The notes beneath the pieces were generated by a model. It did no database searches and had not been told where the DNA came from. It was given only the letters and a program-made list of their open reading frames with translations. The position numbers and the translations under genes are program-made. 64,000 bases of DNA from contig NZ_AFWV01000001.1 in NCBI RefSeq assembly GCF_000223985.1, forward strand, positions 62,001-126,000, given 5' to 3'. Origin of the DNA: Thiocapsa marina 5811 (GTDB taxonomy: Bacteria > Pseudomonadota > Gammaproteobacteria > Chromatiales > Chromatiaceae). Below, in pieces: positions 1-64,000 of the stretch (positions within the stretch are counted from its first letter, which is position 1; every line of letters starts with the position of its first letter).

Positions 1-1
1 T

Positions 2-1237
2 TCGGGGAATGAGCGCGAGATCCTCAAGACGAACCACACAATCGACGAAGCGGCGGCGAAACGCCTGCGGATAAAGGTGCATCCGCCTGGCACAGTGATT
101 TTCCCCAAGATTGGTGGAGCCATTGCGACAAATAAGCGACGTGTGCTCGTGCGGCCTACGGCCATTGACAACAATTGTTCAGGAATCATTCCGAACGAGT
201 CGTGCAGCACGCATTGGCTCTTCCTCGTTCTGAGTGCGATAGATCTCGCGGAGTATCAGTCAGGAACTTCAGTGCCTGCCGTAAATCAAGGCGCACTTGG
301 CGAGATTGAAGTCTCCCTCCCACCGCTCGCCGAGCAGAAGCGGATCGTGGCGAAGGTGGATGAGTTGATGGCGTTGTGTGATCGGCTGGAGGCGCAGCAG
401 CAGGAACGGGAGACGCGGCACGCCGCGCTCGCCCGCGCGTCGCTGGCCCGCTTTGCCGACTTGCCTACCCCGGCCAACCTCGATTTTCTCTTCCATTCAT
501 CCTTCAGCATCCAACCTTCAGACTTACGGAAGTCTATCCTCACCCTCGCCGTCCAAGGCAAACTCGTCCCCCAAGATCCCAAGGACGAACCGGCGGAGAA
601 CAGCGTCGGTCGGAACGAAGAATTGAGTGCCGATGCGCCATTCGAGATACCTGACCAATGGAAGTGGACTCAGTTGAGCCAACTCGCGGAAATCAACGGT
701 GGCTTCGCATTCAAAAGCACTGCCTACACGGATGAAGGCATAAGAGTTGTTCGAATCTCAGACTTCGACGAATACGGCTTTAAAGATCACAAAGTTGTTC
801 GGTATCCGTTCAGTCCTGATCTTCGAAAGTTCACGCTCGCCGAGAGTAATATTTTGATGGCAATGACTGGAGGGACCGTTGGCAAGAGCTACTTCGTGAG
901 GTGTCTGCCAGAGCCGATGGTTGTGAATCAGCGGGTCGCGACGATCAAAGTGTCCGAGAACATAGATCCGAGTTACGTCGATATTGCGATCAGATCGGAG
1001 ATGACCCAGGAAGTCATCCGGAAAGCGAAAAACTCTACGAACGACAACATCTCAATGGTTGAAATCAAAGGATTTGCGATCCCAGTCCCACCCCTCGCCG
1101 AACAACGCCGGATCGTCGCCAAAGTGGACCAACTGATGGCCTTGGTGGACGCCTTGGAAACGCAGCTCGCAGCCTCCCGCGCCACCGCCGCGAACCTACT
1201 CGAAGCCCTCGTCGCTGAGCTCACCGCTCAGGTCTGA
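2..1237 (+). CDS. hsdS: Type I restriction-modification specificity subunit HsdS (5' end outside window)
   Basis: This is the DNA-recognition subunit of a type I restriction-modification enzyme. It directs HsdM and HsdR to a bipartite target. The reading frame is open to the first base of the window, so the true start lies upstream; the GTG at 77 is only the first internal start codon. Visible are the end of a first target-recognition domain, a central conserved helix (LPPLAEQKRIVAKVDELMAL), a complete second target-recognition domain (GGFAFKSTAY, then MAMTGGTVGKS) and a near-repeat of the helix at the C-terminus (VPPLAEQRRIVAKVDQLMAL). This two-domain, two-spacer layout is diagnostic of HsdS. 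hsdM and hsdR must lie to the left if the system is complete. Decayed defence DNA and a Wadjet operon follow downstream. Confidence 0.93.
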   Translation, partial: SGNEREILKTNHTIDEAAAKRLRIKVHPPGTVIFPKIGGAIATNKRRVLVRPTAIDNNCSGIIPNESCSTHWLFLVLSAIDLAEYQSGTSVPAVNQGALGEIEVSLPPLAEQKRIVAKVDELMALCDRLEAQQQERETRHAALARASLARFADLPTPANLDFLFHSSFSIQPSDLRKSILTLAVQGKLVPQDPKDEPAENSVGRNEELSADAPFEIPDQWKWTQLSQLAEINGGFAFKSTAYTDEGIRVVRISDFDEYGFKDHKVVRYPFSPDLRKFTLAESNILMAMTGGTVGKSYFVRCLPEPMVVNQRVATIKVSENIDPSYVDIAIRSEMTQEVIRKAKNSTNDNISMVEIKGFAIPVPPLAEQRRIVAKVDQLMALVDALETQLAASRATAANLLEALVAELTAQV

Positions 1238-1240
1238 TCG

Positions 1241-1450
1241 ATGCCGATGCGTCCACAAAGACCCTTCGAGCACGAAGCCACCCTTGAAGAGCTCGCGGGC
1301 GTAGGCAAGAACTCCGCTTCGACGCGGTCATCGACGATGAGGACGTTGAAGCGATCTTGTCAGCGCAGTTACGTCATCCCGTTCGTGGGTGCCGGTATGT
1401 CCAAGGGTGCGGGATGCCCCGAGTGGATGACGATCGCACGAGCTGATCCG
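1241..1450 (+). pseudogene. Fragment resembling a SIR2-like defence protein
   Basis: There is no intact gene here. One frame contains VIPFVGAGMSKGAGCPEW, which resembles the nucleotide-binding start of SIR2-like domains found in defence proteins. A different frame just before it reads FDAVIDDEDVEAIL, which looks like coding sequence shifted by one base. The frame with the SIR2-like motif soon runs into a palindromic repeat. I read this as the frameshifted 5' remnant of a defence gene truncated by, or lost beside, the repeat at 1461-1600. The family assignment rests on one motif and is tentative. Confidence 0.4.
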
Positions 1451-1460
1451 AGGTCCGCAC

Positions 1461-1600
1461 CCCGGATCGGCCTTGCTCGTAACTCCGTCCATCGTGCCAC
1501 GTGGCGCAGAGCGCCAGGCGCATGCGTGACACCGCAGAGCGGGTGTCACGAGCGAGTGATTCTTTGGGTTGCCGGTCTTCCGAGCAAGGCCCCCCGGATC
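1461..1600. repeat. Palindromic repeat element, copy 1 (second copy at 51138-51231)
   Basis: An outer inverted repeat (ggccttgctcg at 1469-1479 and cgagcaaggcc at 1581-1591, with CCGGATC just outside on both sides) encloses two hairpins. These are GTGGCGC-aga-GCGCCA(g) and CGTGACACCGC...GCGGGTGTCACG. The same two hairpins, in the same order but on the opposite strand, occur between hupL and hupC with about 85% identity by eye. It fills the gap between the SIR2-like remnant and jetA. Confidence 0.8.
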
Positions 1601-1647
1601 CACCAAAGGTCGCAGCCGATCCACTCCTGAGGCTTCATCCTCGAACC

Positions 1648-3102
1648 ATGGACTTCGCCACCCTCGACACCCTGCGCACCCATCACCCCGCATGGCGGCT
1701 GCTGCGCTCGGATCATGCCCCGCTGGTGGCGAGCTTTCTGAACCGCGTCTTCGTTCAGCCCAACGTCCGGGTGATGGCGGCGGCGGATCTGGCCGAGGCG
1801 CTCGAAGACGAGTTGTATGCACTGCGCGAGCGTCTCGGCGAGGGCAGCTTCCCCAAACCGGCGTTGGACTATCTCAACGATTGGGCGGGCCCGGAGAAGG
1901 GCTGGCTCCGTAAGTTCTACGCCCGTGACTCGGACGAGCCGCAGTTCGATCTGACACCGTCGACCGAGAAGGCGATCGCCTGGCTCGACACCCTCTCCGA
2001 GCGCAGCTTCGTGGGGACGGAGTCGCGGCTCTTGACCCTGTTCGAGCTGCTCAAGCAGATGAGCGAGGGCAGCGAGGCCGATCCCGAGAAGCGCATCGCG
2101 GAGCTCGTCAAGCGGCGCGACGAGATCGATGCCGAGATCGCGCGGGTGCTGGGCGGCGACGTGCCGCTGTTGGACGACACGGCGCTGAAGGATCGCTTCC
2201 AGCAGTTCATGCAGTTGGCACGTGAGCTGTTGACCGACTTTCGCGAGGTCGAGCATAACTTCCGTCTGCTCGATCGGCGGGTGCGCGAGCGGATCGCGCT
2301 CTGGGAGGGTGCGAAGGGCGCGCTCTTGGAAGAGATCATGGGCGAGCGCGACGCCATCGCCGACTCCGACCAGGGACGCAGCTTCAGGGCCTTTTGGGAT
2401 TTCCTCATGTCCAGCCGTCGGCAGGAGGAGCTGACCGAGCTGTTGGACCGGGTGCTCGCCCTGCCCCCGGTCGCGGAGCTGAAGCCGGATGCGCGCACCC
2501 GCCGGGTGCATTACGACTGGCTCGAGGCCGGCGAGCACACCCAACGCACGGTCGCGCAGCTCTCGCAGCAGCTGCGGCGCTTTCTCGACGATCAGGCGTG
2601 GCTCGAGAACCGGCGCATCATGGACATCCTGCACGGGATCGAGGCCAAGGCGCTGGCCCTGCGCGAGCATCAGCCGACGGGCGAGGTGATGCGCATTGCC
2701 GAGTCCGCCGCCGCTATCGAGCTGCCGATGGAGCGCCCGCTCTACACCCCGCCCCTGAAGCCGGTGATCGCGGATCTAGAGCTGCAGGCAGGCGACGCCG
2801 ATCTGGACGCCGATGCGCTCTATGCGCAGGTCGTGGTCGACCGCGCGCAGCTTGCCCGACACATCCGCCATGCCTTGCAGGATCGCTCCCAGGTCACGCT
2901 GCGCGAGCTGACCGAGCTGCAGCCCTTGACGCAGGGCCTCGCGGAGCTGGTGGCCTATCTTCAGTTGGGTAGCGGCGCCTTTAAGACGACCCTGGACGAG
3001 AATGCCCCGGAGGTGATTGTCTGGGAGACGCGCACCGGCGACGGCATGGCGGTCCAAAAGGCCGCCCGACTGCCCCGCGTCATCTTTGTCAGAGAGAGGT
3101 GA
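1648..3102 (+). CDS. jetA: Wadjet defence protein JetA (DUF3375, MukF/kleisin-like)
   Basis: JetA is the kleisin-like subunit of the Wadjet (JetABCD, MksBEFG-type) complex, an SMC-like machine that cleaves incoming circular plasmids. The 484-aa product matches DUF3375 in length and in its N-terminal signatures (DEPQFDLTPSTEKAIAWL, then SFVGTESRLLTLFELL). It is rich in charged helices throughout. I chose the ATG at 1648 because the protein then starts directly with the conserved MDFATLDTLR helix. The 49 codons upstream are in repeat DNA and are unlikely to be translated. It heads the operon, with jetB 2 nt downstream. Assignment is by recognition of the family and by the complete four-gene neighbourhood. 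Confidence 0.92.
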   Translation: MDFATLDTLRTHHPAWRLLRSDHAPLVASFLNRVFVQPNVRVMAAADLAEALEDELYALRERLGEGSFPKPALDYLNDWAGPEKGWLRKFYARDSDEPQFDLTPSTEKAIAWLDTLSERSFVGTESRLLTLFELLKQMSEGSEADPEKRIAELVKRRDEIDAEIARVLGGDVPLLDDTALKDRFQQFMQLARELLTDFREVEHNFRLLDRRVRERIALWEGAKGALLEEIMGERDAIADSDQGRSFRAFWDFLMSSRRQEELTELLDRVLALPPVAELKPDARTRRVHYDWLEAGEHTQRTVAQLSQQLRRFLDDQAWLENRRIMDILHGIEAKALALREHQPTGEVMRIAESAAAIELPMERPLYTPPLKPVIADLELQAGDADLDADALYAQVVVDRAQLARHIRHALQDRSQVTLRELTELQPLTQGLAELVAYLQLGSGAFKTTLDENAPEVIVWETRTGDGMAVQKAARLPRVIFVRER

Positions 3103-3104
3103 GG

Positions 3105-3755
3105 ATGGACGACGACCAAGGACAGGCCCGGGACGCCCCGGCGCTCGCGGCCGGGGCGGAGCTGTCCGCGCTGGTGATCGGCCTGCTCAAAGGGGTCATC
3201 TATCGCGAGGGCGACGAGCGACTCTGGGGCACGCTGGTCGACCTGCAGGCGCGGGTTCGGGACTATGTGTCGGTGCTCGGACTGGAGCTGGTGCTCGACG
3301 AGGCGGAAGGCTACGCCTTCCTCAAGAGCCGCGCCGAGACCGCCGAGGACGAGGCCGCGCCCAAGCTGCCGCGTCTGGTCGCGCGTCGGCCACTGTCGTT
3401 TCCGGTCAGCCTCTTGCTGGCCTTGCTGCGCAAGAAGCTCGCCGAGTTCGATGCCGGCGGAGCCGAGACGCGACTCGTGCTCTCGCGCGACGAGATCGTC
3501 GAGCTGGTGCGGGTCTTTCTGCCGCAGAGCAGCAACGAGGCGAGACTCATCGACCAGATCGAGACCCACATCAACAAGGTCGTCGAGCTGGGCTTCCTGC
3601 GCCGGCTCAAGACAGCCGGCGGCTCCGCCCGCGGCCCGGACAGCTACGAGGTGCGGCGGATCCTGAAGGCCTTCGTCGATGCCCAATGGTTGGCGGACTT
3701 CGACGCACGGCTGGCGGTCTATCGGGCGCAGGTCGATCCGGACAAGGGCGCTTGA
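3105..3755 (+). CDS. jetB: Wadjet defence protein JetB (DUF4194, MukE-like)
   Basis: JetB is the small MukE/KITE-like winged-helix subunit that bridges JetA and the JetC SMC ATPase. The 216-aa product fits DUF4194: an N-terminal helical region (LSALVIGLLKGVIYREGDERLW), a central LVARRPLSFPVSLLLALLR segment and a C-terminal winged-helix-like part ending in YEVRRILKAFVDAQWL. The ATG at 3105 lies 2 nt after the jetA stop with an AGAGAGG ribosome-binding site inside the end of jetA. A GTG at 3099 overlapping that stop is an alternative. The spacing implies coupled translation with jetA. The next Wadjet gene, jetC, is displaced by about 750 bp of hairpin repeat and a DUF29 gene. Confidence 0.9.
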   Translation: MDDDQGQARDAPALAAGAELSALVIGLLKGVIYREGDERLWGTLVDLQARVRDYVSVLGLELVLDEAEGYAFLKSRAETAEDEAAPKLPRLVARRPLSFPVSLLLALLRKKLAEFDAGGAETRLVLSRDEIVELVRVFLPQSSNEARLIDQIETHINKVVELGFLRRLKTAGGSARGPDSYEVRRILKAFVDAQWLADFDARLAVYRAQVDPDKGA

Positions 3756-3813
3756 GCCGTCAGGGCGACGGCCTCGATCATCGTTTCGGCCACATCGGCA
3801 GTGTCCAGATCGC

Positions 3814-3935
3814 CGCCCGGGTACGCCGACTTTAGTCGGCTCCTGGGGAGGCGGACTTCAGTCCGCCGTGCGAGCGCGCTCGGGCGACTGAAGCCGCCCA
3901 AGCGCGCGAGCCGACTGAAGTCGGCGTACCCGGGC
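3814..3935. repeat. Long inverted repeat with nested palindromes between jetB and the DUF29 gene
   Basis: The outer arms are CGCCCGGGTACGCCGACTT (3814 onward) and its near-perfect complement ending at 3935. Each arm itself contains the palindrome GCCGACT-AAGTCGGC, and an inner palindrome GGCGGACTTCAGTCCGCC sits at 3850-3867. The remainder of the 3756-4087 gap shows no coding sequence. The structure could cause partial termination or mRNA processing inside the Wadjet operon. Confidence 0.8.
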
Positions 3936-4087
3936 GTGCGGCCGGAGTTTGGCATCCGGCCGGGGAACCCGAGAGGCCTGGACGAAAGGATCAGCAAGGC
4001 CGGGGCGACGAGCGCAAGGGGTTGAAACCATTCGGCAATCGCGTGACGATGTGACGATCATTCAACGCAAAGGGTGCGAGGCGTTTC

Positions 4088-4525
4088 ATGACACCTCTTT
4101 ACGAGCAGGATTTCTCCGAATGGGTCGAGCGCCAGGCGAGCCTCCTGCGGCAAGGGCGGTTCGATGACTTGGATGTGGCGCATCTGATCGAGGAGTTGGA
4201 CAGCATGGGGGCAAGCGAGCGGCGCGAATTGATCAACCGTCTGGCGATACTCCTGGCGCACCTGCTGAAGTGGCGGTATCAGCCGGAGCGACGCGGCAAC
4301 AGTTGGCGCTTGACCATCAAGATCCAACGACTCGATGTGGCGGCCTTACTCCGTGACAATCCGAGTCTTCGCGCCCGTCTCGATCCCTTTATCCACGACG
4401 CCTACGCCAAGGCGACACTTCAGGCCGCACGTGAGATCGGCGTCGAGGAGACGCTGTTTCCCGCCGTATGCCCTTTCACCGTCGAACAGATACTGGATGA
4501 TCACTGGCCCGATGCAGCCGCTTGA
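4088..4525 (+). CDS. DUF29 domain protein inside the Wadjet operon
   Basis: This 145-aa protein shows the DUF29 pattern: N-terminal [19 protein letters not shown], then [14 protein letters not shown], then a central [13 protein letters not shown] segment and the C-terminal tryptophan motif DDHWP. DUF29 proteins are small, acidic and of unknown function. They are common in cyanobacteria and purple sulfur bacteria, often in many copies. It follows a hairpin repeat and overlaps the jetC start by 14 nt, so it should be co-translated with jetC. DUF29 is not a standard Wadjet component. Whether it is a passenger or contributes to defence cannot be read from the sequence. Confidence 0.85.
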
Positions 4526-7500
4526 ATCGCTCGACCTGGACTTCATCGCCGACGACCGCCTGTCCGGCTTTCGTCTGTCGCGTCTGGAGGTCTTCAACTG
4601 GGGCACCTTCAACGGTCGCGTCTGGACCCTGTTGCTCGACGGCAAGAACGGGCTGCTGACCGGCGATATCGGCTCGGGCAAGTCGACCCTGGTGGATGCC
4701 GTGACGACCCTGTTGGTCCCGGCCCAGCGCATCGCCTACAACAAGGCCGCGGGTGCGGACAGCAAGGAACGCACGCTGCGCTCCTACGTGCTCGGGCATT
4801 ACAAGTCCGAGCGCAACGAGGTGACCGGGGCGGCCAAGCCCGTGAGTCTGCGCGATCACAACAATTACTCCGTCATCCTCGGCGTCTTCCACAACGCCGG
4901 CTACGACCAGACCGTCACACTCGCGCAGGTCTTCTGGATGAAGGAGGCGCAGGGTCAGCCGGCACGCTTCTTCGTCTGCGCCGAGCGTGATCTCGCGATC
5001 GCGACCGATTTCTCCCGCTTCGGAACCGACATCGCTCAACTGCGCAAGAAGCTGCGCGGGCTCGGTGCCGAGATCGAGGACGCCTTCCCCAAATACGGCG
5101 CCTGGTTCCGGCGCCGACTGGGCATCGACAGCGAACAGGCGCTCGAGCTCTTCCATCAGACGGTCTCGATGAAGTCCGTCGGCAACCTCACCGATTTCGT
5201 GCGCGGACATATGCTGGAGCCCTTCGCGGTGGAGCCCCGCATCAAGGCGCTGATCGCGCACTTCGACGACCTCAACCGCGCGCACGAGGCGGTGCTCAAG
5301 GCCAAGCGCCAGGTCGAGATGCTCACGCCCTTGGTGGCGGACTGCGAACGTCATGCCGGCCTGACGCGCGAGGTCGAGGATCTCAGAGGCTGCCGTGACG
5401 GATTACGTGTCTACTTCGCGGGCTTGAAACTGGCGCTGCTCGAGAAACGTCTCGCGCACCTGCAAGAAGACCGGGAGCGCGTCGATGCCTTGGTCAAGCG
5501 CCTTGAGGGCCGCCGCGAGGAGCAAGGCAACCAGGTCTACGAGCTCAAACGCGCGGTGGCCGAAAACGGCGGGGACCGTCTCGAACGCCTGGCCGCCGAG
5601 ATCAAGAAGCTGGAGGCGCTGCGCGACGCCCGGCAGAACAAGGCACGACGTTACGCCGAGCTGACGGCCGGTCTCGACGAGAGTCCGGCCGCGGACGAAA
5701 CGGCCTTCCTTGCGCAACGGCGTCGGCTCGCGGAGATGCGTGAGGGTTTGCAGGCGCGCGACAGCGATCTGCAGAACGCGGTGACCGAGCACAGCGTGAC
5801 CCTGCGCCAAGGCCAGCTCGAACGCGACGCCCTTCAGGCCGAGATCGAGAGCCTGAAGCGTCGCCGCAGCAATATCGACGACCAGCAGATCCGGATCCGT
5901 GCCGCGCTCTGCGAGGCGCTGGGTCTTACGGAGGAGTCGATGCCCTTCGCGGGCGAGCTGCTGCAGGTGCGTGATGACGAACGCGACTGGGAAGGTGCGG
6001 CCGAGCGACTGATGCGCGGCTTCGGCCTGTCCCTCTTGGTGCCGGACACGGCCTACAAGGCGGTCGCCGAGTGGGTCGACGGCGCCCAGCTGCGCGGTCG
6101 GCTGGTCTATTTCCATGTGCGCGCCCGGGTGCGTGCCCAGTTGCACACAGGGGGACGGGGCGACCTGCCCGAGCTGCACCGTGATTCGCTGGTGCGCAAG
6201 ATCGCCGTCAAACCGGACTCGCCTTTCTACGACTGGCTCGAGCGCGAGCTGGCGCACCGTTTCGACGTAGCCTGTTGCATCACGCAGGAGCAGTTCAGGC
6301 GCGAGACCCGTGCCATCACACGCGCCGGCCAGATCAAGGACCCGACCGGACGTCACGAGAAGGACGACCGTCACCGCATCGACGACCGCAGTCGCTATGT
6401 CCTGGGCTGGACCAACGCGGCCAAGATCGAAACGCTGGAGGCCAAGCGTCGCCGGCTCGAGGCACATCTCGCCGAGATCGCCGCAACCACGGGCAAGCTC
6501 TTGTCCGAGCGACAGGCGCTCGGTGACCGCCTGAACGCACTGACGCGCCTGGAAGAGTTTGTCGACTTCAACGAGCTGGACTGGGCTTCGGTCGCGACCG
6601 AGGTCGCCGCACTGATCGACGAGCGGCAACGCTTGGAATCGGCATCCGATCTGCTCAAACAGCTCAATGAGCGCCTGGGCGAGGCCGTCCAAGCGCTTGC
6701 GGTGATCGAGGGCGAGCTGGAAGAGGCGAGATCGAAACGCGCCAAGATCGAGCAAAAGCAGGAGGATGCCGAGGCACTCCAAGTGCAGACCCGCGCGATC
6801 CTCGCGCCGAGCGGTGACGCGGAGCGGCCCGCGGCGCCAGCCGAGCTGACCGAGCGGCTCGAGACCATGCGCAGCGAGGCGCTCGGCGAGCATCAACTGA
6901 CCGTGGAGTCCTGCGACAACCGCGAGCAGGATATGCGCGCCTGGCTCCAGAACCGGATCAACAACGAAAGCGGCAAGATCAATACCCTGCTCAACCGGAT
7001 CATCACCGCAATGGTGGCCTACAAGAACGCCTTCGAGCTCGAAACCCGGGAGCTCGACGCCAACGTCGAGGCGGCCTTCGAGTACCGACAACAGCTCGAT
7101 CAGCTGGGACGCGACGACCTGCCCCGCTTCGAGGAGCGCTTCAAGGAGCTGTTGAACGTCAACACCATCAACGAGATCGCCAACTTCAATGCCCAGCTCG
7201 CCCGCGAGCGCGAGACCATCAAAGAGCGCATCGGCCGCATCAATGAGTCGCTCACCCAGATCGACTACAACCCGGGACGTTATATCGCGCTCGAATCCCA
7301 GATCAGCCCGGACGCCGAGATCCGCGATTTCCAGTCCGAGCTGCGTGCCTGCACCGAGGGTGCCCTGACCGGCTCCGAGGATGCGCAGTATTCCGAGGCC
7401 AAGTTCCTGCAGGTGAAGACCATCATCGAGCGCTTCCGCGGGCGCGAGGGCCAGACCGATTCGGACAGGCGTTGGACGGCCAAGGTCACCGATGTGCGCA

Positions 7501-7946
7501 ACTGGTTCCTGTTCGCCGCAAGCGAGCGCTGGCGCGAGGACGGGACCGAGCATGAGCACTACTCGGACTCGGGCGGCAAATCCGGCGGCCAGAAGGAAAA
7601 GCTCGCCTACACCATCCTGGCCGCCAGCCTCGCCTATCAATTCGGGCTGGAATGGGGCGCCGTGCGCTCGCGCTCCTTCCGCTTCGTCGTGATCGACGAG
7701 GCCTTCGGGCGCGGCTCGGACGAGTCAGCCCAGTACGGTCTACGGCTCTTTCAACAGCTCAACCTGCAACTGCTGATCGTCACGCCGCTGCAGAAGATCC
7801 ACATCATCGAACCCTTCGTCTCCGCCGTGGGCTTCGTGCACAACGAAGGCGGTCGGGAGTCCAAGCTGCGCAATCTGACGATCGAGGAATATCGCGAGGA
7901 GTCCAGAGCGCGCAAGGCCGAGCCGAGCGCAAGCGTGCCGGCATGA
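4512..7946 (+). CDS. jetC: Wadjet defence protein JetC (SMC/MukB-like ATPase)
   Basis: JetC is the SMC-type motor of Wadjet; it extrudes plasmid DNA loops before JetD cuts. The 1,144-aa product has a Walker A motif at residues 51-59 (GDIGSGKST) and long coiled-coil arms rich in E, R and L (about 280-560 and 640-960). A C-terminal head carries the ABC signature SGGKSGGQ (about 1020-1027) and Walker B VVIDEAFG with D1062/E1063. The order head - arm - hinge-like region - arm - head is that of an SMC protein. The frame is open upstream, but the ATG at 4512, which starts [11 protein letters not shown], precedes the first conserved strand and overlaps the DUF29 stop. It overlaps jetD by four bases (ATGA). 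Confidence 0.94.
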
Positions 7947-9208
7947 GCTGGACGACAGCGGCGGATCTCAAGGCGCAACTGAACCGACTCTGGGAGCGTG
8001 GCGAGCTGCTGCGCCCGCTGGTCACGGACGACGTGGCCAGCGCGAGCGGATTCCCGCTGCGTCTGAGGCTGAAGGGACCAGGCTCCGCGGATCTGGCCGA
8101 TCGGTTCGAGGCGGTGCGCGCCTGGATTGCCGAGCTGACGACTATCCCGCGTCTGCGGATCGAATGGCGCGCGGTCAATCATCGCGTGCTCGGTCCTCAG
8201 CGTCTGCCCGAGACCCTCTGGGTCGACCGACTCGACGACGCGCTCGCACTGATCGGCCGACGGGGCGATGCGGCCCGGTTCACGCGTTGCCTGGAGATGA
8301 CGCGATCGCGGCAACCGGCGCTGCTCGAGTGGCTCGGCCAACGTCCCTTGCAGGCGATCGCGCTGGCCGACGACTGGGAGCGCCTACTGGCCGTCGTGGA
8401 CTGGCTGAGCCGCCACCCGCGTCCCGGAATCTACATCCGGCAGGTCGACATCCCGGGTATCCACAGCAAGTTCATCGAGGCGCATCGTGGGGTGCTCTCG
8501 GAGCTGTTGGATCTTGTCTTGCCGGCGGAGGCGGTCGCTGCGGATCGCGTCGGCGTCGGTCGGTTCGCCGCGCGCTACGGCTTTCTCGACAAGCCCAACC
8601 GGGTCCGGTTTCGCCTGCTCGATGACGCTGTTCGCTTGCTGCCCAGTCCCGCGCGCGCGGACGTCACCCTGGATGCGGAGAGCTTCGCCCGGCTCGCGAT
8701 CCCGATTCGACGGGTTTTCATCACGGAGAACGAGGTCAACTTTCTCGCCTTCCCGGACGCGACCGCCTCGCTGGTCGTCTTCGGCTCGGGCTACGGCTGG
8801 GATGCACTGGCCCGCGCCGAGTGGCTCGGGGCCTGCACCCTGCACTACTGGGGCGACATCGACACCCACGGCTTCGCCATCCTCGACCAGCTCCGCGGCC
8901 GATTCGGTCAAGTGGCCTCCTTCTTGATGGATCGCGCCACCCTGATGGCACACGAGACCTTCTGGGGCGAGGAGCCCGATCAGGTCATGCACGATCTGCC
9001 CCGGCTCACGGCGTCGGAACGAGCCTTGTTCGACGACCTGCGCGACAACCGCATCCGCAAAGGCTTGCGTCTGGAGCAGGAACGGATCGGGTTCGGATGG
9101 GTGGAGACGGCACTTGCGGATGCGCTGCTCGAGAACAGCGGCCGGGCCGTGGAGGGGATCGACTCGATCGCCGCACCGATCAGGCGTCGTTCATCATCCC
9201 GGCTGTAG
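7943..9208 (+). CDS. jetD: Wadjet nuclease subunit JetD (DUF3322/DUF2220, Toprim)
   Basis: JetD is the topoisomerase VI-like (Toprim) nuclease that cleaves DNA captured by JetABC. The 421-aa product starts with a DUF3322 region ([23 protein letters not shown]) and ends with a DUF2220 Toprim region. The Toprim acidic residues are visible as FITENEVN (E262/E264) and WGDIDTHGF (D305, D307), so the catalytic site appears intact. Its ATG overlaps the jetC stop (ATGA), which fixes the start. The stop codon TAG at 9206-9208 is formed by the first bases of a downstream REP element. With jetA, jetB and jetC this makes the operon complete and probably functional. Confidence 0.94.
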
Positions 9209-9283
9209 GGTGGACGAGCGAGAGCGAAGTCCACCGGACCCCGCGCCGGTGCTGGTGGACTGCGCTGCGCTTATCCACCCTAC
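9205..9283. repeat. REP-type palindrome (GTAGGGTGGAC family), copy 1
   Basis: GTAGGGTGGACGAGCGAGAGC... pairs with ...CTGCGCTGCGCTTATCCACCCTAC as an imperfect long hairpin. Its first bases give jetD its TAG stop. Related copies lie at 22071-22149 and 34603-34719. It separates the Wadjet operon from the convergent DUF945 gene. Confidence 0.85.
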
Positions 9284-9306
9284 GGCGACGACCAGTTTAG
9301 GATCGT

Positions 9307-10701
9307 CTACCGAAGCGGCACCGTCTTGCCGTTGACGGTCAAGAGTCCGTCGCCCAGACGCAATGCCGAGGAGACCCGGGTATCGCGCCGGGTGACCCAG
9401 CCATCCCGGATCCACCCTTCGAGCAGTGTCTCCGCCTCTTGCCGCGCGGCGTGTTCGGCCGCCGGCTCCGAGGCCGGCAGAGCCCGGCCCTCGACGTCGG
9501 GGGCGAGCGAGCGGGCGATCCAGTCCAATGCGACCGCCTCGGGAAGCTCCAAATCGCCGTCGGCCCGCAGCAGGACCAGCCAATCGACGACACCCGAGGT
9601 CAGCCGGCTCGGTGTATTGGCGCTCGGGTCCAAACGCAGATCGAGCCGCCCCAAGGCAAGGCCATCCGGGGTCTCGATCCGAATCGGCTCAACGCCGATC
9701 CGTGTCGCGCTCGCGACGAAGCGCGGGGCAAGACGCGCGATCAGGCCGCCTGTAATCAGACCCCGCATCTCCTGCCCGACCTGGTCCGAGGCCAGCAGGC
9801 GGATACCCTCGCCCAGATCGGCGAGCGCCTCGGCGTCCAGGCGTTCGGCCGAGAGTCCGAGCTCCGATCGACCGTAGGCGACGGAGGCCGTGGTGAGCTG
9901 CCGCGCGGCGAGTCCGAGACGCAGATCCAGGAGGCCTTCCCGAAGCGCTCGCGACAGGGTCGCCGAGAGTCCCTCGATGCGCAGCGACGGCGGCGCGGTT
10001 GCCGCCGAGCCAGTCGCGCCCGCGGCATCCATCTCGACCAAGGCCACCTGCAAGTGCCCCCTGCCGGAGGCATCATCGGGCCGATCGGCCTCGAATCGCA
10101 GATCGGTCAAACGTACGAGCGGTCCCGCGGGTGTCGTCAGAACGCCATCGGAGAGCATCAGCCCCATCTCGAGGGCCTCCTGCCCCGCCGACACAAGCAG
10201 CTCGCCGTCGAGCGCTCCATGCCGCAGACCCATCACCTCCGCCGTCGGGAGGGTCTCGCCTGGGGGTAGACGCAGCTGCATCCGGCCGGAGCCGTCCGCA
10301 TGCAGATCGATGCTCGCCGGAAGCGCCGGCAGGGCAACGGGGAACCCCTCGATCTCGATCCGGGTGTGAATGCGGCCGACGACCGGCGGAAAGCCTGTCG
10401 TGAGCCAGATCCATGGCCCTTGCTCGATGCGGCTGTCCAGTCGAACCCGGGTGGGCCGCAGCGGCGCTTGCGCCCCCGGATCGGGCGGGATCAGCACCTC
10501 GAACGCGGCGCTGGAGGCGAACCAGCCTCGCTGGTAGCTGTTCTGCAGAACCTCGCGTTCCGGAAGATCCTCGATGAGATCGGCGAGGAGATCCTCGTAG
10601 CCGGCCTTGGCCAGATATCCGAGTGCGAACGGCCCGCCCGCGAGGAACAGGCCGAGCAGGATCGCGATCGCGAGGACCGTACCGCCGAGAAAACGCCTCA
10701 T
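9307..10701 (-). CDS. DUF945 (YdgA-like) family protein
   Basis: This 464-aa protein begins with a membrane anchor or uncleaved signal ([23 protein letters not shown]), followed by the region [31 protein letters not shown] that is typical of the DUF945/YdgA family. The rest is a long beta-rich periplasmic part with no recognisable catalytic motif. YdgA-type proteins are inner-membrane-anchored and of unknown function. The open frame continues upstream, but that segment lies inside dxs. The ATG at 10701 overlaps the dxs stop (ATGA), so it is the second gene of a dxs operon by translational coupling. Confidence 0.82.
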
Positions 10702-12683
10702 GCGGCGCCGGCGCTCTGATGTCTGACCCGGGCGCCGACCGCCGACCCGGCGTTCGCGACCTCCAGAAGATCGCGATCGGGAAACCGAAGCCCGTAGGCG
10801 TCGCGCACGGAGGCGCGGATGCCCTCGGCATCCAAACCGCACGCGGCGAGCTGTTGGGCATGCTCGGCATGGTCGATATAGCGATCCGGCAGCCCGAGAT
10901 GCACGCAGGGGATGTCGATGCCCTCGGCGGCCAACCACTCGGCGACGCCGCTCCCGGCGCCACCGGCGACGCTGTTCTCCTCGACGGTCACCAGCAGATC
11001 ATGTCCCTCGGCCAGCGCGCGGATGAGCGGACCGTCGAGAGGCTTGACGAAGCGCATATTGGCCACCGTCGCATCCAAGGGCTCCGCTGCCTTGGATGCA
11101 GGCGTCACCATGCTGCCGAAGGCGAGCAGGGCGACCCGGCTCCCCTGCCGGACGATCTCCCCGCGGCCGATCGGCAGTGCGGGCGTCTCGGGGTCGATCG
11201 CCACGCCCGGCCCGTTGCCGCGCGGATAGCGGACCATGGCGGGGCCCGGATACTCGTACGCGGTCCGCAGCATGGCGCGACACTCGTTCTCGTGGGCCGG
11301 TGCCATGATGACGAGCTTGGGAAGCGGCCGGCCGAAGCTCAGATCGAAGCTGCCGGCGTGAGTCGCTCCGTCCGCACCGACCAGACCGCCGCGGTCGACC
11401 GCGAAGGTCACGTCCAGCCCCTGGAGACAGACGTCGTGGATCAGCTGGTCGTAGGCGCGCTGCAGGAAGCTCGAATAGATGGCGACCACGGGTTTAACAC
11501 CCTCGCAGGCCATGCCAGCCGCCAGGGTCACCGCGTGCTGCTCGGCGATTCCCACATCGAAGAAGCGCTCCGGAAAGCGTTTCGAAAAGACCGTGAGGCC
11601 AGAGCCCTCGCACATCGCCGGCGTGATGCCGACCAGGCGCGGATCCGCCTCGGCCGTGTCGCAGAGCCAGCTGCCGAAGATCTGCGTGTAGGTCGGGCCC
11701 TTGGAGGCGCCCTTGCGCAGCTCGCCGGTGCGTCGATCGAACGGCGTAACACCGTGATAGGTGACCGGCTGGCCCTCGGCAGGCTCGTAGCCGTGGCCCT
11801 TCTGAGTCACCACATGGAGGAAGCGCTGACCCCGCATCTCCTTGATGTTGCGTAGGGTCTTGATGACCGAATGCACGTCGTGTCCGTCGATGGGGCCGAT
11901 ATAGTTGAACCCGAGCTCCTCGAACAGGGTGCTCGGCATCAACATGCCCTTCATGTGCTCTTCCCAGCGTCCGACCAGATGACGCAGCTGCGGCATCCCG
12001 CGCAGAGCGGTCTTGCTGCCCTCGCGCATGGTCGTGTAGATCTTGCCCGAGAGCAGCCGCGCGAGATGGTTGGTGATCGCACCGACGGGCGGGGAGATGG
12101 ACATCTCGTTGTCGTTGAGGATGACGACCAGATCGATATCCATCGAGCCCGCGTGATTCAGCGCCTCGAAGGCCATGCCGGCGCTCAAGGCTCCGTCGCC
12201 GATAACGGCGACGGCATCGCGCTGCTCGCCTTGTTGTTTTGCGGCCAAGGCCATGCCGAGCGCGGCACTGATGGAGGTGCTGGAATGGCCGACGCCGAAG
12301 CAGTCGTAGTCGCTCTCGCAGCGCTTGGGAAAGCCGGAGAGTCCGTCTTTCTGACGCAAGCTGAGCATGCGATCGCGTCGCCCGGTCAGGATCTTATGCG
12401 GGTAGGCCTGGTGGCCGACGTCCCAAACCAGCCGGTCTTCGGGTGTGTCGAAGACGTAATGCAGACCGACCGTCAACTCCACCACGCCGAGGCCGGCAGC
12501 AAGATGACCGCCGGTTTGCGAGACGGTGTCGACAAGGAAGCCCCGCAGCTCGTTGACGACCGAGGGCAAGAGATGCTCCGGCAAGGCGCGAAGATCCGCC
12601 GGAGAGTTGATCGAAGCCAGCAACGGATAGCGGTGCAGGGTGATACCGGTGTCACTCGAAGGGCGGTCGGGCATGGTCGGCAT
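10698..12683 (-). CDS. dxs: 1-Deoxy-D-xylulose-5-phosphate synthase
   Basis: Dxs condenses pyruvate and glyceraldehyde-3-phosphate with thiamine diphosphate. This is the first step of the MEP isoprenoid pathway, which also feeds carotenoid and quinone synthesis, and the enzyme acts in the cytosol. The 661-aa product shows the TPP-binding N-terminal domain ([29 protein letters not shown], then the GDGAL...N cofactor motif), the pyrimidine-binding domain ([31 protein letters not shown]) and the C-terminal transketolase domain ([19 protein letters not shown]). Length is slightly longer than the E. coli enzyme because of an N-terminal extension. M4 is an equally possible start, and neither has a clear ribosome-binding site. 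The downstream DUF945 gene overlaps the stop. Confidence 0.97.
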
Positions 12684-12847
12684 TCGCGCATAGCTGAGAC
12701 GGTCGGTTAGTTTAGACGAATCCCCGCGCGGCTGCGAAGCGACAGATCCTTTTCAGTCCGGTCTCGCCGCCGTCGCCCGCGCACCGACACGCAAGTCGGC
12801 GGCCGAATCGCGGCGTCGACCGAGCGGACCAGACCGGCCCGCCGCTC

Positions 12848-14161
12848 TCAGACGGCGGTCCTGCCGAAGACTGCCGCAAGACTCGTCGCCCCGAGTGCCG
12901 AGAGCAGAAGAAGCAAGCCGACGCCCGGATGGACGAGCATCTCGGGCGCAAGCAGCATCACGACCCCCAGCCCCGACATCATCAGACCCGAGAGGAGCTT
13001 CAGGATCCGCCCCTGGCGCTCAGTGAGCTTCTTCGACCCAAGCGTGAAGGTGAAGGCCAGAACGATGGCCAGCAGCGGCAGGACGTAGATCAGGTTGTAG
13101 AGTGCCAGATAACCGTAGTAGGCGGGCGCGGAGAGATCGTGAAGCGTCAGGACGCGCGTGTAAACCATCGGGAAACCCGCGGTGCAGAGCAGCTCGTAGC
13201 TGTTCGCCGCCAACGCCAGGACGAGCGTTCCGATCAACATGGCCCCGAGTCGATCGGCCGCGAGCAGACCGCGCATCCGCGCGAAGAGTCCGGGCTTCGC
13301 ATGGTCGGGGATGGAGAGGCTCGGCCCGCGACGAAAGAAAAAGTAATCCTTCACGTTCAGCCCGCCGACGAGGAGTGCGACCAGCCCGGCAATCGTCGTC
13401 ACCACCGCCGCCCCGCCGACAACCAGGAAGAGGTTCAGCCAAGCAGCCATAAACAGGAAGTAGACCAGACCGGAAAAGAGCACGAAGGTGCCGCCGATCA
13501 GCAGCATCCGCGCCCGGCTTCGGGCATGGACCATCAGACTCAGCAGGAACAAGAGAACAAAGAAGGCGCAGGGATTGAAGGCATCGAGCCCGGCCAGAAC
13601 CAGCGTGAAGGCGGGCAGCGACATGGCCCCGGGATCCAACTCGCCCAGGAGCGGCACGCGGACGCCCTCGGCCGGCGTCGCGACCGAATCGTCGGCATCG
13701 ACCGCGCCGTCCTGACCCGCGACCTGACGACAGAATCGCGCCAGCCCGACCAGCTGCGCCCCGACCCCGTCGGCGTCGTCGAAGCCGGTCAGCATCCGCC
13801 CGCACACGAAGAAGGCCGGCACCGACCGGGCCTCTTCACCCAGCGACCGAGCCATCTCGACATAGCGCCGGACATGCGCACGATCGGCCGCAAGCTCGTA
13901 GGCTCGGACCTGAATCCAAGGTGCCTCTTCGCGCAGCCTGTTCAGAAAACCCAGGGCCGCGCTGCAATGCGGACAGGTCCTGGACCAGAAAACGTAGAGC
14001 GGAACCCGGACTTCGCCCCCGCTGTCGGTCACGACCCAATCCGGTAAGGGATCGCCGAGAGGATCGACAAGCGGGTCGATCGATGCGGCAAGAACGGTTG
14101 TCGGCAATACCGACAGGCAGGCCAGGACAAGAATCCGCAAGAGACTCGACAAGACCATCAT
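12848..14161 (-). CDS. Thioredoxin-fold / CcdA-DsbD-like membrane fusion protein
   Basis: The N-terminus has a signal peptide (LLRILVLACLSVLPTTVLA), then a thioredoxin-like domain with the redox motif WSRTCPHCSA (about residues 63-66). A DsbD/CcdA-like transmembrane part follows, with at least six hydrophobic helices from about residue 195 (DAFNPCAFFVLLFLLSL) to the end and a second cysteine in NSYELLCTAGFPM. This predicts a membrane thiol-disulfide carrier moving electrons across the inner membrane to a periplasmic thioredoxin-like domain, with the usual DsbD domain order altered. I took the ATG at 14161, whose A is the last base of the cbbR TGA stop (TGATG). Its translation is therefore coupled to cbbR, an unusual partner. 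The substrate cannot be told. Confidence 0.8.
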   Translation of the reverse strand: MMVLSSLLRILVLACLSVLPTTVLAASIDPLVDPLGDPLPDWVVTDSGGEVRVPLYVFWSRTCPHCSAALGFLNRLREEAPWIQVRAYELAADRAHVRRYVEMARSLGEEARSVPAFFVCGRMLTGFDDADGVGAQLVGLARFCRQVAGQDGAVDADDSVATPAEGVRVPLLGELDPGAMSLPAFTLVLAGLDAFNPCAFFVLLFLLSLMVHARSRARMLLIGGTFVLFSGLVYFLFMAAWLNLFLVVGGAAVVTTIAGLVALLVGGLNVKDYFFFRRGPSLSIPDHAKPGLFARMRGLLAADRLGAMLIGTLVLALAANSYELLCTAGFPMVYTRVLTLHDLSAPAYYGYLALYNLIYVLPLLAIVLAFTFTLGSKKLTERQGRILKLLSGLMMSGLGVVMLLAPEMLVHPGVGLLLLLSALGATSLAAVFGRTAV

Positions 14162-15111
14162 CAACACCGAAGTGACACCGCGCCGGCTTCCGACAGCCGA
14201 GCCGGACTTTTCGGGGAGGCGATGAGCGCGGCCTCCGTCAACACGAAATCCCGAAAGGCGTTGGCCGCGGGCGAGAGACGCTTACCTCGACGATAGACCA
14301 GATACCACTGCCGCTGATCCGGAAAACCCTGTACGTCCAACGTGACCAGCCGCCGAGTCTCGAGCTCCAGCTCGATGGTATGCAAAGACACCACACTCAA
14401 CCCAAGCCCGGAGCGAACCGCCTGTTTAACGGCCTCGTTGCGGGTCATCTGCATCCCGTGACGGATCGCCAAACCGCGCTCGCCGAAGAAGCGCTCCATC
14501 GTCTGACGGGTCCCCGAGCCGGGCTCGCGCATCACGAAGATCTCCTCGGCCAAGCGCTCGGAACAAATCGCCCGCTCGCCTGCGAGCGGATGGTCGGGCG
14601 GAGCGATCACCACCAGCGGATTCTCCATAAAGGCCTCGGACTCGACATCCATGTCGGTCGGCGGCACCCCCATCAGCACCAGATCGACCGTGTTGTCGCA
14701 GAGCATGCGCACGAGCTGCTCGCGATTGGTGACATCGAGCTGCAGGCCGATCCCGGGGTAGCGCTGCTGGAAGAACGCCAAAAGGCGCGGCGCGAAATAG
14801 TTGACCGTGCTCGCAACCGCAAGATGCAGCCGACCGCGGCTGACCCCTTTCAGAGACTCGAGCACCTCCTCCATTTCCTGCAGCGCGCCGTTGATCGTCC
14901 GGCCATAGTCGTAGACCTCCCGACCGGCCTCGGTCAACACGATACGATTGCCGAGACGCTCGAACAACGGCAGCCCGGCCTCGTCCTCGAGCTGACGCAC
15001 CTGCATCGAGACGGCAGGCTGGCTGAGGTGCAGCTCCTCGGCCGCTCGCGTGTAGCTCAGATGACGCGCGACCGCCTCGAAGACCTTCAGTTGTCGGATT
15101 GAGACATGCAC
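14161..15111 (-). CDS. cbbR: LysR-type regulator of the Calvin cycle, CbbR
   Basis: CbbR is the LysR-family activator of RuBisCO operons and responds to metabolites that signal carbon and redox state. The 316-aa product begins with a winged helix-turn-helix (IRQLKVFEAVARHLSYTRAAEELHLSQPAVSMQVRQLE), followed by the effector-binding domain (GRLHLAVASTVNYFAPRLL). The start is a GTG at 15111 giving MHVSIRQLKV, with an AGAGAGGA ribosome-binding site about nine bases upstream. The frame extends a further 49 codons upstream, but that stretch includes the operator palindromes and repetitive CTGCCGCC DNA. It is divergent from cbbL with a 279-bp shared control region, the classical arrangement. Confidence 0.95.
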   Translation of the reverse strand: MHVSIRQLKVFEAVARHLSYTRAAEELHLSQPAVSMQVRQLEDEAGLPLFERLGNRIVLTEAGREVYDYGRTINGALQEMEEVLESLKGVSRGRLHLAVASTVNYFAPRLLAFFQQRYPGIGLQLDVTNREQLVRMLCDNTVDLVLMGVPPTDMDVESEAFMENPLVVIAPPDHPLAGERAICSERLAEEIFVMREPGSGTRQTMERFFGERGLAIRHGMQMTRNEAVKQAVRSGLGLSVVSLHTIELELETRRLVTLDVQGFPDQRQWYLVYRRGKRLSPAANAFRDFVLTEAALIASPKSPARLSEAGAVSLRC

Positions 15112-15220
15112 GTGCGTTGGTCCTCTCTCGTTCGGAGCCGCCTGCGTCCTGCCGCCTGCCGCCTGCCTCCTGCTAACAGCCTCTGTCCGCTTGCTGGCGG
15201 CTGGCGGCTGGCGGCTAAAC

Positions 15221-15256
15221 CATAGACATAAGTCTATGCTTATGTCGACTATAAGC
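15221..15256. promoter_or_regulatory. Probable CbbR operator: two adjacent palindromes
   Basis: CATAGACATAAGTCTATG (15221-15238) abuts GCTTAT-N7-ATAAGC (15238-15256). The second contains the T-N11-A core of LysR-type sites. They lie between cbbR and cbbL in an AT-rich island (15217-15290) that contrasts with the GC-rich surroundings, consistent with a shared promoter region for both genes. The rest of the cbbR leader (15141-15216) is CTGCCGCC/GGCGGCTG short repeats. Confidence 0.65.
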
Positions 15257-15390
15257 AATATTAACTAGTAATTATAAGGGTTTTGCATATACTGCCGCCC
15301 CAGGTTCCAAGCGCGCAGCGCATCAAGCGGGACTGCGGACCAGCCTTCTGGACCGGCGAATTCCTTCACTACTTCCGAGGACAAGCGAAC

Positions 15391-16809
15391 ATGGCAAAGA
15401 CCTACAGCGCGGGCGTCAAAGAGTATCGCGAAACATACTGGATGCCGGACTACACCCCGTCGGAGACCGACCTCCTCGCCTGTTTCAAGATCACCCCGCA
15501 AGCAGGCGTTCCGCGTGAAGAAGCCGCCGCCGCCGTCGCCGCCGAGTCGTCCACCGGCACCTGGACCACGGTCTGGACCGACCTTCTGACCGACATGGAC
15601 CACTACAAGGGCCGCGCCTACGCCATCGAAGACGTCCCGGGCAACGACGACGCCTTCTACGCCTTCATCGCCTACCCGATCGACCTCTTCGAAGAAGGCT
15701 CGGTCGTCAACGTCTTCACCTCGCTGGTCGGCAACGTCTTCGGCTTCAAGGCCGTGCGTGCACTGCGCTTGGAAGACGTGCGCTTCCCGATCGCCTATGT
15801 CATGACCTGCAACGGCCCGCCGCACGGCATCCAGGTCGAGCGCGACATCATGAACAAGTACGGCCGCCCGATGCTCGGCTGCACCATCAAGCCGAAGCTG
15901 GGTCTGTCCGCCAAGAACTACGGCCGTGCCGTCTACGAGTGTCTGCGCGGCGGTCTGGACTTCACCAAGGACGACGAGAACGTCAACTCGCAGCCCTTCA
16001 TGCGCTGGCGTCAACGCTTCGATTTCGTCATGGACGCGATCGACAAGTCCGAGCGCGAGACCGGCGAGCGCAAGGGCCACTACCTGAACGTCACCGCGCC
16101 GACCCCGGACGAGATGTTCAAGCGTGCCGAGTACGCCAAGGAGATCGGCGCGCCCATCATCATGCACGACTACATCACCGGCGGCTTCTGCGCCAACACC
16201 GGCCTGGCCCAGTGGTGTCGCGACAACGGCGTCCTCCTGCACATCCACCGTGCCATGCATGCCGTACTCGACCGCAACCCGAACCACGGCATCCATTTCC
16301 GTGTGTTGACCAAGATCCTGCGTCTGTCCGGCGGCGACCATCTGCACACCGGCACCGTCGTCGGCAAGCTCGAGGGCGACCGCGAGTCGACCATCGGCTG
16401 GATCGATCTGCTGCGTGAGTCCTACGTGAAGGAAGACCGCTCGCGCGGCATCTTCTTCGATCAGGATTGGGGCGCGATGCCCGGTGCCTTCGCGGTCGCC
16501 TCCGGCGGCATCCACATCTGGCACATGCCTGCGCTGGTCAGCATCTTCGGCGACGACGCCGTCCTGCAGTTCGGCGGCGGCACCCTGGGTCACCCCTGGG
16601 GCAACGCAGCCGGCGCCGCGGCCAACCGTGTCGCGCTCGAAGCCTGCGTCGAGGCCCGCAACCAGGGTGTGCAGATCGAGAAGGAAGGCAAGGAGATCCT
16701 CACCAACGCCGCCAAGAGCAGCCCCGAGCTCAAGATCGCCATGGAGACCTGGAAGGAGATCAAGTTCGAGTTCGATACCGTCGACAAGCTCGACGTGTCG
16801 CACAAGTAA
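15391..16809 (+). CDS. cbbL: RuBisCO large subunit, form IA
   Basis: This is the catalytic large subunit of ribulose-1,5-bisphosphate carboxylase/oxygenase, the CO2-fixing enzyme of the Calvin cycle (L8S8 in the cytosol or carboxysome). The 472-aa product carries the active-site segment [10 protein letters not shown], with K193 (carbamylated), D195 and E196 binding Mg2+. It also carries KPKLGLS, the HIHRAMHA loop, loop 6 ([10 protein letters not shown]) and [10 protein letters not shown]. Sequence style and the cbbQ/cbbO neighbours place it in the form IAq group, not in a carboxysome operon. The ATG at 15391 follows a GAGGACA ribosome-binding site; the earlier in-frame sequence is promoter DNA. 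cbbS follows after 158 nt of imperfect CTGTCAGCC-type repeats. Confidence 0.99.
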
Positions 16810-16967
16810 GCTGTCAGCCATCAACTGTCGGCGATCAGCCATGGGCGGTCGGCGCGAAGCGCCGGCCTGTTGCTGAGAGCTGACGGCTGAAAGCTCAACG
16901 CCAGCAACGCTTACGATCGACTATCCAACCGATTTTCACCACGAAACCAGTTTCGGAGTAGCACACC

Positions 16968-17324
16968 ATGAGCACCATGCAGGACTATCAATCCAGCCTC
17001 GACGATCCGAACAGCCGCAAGTTCGAGACCTTCTCCTATCTGCCGGAGATGGATCAGGCCCGCATCCGCAAGCAGGTCGAATACATCGTCGCCAAGGGCT
17101 GGAACCCGGCCATCGAGCACAGCGAGCCGGAAAACGCGTTCGACCACTATTGGTACATGTGGAAGCTGCCGATGTTCGGCGAGACCGATGTGGACACCAT
17201 CCTGGCCGAAGCGGAAGCCTGCCACAAGGCGCATCCGGACAACCATGTGCGCCTGGTCGGCTACGACAACTACGCCCAGTCCAAGGGCGCCGAGATGGTC
17301 GTCTTCCGCGGCAAGCCGGTCTGA
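16968..17324 (+). CDS. cbbS: RuBisCO small subunit
   Basis: This is the small subunit that caps the L8 core of form I RuBisCO. The 118-aa product has the expected signatures: [12 protein letters not shown] at the N-terminus, [16 protein letters not shown], the [11 protein letters not shown] strand and the C-terminal [13 protein letters not shown]. Its length is normal for proteobacterial form IA. The ATG at 16968 has a GGAG site ten bases upstream (M4 is an alternative). A hairpin and a rho-independent terminator follow before cbbQ. Confidence 0.98.
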
Positions 17325-17328
17325 GGAT

Positions 17329-17416
17329 CGGTTTTCGCTTGGGCGAAAACCGATGATCCAACAACGGATCGACGGAAACAGCCCCTGTCCCGACGTGCAG
17401 GGCGGGGGCTTTTTTG
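17329..17416 (+). terminator. Hairpin plus rho-independent terminator after cbbS
   Basis: A perfect ten-base stem (CGGTTTTCGC-TTGG-GCGAAAACCG, 17329-17352) begins five bases after the cbbS stop. A second hairpin (agcccctgtccc / gggcgggggct, 17380-17410) ends in six T residues. Together they would protect the cbbLS message and attenuate read-through into cbbQ, giving more RuBisCO than activase. Confidence 0.8.
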
Positions 17417-17446
17417 TCGTCGGCTTGTGAACGAGAGAGCAATGAG

Positions 17447-18253
17447 ATGAGCGAAATCGACCGCGACCAATACCTGATCAAGGACGAGCCCTATTACCGC
17501 CCCGTGCAGAACGAGGTCGTCATGTACGAGGCGGCCTACGACGCCCGCATGCCGGTGATGCTCAAGGGACCGACCGGTTGCGGTAAATCGCGTTTCGTCG
17601 AATACATGGCCTGGAAGATCGGCGCGCCACTGATCACGGTCGCCTGCAACGAGGACATGACCGCCTCCGATCTCGTCGGACGTTTTCTGCTCGACATCAA
17701 CGGCACCAAATGGCAAGACGGCCCGCTCACGGTGGCCGCACGCATCGGTGCCATCTGCTATCTGGACGAGGTCGTCGAGGCCCGTCAGGACACCACGGTC
17801 GTGATCCATCCGCTGACCGACCATCGCCGTCAGCTGCCGCTCGAGAAGAAGGGCGAGCTGGTCCATGCGCACCCCGATTTCCAGATCGTCATCTCCTACA
17901 ACCCCGGCTACCAGAGCCTGATGAAGGATCTGAAGCAGTCGACCAAACAGCGTTTCGGTGCCTTGGACTTCGACTATCCGTCCGCCGACATCGAGACCGA
18001 GATCGTCGCGCACGAGGGCCATGTCGACAAGGCGACCGCCGAGAAGCTGGTTCAGGTCGCCCAACGCAGCCGTAACCTCAAGGGCCACGGTCTCGACGAG
18101 GGCATGTCCACCCGCCTCCTGGTCTATGCCGCCCAACTCATCGGCAAGGGTATCGATCCGCAATCCGCCTGCCGTATGGCGTTGGTCCGACCGCTGACCG
18201 ATGATCCCGATATGCGCGATACGCTGGATGCGGCGGTGAATACCTATTTCTGA
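17447..18253 (+). CDS. cbbQ: RuBisCO activase AAA+ subunit CbbQ
   Basis: CbbQ is a MoxR-family AAA+ ATPase that, with the CbbO adaptor, removes inhibitory sugar phosphates from form I RuBisCO. The 268-aa product has Walker A GPTGCGKS (41-48), the [14 protein letters not shown] pore/sensor region typical of MoxR/CbbQ, Walker B ICYLDEV and the second region [20 protein letters not shown] chose the ATG at 17447 because the protein then begins [19 protein letters not shown], as in known CbbQ; eleven in-frame codons upstream belong to the terminator region. Its partner cbbO is 1.36 kb away, separated by a repeat and an antisense Fic gene. Confidence 0.96.
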
Positions 18254-18258
18254 GCGGT

Positions 18259-18449
18259 TAAACCGCGTCCAGAGCGAGAGGCCAGCTTTCGATTGAGCTC
18301 GACGTTTGGTGCATCCACGATCCTTGGCGGGGACGCGGTTTAAAATACTGTCTTTTTATTCTCCTAAACCGCGCCGGCTCCAGCGGTCGTGAAGTCCGCC
18401 GGGGCCGGTCCCTTCGAAAAAAATCGCATGCCGTACTGGGCGCGGTTTA
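18259..18449. repeat. Double-hairpin stop-codon element, copy A
   Basis: The element starts five bases after the cbbQ stop. Hairpin 1 is bounded by TAAACCGCGTCC and GGGGACGCGGTTTA, then a 23-bp AT-rich spacer with a TTTTTA run. Hairpin 2 is bounded by TAAACCGCGCCGGC and CTGGGCGCGGTTTA. Its right end supplies, on the minus strand, the TAA stop of the convergent fic gene (18447-18449). Other copies are at 46049, 47018 and 55246. Confidence 0.9.
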
Positions 18450-19550
18450 GCTTTCGAGTTCAGCGCCCGTCAGCGGATCGAAACGAGCGGATGACCACTG
18501 AAGGTTGGATTCGGCTTCTTCCAAACGATGATTGAGATCCGCCGGTGCTTCGAAGAGGAACGCCTGCCCGGCCTTCCGCTTGGAGAGTAGACCCAGCTCG
18601 ACCAGTTGCAGCAGATCCGAACGGGCGGTTTGGTAGACGACAGCGTGGTTTTGGCGATGCCCCTCGATGGTGTAGGCCGATTTCGGGTGGCGCAACGCAT
18701 GACGGAGCAGTGCCAACTGCCGGTGATTGAGGCGTTCACGCAGCCGCGCGGAGCTTTGAAGGATCGCTTCAACGACCTTCGTCTCGCCGGCCTTGCGCCG
18801 CAGATAGGCATGCAGTCCGTCCATGGCTGCGACGATGGTTTCCAGTTGATGGATCAGAAAATAGGTAACGTCGGACTCGTCGGTTTCCGTAAAAAGATAG
18901 GCGCGGGCGTACTGAGCCGGGGCCTTTTTCAGGATGCTGGAGATCGAGACGAATTCAAGCAGCCAGTATCCCTGCGAGAGCGCTGACCAGTAAAAAAGTG
19001 CGCGGGCGACCCGGCCGTTGCCGTCGACGAAGGGATGATCATGGGCAAGCGCGAAGTGCAGCAGGATGGCGCGAATGATTGGCGGCACGAAGGGGTCGGT
19101 GTCGCGCGCGTTCGCAACATCGCAGAGGCGCTCCAGCCGCGCGGGAAGCTCGTCGGCATGCGGCGGGACATGAAGAACGCGCCGGTCTCGGTGATCGACA
19201 ATATCGATGTGCTCGTCGGCTCGCCGCAGGCGTCCGGCCGCGGTGGGATCATCCAGCGTGTCGCGAGTCAGAACGCTGTGGAGCTTAAGGATGGCTTCAG
19301 GCGTCAGCGGTTCCCCGACGCGCTCGGAGATGGAGCGCATCGCCTGGAAGTTGTTGAAGATCATCGTCTCGCTCTTGTCCCTCGGACGGCGTCCTTGGCG
19401 AAGCATCTCCTTTGCGACTTGCCGGGTGGTCGAGGCGCCTTCCAGTTGGCTGGAATTGATAGCCTCCTCGATCAGCGAGCGGATCAGATAGCTGTCGCGT
19501 TGCTCGGGGTTCGCGACACGAACTACTAATTTAGTAGCGATTAGTACCAA
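18447..19550 (-). CDS. Fic-family protein inserted between cbbQ and cbbO (N-terminus probably truncated)
   Basis: Fic proteins transfer AMP or related groups from nucleotides to target proteins. The catalytic motif is intact at residues 172-183 (HPFVDGNGRVAR), and an inhibitory-helix motif of the (S/T)xxxE(G/N) type is present (SSQLEG, S33/E37/G38). A C-terminal winged helix follows (HRQLALLRHALRH...). The frame opens only at a TTG or other weak start near 19550 beside an AT-rich palindrome (CTACTAATTTAGTAG, 19523-19537), and an in-frame stop lies just upstream. Related Fic proteins, as I know them, have roughly 60-100 more residues before the RSLIEEA helix, so the 5' end looks lost or alternative. 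It is antisense to the cbb operon and its TAA stop comes from repeat copy A. The function may be toxin-like or housekeeping; the target is unknown. Confidence 0.85.
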   Translation of the reverse strand: MVLIATKLVVRVANPEQRDSYLIRSLIEEAINSSQLEGASTTRQVAKEMLRQGRRPRDKSETMIFNNFQAMRSISERVGEPLTPEAILKLHSVLTRDTLDDPTAAGRLRRADEHIDIVDHRDRRVLHVPPHADELPARLERLCDVANARDTDPFVPPIIRAILLHFALAHDHPFVDGNGRVARALFYWSALSQGYWLLEFVSISSILKKAPAQYARAYLFTETDESDVTYFLIHQLETIVAAMDGLHAYLRRKAGETKVVEAILQSSARLRERLNHRQLALLRHALRHPKSAYTIEGHRQNHAVVYQTARSDLLQLVELGLLSKRKAGQAFLFEAPADLNHRLEEAESNLQWSSARFDPLTGAELES

Positions 19551-19611
19551 ATTAGGACCAGCAGTGATAGCCCGTCACCGGGTATGACAACCTTCGATCC
19601 GGGATAGCGCC

Positions 19612-21993
19612 ATGAGCATCGACTTCTCCGAATACCTCTCCTGCCTCAAGGCCGACGCGGATCACCCGCACACCCAGGCGTTGGAGGCGAGCTACCACGA
19701 AGCCGCGCGCGTCATGTCGCCGCGCGGACTGGAGCATTACCTGACCGGCATCAAGGCGATGTGCGGCCTGAACAAGGGCGCCGATCTGGTCCTGACCTAT
19801 GTGCAGGAGATGCCGCGGGTCGCCAAGGAGGTGGGCGAGGACATCATCCCCGAGGTGGTGAGCGCCTTGATGAAGCTCGCATCCCACACCTCCGGGACGG
19901 TGGTGGCGCTGATCATGTCCAGCATGCCGCTGGCCGCGAGCCGGCTCGGGGATGCGGAGGTGCTGCGCGGGTATCTCAACCTGCTGCATCAGCTCTCGGG
20001 CAAGTCGCCGCGGGGCCTGCGCCCGATGATGGAGAACATGGACGAGCTGCTCTCCAAGCTCACGCTCGGCGGTCTGCGCCGCTGGGCGCTCTGGGGCGCG
20101 CAGGCCCATGCGCGCGACCTCGACGGCCAAATGGCCTATTTCGGGCTTCAAACGGAGTCCTCGCGCGCGGTGCTTCAGAAGGAACGGCGCGGGACCCTGC
20201 TCGTCGACAACCAACGCAAGCTCAATTTCTATCTGCGTGCGCTCTGGGCCCGGTCCTTCTTCATGCGCCCGACCTCGGGCGACTACGAGTCGCGCCAAGG
20301 TCTGCGGCCCTTCATCGAAGACTTCCAGATCCATCTGCCGGACGCCTTCGACAGCTTCCGCGGCATCTCGGGGATCGAGACCTACCGCGCCGCCGCCGCC
20401 CACTGCGCGGCACACATGGTCTACGGCACCAACGCCATCAGCGCCGAGCAGCTAATGCCGGCGCAGATGAAGCTGATCGAGATGTTCGAGGACGCGCGTG
20501 TCGAGGCGCTCGCCATCCGCGATTTTCCGGGGCTGAAGAAGCTCTGGCTGTCCTTCTTCACCGCACAGCTCGGACCGATGGACGACGCCGTCGATCTGCA
20601 TCCGATGATGGATCTGATGCTGCGCCAGGCGCGTGCCCTGCTGGATCCGGACTATGTCGACGGACTCTCGCTGATCGACGACACCGCCGTCGCCTTCCGC
20701 GCCGCGCTGGCCGAGCGTCCGCACGACAACCGCATCAGTTGGGACGCGGGCGTCACCTTCTACAACCAGGCCATCAAGACCGTCGCACTGCCCAACTTGC
20801 GCATCCTCGAGAGCTGGCCGATCCCCTATCGCGACGACAATCGCTATGTCTGGAACTGCGGCGAGAACCTCTTCCTGACCCGCGGCGTCGACTATCTGCC
20901 CGCCTCGCAGCAACAGGTGCGCAAGTACGTCTCAGCGATGGAGATGGCCAACGAGGTCGATGTCGAGACCGCCGGGGACGACGCACAGGAGATCTGGGTC
21001 TGCGCCACCGAGTTCTTCCCCTACGAAGACGAGGGCGTCTCCTTCAACGCGATGGAGGGCAAGGAGCCCATCTCGGACCCCTACCACTATCAGGAGTGGG
21101 ACTATCAGGTCCAACTCTTCCGCCCGGACTGGGCGACCGTCATCGAACGGCGTCAAGGCCGCGGCGACCCGGCGCTCATGGACGAGATCCTCGTCAAGCA
21201 CAAGCCGGTCGCGAGCCGCATCCGGCGTCTGATCGACGCACTCCAGCCGCAAGGCATCGTGCGCCGGCGCGGCTACGAGGAAGGCGAGGAGCTGGACCTG
21301 AACGCCGCCGTGCGGGCCATGATCGACGTGCGCCGCGGCACCATGCCGGATCCGCGGATCAATATCCGCATCACCCGCCATGTCAGGGATCTCGCCATCG
21401 TGGTGCTCATGGATCTCTCCGAGTCGACCAACGAGAAGGTCGGGGTCAAGAAGGACGACCCGGATTACGCAACGGCACCGAGCATCCTCAGCCTCACCCG
21501 CGAGGCCACCGGGCTGCTGGCCTGGGCCATCGACGGCATCGGCGACCGTTTCGCCGTTCATGGCTTTGCCTCCGACGGCCGCCACGACGTCCAGTACTAT
21601 CGCTTCAAGGACTTCGATCAGTCTTACGACGACAACGCCAAGTCACGCATGGCCGGCATGAAGGGCGGACTCTCCACCCGCATGGGCGCGGCGCTGCGCC
21701 ACGCCGGCTGGCACCTCACCCGCCAACCGGCCCAAAAGCGTCTGGTGCTGGTGATCACCGACGGCGAGCCGGCGGACATCGACGAGCGCGATCCGCAGTA
21801 CCTGCGCCACGACACCAAAAAGGCCGTCGAGGAGCTTCGCATGCAGGGCGTTCACAGCTACTGTCTGACGCTCGATCCGCAGGCCGACCGCTACGTCGCC
21901 CGAATCTTCGGCGAGAATCAGTATTCCATCGTCGACCATGTCGAGCGCCTGCCCGAGCGGCTACCGGCGGTGTTTGCAGCGCTCACGGGATAG
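19612..21993 (+). CDS. cbbO: RuBisCO activase adaptor CbbO (von Willebrand factor A domain)
   Basis: CbbO is the substrate adaptor of the CbbQO activase. It docks on RuBisCO while the CbbQ hexamer drives remodelling. The 793-aa product has a long helical N-terminal part (MSIDFSEYLSCLKADADHPHTQ) and a C-terminal von Willebrand A domain from about residue 590. The metal-site motif is intact (DLSES, D601/S603/S605), with a downstream threonine segment (GGLSTRMGAALRHAG) and ITDGEPAD. Length and domain order fit the family. The start has no competing upstream ATG. The promoter is not evident; the gene must be read either through the interrupting fic region or from a local promoter in 19551-19611. 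Confidence 0.95.
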   Translation: MSIDFSEYLSCLKADADHPHTQALEASYHEAARVMSPRGLEHYLTGIKAMCGLNKGADLVLTYVQEMPRVAKEVGEDIIPEVVSALMKLASHTSGTVVALIMSSMPLAASRLGDAEVLRGYLNLLHQLSGKSPRGLRPMMENMDELLSKLTLGGLRRWALWGAQAHARDLDGQMAYFGLQTESSRAVLQKERRGTLLVDNQRKLNFYLRALWARSFFMRPTSGDYESRQGLRPFIEDFQIHLPDAFDSFRGISGIETYRAAAAHCAAHMVYGTNAISAEQLMPAQMKLIEMFEDARVEALAIRDFPGLKKLWLSFFTAQLGPMDDAVDLHPMMDLMLRQARALLDPDYVDGLSLIDDTAVAFRAALAERPHDNRISWDAGVTFYNQAIKTVALPNLRILESWPIPYRDDNRYVWNCGENLFLTRGVDYLPASQQQVRKYVSAMEMANEVDVETAGDDAQEIWVCATEFFPYEDEGVSFNAMEGKEPISDPYHYQEWDYQVQLFRPDWATVIERRQGRGDPALMDEILVKHKPVASRIRRLIDALQPQGIVRRRGYEEGEELDLNAAVRAMIDVRRGTMPDPRINIRITRHVRDLAIVVLMDLSESTNEKVGVKKDDPDYATAPSILSLTREATGLLAWAIDGIGDRFAVHGFASDGRHDVQYYRFKDFDQSYDDNAKSRMAGMKGGLSTRMGAALRHAGWHLTRQPAQKRLVLVITDGEPADIDERDPQYLRHDTKKAVEELRMQGVHSYCLTLDPQADRYVARIFGENQYSIVDHVERLPERLPAVFAALTG

Positions 21994-22070
21994 GCCGCGA
22001 AACGGCCCACCTGACTCAGGGTCCGAGAGATGGTCGCTTTCCGTTGACAGGGTGAACAGGCGCCGTAGCC

Positions 22071-22149
22071 GTAGGGTGGACGAGCAAGAGCGAAGTCCAC
22101 CGAATCCCGCGCCGACGCTGGTGGGCTGCGCTGCGCTTGTCCACCCTAC
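22071..22149. repeat. REP-type palindrome (GTAGGGTGGAC family), copy 2
   Basis: GTAGGGTGGACGAGCAAGAGC... pairs with ...GCTGCGCTTGTCCACCCTAC. It lies in the cbbO 3' region before the convergent hydrolase gene. It is about 85% identical by eye to the copy after jetD. The rest of 21994-22266 shows no gene. Confidence 0.85.
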
Positions 22150-22266
22150 GAGCCTATTGGCGTGCATATGATTCAGGATGTGGAGACGGGATCGTACCCG
22201 AATCGTTGAGCCGCTATCAAAAACCGCGATGTCAGGGCAGCGACAAGACGCGCGGCCCACATCAGG

Positions 22267-22899
22267 CTACTGGAGCCGCGCGGCGAACGACGCGACGGCG
22301 CCTGCCGCCAGGCTCAGGTTCTGCTCCAGCGTGACCCCGGATGCCCGACGCGGCTTAAAGCTATGCTCTCCGTCCGCGATCCAGACGATCTCGATCGACG
22401 GACTCAAATCATAGCGAGCGACCTCCTCCCGGCTTCCGAAGGGATCTCGCTCGCCTTGGCAGATCAGCTTCGGCGTTCGCAGCCCGGACAGATGCGCGAC
22501 ACGCGTGCGCTCCGGACGACCCGGCGGATGAAAGGGATACCCGAGGCAAACCAGGCCATCGACGCCGGCCTCGTCCGCAATCAGGCTTGCAATGCGCCCG
22601 CCCATCGATTTACCGCCGATCAACAGGCGTTCTCCCGCGCCATGGGCAACACGCTGCTCGGCGATGACCCGCAGCCAGGTCTCGATCAGGATCGGCTCGC
22701 GATCGGGAGGACGCCTTCTTCCCTCGGTCTCGCTTCGCACCATATAGGGAAACGAGAAGCGCGAGACGCGCAGCCCGGCGGCCGCCAACGCATGTGCAAC
22801 CGCGCTCATGAAGGGGGAGTCGGCGCCCTGCCCTGCCCCGTGCGCCAAAATCAGATGGCAACGCGCATCGGCCGGACCATCGATCAGCAGAGGATCCAT
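22267..22899 (-). CDS. Small alpha/beta hydrolase (KANL3/Tex30-type dienelactone-hydrolase-like)
   Basis: This roughly 210-aa cytosolic protein has an alpha/beta-hydrolase fold with a complete apparent triad: the oxyanion region ILAHGAGQGADSPFM, the nucleophile elbow GGKSMGGR, the acid in QGERDPFG and the histidine in ADGEHSF. This pattern matches the short KANL3/Tex30-like hydrolases; the substrate is unknown. Two start codons are adjacent (22902 and 22899). A good AGAGGG ribosome-binding site lies six to nine bases upstream, inside the beginning of the divergent DUF2177 gene. The two genes start within a few bases of each other and share their 5' ends. Confidence 0.82.
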   Translation of the reverse strand: MDPLLIDGPADARCHLILAHGAGQGADSPFMSAVAHALAAAGLRVSRFSFPYMVRSETEGRRRPPDREPILIETWLRVIAEQRVAHGAGERLLIGGKSMGGRIASLIADEAGVDGLVCLGYPFHPPGRPERTRVAHLSGLRTPKLICQGERDPFGSREEVARYDLSPSIEIVWIADGEHSFKPRRASGVTLEQNLSLAAGAVASFAARLQ

Positions 22900-22900
22900 C

Positions 22901-23314
22901 ATGCAAGCCCTCTTTTTCGTAAAGCTCTATCTCCTGACCGTCCCGGTCTTCTTCGCGATCGATCTGCTCTGGTTGGGCGTCGTCGCCAAGACCTTCTATC
23001 GCGAGAACCTCGCCCACGTCCTGAGCCCGACGGTGAACTGGCCGGCCGCACTGAGCTTCTACCTCATCTATATCGCCGGCATCCTCTATTTTGCCGTCGC
23101 CCCTGCGCTCGCGCAGGACTCGCTCGGCCGGGCCGTGCTCAACGGCGCACTCTTCGGCTTCTTCACCTACATCACCTACGAGCTCACCAACATGGCCACG
23201 CTCCCGAGCTGGCCCATCAAGGTCGTGATCGTGGATACGCTCTGGGGCATCGCACTCTGCGCCAGCGTTGCCGGCGGCAGCTTTATGATCGGAAGATGGC
23301 TCGGCGGGGTCTGA
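22901..23314 (+). CDS. DUF2177 family membrane protein
   Basis: This 137-aa integral membrane protein has four hydrophobic helices. It has the DUF2177 hallmarks AIDLLWLGVVAKTFYRENLAHVL near the N-terminus and a central FFTYITYELTNMATLPSWP, then VVIVDTLWGI. The function is unknown. The ATG at 22901 is preceded by AGAGGA, which lies within the coding sequence of the divergent hydrolase. The longer open frame upstream overlaps that gene and is not used. Confidence 0.85.
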   Translation: MQALFFVKLYLLTVPVFFAIDLLWLGVVAKTFYRENLAHVLSPTVNWPAALSFYLIYIAGILYFAVAPALAQDSLGRAVLNGALFGFFTYITYELTNMATLPSWPIKVVIVDTLWGIALCASVAGGSFMIGRWLGGV

Positions 23315-23412
23315 TGGTCCATTCGAGGCTTCCCCGGGGAGCTTCGGAATGGCAGTGGACGGCCCGCTTCCAGACCGTCTAGCCCGGGCGGCCCAAGGCC
23401 GCCCGGTCGGAC

Positions 23413-24072
23413 TTAGTCCTTGTTGCCTTTAAACATCTGCATCGGGTTCGGCATCATTTTCATCGGGTTCATGCCGCTTCCGCCGCGATCATCCTCGCCG
23501 GATCCGTAACCGGGTCCGTATTCGGGGCCATAACCCTGACCGTAGCCCGGTCCGTAACCCTGCCCGACGCCGGGGGGCGGAGCGTAGCCCTGGTCGTAGC
23601 CTTGGCCGTAACCGGGGGCGTAACCGGGCGCGTAGCCCTGGCCGTAGGCGGGAGCCGGGGGATAGCCCTCTGCGGTGCCTGCTCCGTATCCCGGGGCCTG
23701 CCCATAGCCCGGCGCACCCCCGTATCCCTGCGGGGGCATCTGCTGCGTCGGAGCACCACCCATCTGTGGATCCGTGTAACCGGGCGGAGGCCCGTAGCCT
23801 TGCGAGGGTGCTCCGCCATACCCCGGCTGCGGGGCTCCGTAGCCGGGTGCGGCTCCGTATCCCGGCGCACCACCGTAACCCGGTGCGCCCTGCGGATAGT
23901 AGCCTTGGGGGTAACCCTGCGGCGGCGGATAATCACCCTCCCGACTACGGTCCTTGTTGCCGCCCATCCATTTGGATGGATTCATCATGTCGCCCATGTC
24001 TACTGCGGATGCCGGCCCGCTTAGAACCAAGCCCGCAATCCCGGCTGTCAGTGCTGCTTTGATGATGCTCAT
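23413..24072 (-). CDS. Secreted Pro-Gly-Tyr-rich repeat protein
   Basis: The 219-aa product starts with a clear Sec signal peptide (MSIIKAALTAGIAGLVLSGPASA). It then has a short MNPSKWMGGNKDR block, about 150 residues of irregular PGYG/QGY/GYA repeats, and a C-terminal MNPMKMMPNPMQMFKGNKD block that echoes the N-terminal one. No catalytic domain is seen, and glycine, proline and tyrosine dominate. It is probably an intrinsically disordered periplasmic or cell-surface structural protein. Sulfur-globule envelope proteins of purple sulfur bacteria are also exported and Gly/Tyr-rich, so a related role is possible, but this is inference from composition only. It is a single gene, divergent from the AI-2E-type transporter across a 256-bp gap with nothing else recognisable. 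Confidence 0.8.
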   Translation of the reverse strand: MSIIKAALTAGIAGLVLSGPASAVDMGDMMNPSKWMGGNKDRSREGDYPPPQGYPQGYYPQGAPGYGGAPGYGAAPGYGAPQPGYGGAPSQGYGPPPGYTDPQMGGAPTQQMPPQGYGGAPGYGQAPGYGAGTAEGYPPAPAYGQGYAPGYAPGYGQGYDQGYAPPPGVGQGYGPGYGQGYGPEYGPGYGSGEDDRGGSGMNPMKMMPNPMQMFKGNKD

Positions 24073-24328
24073 AGATCTTCGATGCGCTCCTCGTCTGTTG
24101 TCATGATGTTGTCTTCCCGAGAGGAGAGTATGGACCCTGCGAGACCGGATGCCAGCACCCGTCCGGGCTCGGCGGGGTTTGCGCGGCCGTCGTGATGCCG
24201 CCGGCGGGGCGCCGGGTTAAGATTGCCGCGGCCGAGAAGGGCGGCGGAAAAAGCCCTGGCCCTGCCCCGCTCGCGTTGCCGGCTCAAGACACCATCGAAC
24301 GAAGCCAATCACCGGAGGATTCGACGAC

Positions 24329-25384
24329 ATGACCAATGCACTGAGCGGTTTCAGTCCACCCGCGCGCGGCCTCCTCGTCGCGGGCGCCTTCGCGCTCGTC
24401 ATCGGCCTCATGAAGATTTCGGCGCCCATCCTCGTGCCGCTCCTGCTGGCCGTATTCATCGCCATCATCGCCACCCCGGCGCTCAGGTGGATGCGGCGGC
24501 GCGGTGTACCGAAATGGGGCGCCATGGCGGTCATCATCTTCGTGCTGCTCGATGTCGGCAGTCTCCTGGCCCTGGTCACCACGGGGGCGATCGAGGGCTT
24601 CAGGGACAGCCTGCCGACCTATCAAGAGCGCTTTATGCTGCTGAGCGATCAGCTCGGAGGCTGGATGGAAGGCGTCGGCGTCGGCGGCTCGCGCGAAGCG
24701 ATCCCGGATTTGCTGGACCCGAACAAGGTCGGGGTCGCCGTTCGGTATCTTTTGTCCAATGCGAGCGGGTTCTTCGCCACCGGACTGCTGGTGCTGCTCG
24801 CCGTCGTCTTCATCCTGCTCGAGGCCAATTCGCTTCCGGCCAAGCTGAAGGTCGCCTTTCGGATGACCGAGGCAGGCGATGCGCGCCTGAAACGGCTGTT
24901 GGACGCGATCAAGGGCTACATGCTGATCAAGAGTCTCACCAGCCTGGGAACGGCCGTGTGCGTCTGGCTCTGGCTGTGGTTTCTCGGCATTGACTTTGCC
25001 ATCCTTTGGGCGGTAATGGCCTTCTTCCTGAACTTCATCCCCGTGGTGGGCAACATCGTGATGATGATCCCGGCGACCCTGCTCGCGCTGGTGCAGGTGG
25101 ATGTGTCCACCGCCATCTGGGTGGCTGTCGGCTATCTCGTCATCAATACGGTCATCGGCAATGTCCTGGAGCCCAGGATCATGGGCAAAGGGCTGGGGAT
25201 CTCGACGCTGGCGGTCTTCATCGCCTTGTTGTTTTGGGGGTGGTTGTTCGGCACGGTCGGCATGTTCCTCGCGGTACCGCTCACCGCAACCCTGATCATC
25301 GCACTGGACGCGAGCCCGCATACGCGCCCGATCGCCATCCTGCTCGGCCCCGAGATCAAGGAGGAGGCCGAAGCCGAGCGCTAG
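24329..25384 (+). CDS. AI-2E family transporter (PerM/YdiK/UPF0118)
   Basis: This is a 351-aa inner-membrane protein with paired N-terminal helices (GLLVAGAFALVIGLMKISAPILVPLLLAVFIAII), a soluble amphipathic segment (about 100-150) and a C-terminal group of helices. The family signature is visible in FFLNFIPVVGNIVMMIPATLLAL and VIGNVLEPRIMGKGLGIS. Members have been described as exporters of autoinducer-2 or as sodium/proton antiporters, so the substrate is uncertain. Its start is preceded by a weak GGAGGA site. It is convergent with degP, and the 70-bp gap contains an imperfect GC-rich hairpin but no T tract. Confidence 0.9.
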   Translation: MTNALSGFSPPARGLLVAGAFALVIGLMKISAPILVPLLLAVFIAIIATPALRWMRRRGVPKWGAMAVIIFVLLDVGSLLALVTTGAIEGFRDSLPTYQERFMLLSDQLGGWMEGVGVGGSREAIPDLLDPNKVGVAVRYLLSNASGFFATGLLVLLAVVFILLEANSLPAKLKVAFRMTEAGDARLKRLLDAIKGYMLIKSLTSLGTAVCVWLWLWFLGIDFAILWAVMAFFLNFIPVVGNIVMMIPATLLALVQVDVSTAIWVAVGYLVINTVIGNVLEPRIMGKGLGISTLAVFIALLFWGWLFGTVGMFLAVPLTATLIIALDASPHTRPIAILLGPEIKEEAEAER

Positions 25385-25454
25385 CCAGGCGGGCTCTTCG
25401 GCCTCTCTCGGGAGGGGCCGTCGATCGGCTTTCGGGACACGGTCTCGGAGACCC

Positions 25455-26873
25455 TCAAGGGACCCGTATCGCGTGGAACATGCGTCCGTCTCCACGTTGC
25501 ACGAGAACCGCTACCGACCGACCGGACGGGATCGCATCGAGGATCCTGTTGAAGCCGGCCAAATCCTGCACGGTCTGGTTATCGAGCATCAGGATCACGT
25601 CGCCCGAGCTCAGCCCCGCCTGTTCCGCGGGCCCGCGCTCGACGTCGTCCACCAGCACGCCGCCGCCCGTGACCGAGAGCTGCTCGCGTTGCTCGGGCGT
25701 GAGCTCGCTCACGAAGAGGCCGATCCGATTCGCAGACGCCTTCTCCGGCTCGCTCGACCGCGCGGCGAGTTGATCCTCCTCGGGCAGCTCGCCGATCTCG
25801 ACCTCGAGATCGACCAGCTCGCCGCCTCTGAGCACTTGCAGCTTCACCCGATCGCCGACCGGCGTAATCCCCACCATGGGAGGCAATGCGCTCGAGGTCA
25901 GGATGTCGCGTCCGTTGTAGGTGACGATGATATCGCCCGGCAGGACCTTCGCCCCCTCGGCAGGGCTCCCCGGAAGGATCTGGGCCACCAGTGCGCCGCG
26001 GGGCTGCTTCATGCCGAAGCTCTCGGCCAGCTCGCGCGTGACGTCCTGAATCAAGACGCCGAGCCAACCGCGACTGACCCGGCCTTTGGTCTGGAGCTGA
26101 TCGACCACGTCCATCACGACGTCGATCGGGATCGAGAACGAGAGCCCCATGAAGCCGCCCGTGCGGCTGTAGATCTGGCTGTTGACGCCGACCACCTCGC
26201 CGTCGAGATTGAACAGCGGCCCGCCCGAGTTTCCCGGATTGATGGCCACGTCGGTCTGGATGAAGGGGATGTAGTTTTCGGTGGGAAGGCTGCGGCCCTT
26301 GGCGCTGACGATGCCTGCCGTGGCCGATGACTCGAACCCGAAAGGAGAGCCGATCGCCAAAACCCATTCGCCGACCTTGAGCTCCTGAGCCGTGCCGATC
26401 TTCACCGCCGGGAGCCCCTCCCCTTCGATCTTGAGCAGCGCGATGTCGCTGCGTTTGTCCGTTCCGACCAGCGAGGCCACGAATTCGCGCCGATCGCTGG
26501 TGCGCACGATGATCTCTTCCGCACCCTCCACGACATGGGCGTTGGTCAACACGAATCCGTCGGCCGAGACGATGAACCCCGATCCGAGCGAGCGAGACGG
26601 AAGGTAATCATTCGGGAGCTCGCCGTCCTCACCGAAGAAATGCCGGAAGAAATCCTGCAAGGGGCTGTCTTCCGGTAGGTCGGGAACGGAAAACTCGGGC
26701 AACTGCTCGACCGTCACCGGCGCCTGCTTGGTGCTGATGTTCACGACCGAGGGCGCGTTCTCGGCGACCAGATCCACGAAGTCGGGAAGCATGCGGCTGG
26801 CCGCAAGACCGGGCATGAGCGCGCCGCAGACCAATGCCGCGAGGGCGAAGGAGAAGGTTGGTATGGGACGCAT
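25455..26873 (-). CDS. degP: Periplasmic serine protease/chaperone of the Do (DegP/MucD) family
   Basis: This HtrA-type protease degrades misfolded envelope proteins. The 472-aa product has a signal peptide (LAALVCGALMPGLAAS) and a trypsin-like domain with the triad H113 (TNAHVVEG), D143 (SDIALL) and S216 (GNSGGPLF). Two PDZ domains follow (from about residue 275, RGWLGVLIQ, and about residue 385). It is the last gene of the rpoE-rse cluster on the same strand, 180 bp after rseC. This is the MucD position known from Pseudomonas and fits regulation by sigma-E. Confidence 0.95.
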   Translation of the reverse strand: MRPIPTFSFALAALVCGALMPGLAASRMLPDFVDLVAENAPSVVNISTKQAPVTVEQLPEFSVPDLPEDSPLQDFFRHFFGEDGELPNDYLPSRSLGSGFIVSADGFVLTNAHVVEGAEEIIVRTSDRREFVASLVGTDKRSDIALLKIEGEGLPAVKIGTAQELKVGEWVLAIGSPFGFESSATAGIVSAKGRSLPTENYIPFIQTDVAINPGNSGGPLFNLDGEVVGVNSQIYSRTGGFMGLSFSIPIDVVMDVVDQLQTKGRVSRGWLGVLIQDVTRELAESFGMKQPRGALVAQILPGSPAEGAKVLPGDIIVTYNGRDILTSSALPPMVGITPVGDRVKLQVLRGGELVDLEVEIGELPEEDQLAARSSEPEKASANRIGLFVSELTPEQREQLSVTGGGVLVDDVERGPAEQAGLSSGDVILMLDNQTVQDLAGFNRILDAIPSGRSVAVLVQRGDGRMFHAIRVP

Positions 26874-27053
26874 GGACGCTCCGGAATAGATGGATTCGAT
26901 CGGACGGCCGCCGCGACCGCGGCGGTGCCGGATGTGACGGGAGAGAATTTGGACGGTGCCGAAACAAGCACCGCTGCCGGGCCGGGCCGCTTTACACCTT
27001 CGGTTTGGTTCGCCGAGCGCACGCGTCGCCGGCCGTCGCGGTTACGCTGCGGT

Positions 27054-27536
27054 TCAGGGCCAGGGAAGGATCTGGACCGGCGGGCTCCGCTCGATCCGAC
27101 ACACGACCGCATGCTGCTCGGAACGGTTCCGAGATCGCGCACTGTAGCCGCGTAGCCAGAACAACGCCAGAGCGAAGCCGAACGCCGCACCGAGCAGTGC
27201 CGCCGCGTCAGTCCAAGCGCTTTCGGCCGTTCCGGCAAGCAGGGCCTCTCCCGCGAACGCACCACCGAGCAGACCGACCAAGGGCACGAAATAGACTGCA
27301 AACGACGCCGAGAGGAGACCCCGCTCCGAGATCCCGAGCATCACGCGCTCGCCGACCGATGCCTGCGCCTGATTCAAGGCTCGAACCTGCGTCGAGCTGC
27401 GCCCGAAAAAGCGCTCGATCAGGGATGTTCCGCAGGCACCCTGCGCCGCGCATCCGCCGCAGACCGTTCGGCGCTCGACCCGAACCAAGGCATAGCGGCC
27501 CTCGGTCGAGACGACGACACCCGCTTCTTCGATCAT
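27054..27536 (-). CDS. rseC: Sigma-E positive regulator RseC/MucC
   Basis: RseC is an inner-membrane protein linked to sigma-E control and, in other bacteria, to SoxR reduction and electron transport. The 160-aa product has an N-terminal cysteine cluster (VCGGCAAQGACGTSL, C-x2-C-x5-C) and two transmembrane helices (SFAVYFVPLVGLLGGAFAGEALL; AAALLGAAFGFALALFWL). Its ATG overlaps the rseB stop (ATGA). Length and topology fit the family. Confidence 0.92.
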   Translation of the reverse strand: MIEEAGVVVSTEGRYALVRVERRTVCGGCAAQGACGTSLIERFFGRSSTQVRALNQAQASVGERVMLGISERGLLSASFAVYFVPLVGLLGGAFAGEALLAGTAESAWTDAAALLGAAFGFALALFWLRGYSARSRNRSEQHAVVCRIERSPPVQILPWP

Positions 27537-28507
27537 CGCGGGGCTTTCTCGACGCGTCGAGCACTGAGCACCGCCGCCTGAACGGTCTCGGACGGAACCT
27601 CGCCGACAGCGGTGATCTGGTAGCCGTCGATCTGCCGCCCGGCGGCATGTACGGCACCGATGTGGGTCGATCCGCTTAGACCGTCCCGGGTGTCGTCCTC
27701 GATGTAGACCGAGTAGGCCGAAAGCCGATCGGTGAAGAGAAAATGCTCGACGGCCGCACCGCTCGGATGATCCATCACGCCCTGGCTCACCAATTGAAAG
27801 CCCGGCGGAGGCTCGTCGAAGCGCCAGCGTCCTTCGACGCGGGCGACGGGAGCGCGCCGCAGAGCGTCTGCCTCGACCTCGACCTGCGCCGGGGCGGCCG
27901 GGGCCTCCGTGTCGACCGTGATGGCGGTGAACATCAACTGCTCCAGCGACGCGCCGTTGCTGTCGATGAGATCGGACTTCAGCGGAAGGAAGGTCTCCTG
28001 ATCGACGTAGAACCGATACCCGTACCTCAAATCGTCGCGCGGGATGATACCGACCACCTCCGTATCACGGCCGGCAACGCGCGCGATGCCTTGGATCTCG
28101 ATGCGATAGAACTCACCGAGCTGCTCCGGCGAGATGCCGTCGGTGTTCAGGAGCCCGCCTGCGCCGGATGGACGCTTCACCGAGATCGGATGCCCGTCCG
28201 GCAGCACGCACATGACCCGATCGGGTTCGCGAGTCACTGCCCGCACCGGTCCGTTCAGGGAGAGCAACCGCTCTTGAACCTGGCCTTCCTCGTAGCGGTG
28301 GACCAAGTGAAGGGCTTCAAGCCGGTTCTCGTGAGAGTACACCAGGGTCCCCTCGTAATTGAGCGACCTCAGCGCGTCGGCCATCCGCCGGAGCAAATCG
28401 CTCGCACGCTCGATCGTGTCATCCGCGAGGCTCGCCTGGACCACGAGCGAGAGCACGAGGAATATGCCCAGCCGGGCCGGGAGCCTCGGCTCAACGACCC
28501 GCTTCAT
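27533..28507 (-). CDS. rseB: Sigma-E regulator RseB/MucB
   Basis: RseB is the periplasmic protein that binds RseA and shields it from DegS cleavage until lipid or outer-membrane signals displace it. The 324-aa product has a signal peptide (LGIFLVLSLVVQASLA), the lipoprotein-carrier-like domain (SLNYEGTLVYSHENRLEALHLVHRYEEG) and a C-terminal domain. The ATG at 28507 gives MKRVVEPR before the signal sequence and overlaps rseA by 17 nt. Six in-frame residues upstream are possible but less likely. Confidence 0.93.
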   Translation of the reverse strand: MKRVVEPRLPARLGIFLVLSLVVQASLADDTIERASDLLRRMADALRSLNYEGTLVYSHENRLEALHLVHRYEEGQVQERLLSLNGPVRAVTREPDRVMCVLPDGHPISVKRPSGAGGLLNTDGISPEQLGEFYRIEIQGIARVAGRDTEVVGIIPRDDLRYGYRFYVDQETFLPLKSDLIDSNGASLEQLMFTAITVDTEAPAAPAQVEVEADALRRAPVARVEGRWRFDEPPPGFQLVSQGVMDHPSGAAVEHFLFTDRLSAYSVYIEDDTRDGLSGSTHIGAVHAAGRQIDGYQITAVGEVPSETVQAAVLSARRVEKAPR

Positions 28508-29051
28508 AACCGACAAAGGTCGCATAAGGCAGCATGCCCTTGGCCCCGGTTGTCGGGGCAGTCTCTTGGTGGGTAACGAGGAAAAGATCGAGTTTGTTGA
28601 TCAGCTCGGGGTGTTCCAAATCCCAGCGCTTCGCCGGGATCACGACGACGTCTTGTTGCGCGGCGAAGGTCGGTGCCGTCGCAGGAATGCTCGGGAGCGA
28701 GCTCACGCCGTCGAACAGGCCAGGGACAACGAAAACCGCGAGAAAGGCAGCTGCAGCGGCAAGTGCCATGCCGGCGATCGGTCTCCTGCTCGTCGACCGC
28801 TTCGGGTCGCCGCGGCGCGGGGCCAAGACCGTCGGCTCGCGCGCGACGCGCTCGCGAACCAGGTCCGCAACAGGACGACGCGATGCATGAACGGCCTCTC
28901 CGCGAATTGCCGAACCGATCGCGTGGTAGCGCTCCCATGTGCCTCGTAAGTCCGGATCGCCCGCGATGGCATCGACTAGTCGCGCGGTGCCGGCGGGATC
29001 GAGCTCGCCGTCCTGAAGCTCGGAAATGCGTTGTCGTAGCTCGTCGCTCAT
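28491..29051 (-). CDS. rseA: Anti-sigma-E factor RseA/MucA
   Basis: RseA is a single-pass inner-membrane protein whose cytoplasmic N-terminus holds sigma-E inactive; regulated proteolysis releases the sigma factor. The 186-aa product shows the N-terminal sigma-binding domain (MSDELRQRISELQDGELDP...RGTWERYHAIGSAIRGE), one transmembrane helix (PIAGMALAAAAAFLAVFVVPGLF) and a periplasmic tail. The ATG at 29051 starts the conserved MSDELRQRIS; 14 upstream in-frame codons are not conserved. A 147-bp gap separates it from rpoE. Confidence 0.92.
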   Translation of the reverse strand: MSDELRQRISELQDGELDPAGTARLVDAIAGDPDLRGTWERYHAIGSAIRGEAVHASRRPVADLVRERVAREPTVLAPRRGDPKRSTSRRPIAGMALAAAAAFLAVFVVPGLFDGVSSLPSIPATAPTFAAQQDVVVIPAKRWDLEHPELINKLDLFLVTHQETAPTTGAKGMLPYATFVGYEAGR

Positions 29052-29198
29052 TGCTTCATGCCTTGGCTGAGAATTCATTGACTGGATGGACATCGTCGTC
29101 CGAGGATTTCGACCTCACGTCTCCTGCGAAGGTGCCGACAGGCGCGCCGGACAACGCCCGACGCAGCCGCTCGCTGCCGATTTGACGCCGCCGAGCCG

Positions 29199-29783
29199 TC
29201 ATGGTTCGAGGAGTGGCCGCAACCGCTTGTCGATTGCATCGCGGGCACGAAAGATACGTGAGCGCACGGTGCCGATCGGGCAAGCCATCGCGGTCGCGAT
29301 CTCTTCGTAGCTCATGCCCTCCAACTCGCGCAGCACGATGGCCGTGCGCAGATCGTCGGGCAGGTCGTCGAGCGCGCGTTGAACGGTCTGTGCGATCTCC
29401 TCGGTCAACGCAAGCCGCTCGGGCGTTCCGGAATCCCGCAGGCGAACACCCATGTCCATCTGCTCGGCGACTTCGGCCTCGACGTCGTCCCCCGGGGGGC
29501 GACGCCCCTGCGCCACCAGGTGGTTCTTCACCGTGTTCACCGCGATACGATAGAGCCAGGTGTAGAAGGCACTCTCGCCGCGAAACGCCGGAAGTGCACG
29601 GTATGCCTTCAGGAAGGCATCCTGACTGACGTCCATCACCTCGCTCGGATCGCGGACATACCGGGAGATCAGGTTTGCCACCTTTTGCTGATACTTCAAC
29701 ACCAGCAAGTCGAAAGCGCGCTTGTCTCCGTTCTGGGCGCGCGCCACTAGCTCCTGATCGGCGGTGCGCTCAGACATGGACAC
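29199..29783 (-). CDS. rpoE: RNA polymerase sigma-E factor (RpoE/AlgU)
   Basis: This is an ECF sigma factor for envelope stress. The 194-aa product has region 2 ([20 protein letters not shown]...[33 protein letters not shown]) and region 4 ([26 protein letters not shown]...[14 protein letters not shown]), both very close to RpoE/AlgU. Two starts, MSMSER (29783) and MSER (29777), are possible. A sigma-E-like promoter lies just upstream, suggesting autoregulation. It is divergent from nadB, the arrangement also seen in E. coli. Confidence 0.97.
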
Positions 29784-29817
29784 GAGCCTTGGCGCTGCTG
29801 ACCAGCGATTCCGTTGG

Positions 29818-29845
29818 CATTGACAATTCCCCGATTCGGAAGTTC
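29818..29845 (-). promoter_or_regulatory. Putative sigma-E-dependent promoter of rpoE
   Basis: On the minus strand GAACTT (29845-29840) is followed, after 16 bases, by TCAATG (29823-29818). This resembles the GAACTT-N16-TCTRA/TCAAA consensus of RpoE/AlgU promoters. Transcription would start about 30 bases before the rpoE ATG. Confidence 0.55.
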
Positions 29846-30070
29846 GTGAGCACCCTCACGTGCGGCCGAGGCCCCTCAAATAAAGCGACAAACCTTGATC
29901 CCGCCCATGAAATGGGTGAGTTTACGGCGAACCGCGCGAATCGCCCAAACTCAACCCGATCACCTTCGAGATCGAGGATCATGACGACGCCGAACCTCGA
30001 TCCGTCCGACCTCGGCGCCTGTTCCGGTCCACTCATGCCTGTCCGATCCCCTAATGTGAAGGTTCCGACC

Positions 30071-31699
30071 ATGCAAGCTACGCCTCACCGCCACGACGTC
30101 CTGATTCTCGGCAGCGGCGCCGCGGGACTCAGCCTCGCACTGCGCCTGCACGACGACCTTTCGGTCGCCGTCATCTCCAAGCGCGAGCTCAGGGAAGGAA
30201 GCACGCTCTATGCGCAAGGCGGTATCTCGGCCGTGCTGGATGCGACCGACTCGATCGAATCGCACGTGCAGGACACCCTCAAGGCCGGCGCCGGACTCTG
30301 CGACCGCCGCGTGGTCCGGCACATCGTGGAGCGCGGACCGGACAACATCCGCTGGCTGCTCGATCAGGGTGTGGAGTTTACACGTGACGAGGCCAGCGCA
30401 TCGACGGGCGGCTATCACCTCACGCGCGAAGGCGGCCACACCCATCGCAGGGTCATCCACGCCGCCGATGCGACCGGCCGTGCCGTGGCGACAACGCTCG
30501 AGGCACAGGTGCGCGGCAAGCCGAACACGACACTCTTCGAGCAGCACATCGCCGTCGACCTCATCACCTCCAAGCATCGCCCCGGCAAGACAAACCACCG
30601 CTGTCTCGGCGCCTACATCCTGGATTTGGGCACGGGCCAGGTCGAAGTCCACCTTGCACGTTTTGTCGTCTTGGCAACCGGGGGCGCAAACAAGGTCTAT
30701 CTCTACACCAGTAATCCGGATGTTTCGACCGGCGACGGCATCGCGATGGCCTGGCGAGCCGGGTGTCGCGTGGCGAACATGGAGTTCATGCAGTTTCACC
30801 CGACCTGCCTCTACCACCCCGAGGCGCGATCCTTTCTGATCACCGAGGCACTGCGCGGGGAAGGCGCGCGTCTGTTGCTGCCCGACGGGGAGCGCTTCAT
30901 GCCGCGGTTCGATCCGCGTGCCGAACTCGCCCCGCGCGACATCGTGGCACGCGCCATCGACCACGAGATGAAGCGGCTCGGTACCGCCTGCGTCTATCTG
31001 GACATCTCGCACCGGCCGGCCGACTTCGTGATCGAGCACTTTCCGACCATTCACCAGCGCTGCCTCGAGCTCGGAATCGACATCACCACCGATCCCATTC
31101 CGGTCGTTCCGGCCGCACATTACACCTGCGGCGGCGTCATGGTCGACGAGCGCGCCCGCACCGACCTGCCCGGCCTCTATGCCAGCGGCGAGACCGCCTA
31201 CACGGGCCTGCACGGCGCGAACCGGATGGCGAGCAACTCCCTTCTCGAGTGCCTGGTGTACTCCGAGCTGGCGGCCGAAGACATCGCACGCCTGATGAAC
31301 GACATTCCGGAGCCGCCCGAGGTGCAACCCTGGGACGAGAGCCGGGTCACCGAGCCGGACGAAGAGGTGGTGGTGACACACAACTGGGACGAGCTGCGTC
31401 GCTTCATGTGGGACTACGTCGGCATCGTGCGCACAAACAAACGCCTGCGCCGCGCCAAACGCCGCGCCGACCTGCTCCAACAAGAGGTCATCGAGTATTA
31501 CAGCCGATTCCGGGTCAGCAACGACCTGATCGAGCTGCGCAACCTGCTCGAGGTCGCCGACCTGATCATCCAATCGGCACTGCGCCGGCGCGAAAGCCGC
31601 GGGCTGCATTACACCCTGGATTTTCCGGACAAGGACGCGACCCAACGTACACCGACCATCCTGATCCCGGACAGCTACCGCCCGCGACACGGCGATTGA
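30071..31699 (+). CDS. nadB: L-aspartate oxidase
   Basis: NadB is a flavoenzyme that oxidises L-aspartate to iminoaspartate, the first step of de novo NAD synthesis with NadA. The 542-aa product has the FAD-binding [13 protein letters not shown] near the N-terminus, [14 protein letters not shown], the substrate-site region [11 protein letters not shown], and [17 protein letters not shown] near the C-terminal flavin site. Length equals the E. coli enzyme when started at the ATG at 30071. The longer upstream frame covers the divergent rpoE promoter. The stop is followed by repeat DNA. Confidence 0.97.
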
Positions 31700-31784
31700 G
31701 CACAAAGCCACCGCCGGGCTGCCGATGAGACCGTCTGCATCACCCCGACGCACCCTGCCGGGGCCGTGAAATAGAGCCGGGATG

Positions 31785-31863
31785 TAGGGTGTGGTGACGA
31801 AGGAACCGCACCGATGCCCGGTCCGGTCGTCGCTCGGTGCGGTTCGTACCTCACCGCACCCTG
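31785..31863. repeat. Long imperfect hairpin (TAGGGTGTGGTGACG type)
   Basis: TAGGGTGTGGTGACGAAGG... pairs with its near complement CTCACCGCACCCT across about 79 bp; the inner arms are GGAACCGCACCGA / TCGGTGCGGTTC. It is a REP-like structure in the 3' region of nadB. In the rest of 31700-32134 no gene is seen. Confidence 0.7.
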
Positions 31864-32134
31864 CACGCCGACCCGTAAGTCGGCATCCCGATGCCGGCAC
31901 GGGCGTCCCGATCGTCGGCAGGGTCCCGGGGCGCCGACAGACATCGCCCTATCAATCCTCAACATTGACTCAGACCGAAGGCGACCATTTTCGAAGTAGG
32001 TTATATTGCCGCGTTACGTCGGAACGCTCAGACGGGTCTTCGCGCGCGCAGCCTTGCGCGGTCCGATCCGATGCGCCGCCCGACCCGAGCGTCGCATACC
32101 TGCGGCACAACGGCACCGCGTCGGTTCCGTCCGC

Positions 32135-32164
32135 CTCCGATCGGCTCCGATCGGTTCCGATCGG
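32135..32164. repeat. Three tandem 10-bp palindromic repeats in the ppsA leader
   Basis: YTCCGATCGG occurs three times head-to-tail (32135-32164), each with the perfect palindrome CCGATCGG. Degenerate copies (tcggttccg) sit on both sides. The array ends about 40 bases before the ppsA start codon, so it falls in the promoter or leader of ppsA and may be a regulator-binding array. Confidence 0.6.
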
Positions 32165-32201
32165 TTCCGCCCGACATACCCGCAATTGGAGAACGATCAA
32201 G

Positions 32202-34580
32202 ATGACCGACTATGTCCGCTGGCTGAGCGAGCTCGGAATGGACGACGTCCCCGTCGTCGGCGGCAAGAACGCGTCGCTCGGCGAGATGATCCAGAACCTC
32301 ACCGATTTGGGTGTTCAGGTGCCGGGCGGGTTCGCTACGACCGCGGATGCCTACCGCGAGTTTCTCGCCAAAGACGGACTTGACGAGCGCATCCAAACGG
32401 TTCTCGACGCATTGGACGTCGACGATGTCACGGCCCTCTCCCAAGCCGGTCCGCGCATCCGCGGCTGGGTCATGGAGCAGCCCTTCCCGGCCGCACTGGA
32501 GGCGGCGATCGACGACGCCTTCGCCCGTCTGACCGCCGATGCCGGGACCGCCGCGGTGTCTTGGGCCGTGCGCTCCTCGGCAACCGCGGAGGATCTGCCC
32601 GACGCCTCCTTCGCGGGTCAGCAAGAGACCTTCTTGAACGTCGAGGGTCTGGACAACATCAAGCACCGGATCAAGGAGGTCTTCGCCTCCCTGTTCAACG
32701 ACCGGGCCATTTCCTATCGCGTGCATCAGGGGTTCGAGCATCGCAATGTCGCCCTCTCGGCCGGCATCCAGCGCATGGTGCGCAGCGATCTGGCCGCCTC
32801 CGGCGTCATGTTCACGCTGGATACCGAATCGGGCTTCCGCGACGCCGTCTTCATTACCTCGAGCTACGGGCTCGGCGAGATGGTCGTGCAGGGCGCGGTC
32901 AACCCGGACGAGTTCTATGTCCACAAGCCCACGCTGGCCGCCGGACGCCCCGCCATTCTGCGCCGCAGCGTCGGCGACAAGGCGATCCGCATGGTCTACG
33001 ACGCCGCTCCCGGCGCCAAGAGCCCGGTGCGCACCGAGGACGTCCCCGAGGCCGAGCGCCCGTTGTTCAGCATCACGGATGCCGAGATCGAGCAGCTCGC
33101 ACGACAGGCCGTCCTGATCGAGCAGCACTACGGACGCCCGATGGACATCGAATGGGCGAAAGACGGCAACGACGGCAAGCTCTATGTGGTGCAGGCGCGT
33201 CCCGAGACCGTACAGAGCCGCTCGGGCAACGTGATCGAGCGCTATGTGCTGCGCGAGAAGGGGCCGGTGCTGACCACCGGGCGCAGTATCGGCAGCCGCA
33301 TCGGCGCCGGCGCGGCCAAGATCGTCTCGAGTATCGCCGACATGCACCGTGTCGAAGCCGGCGACGTGCTCATCACCGACATGACCGACCCCGACTGGGA
33401 GCCGGTCATGAAGCGCGCGGCGGCCATCGTCACCAACCGCGGCGGGCGCACCTGTCATGCCGCCATCATCGCCCGCGAGCTGGGCGTGCCGGCCGTGGTC
33501 GGCTGCAACAACGCGACCGATGTGGTGCAGGACGGCCAGCTCGTCACCGTCAGCTGCGCCGAGGGCGACACGGGTCTCATCTACGACGGCAAGCTGGCGT
33601 TCGACTACAAGACCGTCGAGCTCTCGGCCATGCCCGAGATCCCGGTGAAGATCATGATGAACGTCGGCAACCCGGACCGCGCCTTCGCCTTCGCGGCGAC
33701 GCCGAACGCCGGTATCGGTCTGGCACGTTTGGAATTCATCATCAACAACATGATCGGGATCCATCCCAAGGCGCTGCTCGAATTCGACCAGCTCCCGGCG
33801 GACCTCAAGGCCAAGATCGCACCACGGATCGCCGCCTATACCAGCCCGCGCGAGTTCTATATTGCCAAGCTCGCCGAAGGCATCTCGACCCTGGCCGCGG
33901 CATTCGCGCCCAACACCGTCATCGTGCGCATGTCGGACTTCAAGTCCAACGAATACGCCAACCTGGTCGGCGGGACCCGCTACGAGCCGGAAGAAGAAAA
34001 CCCTATGATCGGATTCCGGGGTGCCGGGCGCTACGTGGCGGAGAACTTCAAGGACTGCTTCGAGCTCGAATGCGAGGCGCTCAAGCGCGTGCGCGACGAC
34101 ATGGGTCTGACCAACGTCGAGATCATGATCCCCTTCGTGCGGACGCTCAAACAGGCCAAGGCGGTCGTCGAGGCGCTCGCCGAGCAGGGACTTGCGCGCG
34201 GCAAGAACGGGCTGCGGCTCATCATGATGTGCGAGCTGCCCTCCAACGCCGTGTTGGCCGAGGAATTCCTGGAGTATTTCGACGGCTTCTCGATCGGCTC
34301 CAACGACATGACCCAGCTCACCTTGGGCCTGGATCGCGACTCGAGCCTAGTCGCCGAGAGCTTCGACGAGCGCGACCCGGCCGTGAAGAAGATGCTGTCG
34401 ATGGCGATCGCCGCGTGCCGCGCCCAAGGCAAGTATGTCGGCATCTGCGGTCAGGGCCCGTCGGATCACAAGGACTTCGCCGACTGGCTGCTCAAGCAAG
34501 GGATCACCAGCATCTCGCTCAACCCGGATACCGTCATCGATACCTGGATCTATCTGGCGGAGCAGGCAAAGACACTCTGA
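32202..34580 (+). CDS. ppsA: Phosphoenolpyruvate synthase
   Basis: PpsA converts pyruvate and ATP to PEP, AMP and phosphate, feeding gluconeogenesis and anaplerosis in the cytosol. The 792-aa product has the N-terminal ATP-grasp domain ([34 protein letters not shown]), the phosphohistidine domain with H419 ([14 protein letters not shown], matching H421 in E. coli) and the C-terminal PEP-binding barrel ([29 protein letters not shown]). I chose the ATG at 32202 ([12 protein letters not shown]) with a GGAG site 11 bases upstream; the 137-codon upstream extension is repeat DNA. Confidence 0.97.
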
Positions 34581-34602
34581 GGCTTTCGGAGGGCGGACAA
34601 GC

Positions 34603-34719
34603 GCTGTAGGGTGGACAAGCGCTGTAGGGTGGACAAGCGCTGTAGGGTGGACAAGCGCAGCGCAGTCCACCAGCGCCGGAGCAGAGTTCGGTGGACTGCG
34701 CTGCGCTTGTCCACCCTAC
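34603..34719. repeat. REP-type palindrome copy 3 with tandem 18-bp units
   Basis: The 18-mer gctgtagggtggacaagc occurs three times in perfect tandem (34603-34656), preceded by a degenerate copy. The last unit leads into a complete REP hairpin (GTAGGGTGGACAAGCGCAGCGC ... GCGCTTGTCCACCCTAC). It lies in the gap between the convergent ppsA and the gene at 34752. The 5' arm appears to have been amplified by slippage. Confidence 0.85.
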
Positions 34720-34751
34720 CGGTTTGTCGCACCGCACGATGAGCACGCCGG

Positions 34752-35507
34752 TCACCGGCGAGGCCGCACCTCGAACTTGATCAGCGGATGGGCCAGGCCG
34801 TCGCGCACCACGGCGCGATTCCAAGGCACCAAGGCCGTCTGAATCACCTCGCGAAATCGCGCGCGTGCCGAGCTGTCCAGATCCACGGTGATCAGGCAGC
34901 GATAACCGCGAATCCCGAAACCGTCGTCCGGACGCACCTTCAGGTCGTAGCCTGCGGCCGGGATGAGCCCTTCCTGCAGGCACTCGGCGAGGACCTCGGT
35001 CACGCAAGCGCCTATCGCATCGCTGCCCGGATCAGCGGCGTGCCGGGAACCGGTCCAACCGAGCCGCCTCGCGCGGATTGCCTCCTCCGGGGCAGCCAAC
35101 AGCTGCTCCCGCCGCTGCGCGATCCACTCCCCCGCCACAAGCTGTACGGCTACCGAGGCCACGGACTCCGACGCAAACCGTTGACCTGCCAACGCCACGA
35201 CCGAGCGCGGAACAAAAGTGCCATAGAGGCGCATCGTCCGATTCATGCACGGTGCGCCGGCCCCGCGATCGGCCAGTACATACCAGCGCCGCGCCTCGGC
35301 CATGGCATGGGTGTCGCGCACCGCCACCTCGCCGCCCGCACCGAGCTCCCAGCCGTCGGGCCAGAGTGCGACCTGATAGGCCGGTAAGGCCGCGACGACA
35401 CGGGCGGCTCGATCTGCACTTGCGTCCTTGCCCGAGCGCTTAAGCCGCACGGGCGACAGGGACGCAAACAGCCTCGACGGACCGGCCGCGAAGGATCGGC
35501 TCGGCAC
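34752..35507 (-). CDS. Protein of unknown function encoded directly after pckG
   Basis: I do not recognise the family. Translated from the GTG at 35507, the product is 251 aa, soluble and without signal or membrane segment. It has a recognisable core (ALPAYQVALWPDGWELGAGG; WYVLADRGAG; FGIRGYRCLITVDLD), but no catalytic motif is evident. The GTG lies four bases past the pckG stop with an AGAGG site, so it is the second gene of a pckG operon. An open frame extends 46 codons further upstream but only as antisense-like low-complexity sequence inside pckG. A role linked to PEP carboxykinase is inference from position alone. Confidence 0.6.
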   Translation of the reverse strand: MPSRSFAAGPSRLFASLSPVRLKRSGKDASADRAARVVAALPAYQVALWPDGWELGAGGEVAVRDTHAMAEARRWYVLADRGAGAPCMNRTMRLYGTFVPRSVVALAGQRFASESVASVAVQLVAGEWIAQRREQLLAAPEEAIRARRLGWTGSRHAADPGSDAIGACVTEVLAECLQEGLIPAAGYDLKVRPDDGFGIRGYRCLITVDLDSSARARFREVIQTALVPWNRAVVRDGLAHPLIKFEVRPRR

Positions 35508-35511
35508 CCGA

Positions 35512-37374
35512 TCAGGACCTCTTGGTGCTGGAAAGATCCCAAAGCGCCGGGGAGTGAAAGAGCCTGGCGAGCTGAAGCTCGCGCTCGCTCTCGAGCTCGC
35601 GCGGCATATGATCCCCGAAGCGCGTGAAGAGCTCCTCCTGATCATGGGTCTCCAGTCGCGCCGATTCGCGATCGATGTTCATGATCGAGTAGAAGCGCTC
35701 GCGATCGAAATCCAGCCCGTCCCAGTTGAAAGCCTCGTAGTCCGGGATCCAGCCGATCGGACTCTCGACCGCCGAGCCCTTGTCGTTGCAGCGTTTGACG
35801 ATCCATTCGAGCACACGCATGTTCTCGCCGAAGCCCGGCCAGATGAAGCGCCCGTGATCGTCCTTACGGAACCAATTGACGCGGAAGATCCGCGGCGGGG
35901 TGGAGACACAGCGCCGCCCGATCCGCAGCCAATGCCGCCAATAGTCCGCCATGTTGTAGCCGCAGAAGGGCAGCATCGCCATGGGATCGCGCCGCACGGC
36001 CGCCTGCCCGATCGCCGCCGCGGTGGCCTCCGACCCCATGGTCGCGGCCAGATAGACCCCGTGCTCCCAGTTGTAGCTCTGAAACGCCAGCGGGAAATGC
36101 CGACTGACCCGGCCGCCGAACAGGAAGGCGCTGATGGGCACGCCCTTGGGGTTCTCCCATTCCGGATCGATCGAGGGGCATGCCGAGGCAGGCGCGGTGA
36201 AGCGTGCATTCGGATGGGCCGCGTGCCGACCGCAACCCGGCGTCCAGTCCTCGCCCTTCCAATCGATCAGGTGATCGGGCGGCTCCTTGGTCATGCCCTC
36301 CCACCAGACGGAACCATCGTCGGCCAGCGCGCAGTTGGTGAAGATGGCATTCGCGCGCAGTGCCGCCATGGCGTTGGGGTTGGAGTCCTCGTTCGTCCCC
36401 GGCGCCACCCCGAACAGGCCGTACTCGGGGTTGATCGCGTAAAAGCGCCCGTCGGCGGGATTGGGCTTGATCCAAGCAATGTCGTCGCCGACCGTGGTGA
36501 TCTTCCAGCCCTCGAAGCCTTTGGGCGGAATGAGCATGGCAAAGTTGGTCTTGCCGCAGGCGCTCGGGAAGGCGGCGGCGACATAGCGCTTCTCGTGCTC
36601 GGGCGACTCCACGCCCATCACGAGCATATGCTCGGCCAGCCAACCTTCGTCACGCGCCATGACCGAGGCGATGCGCAGTGCGAAGCACTTCTTCCCGAGC
36701 AGGGCATTGCCGCCGTAGCCGCTGCCGAAAGACCAGATCTCGCGGGTCTCCGGGAAGTGGGCGATGTATTTATCCTCGATGCTGTTCGCGCAGGGCCAGG
36801 GCACATCCTGCTCGCCGGGTTGCAGGGGTGCGCCGACCGAGTGCACGCAGGGGACGAAGTCCCCGTGATCGCCCAGTGCGTCGAGCACCCGCTGGCCCAT
36901 CCGGGTCATGATCCGCTGATTCACCACCACATAGGGCGAATCCGTGACCTGCACACCGATATGCGCGATCGGCGAGCCGATCGGACCCATGCTGAAGGGG
37001 ATCACATAGAGCGTGCGCCCGCGCATGCAGTCCTTGAACAGCCCCTTGAGCAGCGCCTTCGCCTTACGAGGCTCGAGCCAGTTGTTGGTGGGCCCCGCAT
37101 CTTCCTCGCGCAGCGAGCAGATGAAAGTGCGGTCCTCGACCCGCGCGACATCGCTCGGGTGTGAGCGGGCCAGGAAGCTGTTTGGATGCGTCTCGGGATT
37201 GAGCCGGACGAAGGTACCGGCATCGACCATCTCGGTGCAGAGTCGGTCGTACTCCTCTTGAGAACCGTCGCACCAATAGACGCGATCGGGTTGGCAGAGC
37301 TCGGCCAACTGCGTCACCCAATCCAGGAGATGACGGTTTTGAGTACGGGTCTCCCCGTCGTGCCTGGTGGTCAT
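35512..37374 (-). CDS. pckG: Phosphoenolpyruvate carboxykinase (GTP)
   Basis: This enzyme interconverts oxaloacetate and PEP with GTP/GDP. The 620-aa product is of the GTP-dependent class: [19 protein letters not shown], the kinase-1a/P-loop FPSACGKTN (269-277), the metal-binding VGDDIAWIK, and [25 protein letters not shown]. The ATG at 37374 follows a perfect AAGGAG site six bases upstream; the 35-codon upstream extension is not needed. Together with ppsA, which lies convergently nearby, it gives the cell two routes to PEP. Confidence 0.97.
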
Positions 37375-37494
37375 GCCGGACTCCTTACTGTCGAAACAAG
37401 ACTGGATGCTGCCGATCATGCTAGAAAGAGCGACCGGCTTCCAGCCTCCAAGCAGAACTTCGGCGCCAAGCCCCGACAAAGCCGCCCTGCCGAT

Positions 37495-40400
37495 CTATCC
37501 AGCCGGAGAACTGCCCCAGGATGCGCATAGGTCCGCAGCCGGCATCGGTCGGCCGTAGAGATAACCCTGCCCGATGTCACATCCCTCCCGGCGCAAAAAC
37601 GCATTCTGCGCCTCGCGCTCGACGCCTTCGGCGATCACCTCCAGGCCTAGACTCTTTCCGAGCCCGATAATCGCACGAGCAATCATGCCGCCGTCCTCGG
37701 CGGCATCCAGGTCTTGAACGAAAGACGCGTCGATCTTCAGACGATTCAGAGGCAATTGCCGGATATAACCCAAGGAGGAATAGCCGGTCCCGAAATCGTC
37801 GACGGCGATCGCGATGCCCAGAGCACGGAGTCCGCGCAATGCGTCGATCGCCCGGTCGGCCCTTTGCATGATCATGGACTCGGTCAGCTCCAGCTCGAGC
37901 CTGGCCGGCGCCAGTCCGGTCTCTTCCAGGATGTCGCTCACCTGGCCCACCAGCGAGTCACGACCCAGTTGCTGCGCAGAGAGGTTGACGGCCACCCGCG
38001 GAACCGACAGGCCGGATGCGTCCCAATCCATCATCTGAACGCACGCGGCACGCAGAACCCAGACGCCGATCTCGTCGATGATGCCCATCTCCTCCGCAAC
38101 CGAGATGAAACACCCGGGAGCCAGCAGTCCCTGCTCGGGATGCTGCCAACGAACCAGCGCCTCGACACCGGCGAGTCGACCGGTCGAAAGCTGAATTTGG
38201 GGCTGGTAGTGGACCAACAGCTCGCCTCGGCGCACCGCCGCACGAAGGTCGTTCTCGAGACGCAGGCGATCGAACGCACTCGCGGTCAGGTCGGGCTCGT
38301 AATACTGGTAGGTGTTTCGGCCCATCTCCTTGGCCGTGTACATGGCCGTGTCGGCGTGCCGCAGGAGGTCGTCGGCGGTTTCGCCGTTTGAAGAAAACAG
38401 GCTGATACCGATGCTCACGGTGACGTAGAGTTTGCGGTCGTCCAGAGTGAGCGGTTCTGCAAAAACGCTCAGCAGGTTTGCGGCGAAAACACCGGCACGA
38501 CGCTCGCTGACGCCATCTTCCAACAAGACAACGAATTCGTCCCCGCCGAGGCGCGCCAGGGTATCGCCGCCGCGAATTCGAGAGGCTAAACGCCGGGCGA
38601 CCTGCTGTAGAAGGCTATCGCCCGCAGGGTGCCCCAAGGTCTCGTTGATTGTCTTGAAGCGGTCCAAATCGACCAGCAGAACAGCCAACGGGGACCGCGC
38701 CCGCGCAGCGTGCGCGATCGCATGCTCCAGACGGTCTCGCAAGAGTACGCGGTTCGGCAGACCCGTGAGTGCATCGTGATGAGTCAAAAAGACAAGCTGC
38801 GACTCCGATTCCCGGAGAGCCGAGATGTCGGCGAACACCGCGACGTAGTTCGTCAAGGTTCCCACGTCATCGTAGACGCTCGCGATCGTCATCCACTCGG
38901 GATAAATCTCCCCGTTCTTGCGCTTATTCCAGAGCTCGCCGCACCACCGACCCGTCGTCCCGATACTGGCCCACATCCCTTCGTAAAAGGCCCGGCCGTG
39001 GCGCCCGGATTGAAGAATCCTCGGATTTTGCCCGAGAACCTCGGCCTCGCTGTAGCCGGTGATCTCGGTGAAGGCAAGATTCACCGAGACGATGTTGCCC
39101 CGTGCGTCCGTCACTGTGACGCCTTCGGCTGCACTTTCGAAAGCGCGAGCTGCCTGCCTCAGTCGCTCCTCGGCCTCGCGTCGCTCCGTTATGTCGCGGG
39201 TCGTGGCGACCAATGTCAGCTCACCACCCGCCTCGGCACGGCACTGTCGAGAGGTCGTCTCGACCCAGATATGGGTTTCGTCCGCCCGACGAAGCCGATA
39301 CCGAAGCGTCGGCAGCGGCGCCGAAACACCCGCCTCAAGCCCGGCTCGCTGTTGCGCGGCGAGCAGGGCATGGTCCTCCGGATGGATGAAGTCGTAGGCG
39401 CTTTTGCCTAATAGCGCCTCCGCATCGAAGCCAAGCAGCGTCCGACACGCCGGTGATACATAGAGGTAACGTGACTCGACATCGTGCACCGAAATCATGT
39501 CGGTCGCATGGTCCGCCAACAAGCGATAGTGGCGTTCGCTCTCGGCGAGGGCGGCTTCGCTCGCGACGTGCTCCAGAGTGTAGGACACGTCCATCGCCAT
39601 CTCTTCCAAGAGCCCGTTCACCTGCGGATCGAAGAAGTCCGCATCGCCCGCATAGAAGACGATAACGCCGACAATCCTTTCTTGCTCTCGCAACGGAAAG
39701 GCTACGCAGCTGCCGATGTCCTGACTGGACGACTCGCCGCCTGCGCACGGAGTCTTGTCACCAAGCCGACAGTCCGCGCATCGGGCGGGCTTGCCATGCA
39801 TCGCCGCCACCAGTCCGTGAAGCAATCCCTCCGGACCGTCCTCCGCAAGCGAAACCCCCGCAAGACATCCGGGGTCCGTACCGTGGCTGCCCAGCAGCGA
39901 AAGATAATCTGCGTCAACCTCGAAACCATAGATGGCGCAGGCCACCAATCCACCATGCTCGACGGCGATCCGGGCGATCTGCATCGAGAATGCGGCGGGA
40001 TCATGGATGCGAACCATGGCGCGGTTGGAATGGCTCAGGGTGTCGTACAAACGCGACATCCGCTCTGCGCTCCGCTCCGCTGCGTGGCGCGCCGTGATAT
40101 CCCGATTGACACCGCGGCGACCCGAATAGGTGCCGTCGTCGTAGACTGCTTGGCATTGGTGCTCGACCCAGCGTGTCTGTCCCGACTGCTCGATCAGCCG
40201 CAACCGCATTTTCGTGTGGGATCCGTTGGCCGGAGAATAGGTATCGACGTGGTGACGATCCCATGCCATGCGGTCGTCCGGATGGAGCAAACGCCGGAAA
40301 AGGTCAGGGTCGGCAAGGAATGCCTCGGGCGGATAGCCGGTCAGCGTGCGACAAGCCGGGGAAACATAGCGATAGTGTCCGTCGGAGCCCACCCAATAAT

Positions 40401-41088
40401 CCCAATCCAACGAGTAGTCCGCAAGGATGCGATAGCGATGCTCGCTCTCCGCCAAGGCCCGATGCGCGGATTTGATCGCCTCCGCTTGAGCCAAGGGCTC
40501 CGTGAGATCCACGATTGCACAAACCAGCTCCATGGCCTCGGCATCACGCGTCGGCAACCGAGCAACGTGGAGCTCGCCCTTGAAGGGCGTGTTGTCCGAG
40601 GTGCGAAAGACCACCTCGTGTTGGACACTGGAACCATTCGACGAGGCCGCCGCCAACGCCTCCCCGAGCTGGGCGGTGGAACGCTTGTCCAGGAGACTTG
40701 CGAGAAACCGGGGCCGACCGCGAATACCGTCCAAGAGAAACAGCCGCATGGCTTCGGCACTCGCCTCGAGGATCATGCCGGAACGCTCGATGACCAGCGC
40801 GGCCAGCGGCAATCCCGCGAAAAATGCCCTCGACCGACCGACAGCCACTTCGGCGATCGCTTGAGACTCACGCAGCTCCGCGTTCTGCACTTCCAGCTCG
40901 GCCTGGTAAACCCGAAGCTCTTCGATCAGCTTGGCCGGATCGAAATCAGCCTCCGCAAGTCCAGCGTCGAGCGCGTCGCACGGCAGCGGACCATCGAAGC
41001 ACGGTCGCGCAGATGAAGTCGGCTCGACACCGCCGACATTGGAATCGCGGGCAGGAGGGTTGTCGCTGGTGTAGGGAACCTTGGGCAT
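37495..41088 (-). CDS. PAS/GAF sensor with GGDEF and EAL domains (cyclic-di-GMP turnover)
   Basis: This 1,197-aa sensory protein has no predicted membrane segment. From the N-terminus it shows a PAS domain, another PAS domain with PAC motif (about 215-340), a GAF-like domain (about 360-510), two more PAS domains (about 520-760), GGDEF and EAL. The diguanylate cyclase motif is intact (RLGGDEF, about residue 846) and so are the phosphodiesterase motifs (EALVRWQHP about 976; ELTESM; VDDFGTGYSS; KIDASFV). It could therefore make or break cyclic-di-GMP. The GAF-like part carries a cysteine cluster (CADCRLGDKTPC...C) that might bind a metal or report redox state. The ATG is preceded by AAGGAG. It is a single gene. 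Confidence 0.92.
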   Translation of the reverse strand: MPKVPYTSDNPPARDSNVGGVEPTSSARPCFDGPLPCDALDAGLAEADFDPAKLIEELRVYQAELEVQNAELRESQAIAEVAVGRSRAFFAGLPLAALVIERSGMILEASAEAMRLFLLDGIRGRPRFLASLLDKRSTAQLGEALAAASSNGSSVQHEVVFRTSDNTPFKGELHVARLPTRDAEAMELVCAIVDLTEPLAQAEAIKSAHRALAESEHRYRILADYSLDWDYWVGSDGHYRYVSPACRTLTGYPPEAFLADPDLFRRLLHPDDRMAWDRHHVDTYSPANGSHTKMRLRLIEQSGQTRWVEHQCQAVYDDGTYSGRRGVNRDITARHAAERSAERMSRLYDTLSHSNRAMVRIHDPAAFSMQIARIAVEHGGLVACAIYGFEVDADYLSLLGSHGTDPGCLAGVSLAEDGPEGLLHGLVAAMHGKPARCADCRLGDKTPCAGGESSSQDIGSCVAFPLREQERIVGVIVFYAGDADFFDPQVNGLLEEMAMDVSYTLEHVASEAALAESERHYRLLADHATDMISVHDVESRYLYVSPACRTLLGFDAEALLGKSAYDFIHPEDHALLAAQQRAGLEAGVSAPLPTLRYRLRRADETHIWVETTSRQCRAEAGGELTLVATTRDITERREAEERLRQAARAFESAAEGVTVTDARGNIVSVNLAFTEITGYSEAEVLGQNPRILQSGRHGRAFYEGMWASIGTTGRWCGELWNKRKNGEIYPEWMTIASVYDDVGTLTNYVAVFADISALRESESQLVFLTHHDALTGLPNRVLLRDRLEHAIAHAARARSPLAVLLVDLDRFKTINETLGHPAGDSLLQQVARRLASRIRGGDTLARLGGDEFVVLLEDGVSERRAGVFAANLLSVFAEPLTLDDRKLYVTVSIGISLFSSNGETADDLLRHADTAMYTAKEMGRNTYQYYEPDLTASAFDRLRLENDLRAAVRRGELLVHYQPQIQLSTGRLAGVEALVRWQHPEQGLLAPGCFISVAEEMGIIDEIGVWVLRAACVQMMDWDASGLSVPRVAVNLSAQQLGRDSLVGQVSDILEETGLAPARLELELTESMIMQRADRAIDALRGLRALGIAIAVDDFGTGYSSLGYIRQLPLNRLKIDASFVQDLDAAEDGGMIARAIIGLGKSLGLEVIAEGVEREAQNAFLRREGCDIGQGYLYGRPMPAADLCASWGSSPAG

Positions 41089-41590
41089 CGCGTTGAGCTC
41101 CTTGCGCTTTCGACGAAAAGATGCCCTTGATCCAGCAGGCGACCTGGCACTGGAGTCTAAACGAGTCGCGGTGGGAAAACGAGATCGGCTCCGCGAAACT
41201 ACGAGGCGTTATTTCACATCAAGCCGCCGTCGGCACCGCACTTGGCCGAACGCCGGCCCGCAGTTCTGGAATCGGATTTCCGGTGCGCGTAAGATCCGGG
41301 TTAGCCGCTTCTCTTGCCCCGTCATGAGATCTCGCATTTTAGCCCGACATCGCTGACGGCACTTCAACGCATGCTCGGCCGCGACGAGCGGGTGATTCAA
41401 ACTTCGAATTCAACGGATATTTGTATCGGAAGATCCTGAATCCATGGCGAGCGCGCTCGATGGCTACCGGCGCACCGAGACGACAGTCACGATTGCATCC
41501 CGGGCCAAGCCATCGATTGATCAGGCTACGCGGTTTCGGTCTTGCGCGCCGGCGATGAATCCAAGCCGAACGCCTCAACCAGGACGTGAA
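41089..41590. other. Intergenic region without recognisable gene
   Basis: These 502 bp separate the divergent GGDEF/EAL gene and the heptaheme cytochrome gene. An open frame covers 41444-41590 on the plus strand but it reads as an unconserved extension of the cytochrome gene. I see no RNA gene, terminator or repeat. It presumably holds two promoters. Confidence 0.5.
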
Positions 41591-42631
41591 ATGAAAGCAT
41601 CACGCAGTCGGGCGATCCAAGGTATCGACCAAGCCCGACCAGACGATGAAAACCCACAACGGAGCGCCCGGCCGGCAAGCCCGCGGGCCCGACTGCTGCT
41701 TGGCGTTTGCCTCGGACTGTTGGCCTTGAGCGCAACTGCCGACGGGATCGAGGTAGCGCCTCCAAAAACCACCGACGAAGCGATCGACCTCCAGCTCGCC
41801 GAAGCCGCTGCGGATCGGCACGCCTGTCTGCGCTGTCATGCAATGTCGACCCTTGCCTATCGAAACCCCGAGAACAGCGACATCGTCGGTCTCTCCCTCG
41901 ATCGCGAAGCACTCGCGCACTCGGTCCACGGCGAGCTGGCCTGCATCGACTGCCATCGCCGCAGCTATCGTCGCTATCCGCATCCGGACCGGCCTGCTCC
42001 CGGCGATCTGGACTGTATCGGGTGCCACGAAGACGAAGACCAGAACCTGAGCCGAGGGTGGGTCGACATCGATGCCGAGTTCAAGCGCAGCGTCCATGCG
42101 GTCTCGGACTCGCCGGAGGCCGCGGGCTTCAGTTGTCACTCCTGTCACGACCCGCATCGCTTCCGCCCGGCCGCGGTGGGAGAGCCCATCGCCCAGATCG
42201 TGCGGAACCACAACGAGGTCTGCCTGTCTTGCCATGAGAAGCTCGTCGCGCCATTGAACACGAGCCATGACTGGCTGCCGAACCGAGACGCCCACTGGGC
42301 ATCGGTGCGTTGTGTCGACTGTCACACGCCTGCCGCCGTCTTTGCGAATCACGACATTCTGCCCGCCGAGCAAAGCGAGAAGAACTGCGTGAGCTGTCAC
42401 TCCTCCGACCCGCAGCTCCTCGCGCGGCTCTATCAATTCCGATCGGAGGACGATATTGCCCGCCGCGGCTTGCTCGCCAAGGCCGTCTTCAACGAGGCCT
42501 ATGTGGTCGGATTGAGCAAGAGCCCGGCGCTCGACCGACTCAGCCTGATCATCATGGGCCTGGTGGTCCTGCTGCTGGCGGCGCACGGTGTCGGTCGCTA
42601 TCTCGCCCGTCGGGCGAACAGGAGGGCATGA
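41591..42631 (+). CDS. Membrane-anchored heptaheme c-type cytochrome
   Basis: The 346-aa product has an N-terminal signal/anchor (RARLLLGVCLGLLALSATA) and seven CxxCH haem-binding motifs starting at residues 79, 118, 142, 182, 211, 241 and 266, with many extra histidines as likely distal ligands. A C-terminal transmembrane helix (about 317-333) is followed by basic residues. It thus exposes a haem wire to the periplasm. NapC/NrfH-type quinol oxidases have four haems and an N-terminal anchor, so this is a different layout. The stop overlaps the start of the cytochrome b gene, so the three genes 41591-45479 form an operon. The ATG at 41591 follows an AGGA site. Confidence 0.88.
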   Translation: MKASRSRAIQGIDQARPDDENPQRSARPASPRARLLLGVCLGLLALSATADGIEVAPPKTTDEAIDLQLAEAAADRHACLRCHAMSTLAYRNPENSDIVGLSLDREALAHSVHGELACIDCHRRSYRRYPHPDRPAPGDLDCIGCHEDEDQNLSRGWVDIDAEFKRSVHAVSDSPEAAGFSCHSCHDPHRFRPAAVGEPIAQIVRNHNEVCLSCHEKLVAPLNTSHDWLPNRDAHWASVRCVDCHTPAAVFANHDILPAEQSEKNCVSCHSSDPQLLARLYQFRSEDDIARRGLLAKAVFNEAYVVGLSKSPALDRLSLIIMGLVVLLLAAHGVGRYLARRANRRA

Positions 42632-43290
42632 TGACATCGCTGTATCTCTATCCGGCTTGGCTGCGGCTTTGGCATTGGATCAATGCGCTCTTGTTCCTGA
42701 CCTTGGTCGCCTCCGGGGTCAGCATGCATTACGCCGGAGCCGATTGGCTGATGCCCTTCGCCGCTGCGCGAGTCGTGCACAATACCGCCGGGATTCTTTT
42801 GACCGTCGCTTGGATCGGATTCGTCGTCGCGAATGCCAGGAGCGCGAATGCGCGCCACTATCGTGTCCGGTTTCGCACGCTTATCGGGGATTTGATCGCC
42901 CAAACGCGCTACTACATGATCGGAATCTTTCGGCTCGAGCCGCATCCATTCCACGTCACCGAGGCCATGAAGTTCAACACACTTCAGCAGCTCAGCTATC
43001 TCGGCGTCATGTACGGGCTGATGCCGATCCTCATCATCAGCGGCTGGGCCTTCCTCTATTCGGTCTATCTGCCGGAGACCCTGTTCGGTCTCGGCAGCGT
43101 TTGGGTCGTTGCCATGACCCATGTCGTCGTCAGCTATCTTCTGGCACTCTTTCTCTTGGTGCACATGTATATCATCACGACCGGCGAGACGGTTTTCTCG
43201 AATCTCCGCGCCATGATCACCGGTTGGCATCGCGAAAACGACCCGCCCCGCCCAGAGACCCCGGCTTCGGCCCCGCGTGAGACGCCATGA
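42631..43290 (+). CDS. Cytochrome b561-type (Ni/Fe-hydrogenase or thiosulfate reductase b-like) membrane subunit
   Basis: The 219-aa product has four to five transmembrane helices with the family pattern: histidines in RLWHWINALLFLTLVASG and RVVHNTAGILLTV and, near the C-terminus, MTHVVVSYLLALFLLVHMYIITTGE. These would ligate two b haems. Such subunits exchange electrons between the quinone pool and a periplasmic partner. Its two neighbours are multiheme cytochromes, which it probably serves. The ATG at 42631 is better spaced from the AGGAGG site than the ATG at 42628. It overlaps the next gene by four bases. Confidence 0.88.
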   Translation: MTSLYLYPAWLRLWHWINALLFLTLVASGVSMHYAGADWLMPFAAARVVHNTAGILLTVAWIGFVVANARSANARHYRVRFRTLIGDLIAQTRYYMIGIFRLEPHPFHVTEAMKFNTLQQLSYLGVMYGLMPILIISGWAFLYSVYLPETLFGLGSVWVVAMTHVVVSYLLALFLLVHMYIITTGETVFSNLRAMITGWHRENDPPRPETPASAPRETP

Positions 43291-45479
43291 ACGCATTCGC
43301 CAAGACCCTGTTGACACCCAAGAACGCACGTCGGCTCCTCATCACGGTTGCAGTCGGACTACTTGTCCTGTTCGTACTCTACAAGGTGGTGTATCCGATC
43401 GCTTTCGACGCCTATGTGGGCAAATCAAACGCGCCTTTGACCTATGCCAATAGTCAGCCGATCAGCGAGGCCGAGCTCGAAGCGATGGCGACCGAGCTCT
43501 CGCTGAGCTCGCGCCGCGCGGCCGCCGAGGCGATCGTCGGACAAAACGACGGCGCCTTCGCCCGCCGGGTCAAGGTCGAGATGCTCATGAACACGCAGTC
43601 CTTCATGCGTGAGCACGAGCCGACGCATATCAAGTACTTTCGTGATGCGAATATCCTGCAATACGAAGGACCCAAGACCTGCCTGCAGTGTCACGCCACC
43701 ATCAAGGTCCGGCATCACGACGGGCGCACCTCCGAGGTCGACACACTCGACGACATCGTCAACTCGGTCCATTTCAAGTTCCAAAGCGACGGCGGCGGCG
43801 GCTTCTCGACCTACGGCTACGACGGGCGCCAGGTGAACGCAGAGGGCAGTCGCCCGATCCCGGTCGGCAAGATCAACCGCGCCTGCGGGATCCCCGGCAG
43901 CTTCTCCTGGACCGGCTGGGCGGCGTTGGTGGAGAGTCGACCCGAAGCGACGCATGGCGAGGTTGAATTACGCAGCGAAGGCTGCGGCCAATGCCATATC
44001 GGCGGGAACTATCAGCCGGCGACCGAGAAGATGATGCCGATCGGCGACGTGCCCGATGTTGCCAAAGAGGGTATCGATTGTTTGATCTGTCATTCCACCG
44101 AATACGACATGAACCAACGGTATGTGATCCGCGATGATGTCGGATTGCGCTGGAATCAGGACCGGACGATGCGCGCCGCGCTCACCGTGGGGCGCTCGAC
44201 GACCAAGAACTGTCTGAACTGTCATCAGCACAACATGGGCGGGGATGCCTATCTGCACAACGAGGCTGCACAGGCACTCGGCGATAAGAACCAGCGCCTG
44301 CTTCATACGGGCGCCAAACGCGGCAACCCGTTCAGCCCGCAGGACGACGTGCATGCCGCGGCCGGTCTGCAATGCACCGATTGCCATGTTCCGGAAGGCC
44401 ACAAGATCCCGCGCGGCCGGATGGGTGTCGATCTCGTCGCCAACGATCTGCCGAATGTCGAGGTCTCCTGCACCACCTGTCACACCGCCGCACCGCACAA
44501 CCGCTCCGAGCACAAGGCGTTGCTCAACGGGCATCTGGATCGGATCGCCTGCGAGACCTGTCATATCAGGGAGCTTCAGGAGAACAATGTCGTGCTTCGC
44601 GACTGGGTTCACCCGACGTGGGATGCGGAGGAAGGCATCTTCACGCCCACCGACATCTATCGCTCCGGCGAGGTCAACAAGGGCTTCACCTTCCTCTGGT
44701 TCAACGGCAACGGAACCTTCCTTGCGAACGCCCTGGGCAACAATCCGAACGGCTCGACCGAGTACGACCCGCTCATGGCGCAACTGGCCCGGATCGATGA
44801 TCCCGAGATCGTCGCCGCCGTGCGCGAGAAGGCGATCGAGCTGAAGAAGACCTATCCCGACATCGACGTGGACGCCTATGTCGAAGCCGCAACCGACCCG
44901 CTGTCCCAGCTCACGCCCGAGCAATTGGATAAGCGGCGCCGAATGCTGGATGAAAACCTGCGTGCGCATATGAACGACGGAGAAAGCCGCATCTATCCCT
45001 TCAAGCTCTTCAACGCCATGATGTACGAAGACATGGGAAATCAAGGTCCGTTCGGCGCCATGATTCTGCCGTTCGATTACGCGACCTACTACGAGACGGG
45101 AGACACGACCGCGTCCGTGAAGCAGGCAATCCAAGATCCCATCGTCCAGCGCATGTATCAAGAGCCGTTCAAGCTCTATATGATGGACGAGTTCATGGCC
45201 TATTTCGGTGTCAGCGGCGGATGGAAGACCCATTACCCGCTGGTCGACGGCAAGCTCGAGAACGTCGAGCCTAAATGGATGCGACAGATGGGCTCGCTCA
45301 TGATCAATCACGGCATTCAACCCGTGGGCCGCGATTGCGTCGAATGCCATTCGCCGAACGGCATCCTGAATTATCGTGCCTTGGGCTATTCGCCGGAGCG
45401 TGCCGCGGAGCTCGAGAACCTCGACATCGTCGAGAATCTCCGCCCCGCGGCAAGCTTTTCCGCGACGGATGGCGGCTAG
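43287..45479 (+). CDS. Membrane-anchored octaheme c-type cytochrome of unknown substrate
   Basis: The 730-aa product has an N-terminal membrane anchor (LLITVAVGLLVLFVLYKVVY) and a large periplasmic domain with eight CxxCH motifs at about residues 132, 233, 265, 309, 363, 395, 422 and 684. The last is isolated from the rest by 260 residues. Octaheme enzymes such as tetrathionate reductase (OTR), hydroxylamine oxidoreductase and octaheme nitrite reductase are relatives to consider. Here no CxxCK motif is visible and the protein is larger than OTR, as I know it. I infer a terminal reductase or oxidase working with the upstream cytochrome b and heptaheme protein. A sulfur substrate would fit the organism but is unproven. 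Confidence 0.88.
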   Translation: MNAFAKTLLTPKNARRLLITVAVGLLVLFVLYKVVYPIAFDAYVGKSNAPLTYANSQPISEAELEAMATELSLSSRRAAAEAIVGQNDGAFARRVKVEMLMNTQSFMREHEPTHIKYFRDANILQYEGPKTCLQCHATIKVRHHDGRTSEVDTLDDIVNSVHFKFQSDGGGGFSTYGYDGRQVNAEGSRPIPVGKINRACGIPGSFSWTGWAALVESRPEATHGEVELRSEGCGQCHIGGNYQPATEKMMPIGDVPDVAKEGIDCLICHSTEYDMNQRYVIRDDVGLRWNQDRTMRAALTVGRSTTKNCLNCHQHNMGGDAYLHNEAAQALGDKNQRLLHTGAKRGNPFSPQDDVHAAAGLQCTDCHVPEGHKIPRGRMGVDLVANDLPNVEVSCTTCHTAAPHNRSEHKALLNGHLDRIACETCHIRELQENNVVLRDWVHPTWDAEEGIFTPTDIYRSGEVNKGFTFLWFNGNGTFLANALGNNPNGSTEYDPLMAQLARIDDPEIVAAVREKAIELKKTYPDIDVDAYVEAATDPLSQLTPEQLDKRRRMLDENLRAHMNDGESRIYPFKLFNAMMYEDMGNQGPFGAMILPFDYATYYETGDTTASVKQAIQDPIVQRMYQEPFKLYMMDEFMAYFGVSGGWKTHYPLVDGKLENVEPKWMRQMGSLMINHGIQPVGRDCVECHSPNGILNYRALGYSPERAAELENLDIVENLRPAASFSATDGG

Positions 45480-45514
45480 CTCGCCTCCCGGGACCTCGAT
45501 ATCGGAATCACCGC

Positions 45515-45997
45515 ATGGGACTCGCACTGAGACTCTATGAAAGCCTGACCGAAGCGCCGGACGATACGACGCGCTTTCGGCTCATCGTCGACACCATCGA
45601 TGCCTTGGAGCAACAGTGGCCGCGAGGCGGCGATGTGGCACTTCGGTCGGATGTCCGCGAATCCGAGCTGCGGCTCCAAAAGGAAATCGAGCAGGTCAGA
45701 AGCGAGCTCAAGAAAGACATCGCTGAGCTTCGTGCGGACATGCACAAAGAGATCGCCGAGCTTCGTGCGGACATGCACAAAGAGATCGCCGAGCTGCGTG
45801 CGGACATGCACAAGGAGATCGCCAAGCTACGGGGCGAGGTCCAAAAGGACATCGCCGAGCTACGGAGCGAGGTCCAGAAGGATATTGCCAACCTCCATGC
45901 CGCGATCGAGCGCACCAAGGTCGATCTGCTGAAGTGGATCGTCCCGCTGATGCTGGGCCAAGTCGCCGCGCTCGCGGCCTTGGTCAAGCTCCTTTGA
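45515..45997 (+). CDS. Coiled-coil protein with 11-residue repeats and C-terminal membrane anchor
   Basis: The 160-aa product has an N-terminal globular segment (MGLALRLYESLTEAPDDTTRFRLIVDTIDALE) and a long coiled coil. From about residue 68 the coil contains six successive 11-residue units of the type (D/E)IAELRADMHK. A C-terminal hydrophobic helix follows (WIVPLMLGQVAALAALVKLL). This resembles the DUF1640/CCDC90-type family of membrane-anchored coiled-coil proteins. The first three units are nearly identical 33-bp direct repeats in the DNA (45716-45814). The ATG at 45515 was chosen by the start of the conserved part. Function unknown; it stands 35 bp after the octaheme gene and could be co-transcribed. 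Confidence 0.75.
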   Translation: MGLALRLYESLTEAPDDTTRFRLIVDTIDALEQQWPRGGDVALRSDVRESELRLQKEIEQVRSELKKDIAELRADMHKEIAELRADMHKEIAELRADMHKEIAKLRGEVQKDIAELRSEVQKDIANLHAAIERTKVDLLKWIVPLMLGQVAALAALVKLL

Positions 45998-46048
45998 AGA
46001 GACCGCGCAAGCTCGCCGCGCTCGCGCCGATCGCAGTTGCACCGTGCC

Positions 46049-46167
46049 CGGCGCGGCTTAAAGTATTAAAAAATATTAAATTCTAAACCGCGTCTCACCG
46101 GGATCGAGGATATCTCCGAAGCCAAACGCACAATCAGAACGACGCATGCCGCTCCGGGCGCGGTTTA
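46049..46167. repeat. Double-hairpin stop-codon element, copy B (inverted, shortened)
   Basis: This is an inverted copy relative to the other three. On the minus strand it starts TAAACCGCGCCC at 46167 and gives arsM its TAA stop. It then has the inner part (tttggcttcggagat ... gtgagacgcggttta) and the AT-rich spacer, and ends at a partial second hairpin arm. By eye it is about 80% identical to the first half of copy C on the other side of arsM. Confidence 0.85.
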
Positions 46168-46983
46168 GCCCGGCTTGTTCGCCTCGATGCTCGCCGAGAC
46201 CAGATAATCCGTGACCGGCGTTCCCGGGGCCCAGTCCTGAATAAAGTCCCGGCTCTCGTCCTTCGGCGACACGCGCACCTGATCGAATCCCGCACCCTTC
46301 AGCATCTGCTCGAGTACATCGATCCGGGCCGCCCCCGCCATGCACCCGGTGTAGAGCGACAGGTCCGACCGGAGATCCTCCGGCAGCTCGGCAGTCGCGA
46401 CGATGTCCGAGATGGCCAGTCGCCCGCCCGGCTTGAGCACCCGAAATGCCTCCGCGAAGACACGGGCTTTGTCCGGAGACAGGTTGATGACGCAGTTTGA
46501 GATGATGACGTCGACCGAGCCATCCGCCAGCGGCAGGTTCTCGATCTCGCCGAGTCGAAATTCCACGTTCCGATAACCGACCGCCTCGGCGTGCGCATCC
46601 GCGTTGCTGCGCGCCTTGGTCAGCATCTCCGGTGTCATGTCGACGCCGATGACGCGACCGGTCTCGCCCACTTGCCGGGAGGCGAGAAAAGAATCGAACC
46701 CGGCGCCGCTGCCCAGATCCAATACCGTCTCACCCGGCTTCAGCGCGGCGATCGCTTGGGGATTGCCGCAACCCAAGCCGAGATTCGCACCCTCGGGTAC
46801 GGCGGCGGTCTCGGCCTCGCTGTACCCGAGCAGGGTCGATTGGATCGGCACGGGCGCGCAACAACCGCCCGCAGAGGACGGGGCGCAGCAATCGGCCCCC
46901 TCGCCTCCCGCCACCGCTCGTGCCGTCGCACCGTAGCGATCGCGCACCGCTTGGCGAAGGTTGTCTTGCTCGTTATTTTTCAT
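46165..46983 (-). CDS. arsM: Arsenite S-adenosylmethionine methyltransferase
   Basis: ArsM methylates As(III) to methylated arsenicals in the cytosol, a detoxification step. The 272-aa product shows the SAM-binding motif [24 protein letters not shown], and the cysteines expected for arsenic binding in SNCVINL and TGCMAGA. An N-terminal cysteine-rich stretch ([13 protein letters not shown]) is common in bacterial ArsM. The ATG at 46983 has a GGGAGA site six bases upstream. The gene stands alone and is bracketed by inverted copies B and C of the double-hairpin element. No arsR or arsenic transporter is near. Confidence 0.93.
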
Positions 46984-47017
46984 TCTGTTCTCCCGTCGGG
47001 TCATGCCGAGAACGAAC

Positions 47018-47208
47018 TAAACCACGTCCAGAGCGCGATGCGTCATTTTCATTTTGCATTTGGCTTTGGAGATGCCCTCGATCTCGGTGAGACGCGATTT
47101 AAATTTAATAGTCTTTAATCTCTTAAACCGCGCCGACTCCAACGCTCGTTACGTCTGCCAAAACCGATCCCATCCAAAAACATCGCATACCGCGCCGGGC
47201 GCGGTTTA
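47018..47208. repeat. Double-hairpin stop-codon element, copy C
   Basis: Starts TAAACCACGTCC at 47018, 34 bp upstream of the arsM ATG. It ends CGGGCGCGGTTTA at 47208, where TTA (47206-47208) is the minus-strand TAA stop of the DUF1415 gene. It is 191 bp long, the same as copy A. The left hairpin is less perfect than in copies A and D (CACG, GCGATTTA) and the right hairpin is intact. Confidence 0.88.
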
Positions 47209-47748
47209 AAAACAGGCATCCCTCAACGCCTTCATATAGTCAAGCCCCTTCTCGCGGGCGAATGCGATGTTTCTTTCAGGGATAGCATCCGCATCAGGGT
47301 ATCGGTCAAGCACATGTTCAATGCTCTCTTCGCGGAGCAGGTGCAACATCGGATAGAGCGATCTGTTCGTATAGTTTGCAGGATCATCCTCGGGCGCATC
47401 GGCGAACCGATAATCGGGATGGAATCCGGCAACCTGATACTGACCTTCATAGCCTTTCGCTTCGAGAAGATCTTCCGCCATTGCGACCAATTCCAGGTAA
47501 TCGTCGAAATCCGGAAGAGCACCGGGGAGGATCAACAGCGTTGTCTCGATCGACGGGTCTTCATCGAGGCGAAGGCACTCTTCGAGAAAGGCCTCGAGGC
47601 AGGCTTCCATGTCGGAGTCGATTAAGACTCGATAGTGTATTGCGCCGCGATTGAACTCTTTTGCCGCAAAGGGACACATGCGACATCCCATCACAACCTC
47701 GGAGATCCATTTCTTGGTCCGCGCGACAACGTCGTCGGATGCAACCAT
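47206..47748 (-). CDS. DUF1415 family protein
   Basis: The 180-aa cytosolic protein matches DUF1415: VVARTKKWISEVVMGCRMCPFAAKEF near the N-terminus (a CRMCPF cysteine pair), ETTLLILPGALPDFDDYLELVAMAE in the centre and GFHPDYRFADAPEDDPANYTNRSLYPMLHLLRE toward the end. The function is unknown. The ATG at 47748 begins the conserved part; the 43 upstream in-frame codons are poorly conserved in character. Its stop codon is supplied by repeat copy C. Confidence 0.85.
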   Translation of the reverse strand: MVASDDVVARTKKWISEVVMGCRMCPFAAKEFNRGAIHYRVLIDSDMEACLEAFLEECLRLDEDPSIETTLLILPGALPDFDDYLELVAMAEDLLEAKGYEGQYQVAGFHPDYRFADAPEDDPANYTNRSLYPMLHLLREESIEHVLDRYPDADAIPERNIAFAREKGLDYMKALRDACF

Positions 47749-48087
47749 CAGTTTCAGCCCGGTTCCGGCGATTGGAAAGGTGAATTCGGGACGGTTCCGG
47801 AGCCCCGAATCAGGGGTGCAGTATATACCGATCGCACGTGGGTTTTCCGCGGCATTGCACGTCCCGCTGGACGTCAAATCCGAAGAGCGTGGAAACCTCC
47901 AGGAGAGGAGTCAAGGTTCCTCGGCCGGGAGCCGTCCGATGGCCTCACCTCGCACTGCTGCTGCGCATGCTCGATTGCAAAGTATCTTTTCATTAGGTGG
48001 TCAAACTTGTCAGCCGCGTTTGCGCTCTAGACCGAGGATAACTCGCATAGACATCGTACGCTACTGTTCTTAAAAATAAATTCAGAA

Positions 48088-48103
48088 TGGCATCTCTTTT
48101 GCT
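48088..48103 (+). promoter_or_regulatory. Sigma-54 (-24/-12) promoter of the hup operon
   Basis: TGGCATCTCTTTTGCT matches the consensus TGGCAC-N5-TTGCW, with GG and GC ten bases apart. It lies 63-78 bp before the hupS start. The hupR gene at the end of the cluster encodes a sigma-54 activator with an intact GAFTGA loop, so this is the expected promoter class. The remaining 47749-48087 region has no recognisable gene; it should hold the activator sites, but I could not identify a TTG-N5-CAA HupR site with confidence. Confidence 0.75.
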
Positions 48104-48165
48104 TTTCACCTCCTCGACCGTCCGGCACCATCCAGGCGCCGACGTACAGCGGGGACGACAACCAG

Positions 48166-49248
48166 ATGCCAACCACCGAAACCTATTACGAGGTCATGCG
48201 GCGCCAGGGGATCACGCGCCGCAGCTTCCTCAAGTTCTGCAGCCTGACAGCCACCGCGCTCGGGCTCGCGCCGACCTTCGCCGGAAAGATCGCGCACGCG
48301 ATGGAGACCAAGCCGCGGATCCCGGTCGTCTGGCTGCATGGGCTCGAATGCACCTGCTGCTCGGAGTCCTTCATCCGATCCGCACACCCGTTGGTCTCGG
48401 ACGTGATCCTCTCGATGATCTCGCTGGATTACGACGATCTCATCATGGCGGCGGCCGGACATCAGGCCGAGGCGATCCTGGAGGAGGTGCGCCACAAGCA
48501 CGCCGGGAACTACATCCTCGCGGTCGAGGGTAATCCGCCACTCAATCAAGACGGTATGAGCTGCATCATCGGCGGTCGTCCCTTCGTCGAGCAGCTCCTG
48601 GAGATGGCCGACAGCTGCAAGGCCGTCATCTCTTGGGGCTCCTGCGCCTCCTGGGGCTGTGTTCAGGCGGCCCGGCCCAATCCGACACGTGCCACGCCGG
48701 TGCATGAGGTGATTCGCGACAAACCCGTAATCAAGGTGCCGGGCTGTCCGCCGATCGCCGAGGTCATGACCGGGGTCCTGACCTATATCCTCACCTTCGA
48801 CCGGCTGCCGGAGCTCGACCGCCAGGGTCGCCCGCTGATGTTCTACGGACAGCGCATCCACGACAAGTGCTACCGCCGGCCGCACTTCGACGCCGGCCAG
48901 TTCGTCGAGTCCTGGGACGACGAGGGCGCGCGCCGCGGCTACTGTCTCTACAAGGTCGGCTGCAAGGGCCCAACCACCTACAACGCCTGCTCGACCATCC
49001 GCTGGAACGGCGGGGTGTCCTTCCCGATCCAGTCCGGACACGGCTGTATCGGCTGCTCGGAGGACGGCTTCTGGGACAAGGGCAGCTTCTATCAGCACGT
49101 CACCGACACCCACGCCTTCGGCATCGAAGCCAACGCGGATCGCACCGGCATCGCCGTCGCGACCGGCGTGGGTGCGGCCATCGCCGCCCATGCGGCCGTC
49201 AGCGTCTACAAACACGCCCAAGACAAGAAGGGAGATGACCAAGCATGA
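48166..49248 (+). CDS. hupS: [NiFe] uptake hydrogenase small subunit
   Basis: This is the electron-transfer subunit, with three Fe-S clusters, of the membrane-bound group 1 hydrogenase that oxidises H2 at the periplasmic face. The 360-aa product has a twin-arginine signal (RR at 18-19, [19 protein letters not shown]), the proximal-cluster motif ECTCCSESF, later cluster cysteines (CGPTTYNAC-type and [14 protein letters not shown]) and a C-terminal transmembrane helix (about 328-350). A GGGGAC site precedes the ATG at 48166. It overlaps hupL by four bases. It is exported folded, together with HupL. Confidence 0.97.
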
Positions 49249-51035
49249 GCGTCGTCACGGCCAACGGCTTCGAGCTCGATACCGCCGGACGACGCCTCGT
49301 CGTCGACCCGGTCACCCGCATCGAGGGGCACCTGCGTTGCGAGGTGAATCTCGACGAGAACAACGTGATCCGCAACGCGGTCAGCACCGGGACCATGTGG
49401 CGCGGACTCGAGGTCATCCTGCGCGGCCGCGATCCGCGCGACGCCTGGGCCTTCACGGAGAGGATTTGCGGCGTCTGCACCGGGACCCATGCCCTGACCT
49501 CGGTGCGCGCGGTCGAGGATGCACTCGGGATCGCGATCCCGGAGAACGCCAACTCCATCCGCAACATCATGCAGCTCACGCTCCAGGCGCACGACCACCT
49601 GGTGCATTTCTATCATCTGCATGCGCTGGATTGGGTGGACGTGGTCTCGGCCCTCGGTGCCGATCCGAAGGCGACCAGCGCGCTGGCGCAGAGCATCAGC
49701 GACTGGCCCAAGTCCTCGCCGGGCTATTTCCGCGACGTTCAGAATCGGCTCAAGCGTTTCGTGGAGTCGGGTCAGCTCGGGCCCTTCATGAACGGCTACT
49801 GGGGCAGTCCGGCCTACAAGCTGCCGCCCGAGGCCAACCTGATGGCGGTCACCCACTATCTGGAGGCGCTCGACTTCCAGAAGGAGATCGTGAAGATCCA
49901 CACCGTCTACGGCGGCAAGAACCCCCATCCGAACTGGCTGGTCGGCGGGATGCCCTGTGCCATCAATGTCGACGGCACGGGCGCGGTCGGCGCGATCAAC
50001 ATGGAACGGCTTAATCTGGTCAGCAGCATCATCGACCAGACGATCGAATTCATCGACAAGGTCTACATCCCGGACCTGATCGCGATCGCCTCCTTCTATA
50101 AGGACTGGACCTACGGCGGCGGGCTGAGCAGTCAGGCGGTGATGTCCTACGGCGACATCCCGGATCATGCCAACGACCTGTCCTCGGAGAACCTGCTCCT
50201 GCCGCGCGGCGCGATCATCAACGGCAACCTCAACGAGATCCACGAGATCGATCTGCGCAACCCCGAGGAGATCCAGGAATTCGTCGACCACTCCTGGTTC
50301 AGCTACAAGGACGAGACCCGCGGCCTGCATCCCTGGGACGGGGTGACAGACCCCAACTTCGTGTTGGGGCCCAACGCCGTCGGCACGCGCACCCGGATCG
50401 AGGCGCTCGACGAGCAGGCCAAGTATTCATGGATCAAGGCCCCGCGCTGGCGCGGACATGCGATGGAGGTCGGTCCGCTGGCGCGCTATGTCATCGGCTA
50501 CGCCCAGGGCAACCCGGAGTTCAAGGAGCCGGTCGACAAGCTGCTGACCGATCTCGGACTGCCGCTCGAGGCGATCTTCTCGACCCTGGGACGCACCGCC
50601 GCACGCGGGCTGGAGGCCTCCTGGGCGGCCCACAAGATGCGTTATTTCCAGGACAAGCTGGTCGCCAACATCAAGGCCGGCGACACCGCAACGGCCAACG
50701 TCGACAACTGGGACCCCAAGACCTGGCCGAAGGAGGCACGCGGTGTCGGAACGACCGAGGCCCCGCGCGGGGCGCTTGGACACTGGATCGTGATCAAGGA
50801 CGGCAAGATCGACAACTACCAGGCGGTCGTCCCGACCACCTGGAACGGCTCGCCGCGCGATCCGGCGGGGAACATCGGGGCCTTCGAGGCGTCGCTGCTC
50901 AACACCCCGCTGGCCAAGGCGGACGAGCCCTTGGAGATCCTGCGCACGCTGCACAGCTTCGATCCTTGTTTGGCCTGTGCGACGCACATCATGGGGCCGG
51001 ACGGGGAGGAGCTGACCCGCGTCAAGGTTCGCTGA
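49245..51035 (+). CDS. hupL: [NiFe] uptake hydrogenase large subunit
   Basis: This subunit carries the NiFe(CN)2CO active site. The 596-aa product has the N-terminal motif [16 protein letters not shown] (C75, C78) and the C-terminal motif DPCLACATH (C575, C578, H581). A 15-residue extension follows and is expected to be removed by the HupD protease after nickel insertion. All four ligand cysteines are present, so the enzyme should be active. The gap to hupC is filled by a palindromic repeat. Confidence 0.98.
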
Positions 51036-51137
51036 AACGTGTCTCGAGGACGTTTGATGGGGTCGGGGTGAGCTTGGCCTCGACGCCGCATGCGAACTTG
51101 GCGGACGCGTTTCAGGTGATTCGTTCGACGTGAAATA

Positions 51138-51231
51138 CCCAAAGAACTCGTGACATCCGCTCCGCGGTGTCACGCATGCCCCGTGGCGCTCTGCGCCACG
51201 TGAAACGATGACCAAAATGACGAACGAGGCC
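51138..51231. repeat. Palindromic repeat element, copy 2 (between hupL and hupC)
   Basis: Two hairpins, CGTGACATCCGC...GCGGTGTCACG (51149-51174) and GTGGCGC-tct-GCGCCAC (51183-51199), plus flanking AAAGAA and CGAACGAGGCC. It is the inverted counterpart of the element at 1461-1600. Placed inside an operon, it could stabilise the hupSL message or reduce hupC expression. Confidence 0.85.
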
Positions 51232-51284
51232 TGGGGTTTTCCTGTGTACACCCCGGATTCATCGCTCACACTCGGGACGACAAC

Positions 51285-51977
51285 ATGAATTCCAGCCTTC
51301 CACAGGTCAGACGAACCGCGGTCTATGTCTATCAGGCACCCTTGCGGGCCTGGCATTGGATCAACGCACTCTCGATCACGATCCTGGCCATCAGCGGCTA
51401 TCTGATCGGCAGCCCGCTCCCGACCTTGCCCGGAGAGGCGAGTGATCACTATGTGATGGGCTATATCCGCTTCGCGCATTTCGCCGCAGCCTATGTCTTC
51501 GTGATCGCCTTTCTCTTCCGGATCTATTGGGCATTCGCGGGCAATCGCTATTCACACCAATTGTTCACCTTGCCCTTCTGGCGTGCGAGCTTCTGGCACG
51601 AGCTGATTCACGAGGTCCGCTGGTATGCCTTCAAGGAAACCGAGCCGGCCAAATATATCGGCCACAATCCGCTGGCTCACCTCTTTATGGTGGTCATCAT
51701 CACCGTGGGCGGTCTGGTGATGATCGTCACCGGGTTCGCGCTCTATTCTGAGCAGACCGGGCTCGGGAGTTGGCAGGACGAGCTATTCGGCTGGGTCATC
51801 CCCTTCGTGGGCCAGAGCCAGGACGTGCGCATGTGGCACCACTGGGGGATGTGGGTGATCGTCGTTTTCGTGATGCTGCATGTCTACACGGCGATTCGCG
51901 AGGACATCATGTCGCGCCAGAGCCTGATCAGCACCATGATCAGCGGCTGGCGGATGTTCAAGGACGATCGGCCATGA
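51285..51977 (+). CDS. hupC: Hydrogenase-linked cytochrome b (HupC)
   Basis: HupC is the di-haem membrane subunit that passes electrons from HupSL to the quinone pool and anchors the dimer. The 230-aa product has four transmembrane helices with haem-ligand histidines in LRAWHWINALSI, IRFAHFAAAYVF and MWHHWGMWVIVVFVMLHVYTAIREDIM. The ATG at 51285 follows GGGACGAC, similar to the hupS leader. It overlaps hupD by four bases (ATGA). Confidence 0.96.
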   Translation: MNSSLPQVRRTAVYVYQAPLRAWHWINALSITILAISGYLIGSPLPTLPGEASDHYVMGYIRFAHFAAAYVFVIAFLFRIYWAFAGNRYSHQLFTLPFWRASFWHELIHEVRWYAFKETEPAKYIGHNPLAHLFMVVIITVGGLVMIVTGFALYSEQTGLGSWQDELFGWVIPFVGQSQDVRMWHHWGMWVIVVFVMLHVYTAIREDIMSRQSLISTMISGWRMFKDDRP

Positions 51978-52654
51978 GCGACCGAGCCATCGGGAACAAC
52001 CCCGCCATCCTGATCCTGGGCATCGGCAACCTGCTCTGGGCCGACGAGGGCTTCGGCGTGCGGGCGGTGGAGGCGATGCAACGCGACTGGCATCTGCCCC
52101 CGAATGTTCAACTGCTCGACGGCGGAACCCAGGGGATCTATCTGGTCGACCGGGTGCGCACGGCCGATGTGCTGGTGGTCTTCGATGCGGTCGACTATGG
52201 CCTGCCGCCGGGCACCATGAAGCGGGTGGAGGGCGACGAGGTGCCGCGCTTTCTCGGCGCAAAGAAGATGAGCCTGCACCAAACCGGCTTTCAAGAGGTG
52301 CTCGCGCTCGCGGCCATGCTCGGCGAGTATCCGGAGTATCTGCTCCTGATCGGCGTGCAGCCGGTCGAGCTGGATGACTTCGGAGGCAGCCTGCGCCCGC
52401 AGGTCAAGGCGCGGATCGCCCCGGCGATCGCGATGGCCCTGGAGTATCTCGCGCAGTTCGGCGTCGTCGCCCTGCCGCGCAGCGACTCAAGCGCCGAGAA
52501 CCATGATCTGCCCCATCCATCGCTCGATCTGGACGCCTACGAAGCCGGCCGACCGGCGCCGGAGATCGCCTGCCGCATCGGCGACGAGCGCGTCCTGGCA
52601 AGCCTGCCCGGCCGTACGAGCCAACCCCGAGATCCCCACGGAGAATATCAATGA
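51974..52654 (+). CDS. hupD: Hydrogenase maturation protease HupD
   Basis: HupD is the endopeptidase that cleaves the C-terminal extension of HupL once nickel is bound. The 226-aa product has the conserved nickel-sensing residues in GIGNLLWADEGFGVRA (Asp/Glu), DAVDYGL (Asp) and the histidine in KKMSLHQTGF. It is longer than typical proteases of this class because of a 40-residue tail. The ATG at 51974 overlaps the hupC stop; an open frame upstream lies inside hupC. Confidence 0.94.
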   Translation: MSDRAIGNNPAILILGIGNLLWADEGFGVRAVEAMQRDWHLPPNVQLLDGGTQGIYLVDRVRTADVLVVFDAVDYGLPPGTMKRVEGDEVPRFLGAKKMSLHQTGFQEVLALAAMLGEYPEYLLLIGVQPVELDDFGGSLRPQVKARIAPAIAMALEYLAQFGVVALPRSDSSAENHDLPHPSLDLDAYEAGRPAPEIACRIGDERVLASLPGRTSQPRDPHGEYQ

Positions 52655-53511
52655 CCACACCGATAGACCTCACGACGACGAGGCGGATGCCGGGAACGCC
52701 CTTCAGCGTCGTGGTCGACGAAGGTCCCGACTATCTCTCGATGCCGAAGGGCATGGCGACCTATCAGCCCCCGCCGCTGCCCGAGCCGGAGTTGCTCGAC
52801 GGCTGCGCCGCCGGACTGGATCTGTTGCGGCGTCTGCATGCGACACTGGCGCGGCATCGCGTGGGCCAGCCGGCGGAGGTCCTGGATCTGGCTCCACTCG
52901 ACCTGATCGATCGCCAGCTCGTCGACCAAACCCTCGGCGAGGGTGAGGTCAGCGTGATTCAACAGGGTTTGGAGGGCACCCGTGCGCAGGAGACACGCCT
53001 CGCCGGGGTCTGGCGGCTGCACGTCCCCGCGTCGGACAGCGGCCCGGGCCGCGAGGTCATCGAGGTATCGGAGATCCCGAGCTTCGTCCGGGAGACCGCT
53101 TTTGCCGATACAGCGGAGACGATCGGACCCGTCGGCGATCTCGCGGACGGCGTCATGAACGCCCCGGCGCTGATCGTCGAGATCGAAGCCAAGGTCGCCG
53201 AATGGCGTCCCGGCACCCCGACCCACATCATCAATCTCACCTTGCTTCCGATGACCGAGCAGGATCACGCCTATCTCGACGAGCGACTCGGTCGCGGACA
53301 CGCGACCATCCTCTCGCGCGGCTACGGCAGTTGTCGGATCGTCGCGAGCGGCATTCGACAGACCTGGTGGGTGCAACACTTCAACTCGGACGATCGGCTC
53401 ATCCTGAGCACGCTCGAGGTGACGGATGTCCCCATCGCCGCGCTGGCCGCACAGGAGGACATCGACGACAGCCGCGATCGGTTGGCGGAGATTCTGGAGA
53501 CATTGGATTGA
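52651..53511 (+). CDS. hupH: Hydrogenase accessory protein HupH (HyaF family)
   Basis: HupH/HyaF assists assembly of the Fe-S small subunit and adjusts hydrogenase expression in related bacteria. The 286-aa product has the family features: GMATYQPPPLPEPE near the N-terminus, EGEVSVIQQG, VRETAFADTAETIG, and the C-terminal block HATILSRGYGSCRIVASGIRQTWWVQHFNSDDRLILSTLEV. Its ATG overlaps the hupD stop (ATGA). Confidence 0.92.
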   Translation: MTTPIDLTTTRRMPGTPFSVVVDEGPDYLSMPKGMATYQPPPLPEPELLDGCAAGLDLLRRLHATLARHRVGQPAEVLDLAPLDLIDRQLVDQTLGEGEVSVIQQGLEGTRAQETRLAGVWRLHVPASDSGPGREVIEVSEIPSFVRETAFADTAETIGPVGDLADGVMNAPALIVEIEAKVAEWRPGTPTHIINLTLLPMTEQDHAYLDERLGRGHATILSRGYGSCRIVASGIRQTWWVQHFNSDDRLILSTLEVTDVPIAALAAQEDIDDSRDRLAEILETLD

Positions 53512-53545
53512 ATCCGAGCCGAGGTCTCGACGGGCCGGATCGGCG

Positions 53546-53671
53546 CAGCGCATTTCCGCGGACGACATCGCAAGGGTTTGCCGGCGTCGATGCGGGGTGA
53601 CGAGGCGCACCGACCTCGACGCTGACCCGCTTTGGGCAGCGGGGCGTGTCATCCGGTCCCTACCCCGATAA
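53546..53671 (+). pseudogene. Possible decayed hupI (rubredoxin) remnant
   Basis: In related hup operons, as I recall them, a rubredoxin gene (hupI) stands between hupH and hupR. Here the gap has no intact rubredoxin. One frame reads ISADDIARVCRRRCGV and then DADPLWAAGRVIRSLP, which faintly matches the start of HupI (a CxxCG-like knuckle and a GDPxW...LP segment). A normal start and the second cysteine pair are missing. This is suggestive only. Confidence 0.25.
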
Positions 53672-53781
53672 ACGACAGACCTTGCGTACTAGGCGCCTTT
53701 GCGGGTCAAATCCATGCCGAAACCCTAATCGACCGCAACGGAAACGCCACCCGAAACGATGCCCAAACCCGAGACCCCGGC

Positions 53782-55248
53782 GTGAGCGCCGCCCGACCGA
53801 CTGTTCTGCTGGTCGACGACGAACCGCTGTCGCTCGAAACCCTGACCAGGACGCTCGACGAGTCGTTCGAGGTGTTGACGGCAACCAGCGCCGCCGCCGC
53901 CGAGGAGATCCTCGCGCAGGAATGGGTCCAGGTCATCGTCACCGATCAACGGATGCCCGAGACCACCGGGGTGGAATTCCTCGCTCGGGTCAGGGAGCGT
54001 TGGCCGGACGTCGTGCGCATCATCATCTCGGGCTATACGGATCCCGGAGACATCATCGAGGGCATCAACCGCGCAGGCATCTATCAGTACATCACCAAAC
54101 CCTGGCATCCCGACACTCTCCTGCTGACCGTCGGGAACGCCTGCCATCTTTATCGCCTCCAGCGCGAGCACGAGCTCCTCTCGCTCGAAACCCGCCTCAC
54201 CGCCGCGACCCTGGAGCAGAAACTCGCCGCACACCGCGCGCGACTGAAACGGACCTTTCGGCTCGACGCCATCGTGCGCAGTCCCGGCGGCCCTCTCGAC
54301 GCGGCGTGCGACCTGGTGGAGCGCGTCGCACCCTACGACATCCCGGTGTTGTTGACCGGCGAATCCGGTACCGGGAAGGAGCTCTTTGCGCGAGCCCTGC
54401 ACTACAACAGCCACCGAGCCGACAAGCCTTTCGTCGCGGAGAATTGCGGCGCCATGCCGGATCAACTCCTCGAGAGCGAGCTGTTCGGACACAAAAAAGG
54501 CGCCTTCACCGGCGCCGTCAACGATCGGATCGGTCTCTTCGAGCAGGCCGACGGCGGCACGATCTTTCTCGACGAGATCGGCGAGGTCTCGCGGGCGTTC
54601 CAGGTCAAACTACTGCGCGTCCTGCAGGAGGGCGACGTGCGCCCGCTTGGAAGCAATCAACGTCGCCGCGTCGACGTGCGCGTGGTGGCGGCGACGAATC
54701 GGTCGCTGGAGACCGAGATCGACGCAGGCCGCTTTCGGGAGGATCTCTATTACCGACTCGCCGCGGTTCGCCTCCATCTCCCGCCGCTGCGCGAGCGCCC
54801 GGGCGACATCCCGGTGCTCGCCCGTCATCACCTCGAGGCCGCCATGGCCGCGTTCGGAAAACCCGTGACAGGACTCAGCGACGCTCTGATCGACCGCCTC
54901 CAACGCCATCATTGGCCGGGAAACGTACGGGAGCTGCAGAACGAGATCCAGCGCATGCTGGTGATGTGCGACGACAACGAGCTCGGAGCGGATTTGCTCG
55001 ATCCCGGCATCCTCGGCGCTACCGCGCGCTCCGAGCCCCCGGCCTCCGAACCGCTGCAGGCGCAGACCCTCAAGGCACGCATCGAGGCACTCGAGGTCAA
55101 CATCCTCGGCGAAGCACTCGAGCGCAATCGCTGGAACAAATCACAAACCGCGGCGGAGCTGGGCCTGTCACGCGTCGGCCTCAGTGCAAAGATCGAGCGG
55201 TATGGGTTGTCGAGGCCGCAGGGGAACGATCGGCGCGATCCGTCCTAA
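53782..55248 (+). CDS. hupR: Sigma-54-dependent response regulator HupR/HoxA
   Basis: This is an NtrC-family activator of hydrogenase genes. The 488-aa product has a receiver domain with the phosphoacceptor in [13 protein letters not shown], a linker helix, and an AAA+ domain (Walker [15 protein letters not shown] loop in [12 protein letters not shown]; Walker [11 protein letters not shown]). A C-terminal Fis-type helix-turn-helix follows ([23 protein letters not shown]). The start is uncertain: I chose the GTG at 53782 ([15 protein letters not shown]), which matches the usual HupR length, while the frame is open to 53632. No hupT or hupUV partner genes are in the window. Its TAA stop (55246-55248) is the first codon of repeat copy D. 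Confidence 0.93.
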
Positions 55249-55438
55249 ACCGCGTCCAGAGCGAGATGCTCACTTTAGCGTGAGTTCGACGTCGGGTGCA
55301 TCCACGGCTCTTAGCGGAGACGCGGTTTAGAATTTTATATCTTTTAATACTTTAAACCGCGCCGGCTCCGACAATGATCGGAGCCGGCGCGGCCAAACCA
55401 AATCAACAAACGACGCATGCCGCGCTGGGCGCGGTTTA
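55246..55438. repeat. Double-hairpin stop-codon element, copy D
   Basis: Hairpin 1 runs from TAAACCGCGTCC to GGAGACGCGGTTTA, an AT-rich spacer follows (gaattttatatcttttaatac), and hairpin 2 runs from TAAACCGCGCCGGC to CTGGGCGCGGTTTA. Its first three bases are the hupR stop codon. It contains an extra internal palindrome (gccggctccga...tcggagccggc). It separates hupR from the convergent sulP-sqr transcription unit. Confidence 0.9.
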
Positions 55439-55527
55439 AACCTTGAAGATCCGACGCCTCACCCGCCGGGTCGCGGCCGCTACGACCTGATCCGCGCCGG
55501 GCAGGTTAGGCCCGACGCGAGCTGCCG

Positions 55528-55689
55528 CTAATGCGTATGCGCCTTCATCATCAGCTTGAGGATCTTCAAATTGATGACGATGAAGCGATAGAGCTGCCAT
55601 ACGATCGATGTGCGCATGTATCGCGTCACGCGCGTGGGCACCGGCGGATAGTAGGCCTGTTGATAGGGCTCTCGGTTCTTTGCGGTCAT
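55528..55689 (-). CDS. Small basic protein (53 aa) downstream of sqr
   Basis: A short frame with a strong GAGGAG ribosome-binding site encodes 53 residues. It opens MTAKNREPYQQAYYPPVPTR, continues with a hydrophobic segment (SIVWQLYRFIVINLKILKLMM) and ends KAHTH. This could be a single membrane-associated helix with a basic N-terminus. It lies 64 bp after the sqr stop on the same strand, after the sulP and sqr genes, so it is probably co-transcribed. I do not recognise the family. A role in anchoring or assembling the quinone reductase is inference from position. Confidence 0.6.
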   Translation of the reverse strand: MTAKNREPYQQAYYPPVPTRVTRYMRTSIVWQLYRFIVINLKILKLMMKAHTH

Positions 55690-55753
55690 GAACGTGTCTC
55701 CTCGATGATCTGATGTTGTCTCCCGAGCGCAAAACCCACGCGCGCTCGGCCTA

Positions 55754-57211
55754 TCAATCGGGCAGCATCGACCAACCCGGCCGGAGCTTGGCCTGATAGA
55801 TGAAGACGTGGTGCAGGATGTATTTCATCCAATGCCCCGCCAAACCGATCTCGCCGAAGGTCAGATCCATGTCGCGACCGTATTCCGGGTATTTGTCGTA
55901 GTCCGGCACCACCGGAAACACGGTCATGGTGGCTGCGGTCCCTTTGAAGATATCCGATCCGGTCGAGGCCACGCAGGCCGCGCCGATCTCGGCCATCGAC
56001 GCCGTGTGCGTGGGCGCGGAGGCGCCCTTGATCATGTCCCGAATGCTCGTCGCCACGGCCTTGCCGATCGCCGCGGACGGCATACCGGTGCGTGGCGGTG
56101 TCGGGTTGATCGGGGTCCCGTTGGCGCTCTTCATGGGTTTGCTGATCAGATGCGGAGGCGCAAAGGCGATCCCGACCGCGAACATGTTTTTGTACAGCGG
56201 GGTCTGATAGGTCTTCGGCCAGTCCTGCGGACCCCAATCCTCGTAAGGCTTCTGCTCGTAGTCCGCGTCCACCTTCATGAAGCCGTTCGGCGCGAAGATC
56301 TTGGCGGTGATGTCCTCGCCTGATTTGTCGTACGCCTTCAAGGGCTGCCCGGCAAACGGCGGGATCAGCATGGAGAAATCGAAGTCGAGCTCGTGGAAGC
56401 TGCCGTCGAGGATCTCGTAGTGGATCTTGCCCGGCTCGACCTTGGTAACGGCCGCACGGGTGATCCATTCCATACCCCGCTCGACCATCAGGGACTCGGC
56501 GAAGACCTTGCCGTTGGTGACATAGCCGCCGCGATGGATATGGACGCCGCCCATTCCGAAATCGCCGAGCTCGTACTCGTTGCTGATCCAAACCAAGCGC
56601 GCCTTGTCGCGCACGCCCGCCTCGCGCAGCGCATGATCGATGTTGTAGATGTATTCGAAGGCGGCCCCTTGGCACGTACACATGCCATGGCCGGTGCCGA
56701 CGACAAAGGTCTTCTTCGCACCGGCCTTCATCTCCGCGATCATCTTCTGCAGGTGCTCGTTGGCCTCCTTGGCATGGTCCGGGGTGCAGACCGAGAGGCT
56801 ATAGCCGCCGTCCGGCCCGAGGCCCGGGGTTGCACCGAAGTTCAGTTTGGGGCCGGTCGCGTTGACCAGATAATCGTACTCGATCGCATCGGTCTGGCCG
56901 AGTCGGGCCGGATCCGTGTATTCGATCGTGACATAAGGCGCGGTGTGCTCTGCGCCCCCCTCGGGATGGATCGAAACGGCACCGGCCTGGCGAAAATCCA
57001 CGCCGAGCTTCTTGTAGATCGGCGCCAACTCGAAGGTCACCTGCTTCTCGGTCATCTCGCCGACGCCGACCCAGATGTTGGACGGGATCCAGTTCCACTT
57101 CGGCTTGGGCGAAACAACCGTGATCGAATGCGACTTACCGAGCCATTTTCCGAGATATCGAGCGACCGTATGCCCGGAAATGCCCGCCCCGAGGATAAGG
57201 ATTCGTGCCAT
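55754..57211 (-). CDS. sqr: Sulfide:quinone oxidoreductase
   Basis: This membrane-associated flavoprotein oxidises sulfide and passes electrons to the quinone pool. The 485-aa product has the FAD motif ILGAGISGHTVA at the N-terminus, ATGPKLNFG, and a second dinucleotide region (VVGTGHGMCTC). Candidate redox cysteines are C142, C178/C180 and, near the C-terminus, C413 (AEIGAACVAS). The long C-terminal part and the cysteine pattern differ from the short type I enzymes, so it belongs to one of the other SQR types, which I cannot name with certainty. A GAGG site precedes the ATG. It lies 92 bp after sulP in a likely operon. Confidence 0.9.
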   Translation of the reverse strand: MARILILGAGISGHTVARYLGKWLGKSHSITVVSPKPKWNWIPSNIWVGVGEMTEKQVTFELAPIYKKLGVDFRQAGAVSIHPEGGAEHTAPYVTIEYTDPARLGQTDAIEYDYLVNATGPKLNFGATPGLGPDGGYSLSVCTPDHAKEANEHLQKMIAEMKAGAKKTFVVGTGHGMCTCQGAAFEYIYNIDHALREAGVRDKARLVWISNEYELGDFGMGGVHIHRGGYVTNGKVFAESLMVERGMEWITRAAVTKVEPGKIHYEILDGSFHELDFDFSMLIPPFAGQPLKAYDKSGEDITAKIFAPNGFMKVDADYEQKPYEDWGPQDWPKTYQTPLYKNMFAVGIAFAPPHLISKPMKSANGTPINPTPPRTGMPSAAIGKAVATSIRDMIKGASAPTHTASMAEIGAACVASTGSDIFKGTAATMTVFPVVPDYDKYPEYGRDMDLTFGEIGLAGHWMKYILHHVFIYQAKLRPGWSMLPD

Positions 57212-57303
57212 CTGTGTAGCCTCGCAATGGTGGTATCAAGCCATAGACGCTAGCAAGACGCGCAGCCCCTGGCAAAGACATGGATCAATGGATTCGACAT
57301 CCG

Positions 57304-59085
57304 TCAGGGGCTTGCCGGAAGCTTGCGCTGACCGGCTCCGCACTCGATGAAGATGGGCTGCGGACAGGTTGCGCAGATGGACTTGTCCAGCTTCTGGTAG
57401 ATCGCACGGATGGCAGCGTTCTTGGCCTGGAAGACATTACGCCCGCCGGTCGCGTCGATGCAACCACAACGTTCAAGGGCATCCCAGAGCCCGGCCTTGA
57501 CGTTGATGAGATAAAGCCCGCCACCCTCGGCTTGGCGCCGCTTGGCCTCGCGCACCAGCGTCTCCCCGCCCTGCAGATCCACGAAGTTGATGCCCTCGGC
57601 AAGGACCGCCAAGTGCTTCTGCGCCGGATGCGTCGCGCGCAGCCGGTCGAATGCGCTCTCCACATGTGCCACCGAGCCGAAAAACAGCGAGCCGTCGATC
57701 CGCATGATGTGCAGCTGCGGGCATTGGGCGACGTCCGGCTCGCAGGAGAAGGCCCGATTGGGCAGGCGCGGATCCGGCGCCAAGTGAACGATGCGCGGCT
57801 TGGAGGTGCGATCCAGATAGAGTACGAGCGAGAGCAGAACCCCGGCGAAAATGGCAAACTCAAGCTCCAGGAAGAGCGCCGAGAAGAAGGTCACCGCCAA
57901 GACCGATGTCTCGCGTTTGGAGGCTTTGAGGATGTGCCCGATCTCTTTGAAATCGACGAGCCCCCAAGCGACCAGGAACAGCAATCCCGCCATTGCGGCC
58001 GTCGGCAGATAACTCGCGTAAGGCGCGACCAAGGGCACGATCCCGATCAGCAGCACGCCCGCGAAGATGGCCGCCAACGGCGTGCGCGCGCCGGCGGCAT
58101 AGTTCACGCCGCTGCGGTTGAACGAGCCGGTCGCGACGTAGGCCGAGAAGAAGGAGCCGGCGATGTTCGAGAGGCCTTGGCCGATAAATTCCTGGTTGCC
58201 GTCGATGCGGTAGCCCCCGCGCGCCGCGAGCGAGCGGCCGATCGACACCGCCTCGGTGAGTGCGAAAAGCGTGACCGCCAGAGCGGTGGGGGCCAACTCC
58301 TTGATGTGATCGAAGGTCAGATCAGGGGCCGACAGCGGCGGGAATCCCGCAGGCAAGGCCCCGACCGTCGCGATCCCGGTCACCTCGTTGCCGAGCCAGG
58401 CGTCGAGTCCAAAGGCGACCAGGCTGCCGCCGAGCATGGCGGCGATCATATATGGGATCTTCGGCAACCAACGCTTGAAGGCGATACCGATCAGAAGGGT
58501 CGAGACCGCGACCAACGTGGTCGCCGGGCTGATCTCGAGCACGTGGTGACCGAACTGGATCAGGATGTCGTGCAGGTGCCCCCCGCTGTCCATCTCGATA
58601 CCGAAGAAGTGCTTGAGCTGCTTGGCCGCAATCAAGAGCGCCGCACCGGCCGTGAAACCGACCACCACCGAATGGGAGATGAAGTTGACCAGGGTTCCCA
58701 TGCGCGCCAGACCAAGCGCAAGCTCCATGAGCCCGACCATGAAGGTCAAGGTCAAGGCAAGCGTCACGTAGTCCGGCGAGCCGGGCATCGCCATGACCGA
58801 CAAGGAGGAAAACAACACGACCGACGCCGCCGTCGTCGGCCCCGAGACCAGGTGACGCGAAGACCCGAACAACGCCGCGATGATGGCCGGCACCATCCCG
58901 GCATAGAGCCCGTATTGGGGCGGCATGCCGGCGATGGTCGCAAATGCCACGGCCTGCGGCAGCACGACCAAGGCGCCGATGACGGCGGCGAGCGCATCGC
59001 CCTTGATCTCCGTGCGCCCGACCCCGGGCAACCAGGACATAAAGGGAACGAGCCAGGACCAACGATGCGAAACCGAGTACGACAT
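57304..59085 (-). CDS. SulP family anion transporter with STAS domain and cysteine-rich tail
   Basis: The 593-aa inner-membrane transporter has about twelve hydrophobic helices with the SulP signatures (QAVAFATIAGMPPQYGLYAGMVPAIIAALFGSS; GQGLSNIAGSFFSAYVATGSFNRSGVN). A C-terminal STAS domain follows (about 455-560). SulP proteins move sulfate, bicarbonate or similar anions. Next to sqr, sulfate export after sulfide oxidation is plausible; bicarbonate is an alternative. The last 30 residues are unusual: a cysteine-rich tail (ICATCPQPIFIECG) and more cysteines in the STAS domain (FSCEPDVAQC; ERCGC), which could bind a metal. No clear ribosome-binding site is seen. Confidence 0.9.
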   Translation of the reverse strand: MSYSVSHRWSWLVPFMSWLPGVGRTEIKGDALAAVIGALVVLPQAVAFATIAGMPPQYGLYAGMVPAIIAALFGSSRHLVSGPTTAASVVLFSSLSVMAMPGSPDYVTLALTLTFMVGLMELALGLARMGTLVNFISHSVVVGFTAGAALLIAAKQLKHFFGIEMDSGGHLHDILIQFGHHVLEISPATTLVAVSTLLIGIAFKRWLPKIPYMIAAMLGGSLVAFGLDAWLGNEVTGIATVGALPAGFPPLSAPDLTFDHIKELAPTALAVTLFALTEAVSIGRSLAARGGYRIDGNQEFIGQGLSNIAGSFFSAYVATGSFNRSGVNYAAGARTPLAAIFAGVLLIGIVPLVAPYASYLPTAAMAGLLFLVAWGLVDFKEIGHILKASKRETSVLAVTFFSALFLELEFAIFAGVLLSLVLYLDRTSKPRIVHLAPDPRLPNRAFSCEPDVAQCPQLHIMRIDGSLFFGSVAHVESAFDRLRATHPAQKHLAVLAEGINFVDLQGGETLVREAKRRQAEGGGLYLINVKAGLWDALERCGCIDATGGRNVFQAKNAAIRAIYQKLDKSICATCPQPIFIECGAGQRKLPASP

Positions 59086-59346
59086 GATTGCGGCATCTCA
59101 ATGAGGAAGATCGGAAGCGACGACCGACAGGTGCCGCCGATGTTGCCGAGGTGACCGACCTGCGGCTCGGCGGCGATCGTTACAGGCCGAACACGCCGCG
59201 CACCAACCCCCCGAATTGTACGCGATTCAACCCCGGCACCGTCGTGTCGATCGTGTCGATCCGCCGAACCGACCATGCGCCTACTTCTGCGTTGCAACCC
59301 GGGACGGTTATATTGATCTCCAGCGCGACCACAGGGACCGCCGAAC

Positions 59347-60348
59347 ATGGCACATCGGACATCGCTCGCTATCTTGATCTGCACCTACAACAACGCACGG
59401 CTTCTGGAACGCACCCTGGATGCGCTTCGCCGGCAGCGGGTGGCGCCGTCCGTGGATTGGCGGGTGGTGGTGATCGACAACAATTGCACCGACGACACCC
59501 CGGCGGTCGTCGATCGCTTTCGACCCTTATTCGATGTCCCCTTGACCCGCGTACCCGAGCCGCGGCAAGGGCTCACGCCGGCACGGGCGAGAGGCGTGCT
59601 GAGCACTCAAAGCGACTGGCTTGCGTTCGTCGACGACGACTGCCTGCTTGCCGATGACTGGATTGATCAAGCCGCGATCTTCGCGTCGGAACACCCCGAA
59701 TGCGGGGCATTCAGCGGAAAGGTCATTCTCGAATGGGAGGACGCCGATCCACCCGCCTACACCGACGGTTACGGCTGGGCCTATGCCGAGACGGACCTCG
59801 GCGACCGGCCGCTGCGCCGGGATTGGCTCGCAGGGGCCGGCATGGTTCTGCGTCGCACCACGCTGGCGCAGAGCGGCTGGATCGATCGGCAGCTTCTCGA
59901 CGACCGGATCGGCAAACGCCTGATCTCGGGCGGGGACGTGGAGATCGGCCTGCGCATCGCGCGCATCGCCGAGGTCTGGTACAACCCGGCTTGCCGGCTG
60001 CGACATCTGATCCCGGCTGACCGCACCACGCGGCGTTACCTGCGCCGGATGATCTTTGGCTTGGGTGCGAGCGGCCACAATACCGGAGCGCTGACCTGGA
60101 CCGGCACCTATCCGGGCTGGCTTGTGCGTTCTACTGTTCAGTCGATGCGACTCTTCGGTCAGGAGCTGCGGCGCCTCGTCGGCGATGTCTATCATCGCCG
60201 CCCCGGCCGCGACATCGGGATTGCACTCGGTTTCGTCGCAGGCTGGTGGTGGGCGATGTGGCAGATGCTCTTCATGAGCCGGCTCGCAAGGCGTCGGCTG
60301 CTCGGCGGCATCCTCGCGGCGCCCGCGAGCCGTTCAGTCCGGGTTTGA
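59347..60348 (+). CDS. Family 2 glycosyltransferase
   Basis: The 333-aa product has a GT-A domain: ILICTYNNARLLERTLDAL at the N-terminus, the nucleotide-binding VVVIDNNCTDDT, the metal-binding DDDC (about residue 98), and GAGMVLRR, with SGGDVEIGLRI in place of the usual ED motif. Hydrophobic C-terminal helices (about 290-310) may associate it with the membrane. The sugar and acceptor are unknown. It stands alone, divergent from sulP, with an AGGGA site before the ATG. Confidence 0.9.
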   Translation: MAHRTSLAILICTYNNARLLERTLDALRRQRVAPSVDWRVVVIDNNCTDDTPAVVDRFRPLFDVPLTRVPEPRQGLTPARARGVLSTQSDWLAFVDDDCLLADDWIDQAAIFASEHPECGAFSGKVILEWEDADPPAYTDGYGWAYAETDLGDRPLRRDWLAGAGMVLRRTTLAQSGWIDRQLLDDRIGKRLISGGDVEIGLRIARIAEVWYNPACRLRHLIPADRTTRRYLRRMIFGLGASGHNTGALTWTGTYPGWLVRSTVQSMRLFGQELRRLVGDVYHRRPGRDIGIALGFVAGWWWAMWQMLFMSRLARRRLLGGILAAPASRSVRV

Positions 60349-60512
60349 CGACCCGACCGATTCCCCGATGACGCTGAAGATCTGCCATCCCCTGCGAAGA
60401 TCGGCACCTCTCCCTGTGCCGAGGGTGAGCCTGACTCCATCGGCGTCTCCATACTCGGACGCGCGCCGCGCTTGAAGCCGCGCGGTCAGGACCCCGCTGG
60501 ACAAGAGACCCG

Positions 60513-62240
60513 ATGGACATCACGAACCAGATTATCCTCGTCGCCTCCCTGGTGCTCTTTGCGAGCATCCTGGACAGCGTCGTCACCAGCCGCTTCGGTG
60601 TGCCCCTGCTGCTGGTCTTTCTTTTTATCGGGATGTTGCTCGGGGAGGAGGGGCCAGGCGGAATCCACTTCGACGACGTCCAGATCGCACACCTGTTCGG
60701 CAGCTTAGCCCTGGCGATCATCCTCTTCGACGGCGGTCTCGTGACGCCGTTTCGGAACTTTCGCGTCGGCCTCAAGCCTGCGGTCGGTTTAGCCACCGTC
60801 GGCGTCCTGATTACGGCTGCGGTGACGGGGCTCTTCGCAGCTTGGTGGCTCGGACTGCATTGGATGGAAGGCCTCTTGCTGGGCGCGATCGTCGGATCGA
60901 CCGATGCCGCCGCAGTCTTCTCGCTGCTGCGTTCGCAGGGGCTCGAGCTCAAGCAGCGGGTCGGCGCCACGCTCGAGATCGAGTCCGGCAGCAACGACCC
61001 CATGGCCATCTTTCTGACGATCGTACTCATGGAGCTGATCATCAGCGGCAGCGACGATATCGGCTTGGTGCTGCTGCTGGAGTTCGTGCGTCAGATGGGG
61101 CTCGGCGCCCTGTTCGGGATCATCGGCGGCTTGGGTCTGGTGCGCCTGATCAATCGCCTGGAGATGTCGACCGGGCTTTATCCGTTGGCCGTCATGGCCG
61201 GCGGCCTGAGCATCTTCGGGATCACCTCGGTGCTGCAGGGCAGCGGTTTCCTGGCCATCTATCTCGCCGGCCTGGTGATCGGCAACCGGCCGCTGCAGTC
61301 GAGCCAGTACATCAAACGCTTCCACGACGGCATCGCCCGGCTGTCGCAGATCGGGATGTTTCTGATGCTCGGACTCCTGGTGACTCCTTCCGAGCTCTTA
61401 CCCGTCGCCTCGGATGCCTTGTTGTTCGCCGCGGTCCTGACCCTGGCCGCCCGCCCGCTTGCGGTCTGGCTTTGCCTGCTGCCGTTCCGATTTCCATGGC
61501 GCGAGCAGGTCTTCGTCGGCTGGGTCGGGTTGCGCGGGGCAGTGCCGATCATTCTGGCGCTCTTCCCGCTTCTCGCCGGGATGGACCAGGCGTCCATGTA
61601 TTTCAACATCGTCTTCTTCGTGGTGCTGGTGTCGCTGCTCATCCAGGGGTGGACGGTCGCCTCCTCCGCCCGCCGGCTGGGGCTGGAGGTGCCGCCGACC
61701 AGTCATCAGGTGCAGCGTGTGGAGCTCGATATTCCGGGCCAGCGCGAGCTCGAGCTGGTCGGTTATCGTCTGGCGAAAGACACACCCGTCGTGGTCGAGC
61801 GGCGCGATGCAGTGCGGCTCCCGAAGAACGCGCGGGTGGCGGCGGTTCTGCGCGGGAAACACCTGATCGAGACCCTCGACCTGTCCGACCTGAGACCGGA
61901 CGACTATCTTTACCTCATCGCCGACCCGGCCGACCTTGCCGATTTGGATCGGCTCTTCGTCGCAAGCGCGGCGCCCGAGCGCTTATCGGATCAGGTCTTC
62001 TTCGGCGAGTTCGTGCTCAACGGCGAGGCGCGGGTCGGGGATCTGGCAGCCGCCTACGCGCTGGATCTACGCGGCTCGGACCATGCCCTGACATTGGATG
62101 CCTTCATCAGGCGTGACCTGCACACCGCCCACCCCGTGATCGGCGACAGACTCCAACTCAAAACGGTCGATCTGGTGGTACGGGAGGTCGAAGGCGACCG
62201 AATCCTCAAGGTCGGCTTGAAGCTGGTGCGCAGCGGCTGA
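60513..62240 (+). CDS. K+/H+ (cation/proton) antiporter, NhaP2/CvrA type
   Basis: The 575-aa product has an N-terminal CPA1-type transport domain of about twelve helices, with the acidic motif ALAIILFDGGL and the ion-site region GAIVGSTDAAAVFSLL...SNDPMA. A cytosolic C-terminal part follows, containing a TrkA-C-like domain (about 400-480: VELDIPGQRELELVGYRL) and a CorC-like end. This layout matches the potassium/proton antiporter NhaP2/CvrA used in volume and pH control. The ATG at 60513 follows AAGAGA. It stands alone. Confidence 0.92.
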   Translation: MDITNQIILVASLVLFASILDSVVTSRFGVPLLLVFLFIGMLLGEEGPGGIHFDDVQIAHLFGSLALAIILFDGGLVTPFRNFRVGLKPAVGLATVGVLITAAVTGLFAAWWLGLHWMEGLLLGAIVGSTDAAAVFSLLRSQGLELKQRVGATLEIESGSNDPMAIFLTIVLMELIISGSDDIGLVLLLEFVRQMGLGALFGIIGGLGLVRLINRLEMSTGLYPLAVMAGGLSIFGITSVLQGSGFLAIYLAGLVIGNRPLQSSQYIKRFHDGIARLSQIGMFLMLGLLVTPSELLPVASDALLFAAVLTLAARPLAVWLCLLPFRFPWREQVFVGWVGLRGAVPIILALFPLLAGMDQASMYFNIVFFVVLVSLLIQGWTVASSARRLGLEVPPTSHQVQRVELDIPGQRELELVGYRLAKDTPVVVERRDAVRLPKNARVAAVLRGKHLIETLDLSDLRPDDYLYLIADPADLADLDRLFVASAAPERLSDQVFFGEFVLNGEARVGDLAAAYALDLRGSDHALTLDAFIRRDLHTAHPVIGDRLQLKTVDLVVREVEGDRILKVGLKLVRSG

Positions 62241-62343
62241 TCTCAGCGCGGGAGTCTTTGGTCGTTTTCGGAATCGGCCCTGAAGCCCATCCCGCAAGCC
62301 GCGGCGAAAACCCGCCGCGGCACGGGGCGATCGACACCGCGCC

Positions 62344-62608
62344 TCACCAATCAGCCGACGCATTGAGTGCGGCCCTGGCCTCCTCGCTCGGAAACAGGAC
62401 GACGCCCGCCTCGTCGATCAGCGAGATCGCCAGGGTGGGGCAACCCTCCGCAGCGGCTCGCATGATGTGCTGGTCGCCCAGCCCCCCCGTCGGGAGAGCC
62501 TTAAGGTCGTCCCCGACTATCGTGCTCTTTGAAGGCTTGGGGGCAGGCCACCCAGCAGGTCCCGCAGCCGATGCAGGCGGCGTCGATAACCTCGATTTTA
62601 CTGATCAT
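62344..62608 (-). pseudogene. Ferredoxin [4Fe-4S] gene with a one-base frameshift
   Basis: From the ATG at 62608 the frame reads MISKIEVIDAACIGCG, then TCWVACPQAFKEHDS, with the CxxCxxCxxxCP cluster motif. It then hits a stop at 62501-62503. Shifting by one base in the G run at 62511-62514 restores a frame (DDLKALPTGGLGDQHIM; AAAEGCPTLAISLIDEAG; ALNASADW) with the final cluster cysteine and a natural stop at 62344. The interval is 265 nt, one base more than a multiple of three. It is either a real inactivating mutation or a sequencing error in a homopolymer. The intact protein would be an 87-aa low-potential electron carrier. Confidence 0.75.
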
Positions 62609-62801
62609 AAGTGCAAGCAATCCGTATTCGAATTCGTTGAGCGGCCCGAGCCGCGCGCGTCGGGCGCAAAGATTACGCCGCACGCCGCCATGGCGCAACG
62701 CTGCAAGCCCCAACCTCATCCCGATGCGGGCCTGACGAATCGCGTCCGCGGGTGTACCTTACGCGATCCTCAAGATTCAGGCGAAACGCAGGAGACGCTT
62801 C

Positions 62802-63284
62802 ATGTCCGACGCCCCGTTCGAGCTCGTCGACGCCAAAGACAACTTCATCGACAGCGACTGGTTCCATCAGTGCCGCGAGACCCGCACACCCTTCGTCGTC
62901 GTGCGTAGCGGCGAACACTCGGCGGATGTCCTCTGGGATTACATCACGTTGCCGCCCGAGTGCGACGCGGCGCTGCGGGAGAACCTGCCCGCATTGGAGC
63001 GTGACGCCCGCGCCATCTTCGATCGCTACGCCATTCCAGAGTCCTATCTCCGCGTCAAGGCTACCCTGATCGGCTTCGATCGCCTGCCGTTCGATCGCGC
63101 CAAGAGTGCGGCGGCAGAGCTCTACAACCTGATCGCCGCCTACCTTCCTCCGGCGGCCGAGGCCGTCCCCGCCGGCACGATGCTGCACGACGCGCACGCG
63201 GAAACCGACGCACGTCGGGACACCGCAGCGTCGACATCGCGCCGCCTCTGGGTCGAAGCGGTCAGCACCTCCTCTGCGGCCTGA
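62802..63284 (+). CDS. Protein of unknown function upstream of nrdB
   Basis: A strong AGGAGA ribosome-binding site precedes the ATG. The 160-aa product is soluble and acidic. It has a recognisable core (FIDSDWFHQCRETRTPFVVVRSGEHSADVLWDYITLPP; YLRVKATLIGFDRLPFDRAKSAAAELYNLIAAYLP) followed by a low-complexity tail. I do not recognise a family. It is a separate unit from nrdB, which starts behind its own control boxes. Confidence 0.65.
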   Translation: MSDAPFELVDAKDNFIDSDWFHQCRETRTPFVVVRSGEHSADVLWDYITLPPECDAALRENLPALERDARAIFDRYAIPESYLRVKATLIGFDRLPFDRAKSAAAELYNLIAAYLPPAAEAVPAGTMLHDAHAETDARRDTAASTSRRLWVEAVSTSSAA

Positions 63285-63302
63285 CATCCGGCAGCGCACG
63301 AA

Positions 63303-63352
63303 AACACAACATAGGGTTCAGCGTTTCCGGATTCTCCACAAGATATTGTGTT
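63303..63352 (+). promoter_or_regulatory. Two NrdR-box-like sites upstream of nrdB
   Basis: CACAAGATATTGTG (63337-63350) is a near-perfect NrdR-type palindrome. A weaker match (CACAACATAGGGTT, 63305-63318) starts exactly 32 bases earlier. Paired boxes about three helical turns apart are the usual NrdR operator arrangement at ribonucleotide reductase genes. Confidence 0.7.
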
Positions 63353-63497
63353 CATGAGCACTGGACATCCGCGACGAATGCCCTAAACTCCCGTGTCACG
63401 AACGCACCGGAGCGACCACCGACATGTTTGGCCGACGGCCGTCGGAAGCCCCCTGCATGCCGAGCTCGCCAACCGAATCCCATCGAGGAGACACATG

Positions 63498-64000
63498 ATG
63501 CTGAACTGGGACGACCCACTCGCCACGACCGGATCCGCCGCCCGAGATCACCGGGGGTCTTGCCTCGTCGATCCGACCGCCCCCCGCGAAGACTGGTCCA
63601 CCGACGAGCCGTCCCGCACGCCGACGGCAACCGCGCCTCGCCCGGCCCTCGGCAACGCGCATGTGCGTCCCGGCCAAGGCTTGGTCAGCAATACCGACTT
63701 GATGGCGACGGCCGGCGCAGCCCCTGTGGTCGACCCCAACCCATTCCCTGCGTCCGCAACGCAGCAGAGCGAGCTGCCGATCGGCGACACACTGCTGCCG
63801 GCCGAGCCGCGGTTGCACAGTCAGCAGACGGATGACGGCATCGTGGGCGGTGCCACTGGTCTCGAGTCGCTCGAGATGGGCGCGGGACGGGTGCGCGTCG
63901 ACGACAAGAAGATCATCAACTGCCACGCGGATCTCAACCAACTCGTCCCCTTTAAGTACGAGTGGGCCTGGCAAAAGTATCTCGACGCCTGCGCCAACCA
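63498..64000 (+). CDS. nrdB: Class I ribonucleotide reductase beta subunit (3' end outside window)
   Basis: NrdB holds the metal cofactor that generates the radical used by NrdA to reduce ribonucleotides. Only the first 167 residues are in the window. They begin MLNWDDPLA and continue through a long disordered N-terminal extension rich in P, T and A to the conserved start of the diiron domain ([30 protein letters not shown]), which is typical of the group with this N-terminal extension. I prefer the second ATG (63498) for spacing from GAGGAG; 63495 is the alternative. NrdR-like boxes lie upstream. Confidence 0.88.

Follow-up and report, generated by a model that had tools for sequence, protein, structure and literature searches.

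Short repeats that populate intergenic DNA, and whose ends can act as the stop codons of neighbouring genes, have been described in several bacteria, and we compare our element with them as they appear in the available portions of the cited papers. RUP of Streptococcus pneumoniae is a 107-bp non-autonomous repeat, present in 108 copies, which has a TA-containing target and is enriched between convergent genes (PMC2229807, PMC3049150). The Thiocapsa element that we describe here is likewise a short non-autonomous repeat with a TA-containing target, often located between convergent genes. RUP, however, has its ends in common with IS630-Spn1, whereas no such partner was found for the Thiocapsa element, and the density of RUP is highest 50-150 bp from genes, whereas the Thiocapsa element is often located directly at the stop. 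For 36 coding sequences, BOX, also from S. pneumoniae, encodes the stop codon, and the available text gives no strong evidence that these sequences are truncated (PMC3049150). Both BOX and the Thiocapsa element are modular repeats whose ends serve as stops, but they differ in sequence, modules and size range, and no route to the stop codon by TA duplication is proposed in that portion of PMC3049150.

The termini of GTAG-type REPs “often provide” a TAG stop to the flanking ORFs, and most of these REPs are found where the adjacent ORFs are unidirectional or convergent (PMC3733652). As described there, they are palindromes of 20-40 bp tied to RAYT transposases, unlike the ~84-bp modules and TA duplication of the Thiocapsa element. 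Correia/NEMIS of Neisseria is an abundant bacterial MITE with terminal inverted repeats (PMC10969869); the Thiocapsa element shares the abundance and the terminal inverted repeats, but prefers the 3' ends of genes, whereas the part of the literature available for Correia/NEMIS places it mainly upstream of genes, with promoters of its own. MITEPsy1 of Pseudomonas syringae uses the target CTAG or YTAA (PMC3189936), which is close to the YTAR of the Thiocapsa element, but it is reported to duplicate four bases rather than two. The Thiocapsa family was not described in any open-licence paper among the matches listed in our search. The repeat family is new within that literature; the phenomenon of a repeat end serving as a stop codon is already published, for BOX and for REP.

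A two-module repeat in Thiocapsa and its relatives

The window, by which we mean the whole 64-kb stretch of Thiocapsa marina 5811 DNA analysed, had been noted in a preliminary description to contain four copies of a double-hairpin repeat, each ending in a TAA that terminates a neighbouring gene. Both observations hold: the repeat plan is present at all four places, with copy 2 truncated such that its other unit is reduced to the last ~11 bp, and in all four cases a gene next to the repeat has the terminal TAA as its stop (Table 1). Pfam and NCBIfam assign the flanking genes to the Fic, arsenite methyltransferase, DUF1415 and sigma-54-dependent response regulator (NtrC type) families. By its sequence family, the last of these is predicted to encode a sigma-54-dependent regulator of the NtrC type, for which “hupR” is a putative name. 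The window also contains, at 45515-45997, a small ORF with a tandemly repeated coiled-coil motif, ADMHKEIAELR, whose Pfam matches are mostly of the coiled-coil type.

Table 1 Copies of the repeat and the stop codons at their ends, in window coordinates.
Feature	Coordinates	Strand	Description
Copy 1	18259..18449	.	two-unit, 191 bp; TC-type unit 18259-18342, CC-type unit 18365-18449, AT-rich spacer 18343-18364
fic stop TAA	18447..18449	-	made by copy 1 end; fic = 18447-19550
Copy 2	46049..46167	.	truncated; remnant unit end ~46050-46060, spacer 46061-46083, intact unit 46084-46167
arsM stop TAA	46165..46167	-	arsM = 46165-47004
Copy 3	47018..47208	.	two-unit, 191 bp; units 47018-47101 and 47124-47208, spacer 47102-47123
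DUF1415 gene stop TAA	47206..47208	-	gene = 47206-47877
Copy 4	55246..55438	.	two-unit, 193 bp; units 55246-55329 and 55353-55438, spacer 55330-55352
hupR-like response regulator stop TAA	55246..55248	+	gene = 53632-55248

The length of a unit peaks sharply at 84-85 bp. Each unit is closed by an 11-bp inverted repeat with ends TAAACCGCGYC, which gives the element the terminal inverted repeats of a MITE, and the AT-rich spacer between two units is mostly 22-23 bp long (41 spacers measured, from the first loci). Four reference strings served to sort the units, and 87 of the 465 had a good match to none of them. No conserved interior fold was found, and conservation of the stem is limited to the 11-bp ends. 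In 172 doubles, the ends of a single unit agree at position 10 in 91-92% of cases and ends taken from the two units in 19-27%, and each unit thus behaves as a paired module in its own right. In the energy folds of copies 1 and 4, the two outer ends do pair, in place of pairing within units; such a fold of the whole 192-nt element was nonetheless rejected as its architecture, as the end letters match within units instead.

The end sequence TAAACCGCG occurs 457 + 438 times in the T. marina genome, where the reversed pattern occurs 22 + 19 times. In 2.07 Mb of this genome we detected 222 units, with none in a reversed sequence control, and 165 elements (86 single, 78 double and 1 triple), 62 of which sit between convergent genes. 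The exact unit pattern has 250 matches in the whole genome and was found in 10 of the 56 genomes searched, the T. marina genome counted. Eight of the 11 genomes of the genus carry it, with 100 to 515 matches each, and it is absent from the other three (G005, G006 and G009); elsewhere it has 43 matches in G028 and one in G031. Carriers among the matches listed comprise Thiocapsa, Thiobaca, Thiocystis, Lamprocystis and other Chromatiaceae, in at least 103 stretches. A search of plasmids and phages for relatives of copy 4 returned no match. With a length of ~192 bp and 250 exact units, the repeat has the small size and high copy number of a bacterial MITE; ~192 bp is too short to encode a transposase.

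The same genome holds a second TA-flanked repeat of ~165 bp (C59:162189-162354, L203:2189-2354), with ends TATACCGAGCGCG...CGCTCGGTATA. Its copies are 83-98% identical among the matches listed for the seven relatives searched, and it is absent from the G004 orthologue, with a 2-bp overlap at the junction. This repeat would appear to be a further MITE family whose copies are young.

Empty sites, the duplicated TA and pre-existing stop codons

Comparison of element flanks with the orthologous stretches of relatives returned candidate empty sites for 19 distinct loci. Nine of these have a clean junction, and at all nine the element is replaced by exactly two bases. The two bases are TA at six loci (C62:32764, C62:109018, C62:399889, L043:2611, L117:3208 and L249:170; a small indel lies close to those in L043 and L117). 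At the other three they are a variant of TA that differs by one letter: CA at C62:80259, TG at C62:407700 and GA at L016:4385. The junction at G4_a:15004 has three bases, and the other nine loci are unreadable at the junction. Since two bases replace the element at the clean junctions, TA is the duplicated target, which leaves AACCGCG...CGCGGTT as the element proper. A purine borders 235 of 243 TAA ends and 51 of 54 TGA ends on the outside, and the target is therefore YTAR. The empty sites with their duplicated TA bear out the earlier suggestion of a mobile miniature element and show the target-site duplication of a bacterial MITE. Duplication of TA is also what an element derived from IS630/Tc1-mariner would show, although IS630 is not alone in this, TA being used by IS427-type IS5 elements as well.

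Relatives display both states at the sites in the window. In G002, the site of copy 3 is empty with a single TA and the fic site is empty with CA for TA, and the orthologous comparison showed that this relative also carries the arsM-site copy. After the hupR-like gene, G002, G004, G008 and G010 are without the element and G003 is with it.

Ends of the form TGA...TCA do not, as they stand, represent TA duplication. YTAR flanks are common to them as well, and 29 of the 38 TGA...TCA units align poorly to any reference. In at least two comparisons, among them C62:403852 with KS1 and G004, and L080:6235 with L109, one genome has TA and the other TG. We considered whether these copies form a family of their own, with a different target, and rejected this because they have the same YTAR flanks and because TA and TG differ between relatives; the TGA...TCA ends likely arise by later change.

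The repeat had also been proposed to supply the stop codon of its neighbour, and comparison with orthologues that lack the element contradicts this, as the same codon is already a stop in them. The DUF1415 gene of G002 has TAA at the same codon (translation and protein alignment), and the gene for a 593-aa protein at C62:399889 ends with TAG in the element-free Thiocapsa KS1, with both proteins aligned to the last or last-but-one residue (the 593-aa protein to its last). The hupR-like gene without element has, at the aligned position, TAG in G002 and TAA in G008; that of G004 (L229) has an in-frame TAG eight codons before an aligned TGA and so does not show a pre-existing stop, and that of G010 ends ~10 residues earlier. 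As fic in G002 ends 13 nt upstream through a frame difference, copy 1 at fic shows insertion and not an old stop. Because element-free relatives of the DUF1415, C62:399889 and hupR-like genes already end there, the element re-creates an existing stop.

We conclude with high confidence that the repeats are a two-module miniature transposon which inserts at YTAR with duplication of TA, leaves a TAA or TAG stop as TAA, and has surviving copies that gather at gene ends. In the mechanism we propose, two ~84-bp modules, each closed by its 11-bp inverted repeat and separated by the AT-rich spacer, would be mobilised in trans by a DDE transposase, and insertion duplicates the central TA of YTAR, as is seen at the empty sites. 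The element proper has A as its first base on both strands, such that the TA of TAA or TAG together with this A reads TAA. The end and length of the gene would thereby be kept, which is observed at a few loci and is presumed for the rest. Repeat ends that act as bacterial stop codons would thus have a simple and testable explanation: for a transposon with a TA target and A as its first base, the stop codon is a neutral landing site. Such a transposon measurably rewrites stop-codon usage, from TAG to TAA, and its hundreds of insertions are a natural set for measuring the effect of a new 3'-end hairpin on a gene.

Placement at gene ends and fate after insertion

Genes were called by our own script, to which a gene already broken by an element is invisible. 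At 89 of the 213 gene 3' ends that face an element, the stop codon is the element's first three bases, while the next commonest distance shown has 5 cases. Counted by element, 86 of 165 have at least one end that is exactly a stop, and three have two. The stops formed in this way are TAA 72 times, TGA 14 times and TAG 3 times, and 72 of the 304 called TAA stops in the analysed 2.07 Mb, approximately a quarter, are element ends. The distances to stop codons thus show strongly non-random placement.

Occupancy of YTAR sites is 86/335 (26%) at stops and 29/133 (22%) within 30 nt downstream of them (p = 0.41). It is 14/231 at 31-100 nt downstream (12/177 co-directional, 2/54 convergent) and 14/459 between divergent genes, which puts these other noncoding classes at 3-7%. 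In finer bins, with small numbers, occupancy falls after ~30 nt. None of the 1291 YTAR sites inside called genes is occupied, and 4 elements overlap a gene; this absence is partly built in, since the script cannot call genes broken by an element. Copies thus appear to lie hardly ever inside called genes and rarely upstream of genes, both of which purifying selection can explain. It does not fully explain why so few sites are occupied more than 30 nt downstream, those between convergent genes included; native terminators located there, or a benefit of the element close to the stop, are possible causes. In this genome of 64% GC, most of the YTAR sites found at the 3' ends of genes are stop codons, and surviving copies therefore gather there, as the measured rates show, with selection as the presumed cause.

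Once they have arrived by transposition, copies may in addition be kept as functional 3'-end hairpins that act as bidirectional terminators or stabilisers of RNA ends. This would add to the transposon reading, and we consider it possible while leaning against it. The fall in occupancy from ~22-26% at or within 30 nt of the stop to 3-7% beyond, and the match of ends within units, are in its favour, and the two window copies that were folded both beat 200 shuffles (z -7.2 and -4.3). In 20 orthologous pairs, moreover, mismatches in the end stems that are unique to the second genome number 19/613, where half the divergence of the interior would predict 46.5. This test is approximate, and its P = 4e-6 is overstated because several of the 20 pairs reuse loci (C62:397933 and C62:403852 each enter more than one comparison). 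Left out of it were pairs with near-identical flanks, pairs with a length difference >8 bp, copies <60 bases from the start of a stretch, and pairs with interiors differing by >33% (for example C62:56170 with L122, and L080:7007 with L109), a difference which signifies insertions that are unrelated or in opposite orientation. Changes on both sides of the stem affect 4 positions, against 0.8 expected; two of these are from the same locus and one is an improper pair. These sequence comparisons support stems that are maintained, or corrected by copying between the arms, and by this approximate measure the end stems are better preserved after insertion than the interior, which suggests a plausible secondary function at the 3' end. 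Against the hairpin function stand the lack of a conserved interior fold and the energy folds described above. A T-run on the sense strand of the gene is found in 22/37 copies and an A-run in 12, with 3 ties, which is not significant; no Rfam family matches window positions 17000-57000; and the 6 terminator-like sites in 45500-56000 are no excess over the 5.7 expected. A broader form, in which the transposon has become the standard 3' end of many genes, forming about a quarter of TAA stops, with the host selecting for stems and paired changes as a general transcript-end device, is slightly more doubtful still.

The other readings fare considerably worse. A mobile element with stop codons as its specific target, one of the forms suggested in the preliminary description, would produce the exact coincidence of 89 of 213 facing gene ends with element ends. 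It is improbable, as the occupancy of YTAR stops is not significantly different from that of YTAR sites just downstream, and as YTAR itself contains TAA and TAG; the rates thus lend no support to targeting of stop codons as such. The repeat could instead be of the REP/BIME type, which a RAYT (IS200/IS605-like) transposase would copy with no duplication of the target, since it is palindromic, has a high copy number and has 62 of 165 copies between convergent genes, and since GTAG REPs are reported to give TAG stops (PMC3733652). The duplicated TA at empty sites, and units of 84-85 bp with ends TAAACCGCG in place of a 20-40 bp palindrome with a GTAG or CGTC tag, make this a shade less probable again. 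Chance identity of repeat ends and stop codons could be entertained for the only four copies in the window but is negligible with 86 of 165 copies in 2.07 Mb having a stop-codon end. The repeats themselves go far beyond chance; the four of four of the earlier argument is less striking than it seemed, as 335 of the 468 YTAR sites at or within 30 nt past stops are the stop itself.

Inserted copies of the miniature transposon also undergo rearrangement. At two loci (L019/L030 and L110/C62), one genome has a double and the other a single unit, with the break at the repeated ends, and in these two cases the single-unit copies are deletion products of doubles. At two loci the element has opposite orientations between genomes, which is the result of inversion or of independent insertion.

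Candidate transposases

A transposase gene flanked by the ends of the repeat was sought among three families, with at most 1 mismatch allowed in each end, as chance pairs occur at 2 mismatches per end. None of the 32 DDE_3 loci from six genomes is flanked by such ends, and thus none of them ties the repeat to an IS630-type transposase gene; G003 has no DDE_3 loci. The single DUF4096 locus has no flanking end pair, and neither do the 30 DDE_Tnp_1 loci that were read out of 108 matches in four genomes. As none of the loci read has a transposase gene flanked by these ends, the repeat may belong to the IS630 type or to another superfamily that uses TA. The DDE_Tnp_1 matches are themselves unevenly distributed, with 60 in G004 against 13, 14 and 21 in the three other genomes. 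Many of those in G004 have identical scores, and the surplus probably reflects a recent burst of an insertion sequence.
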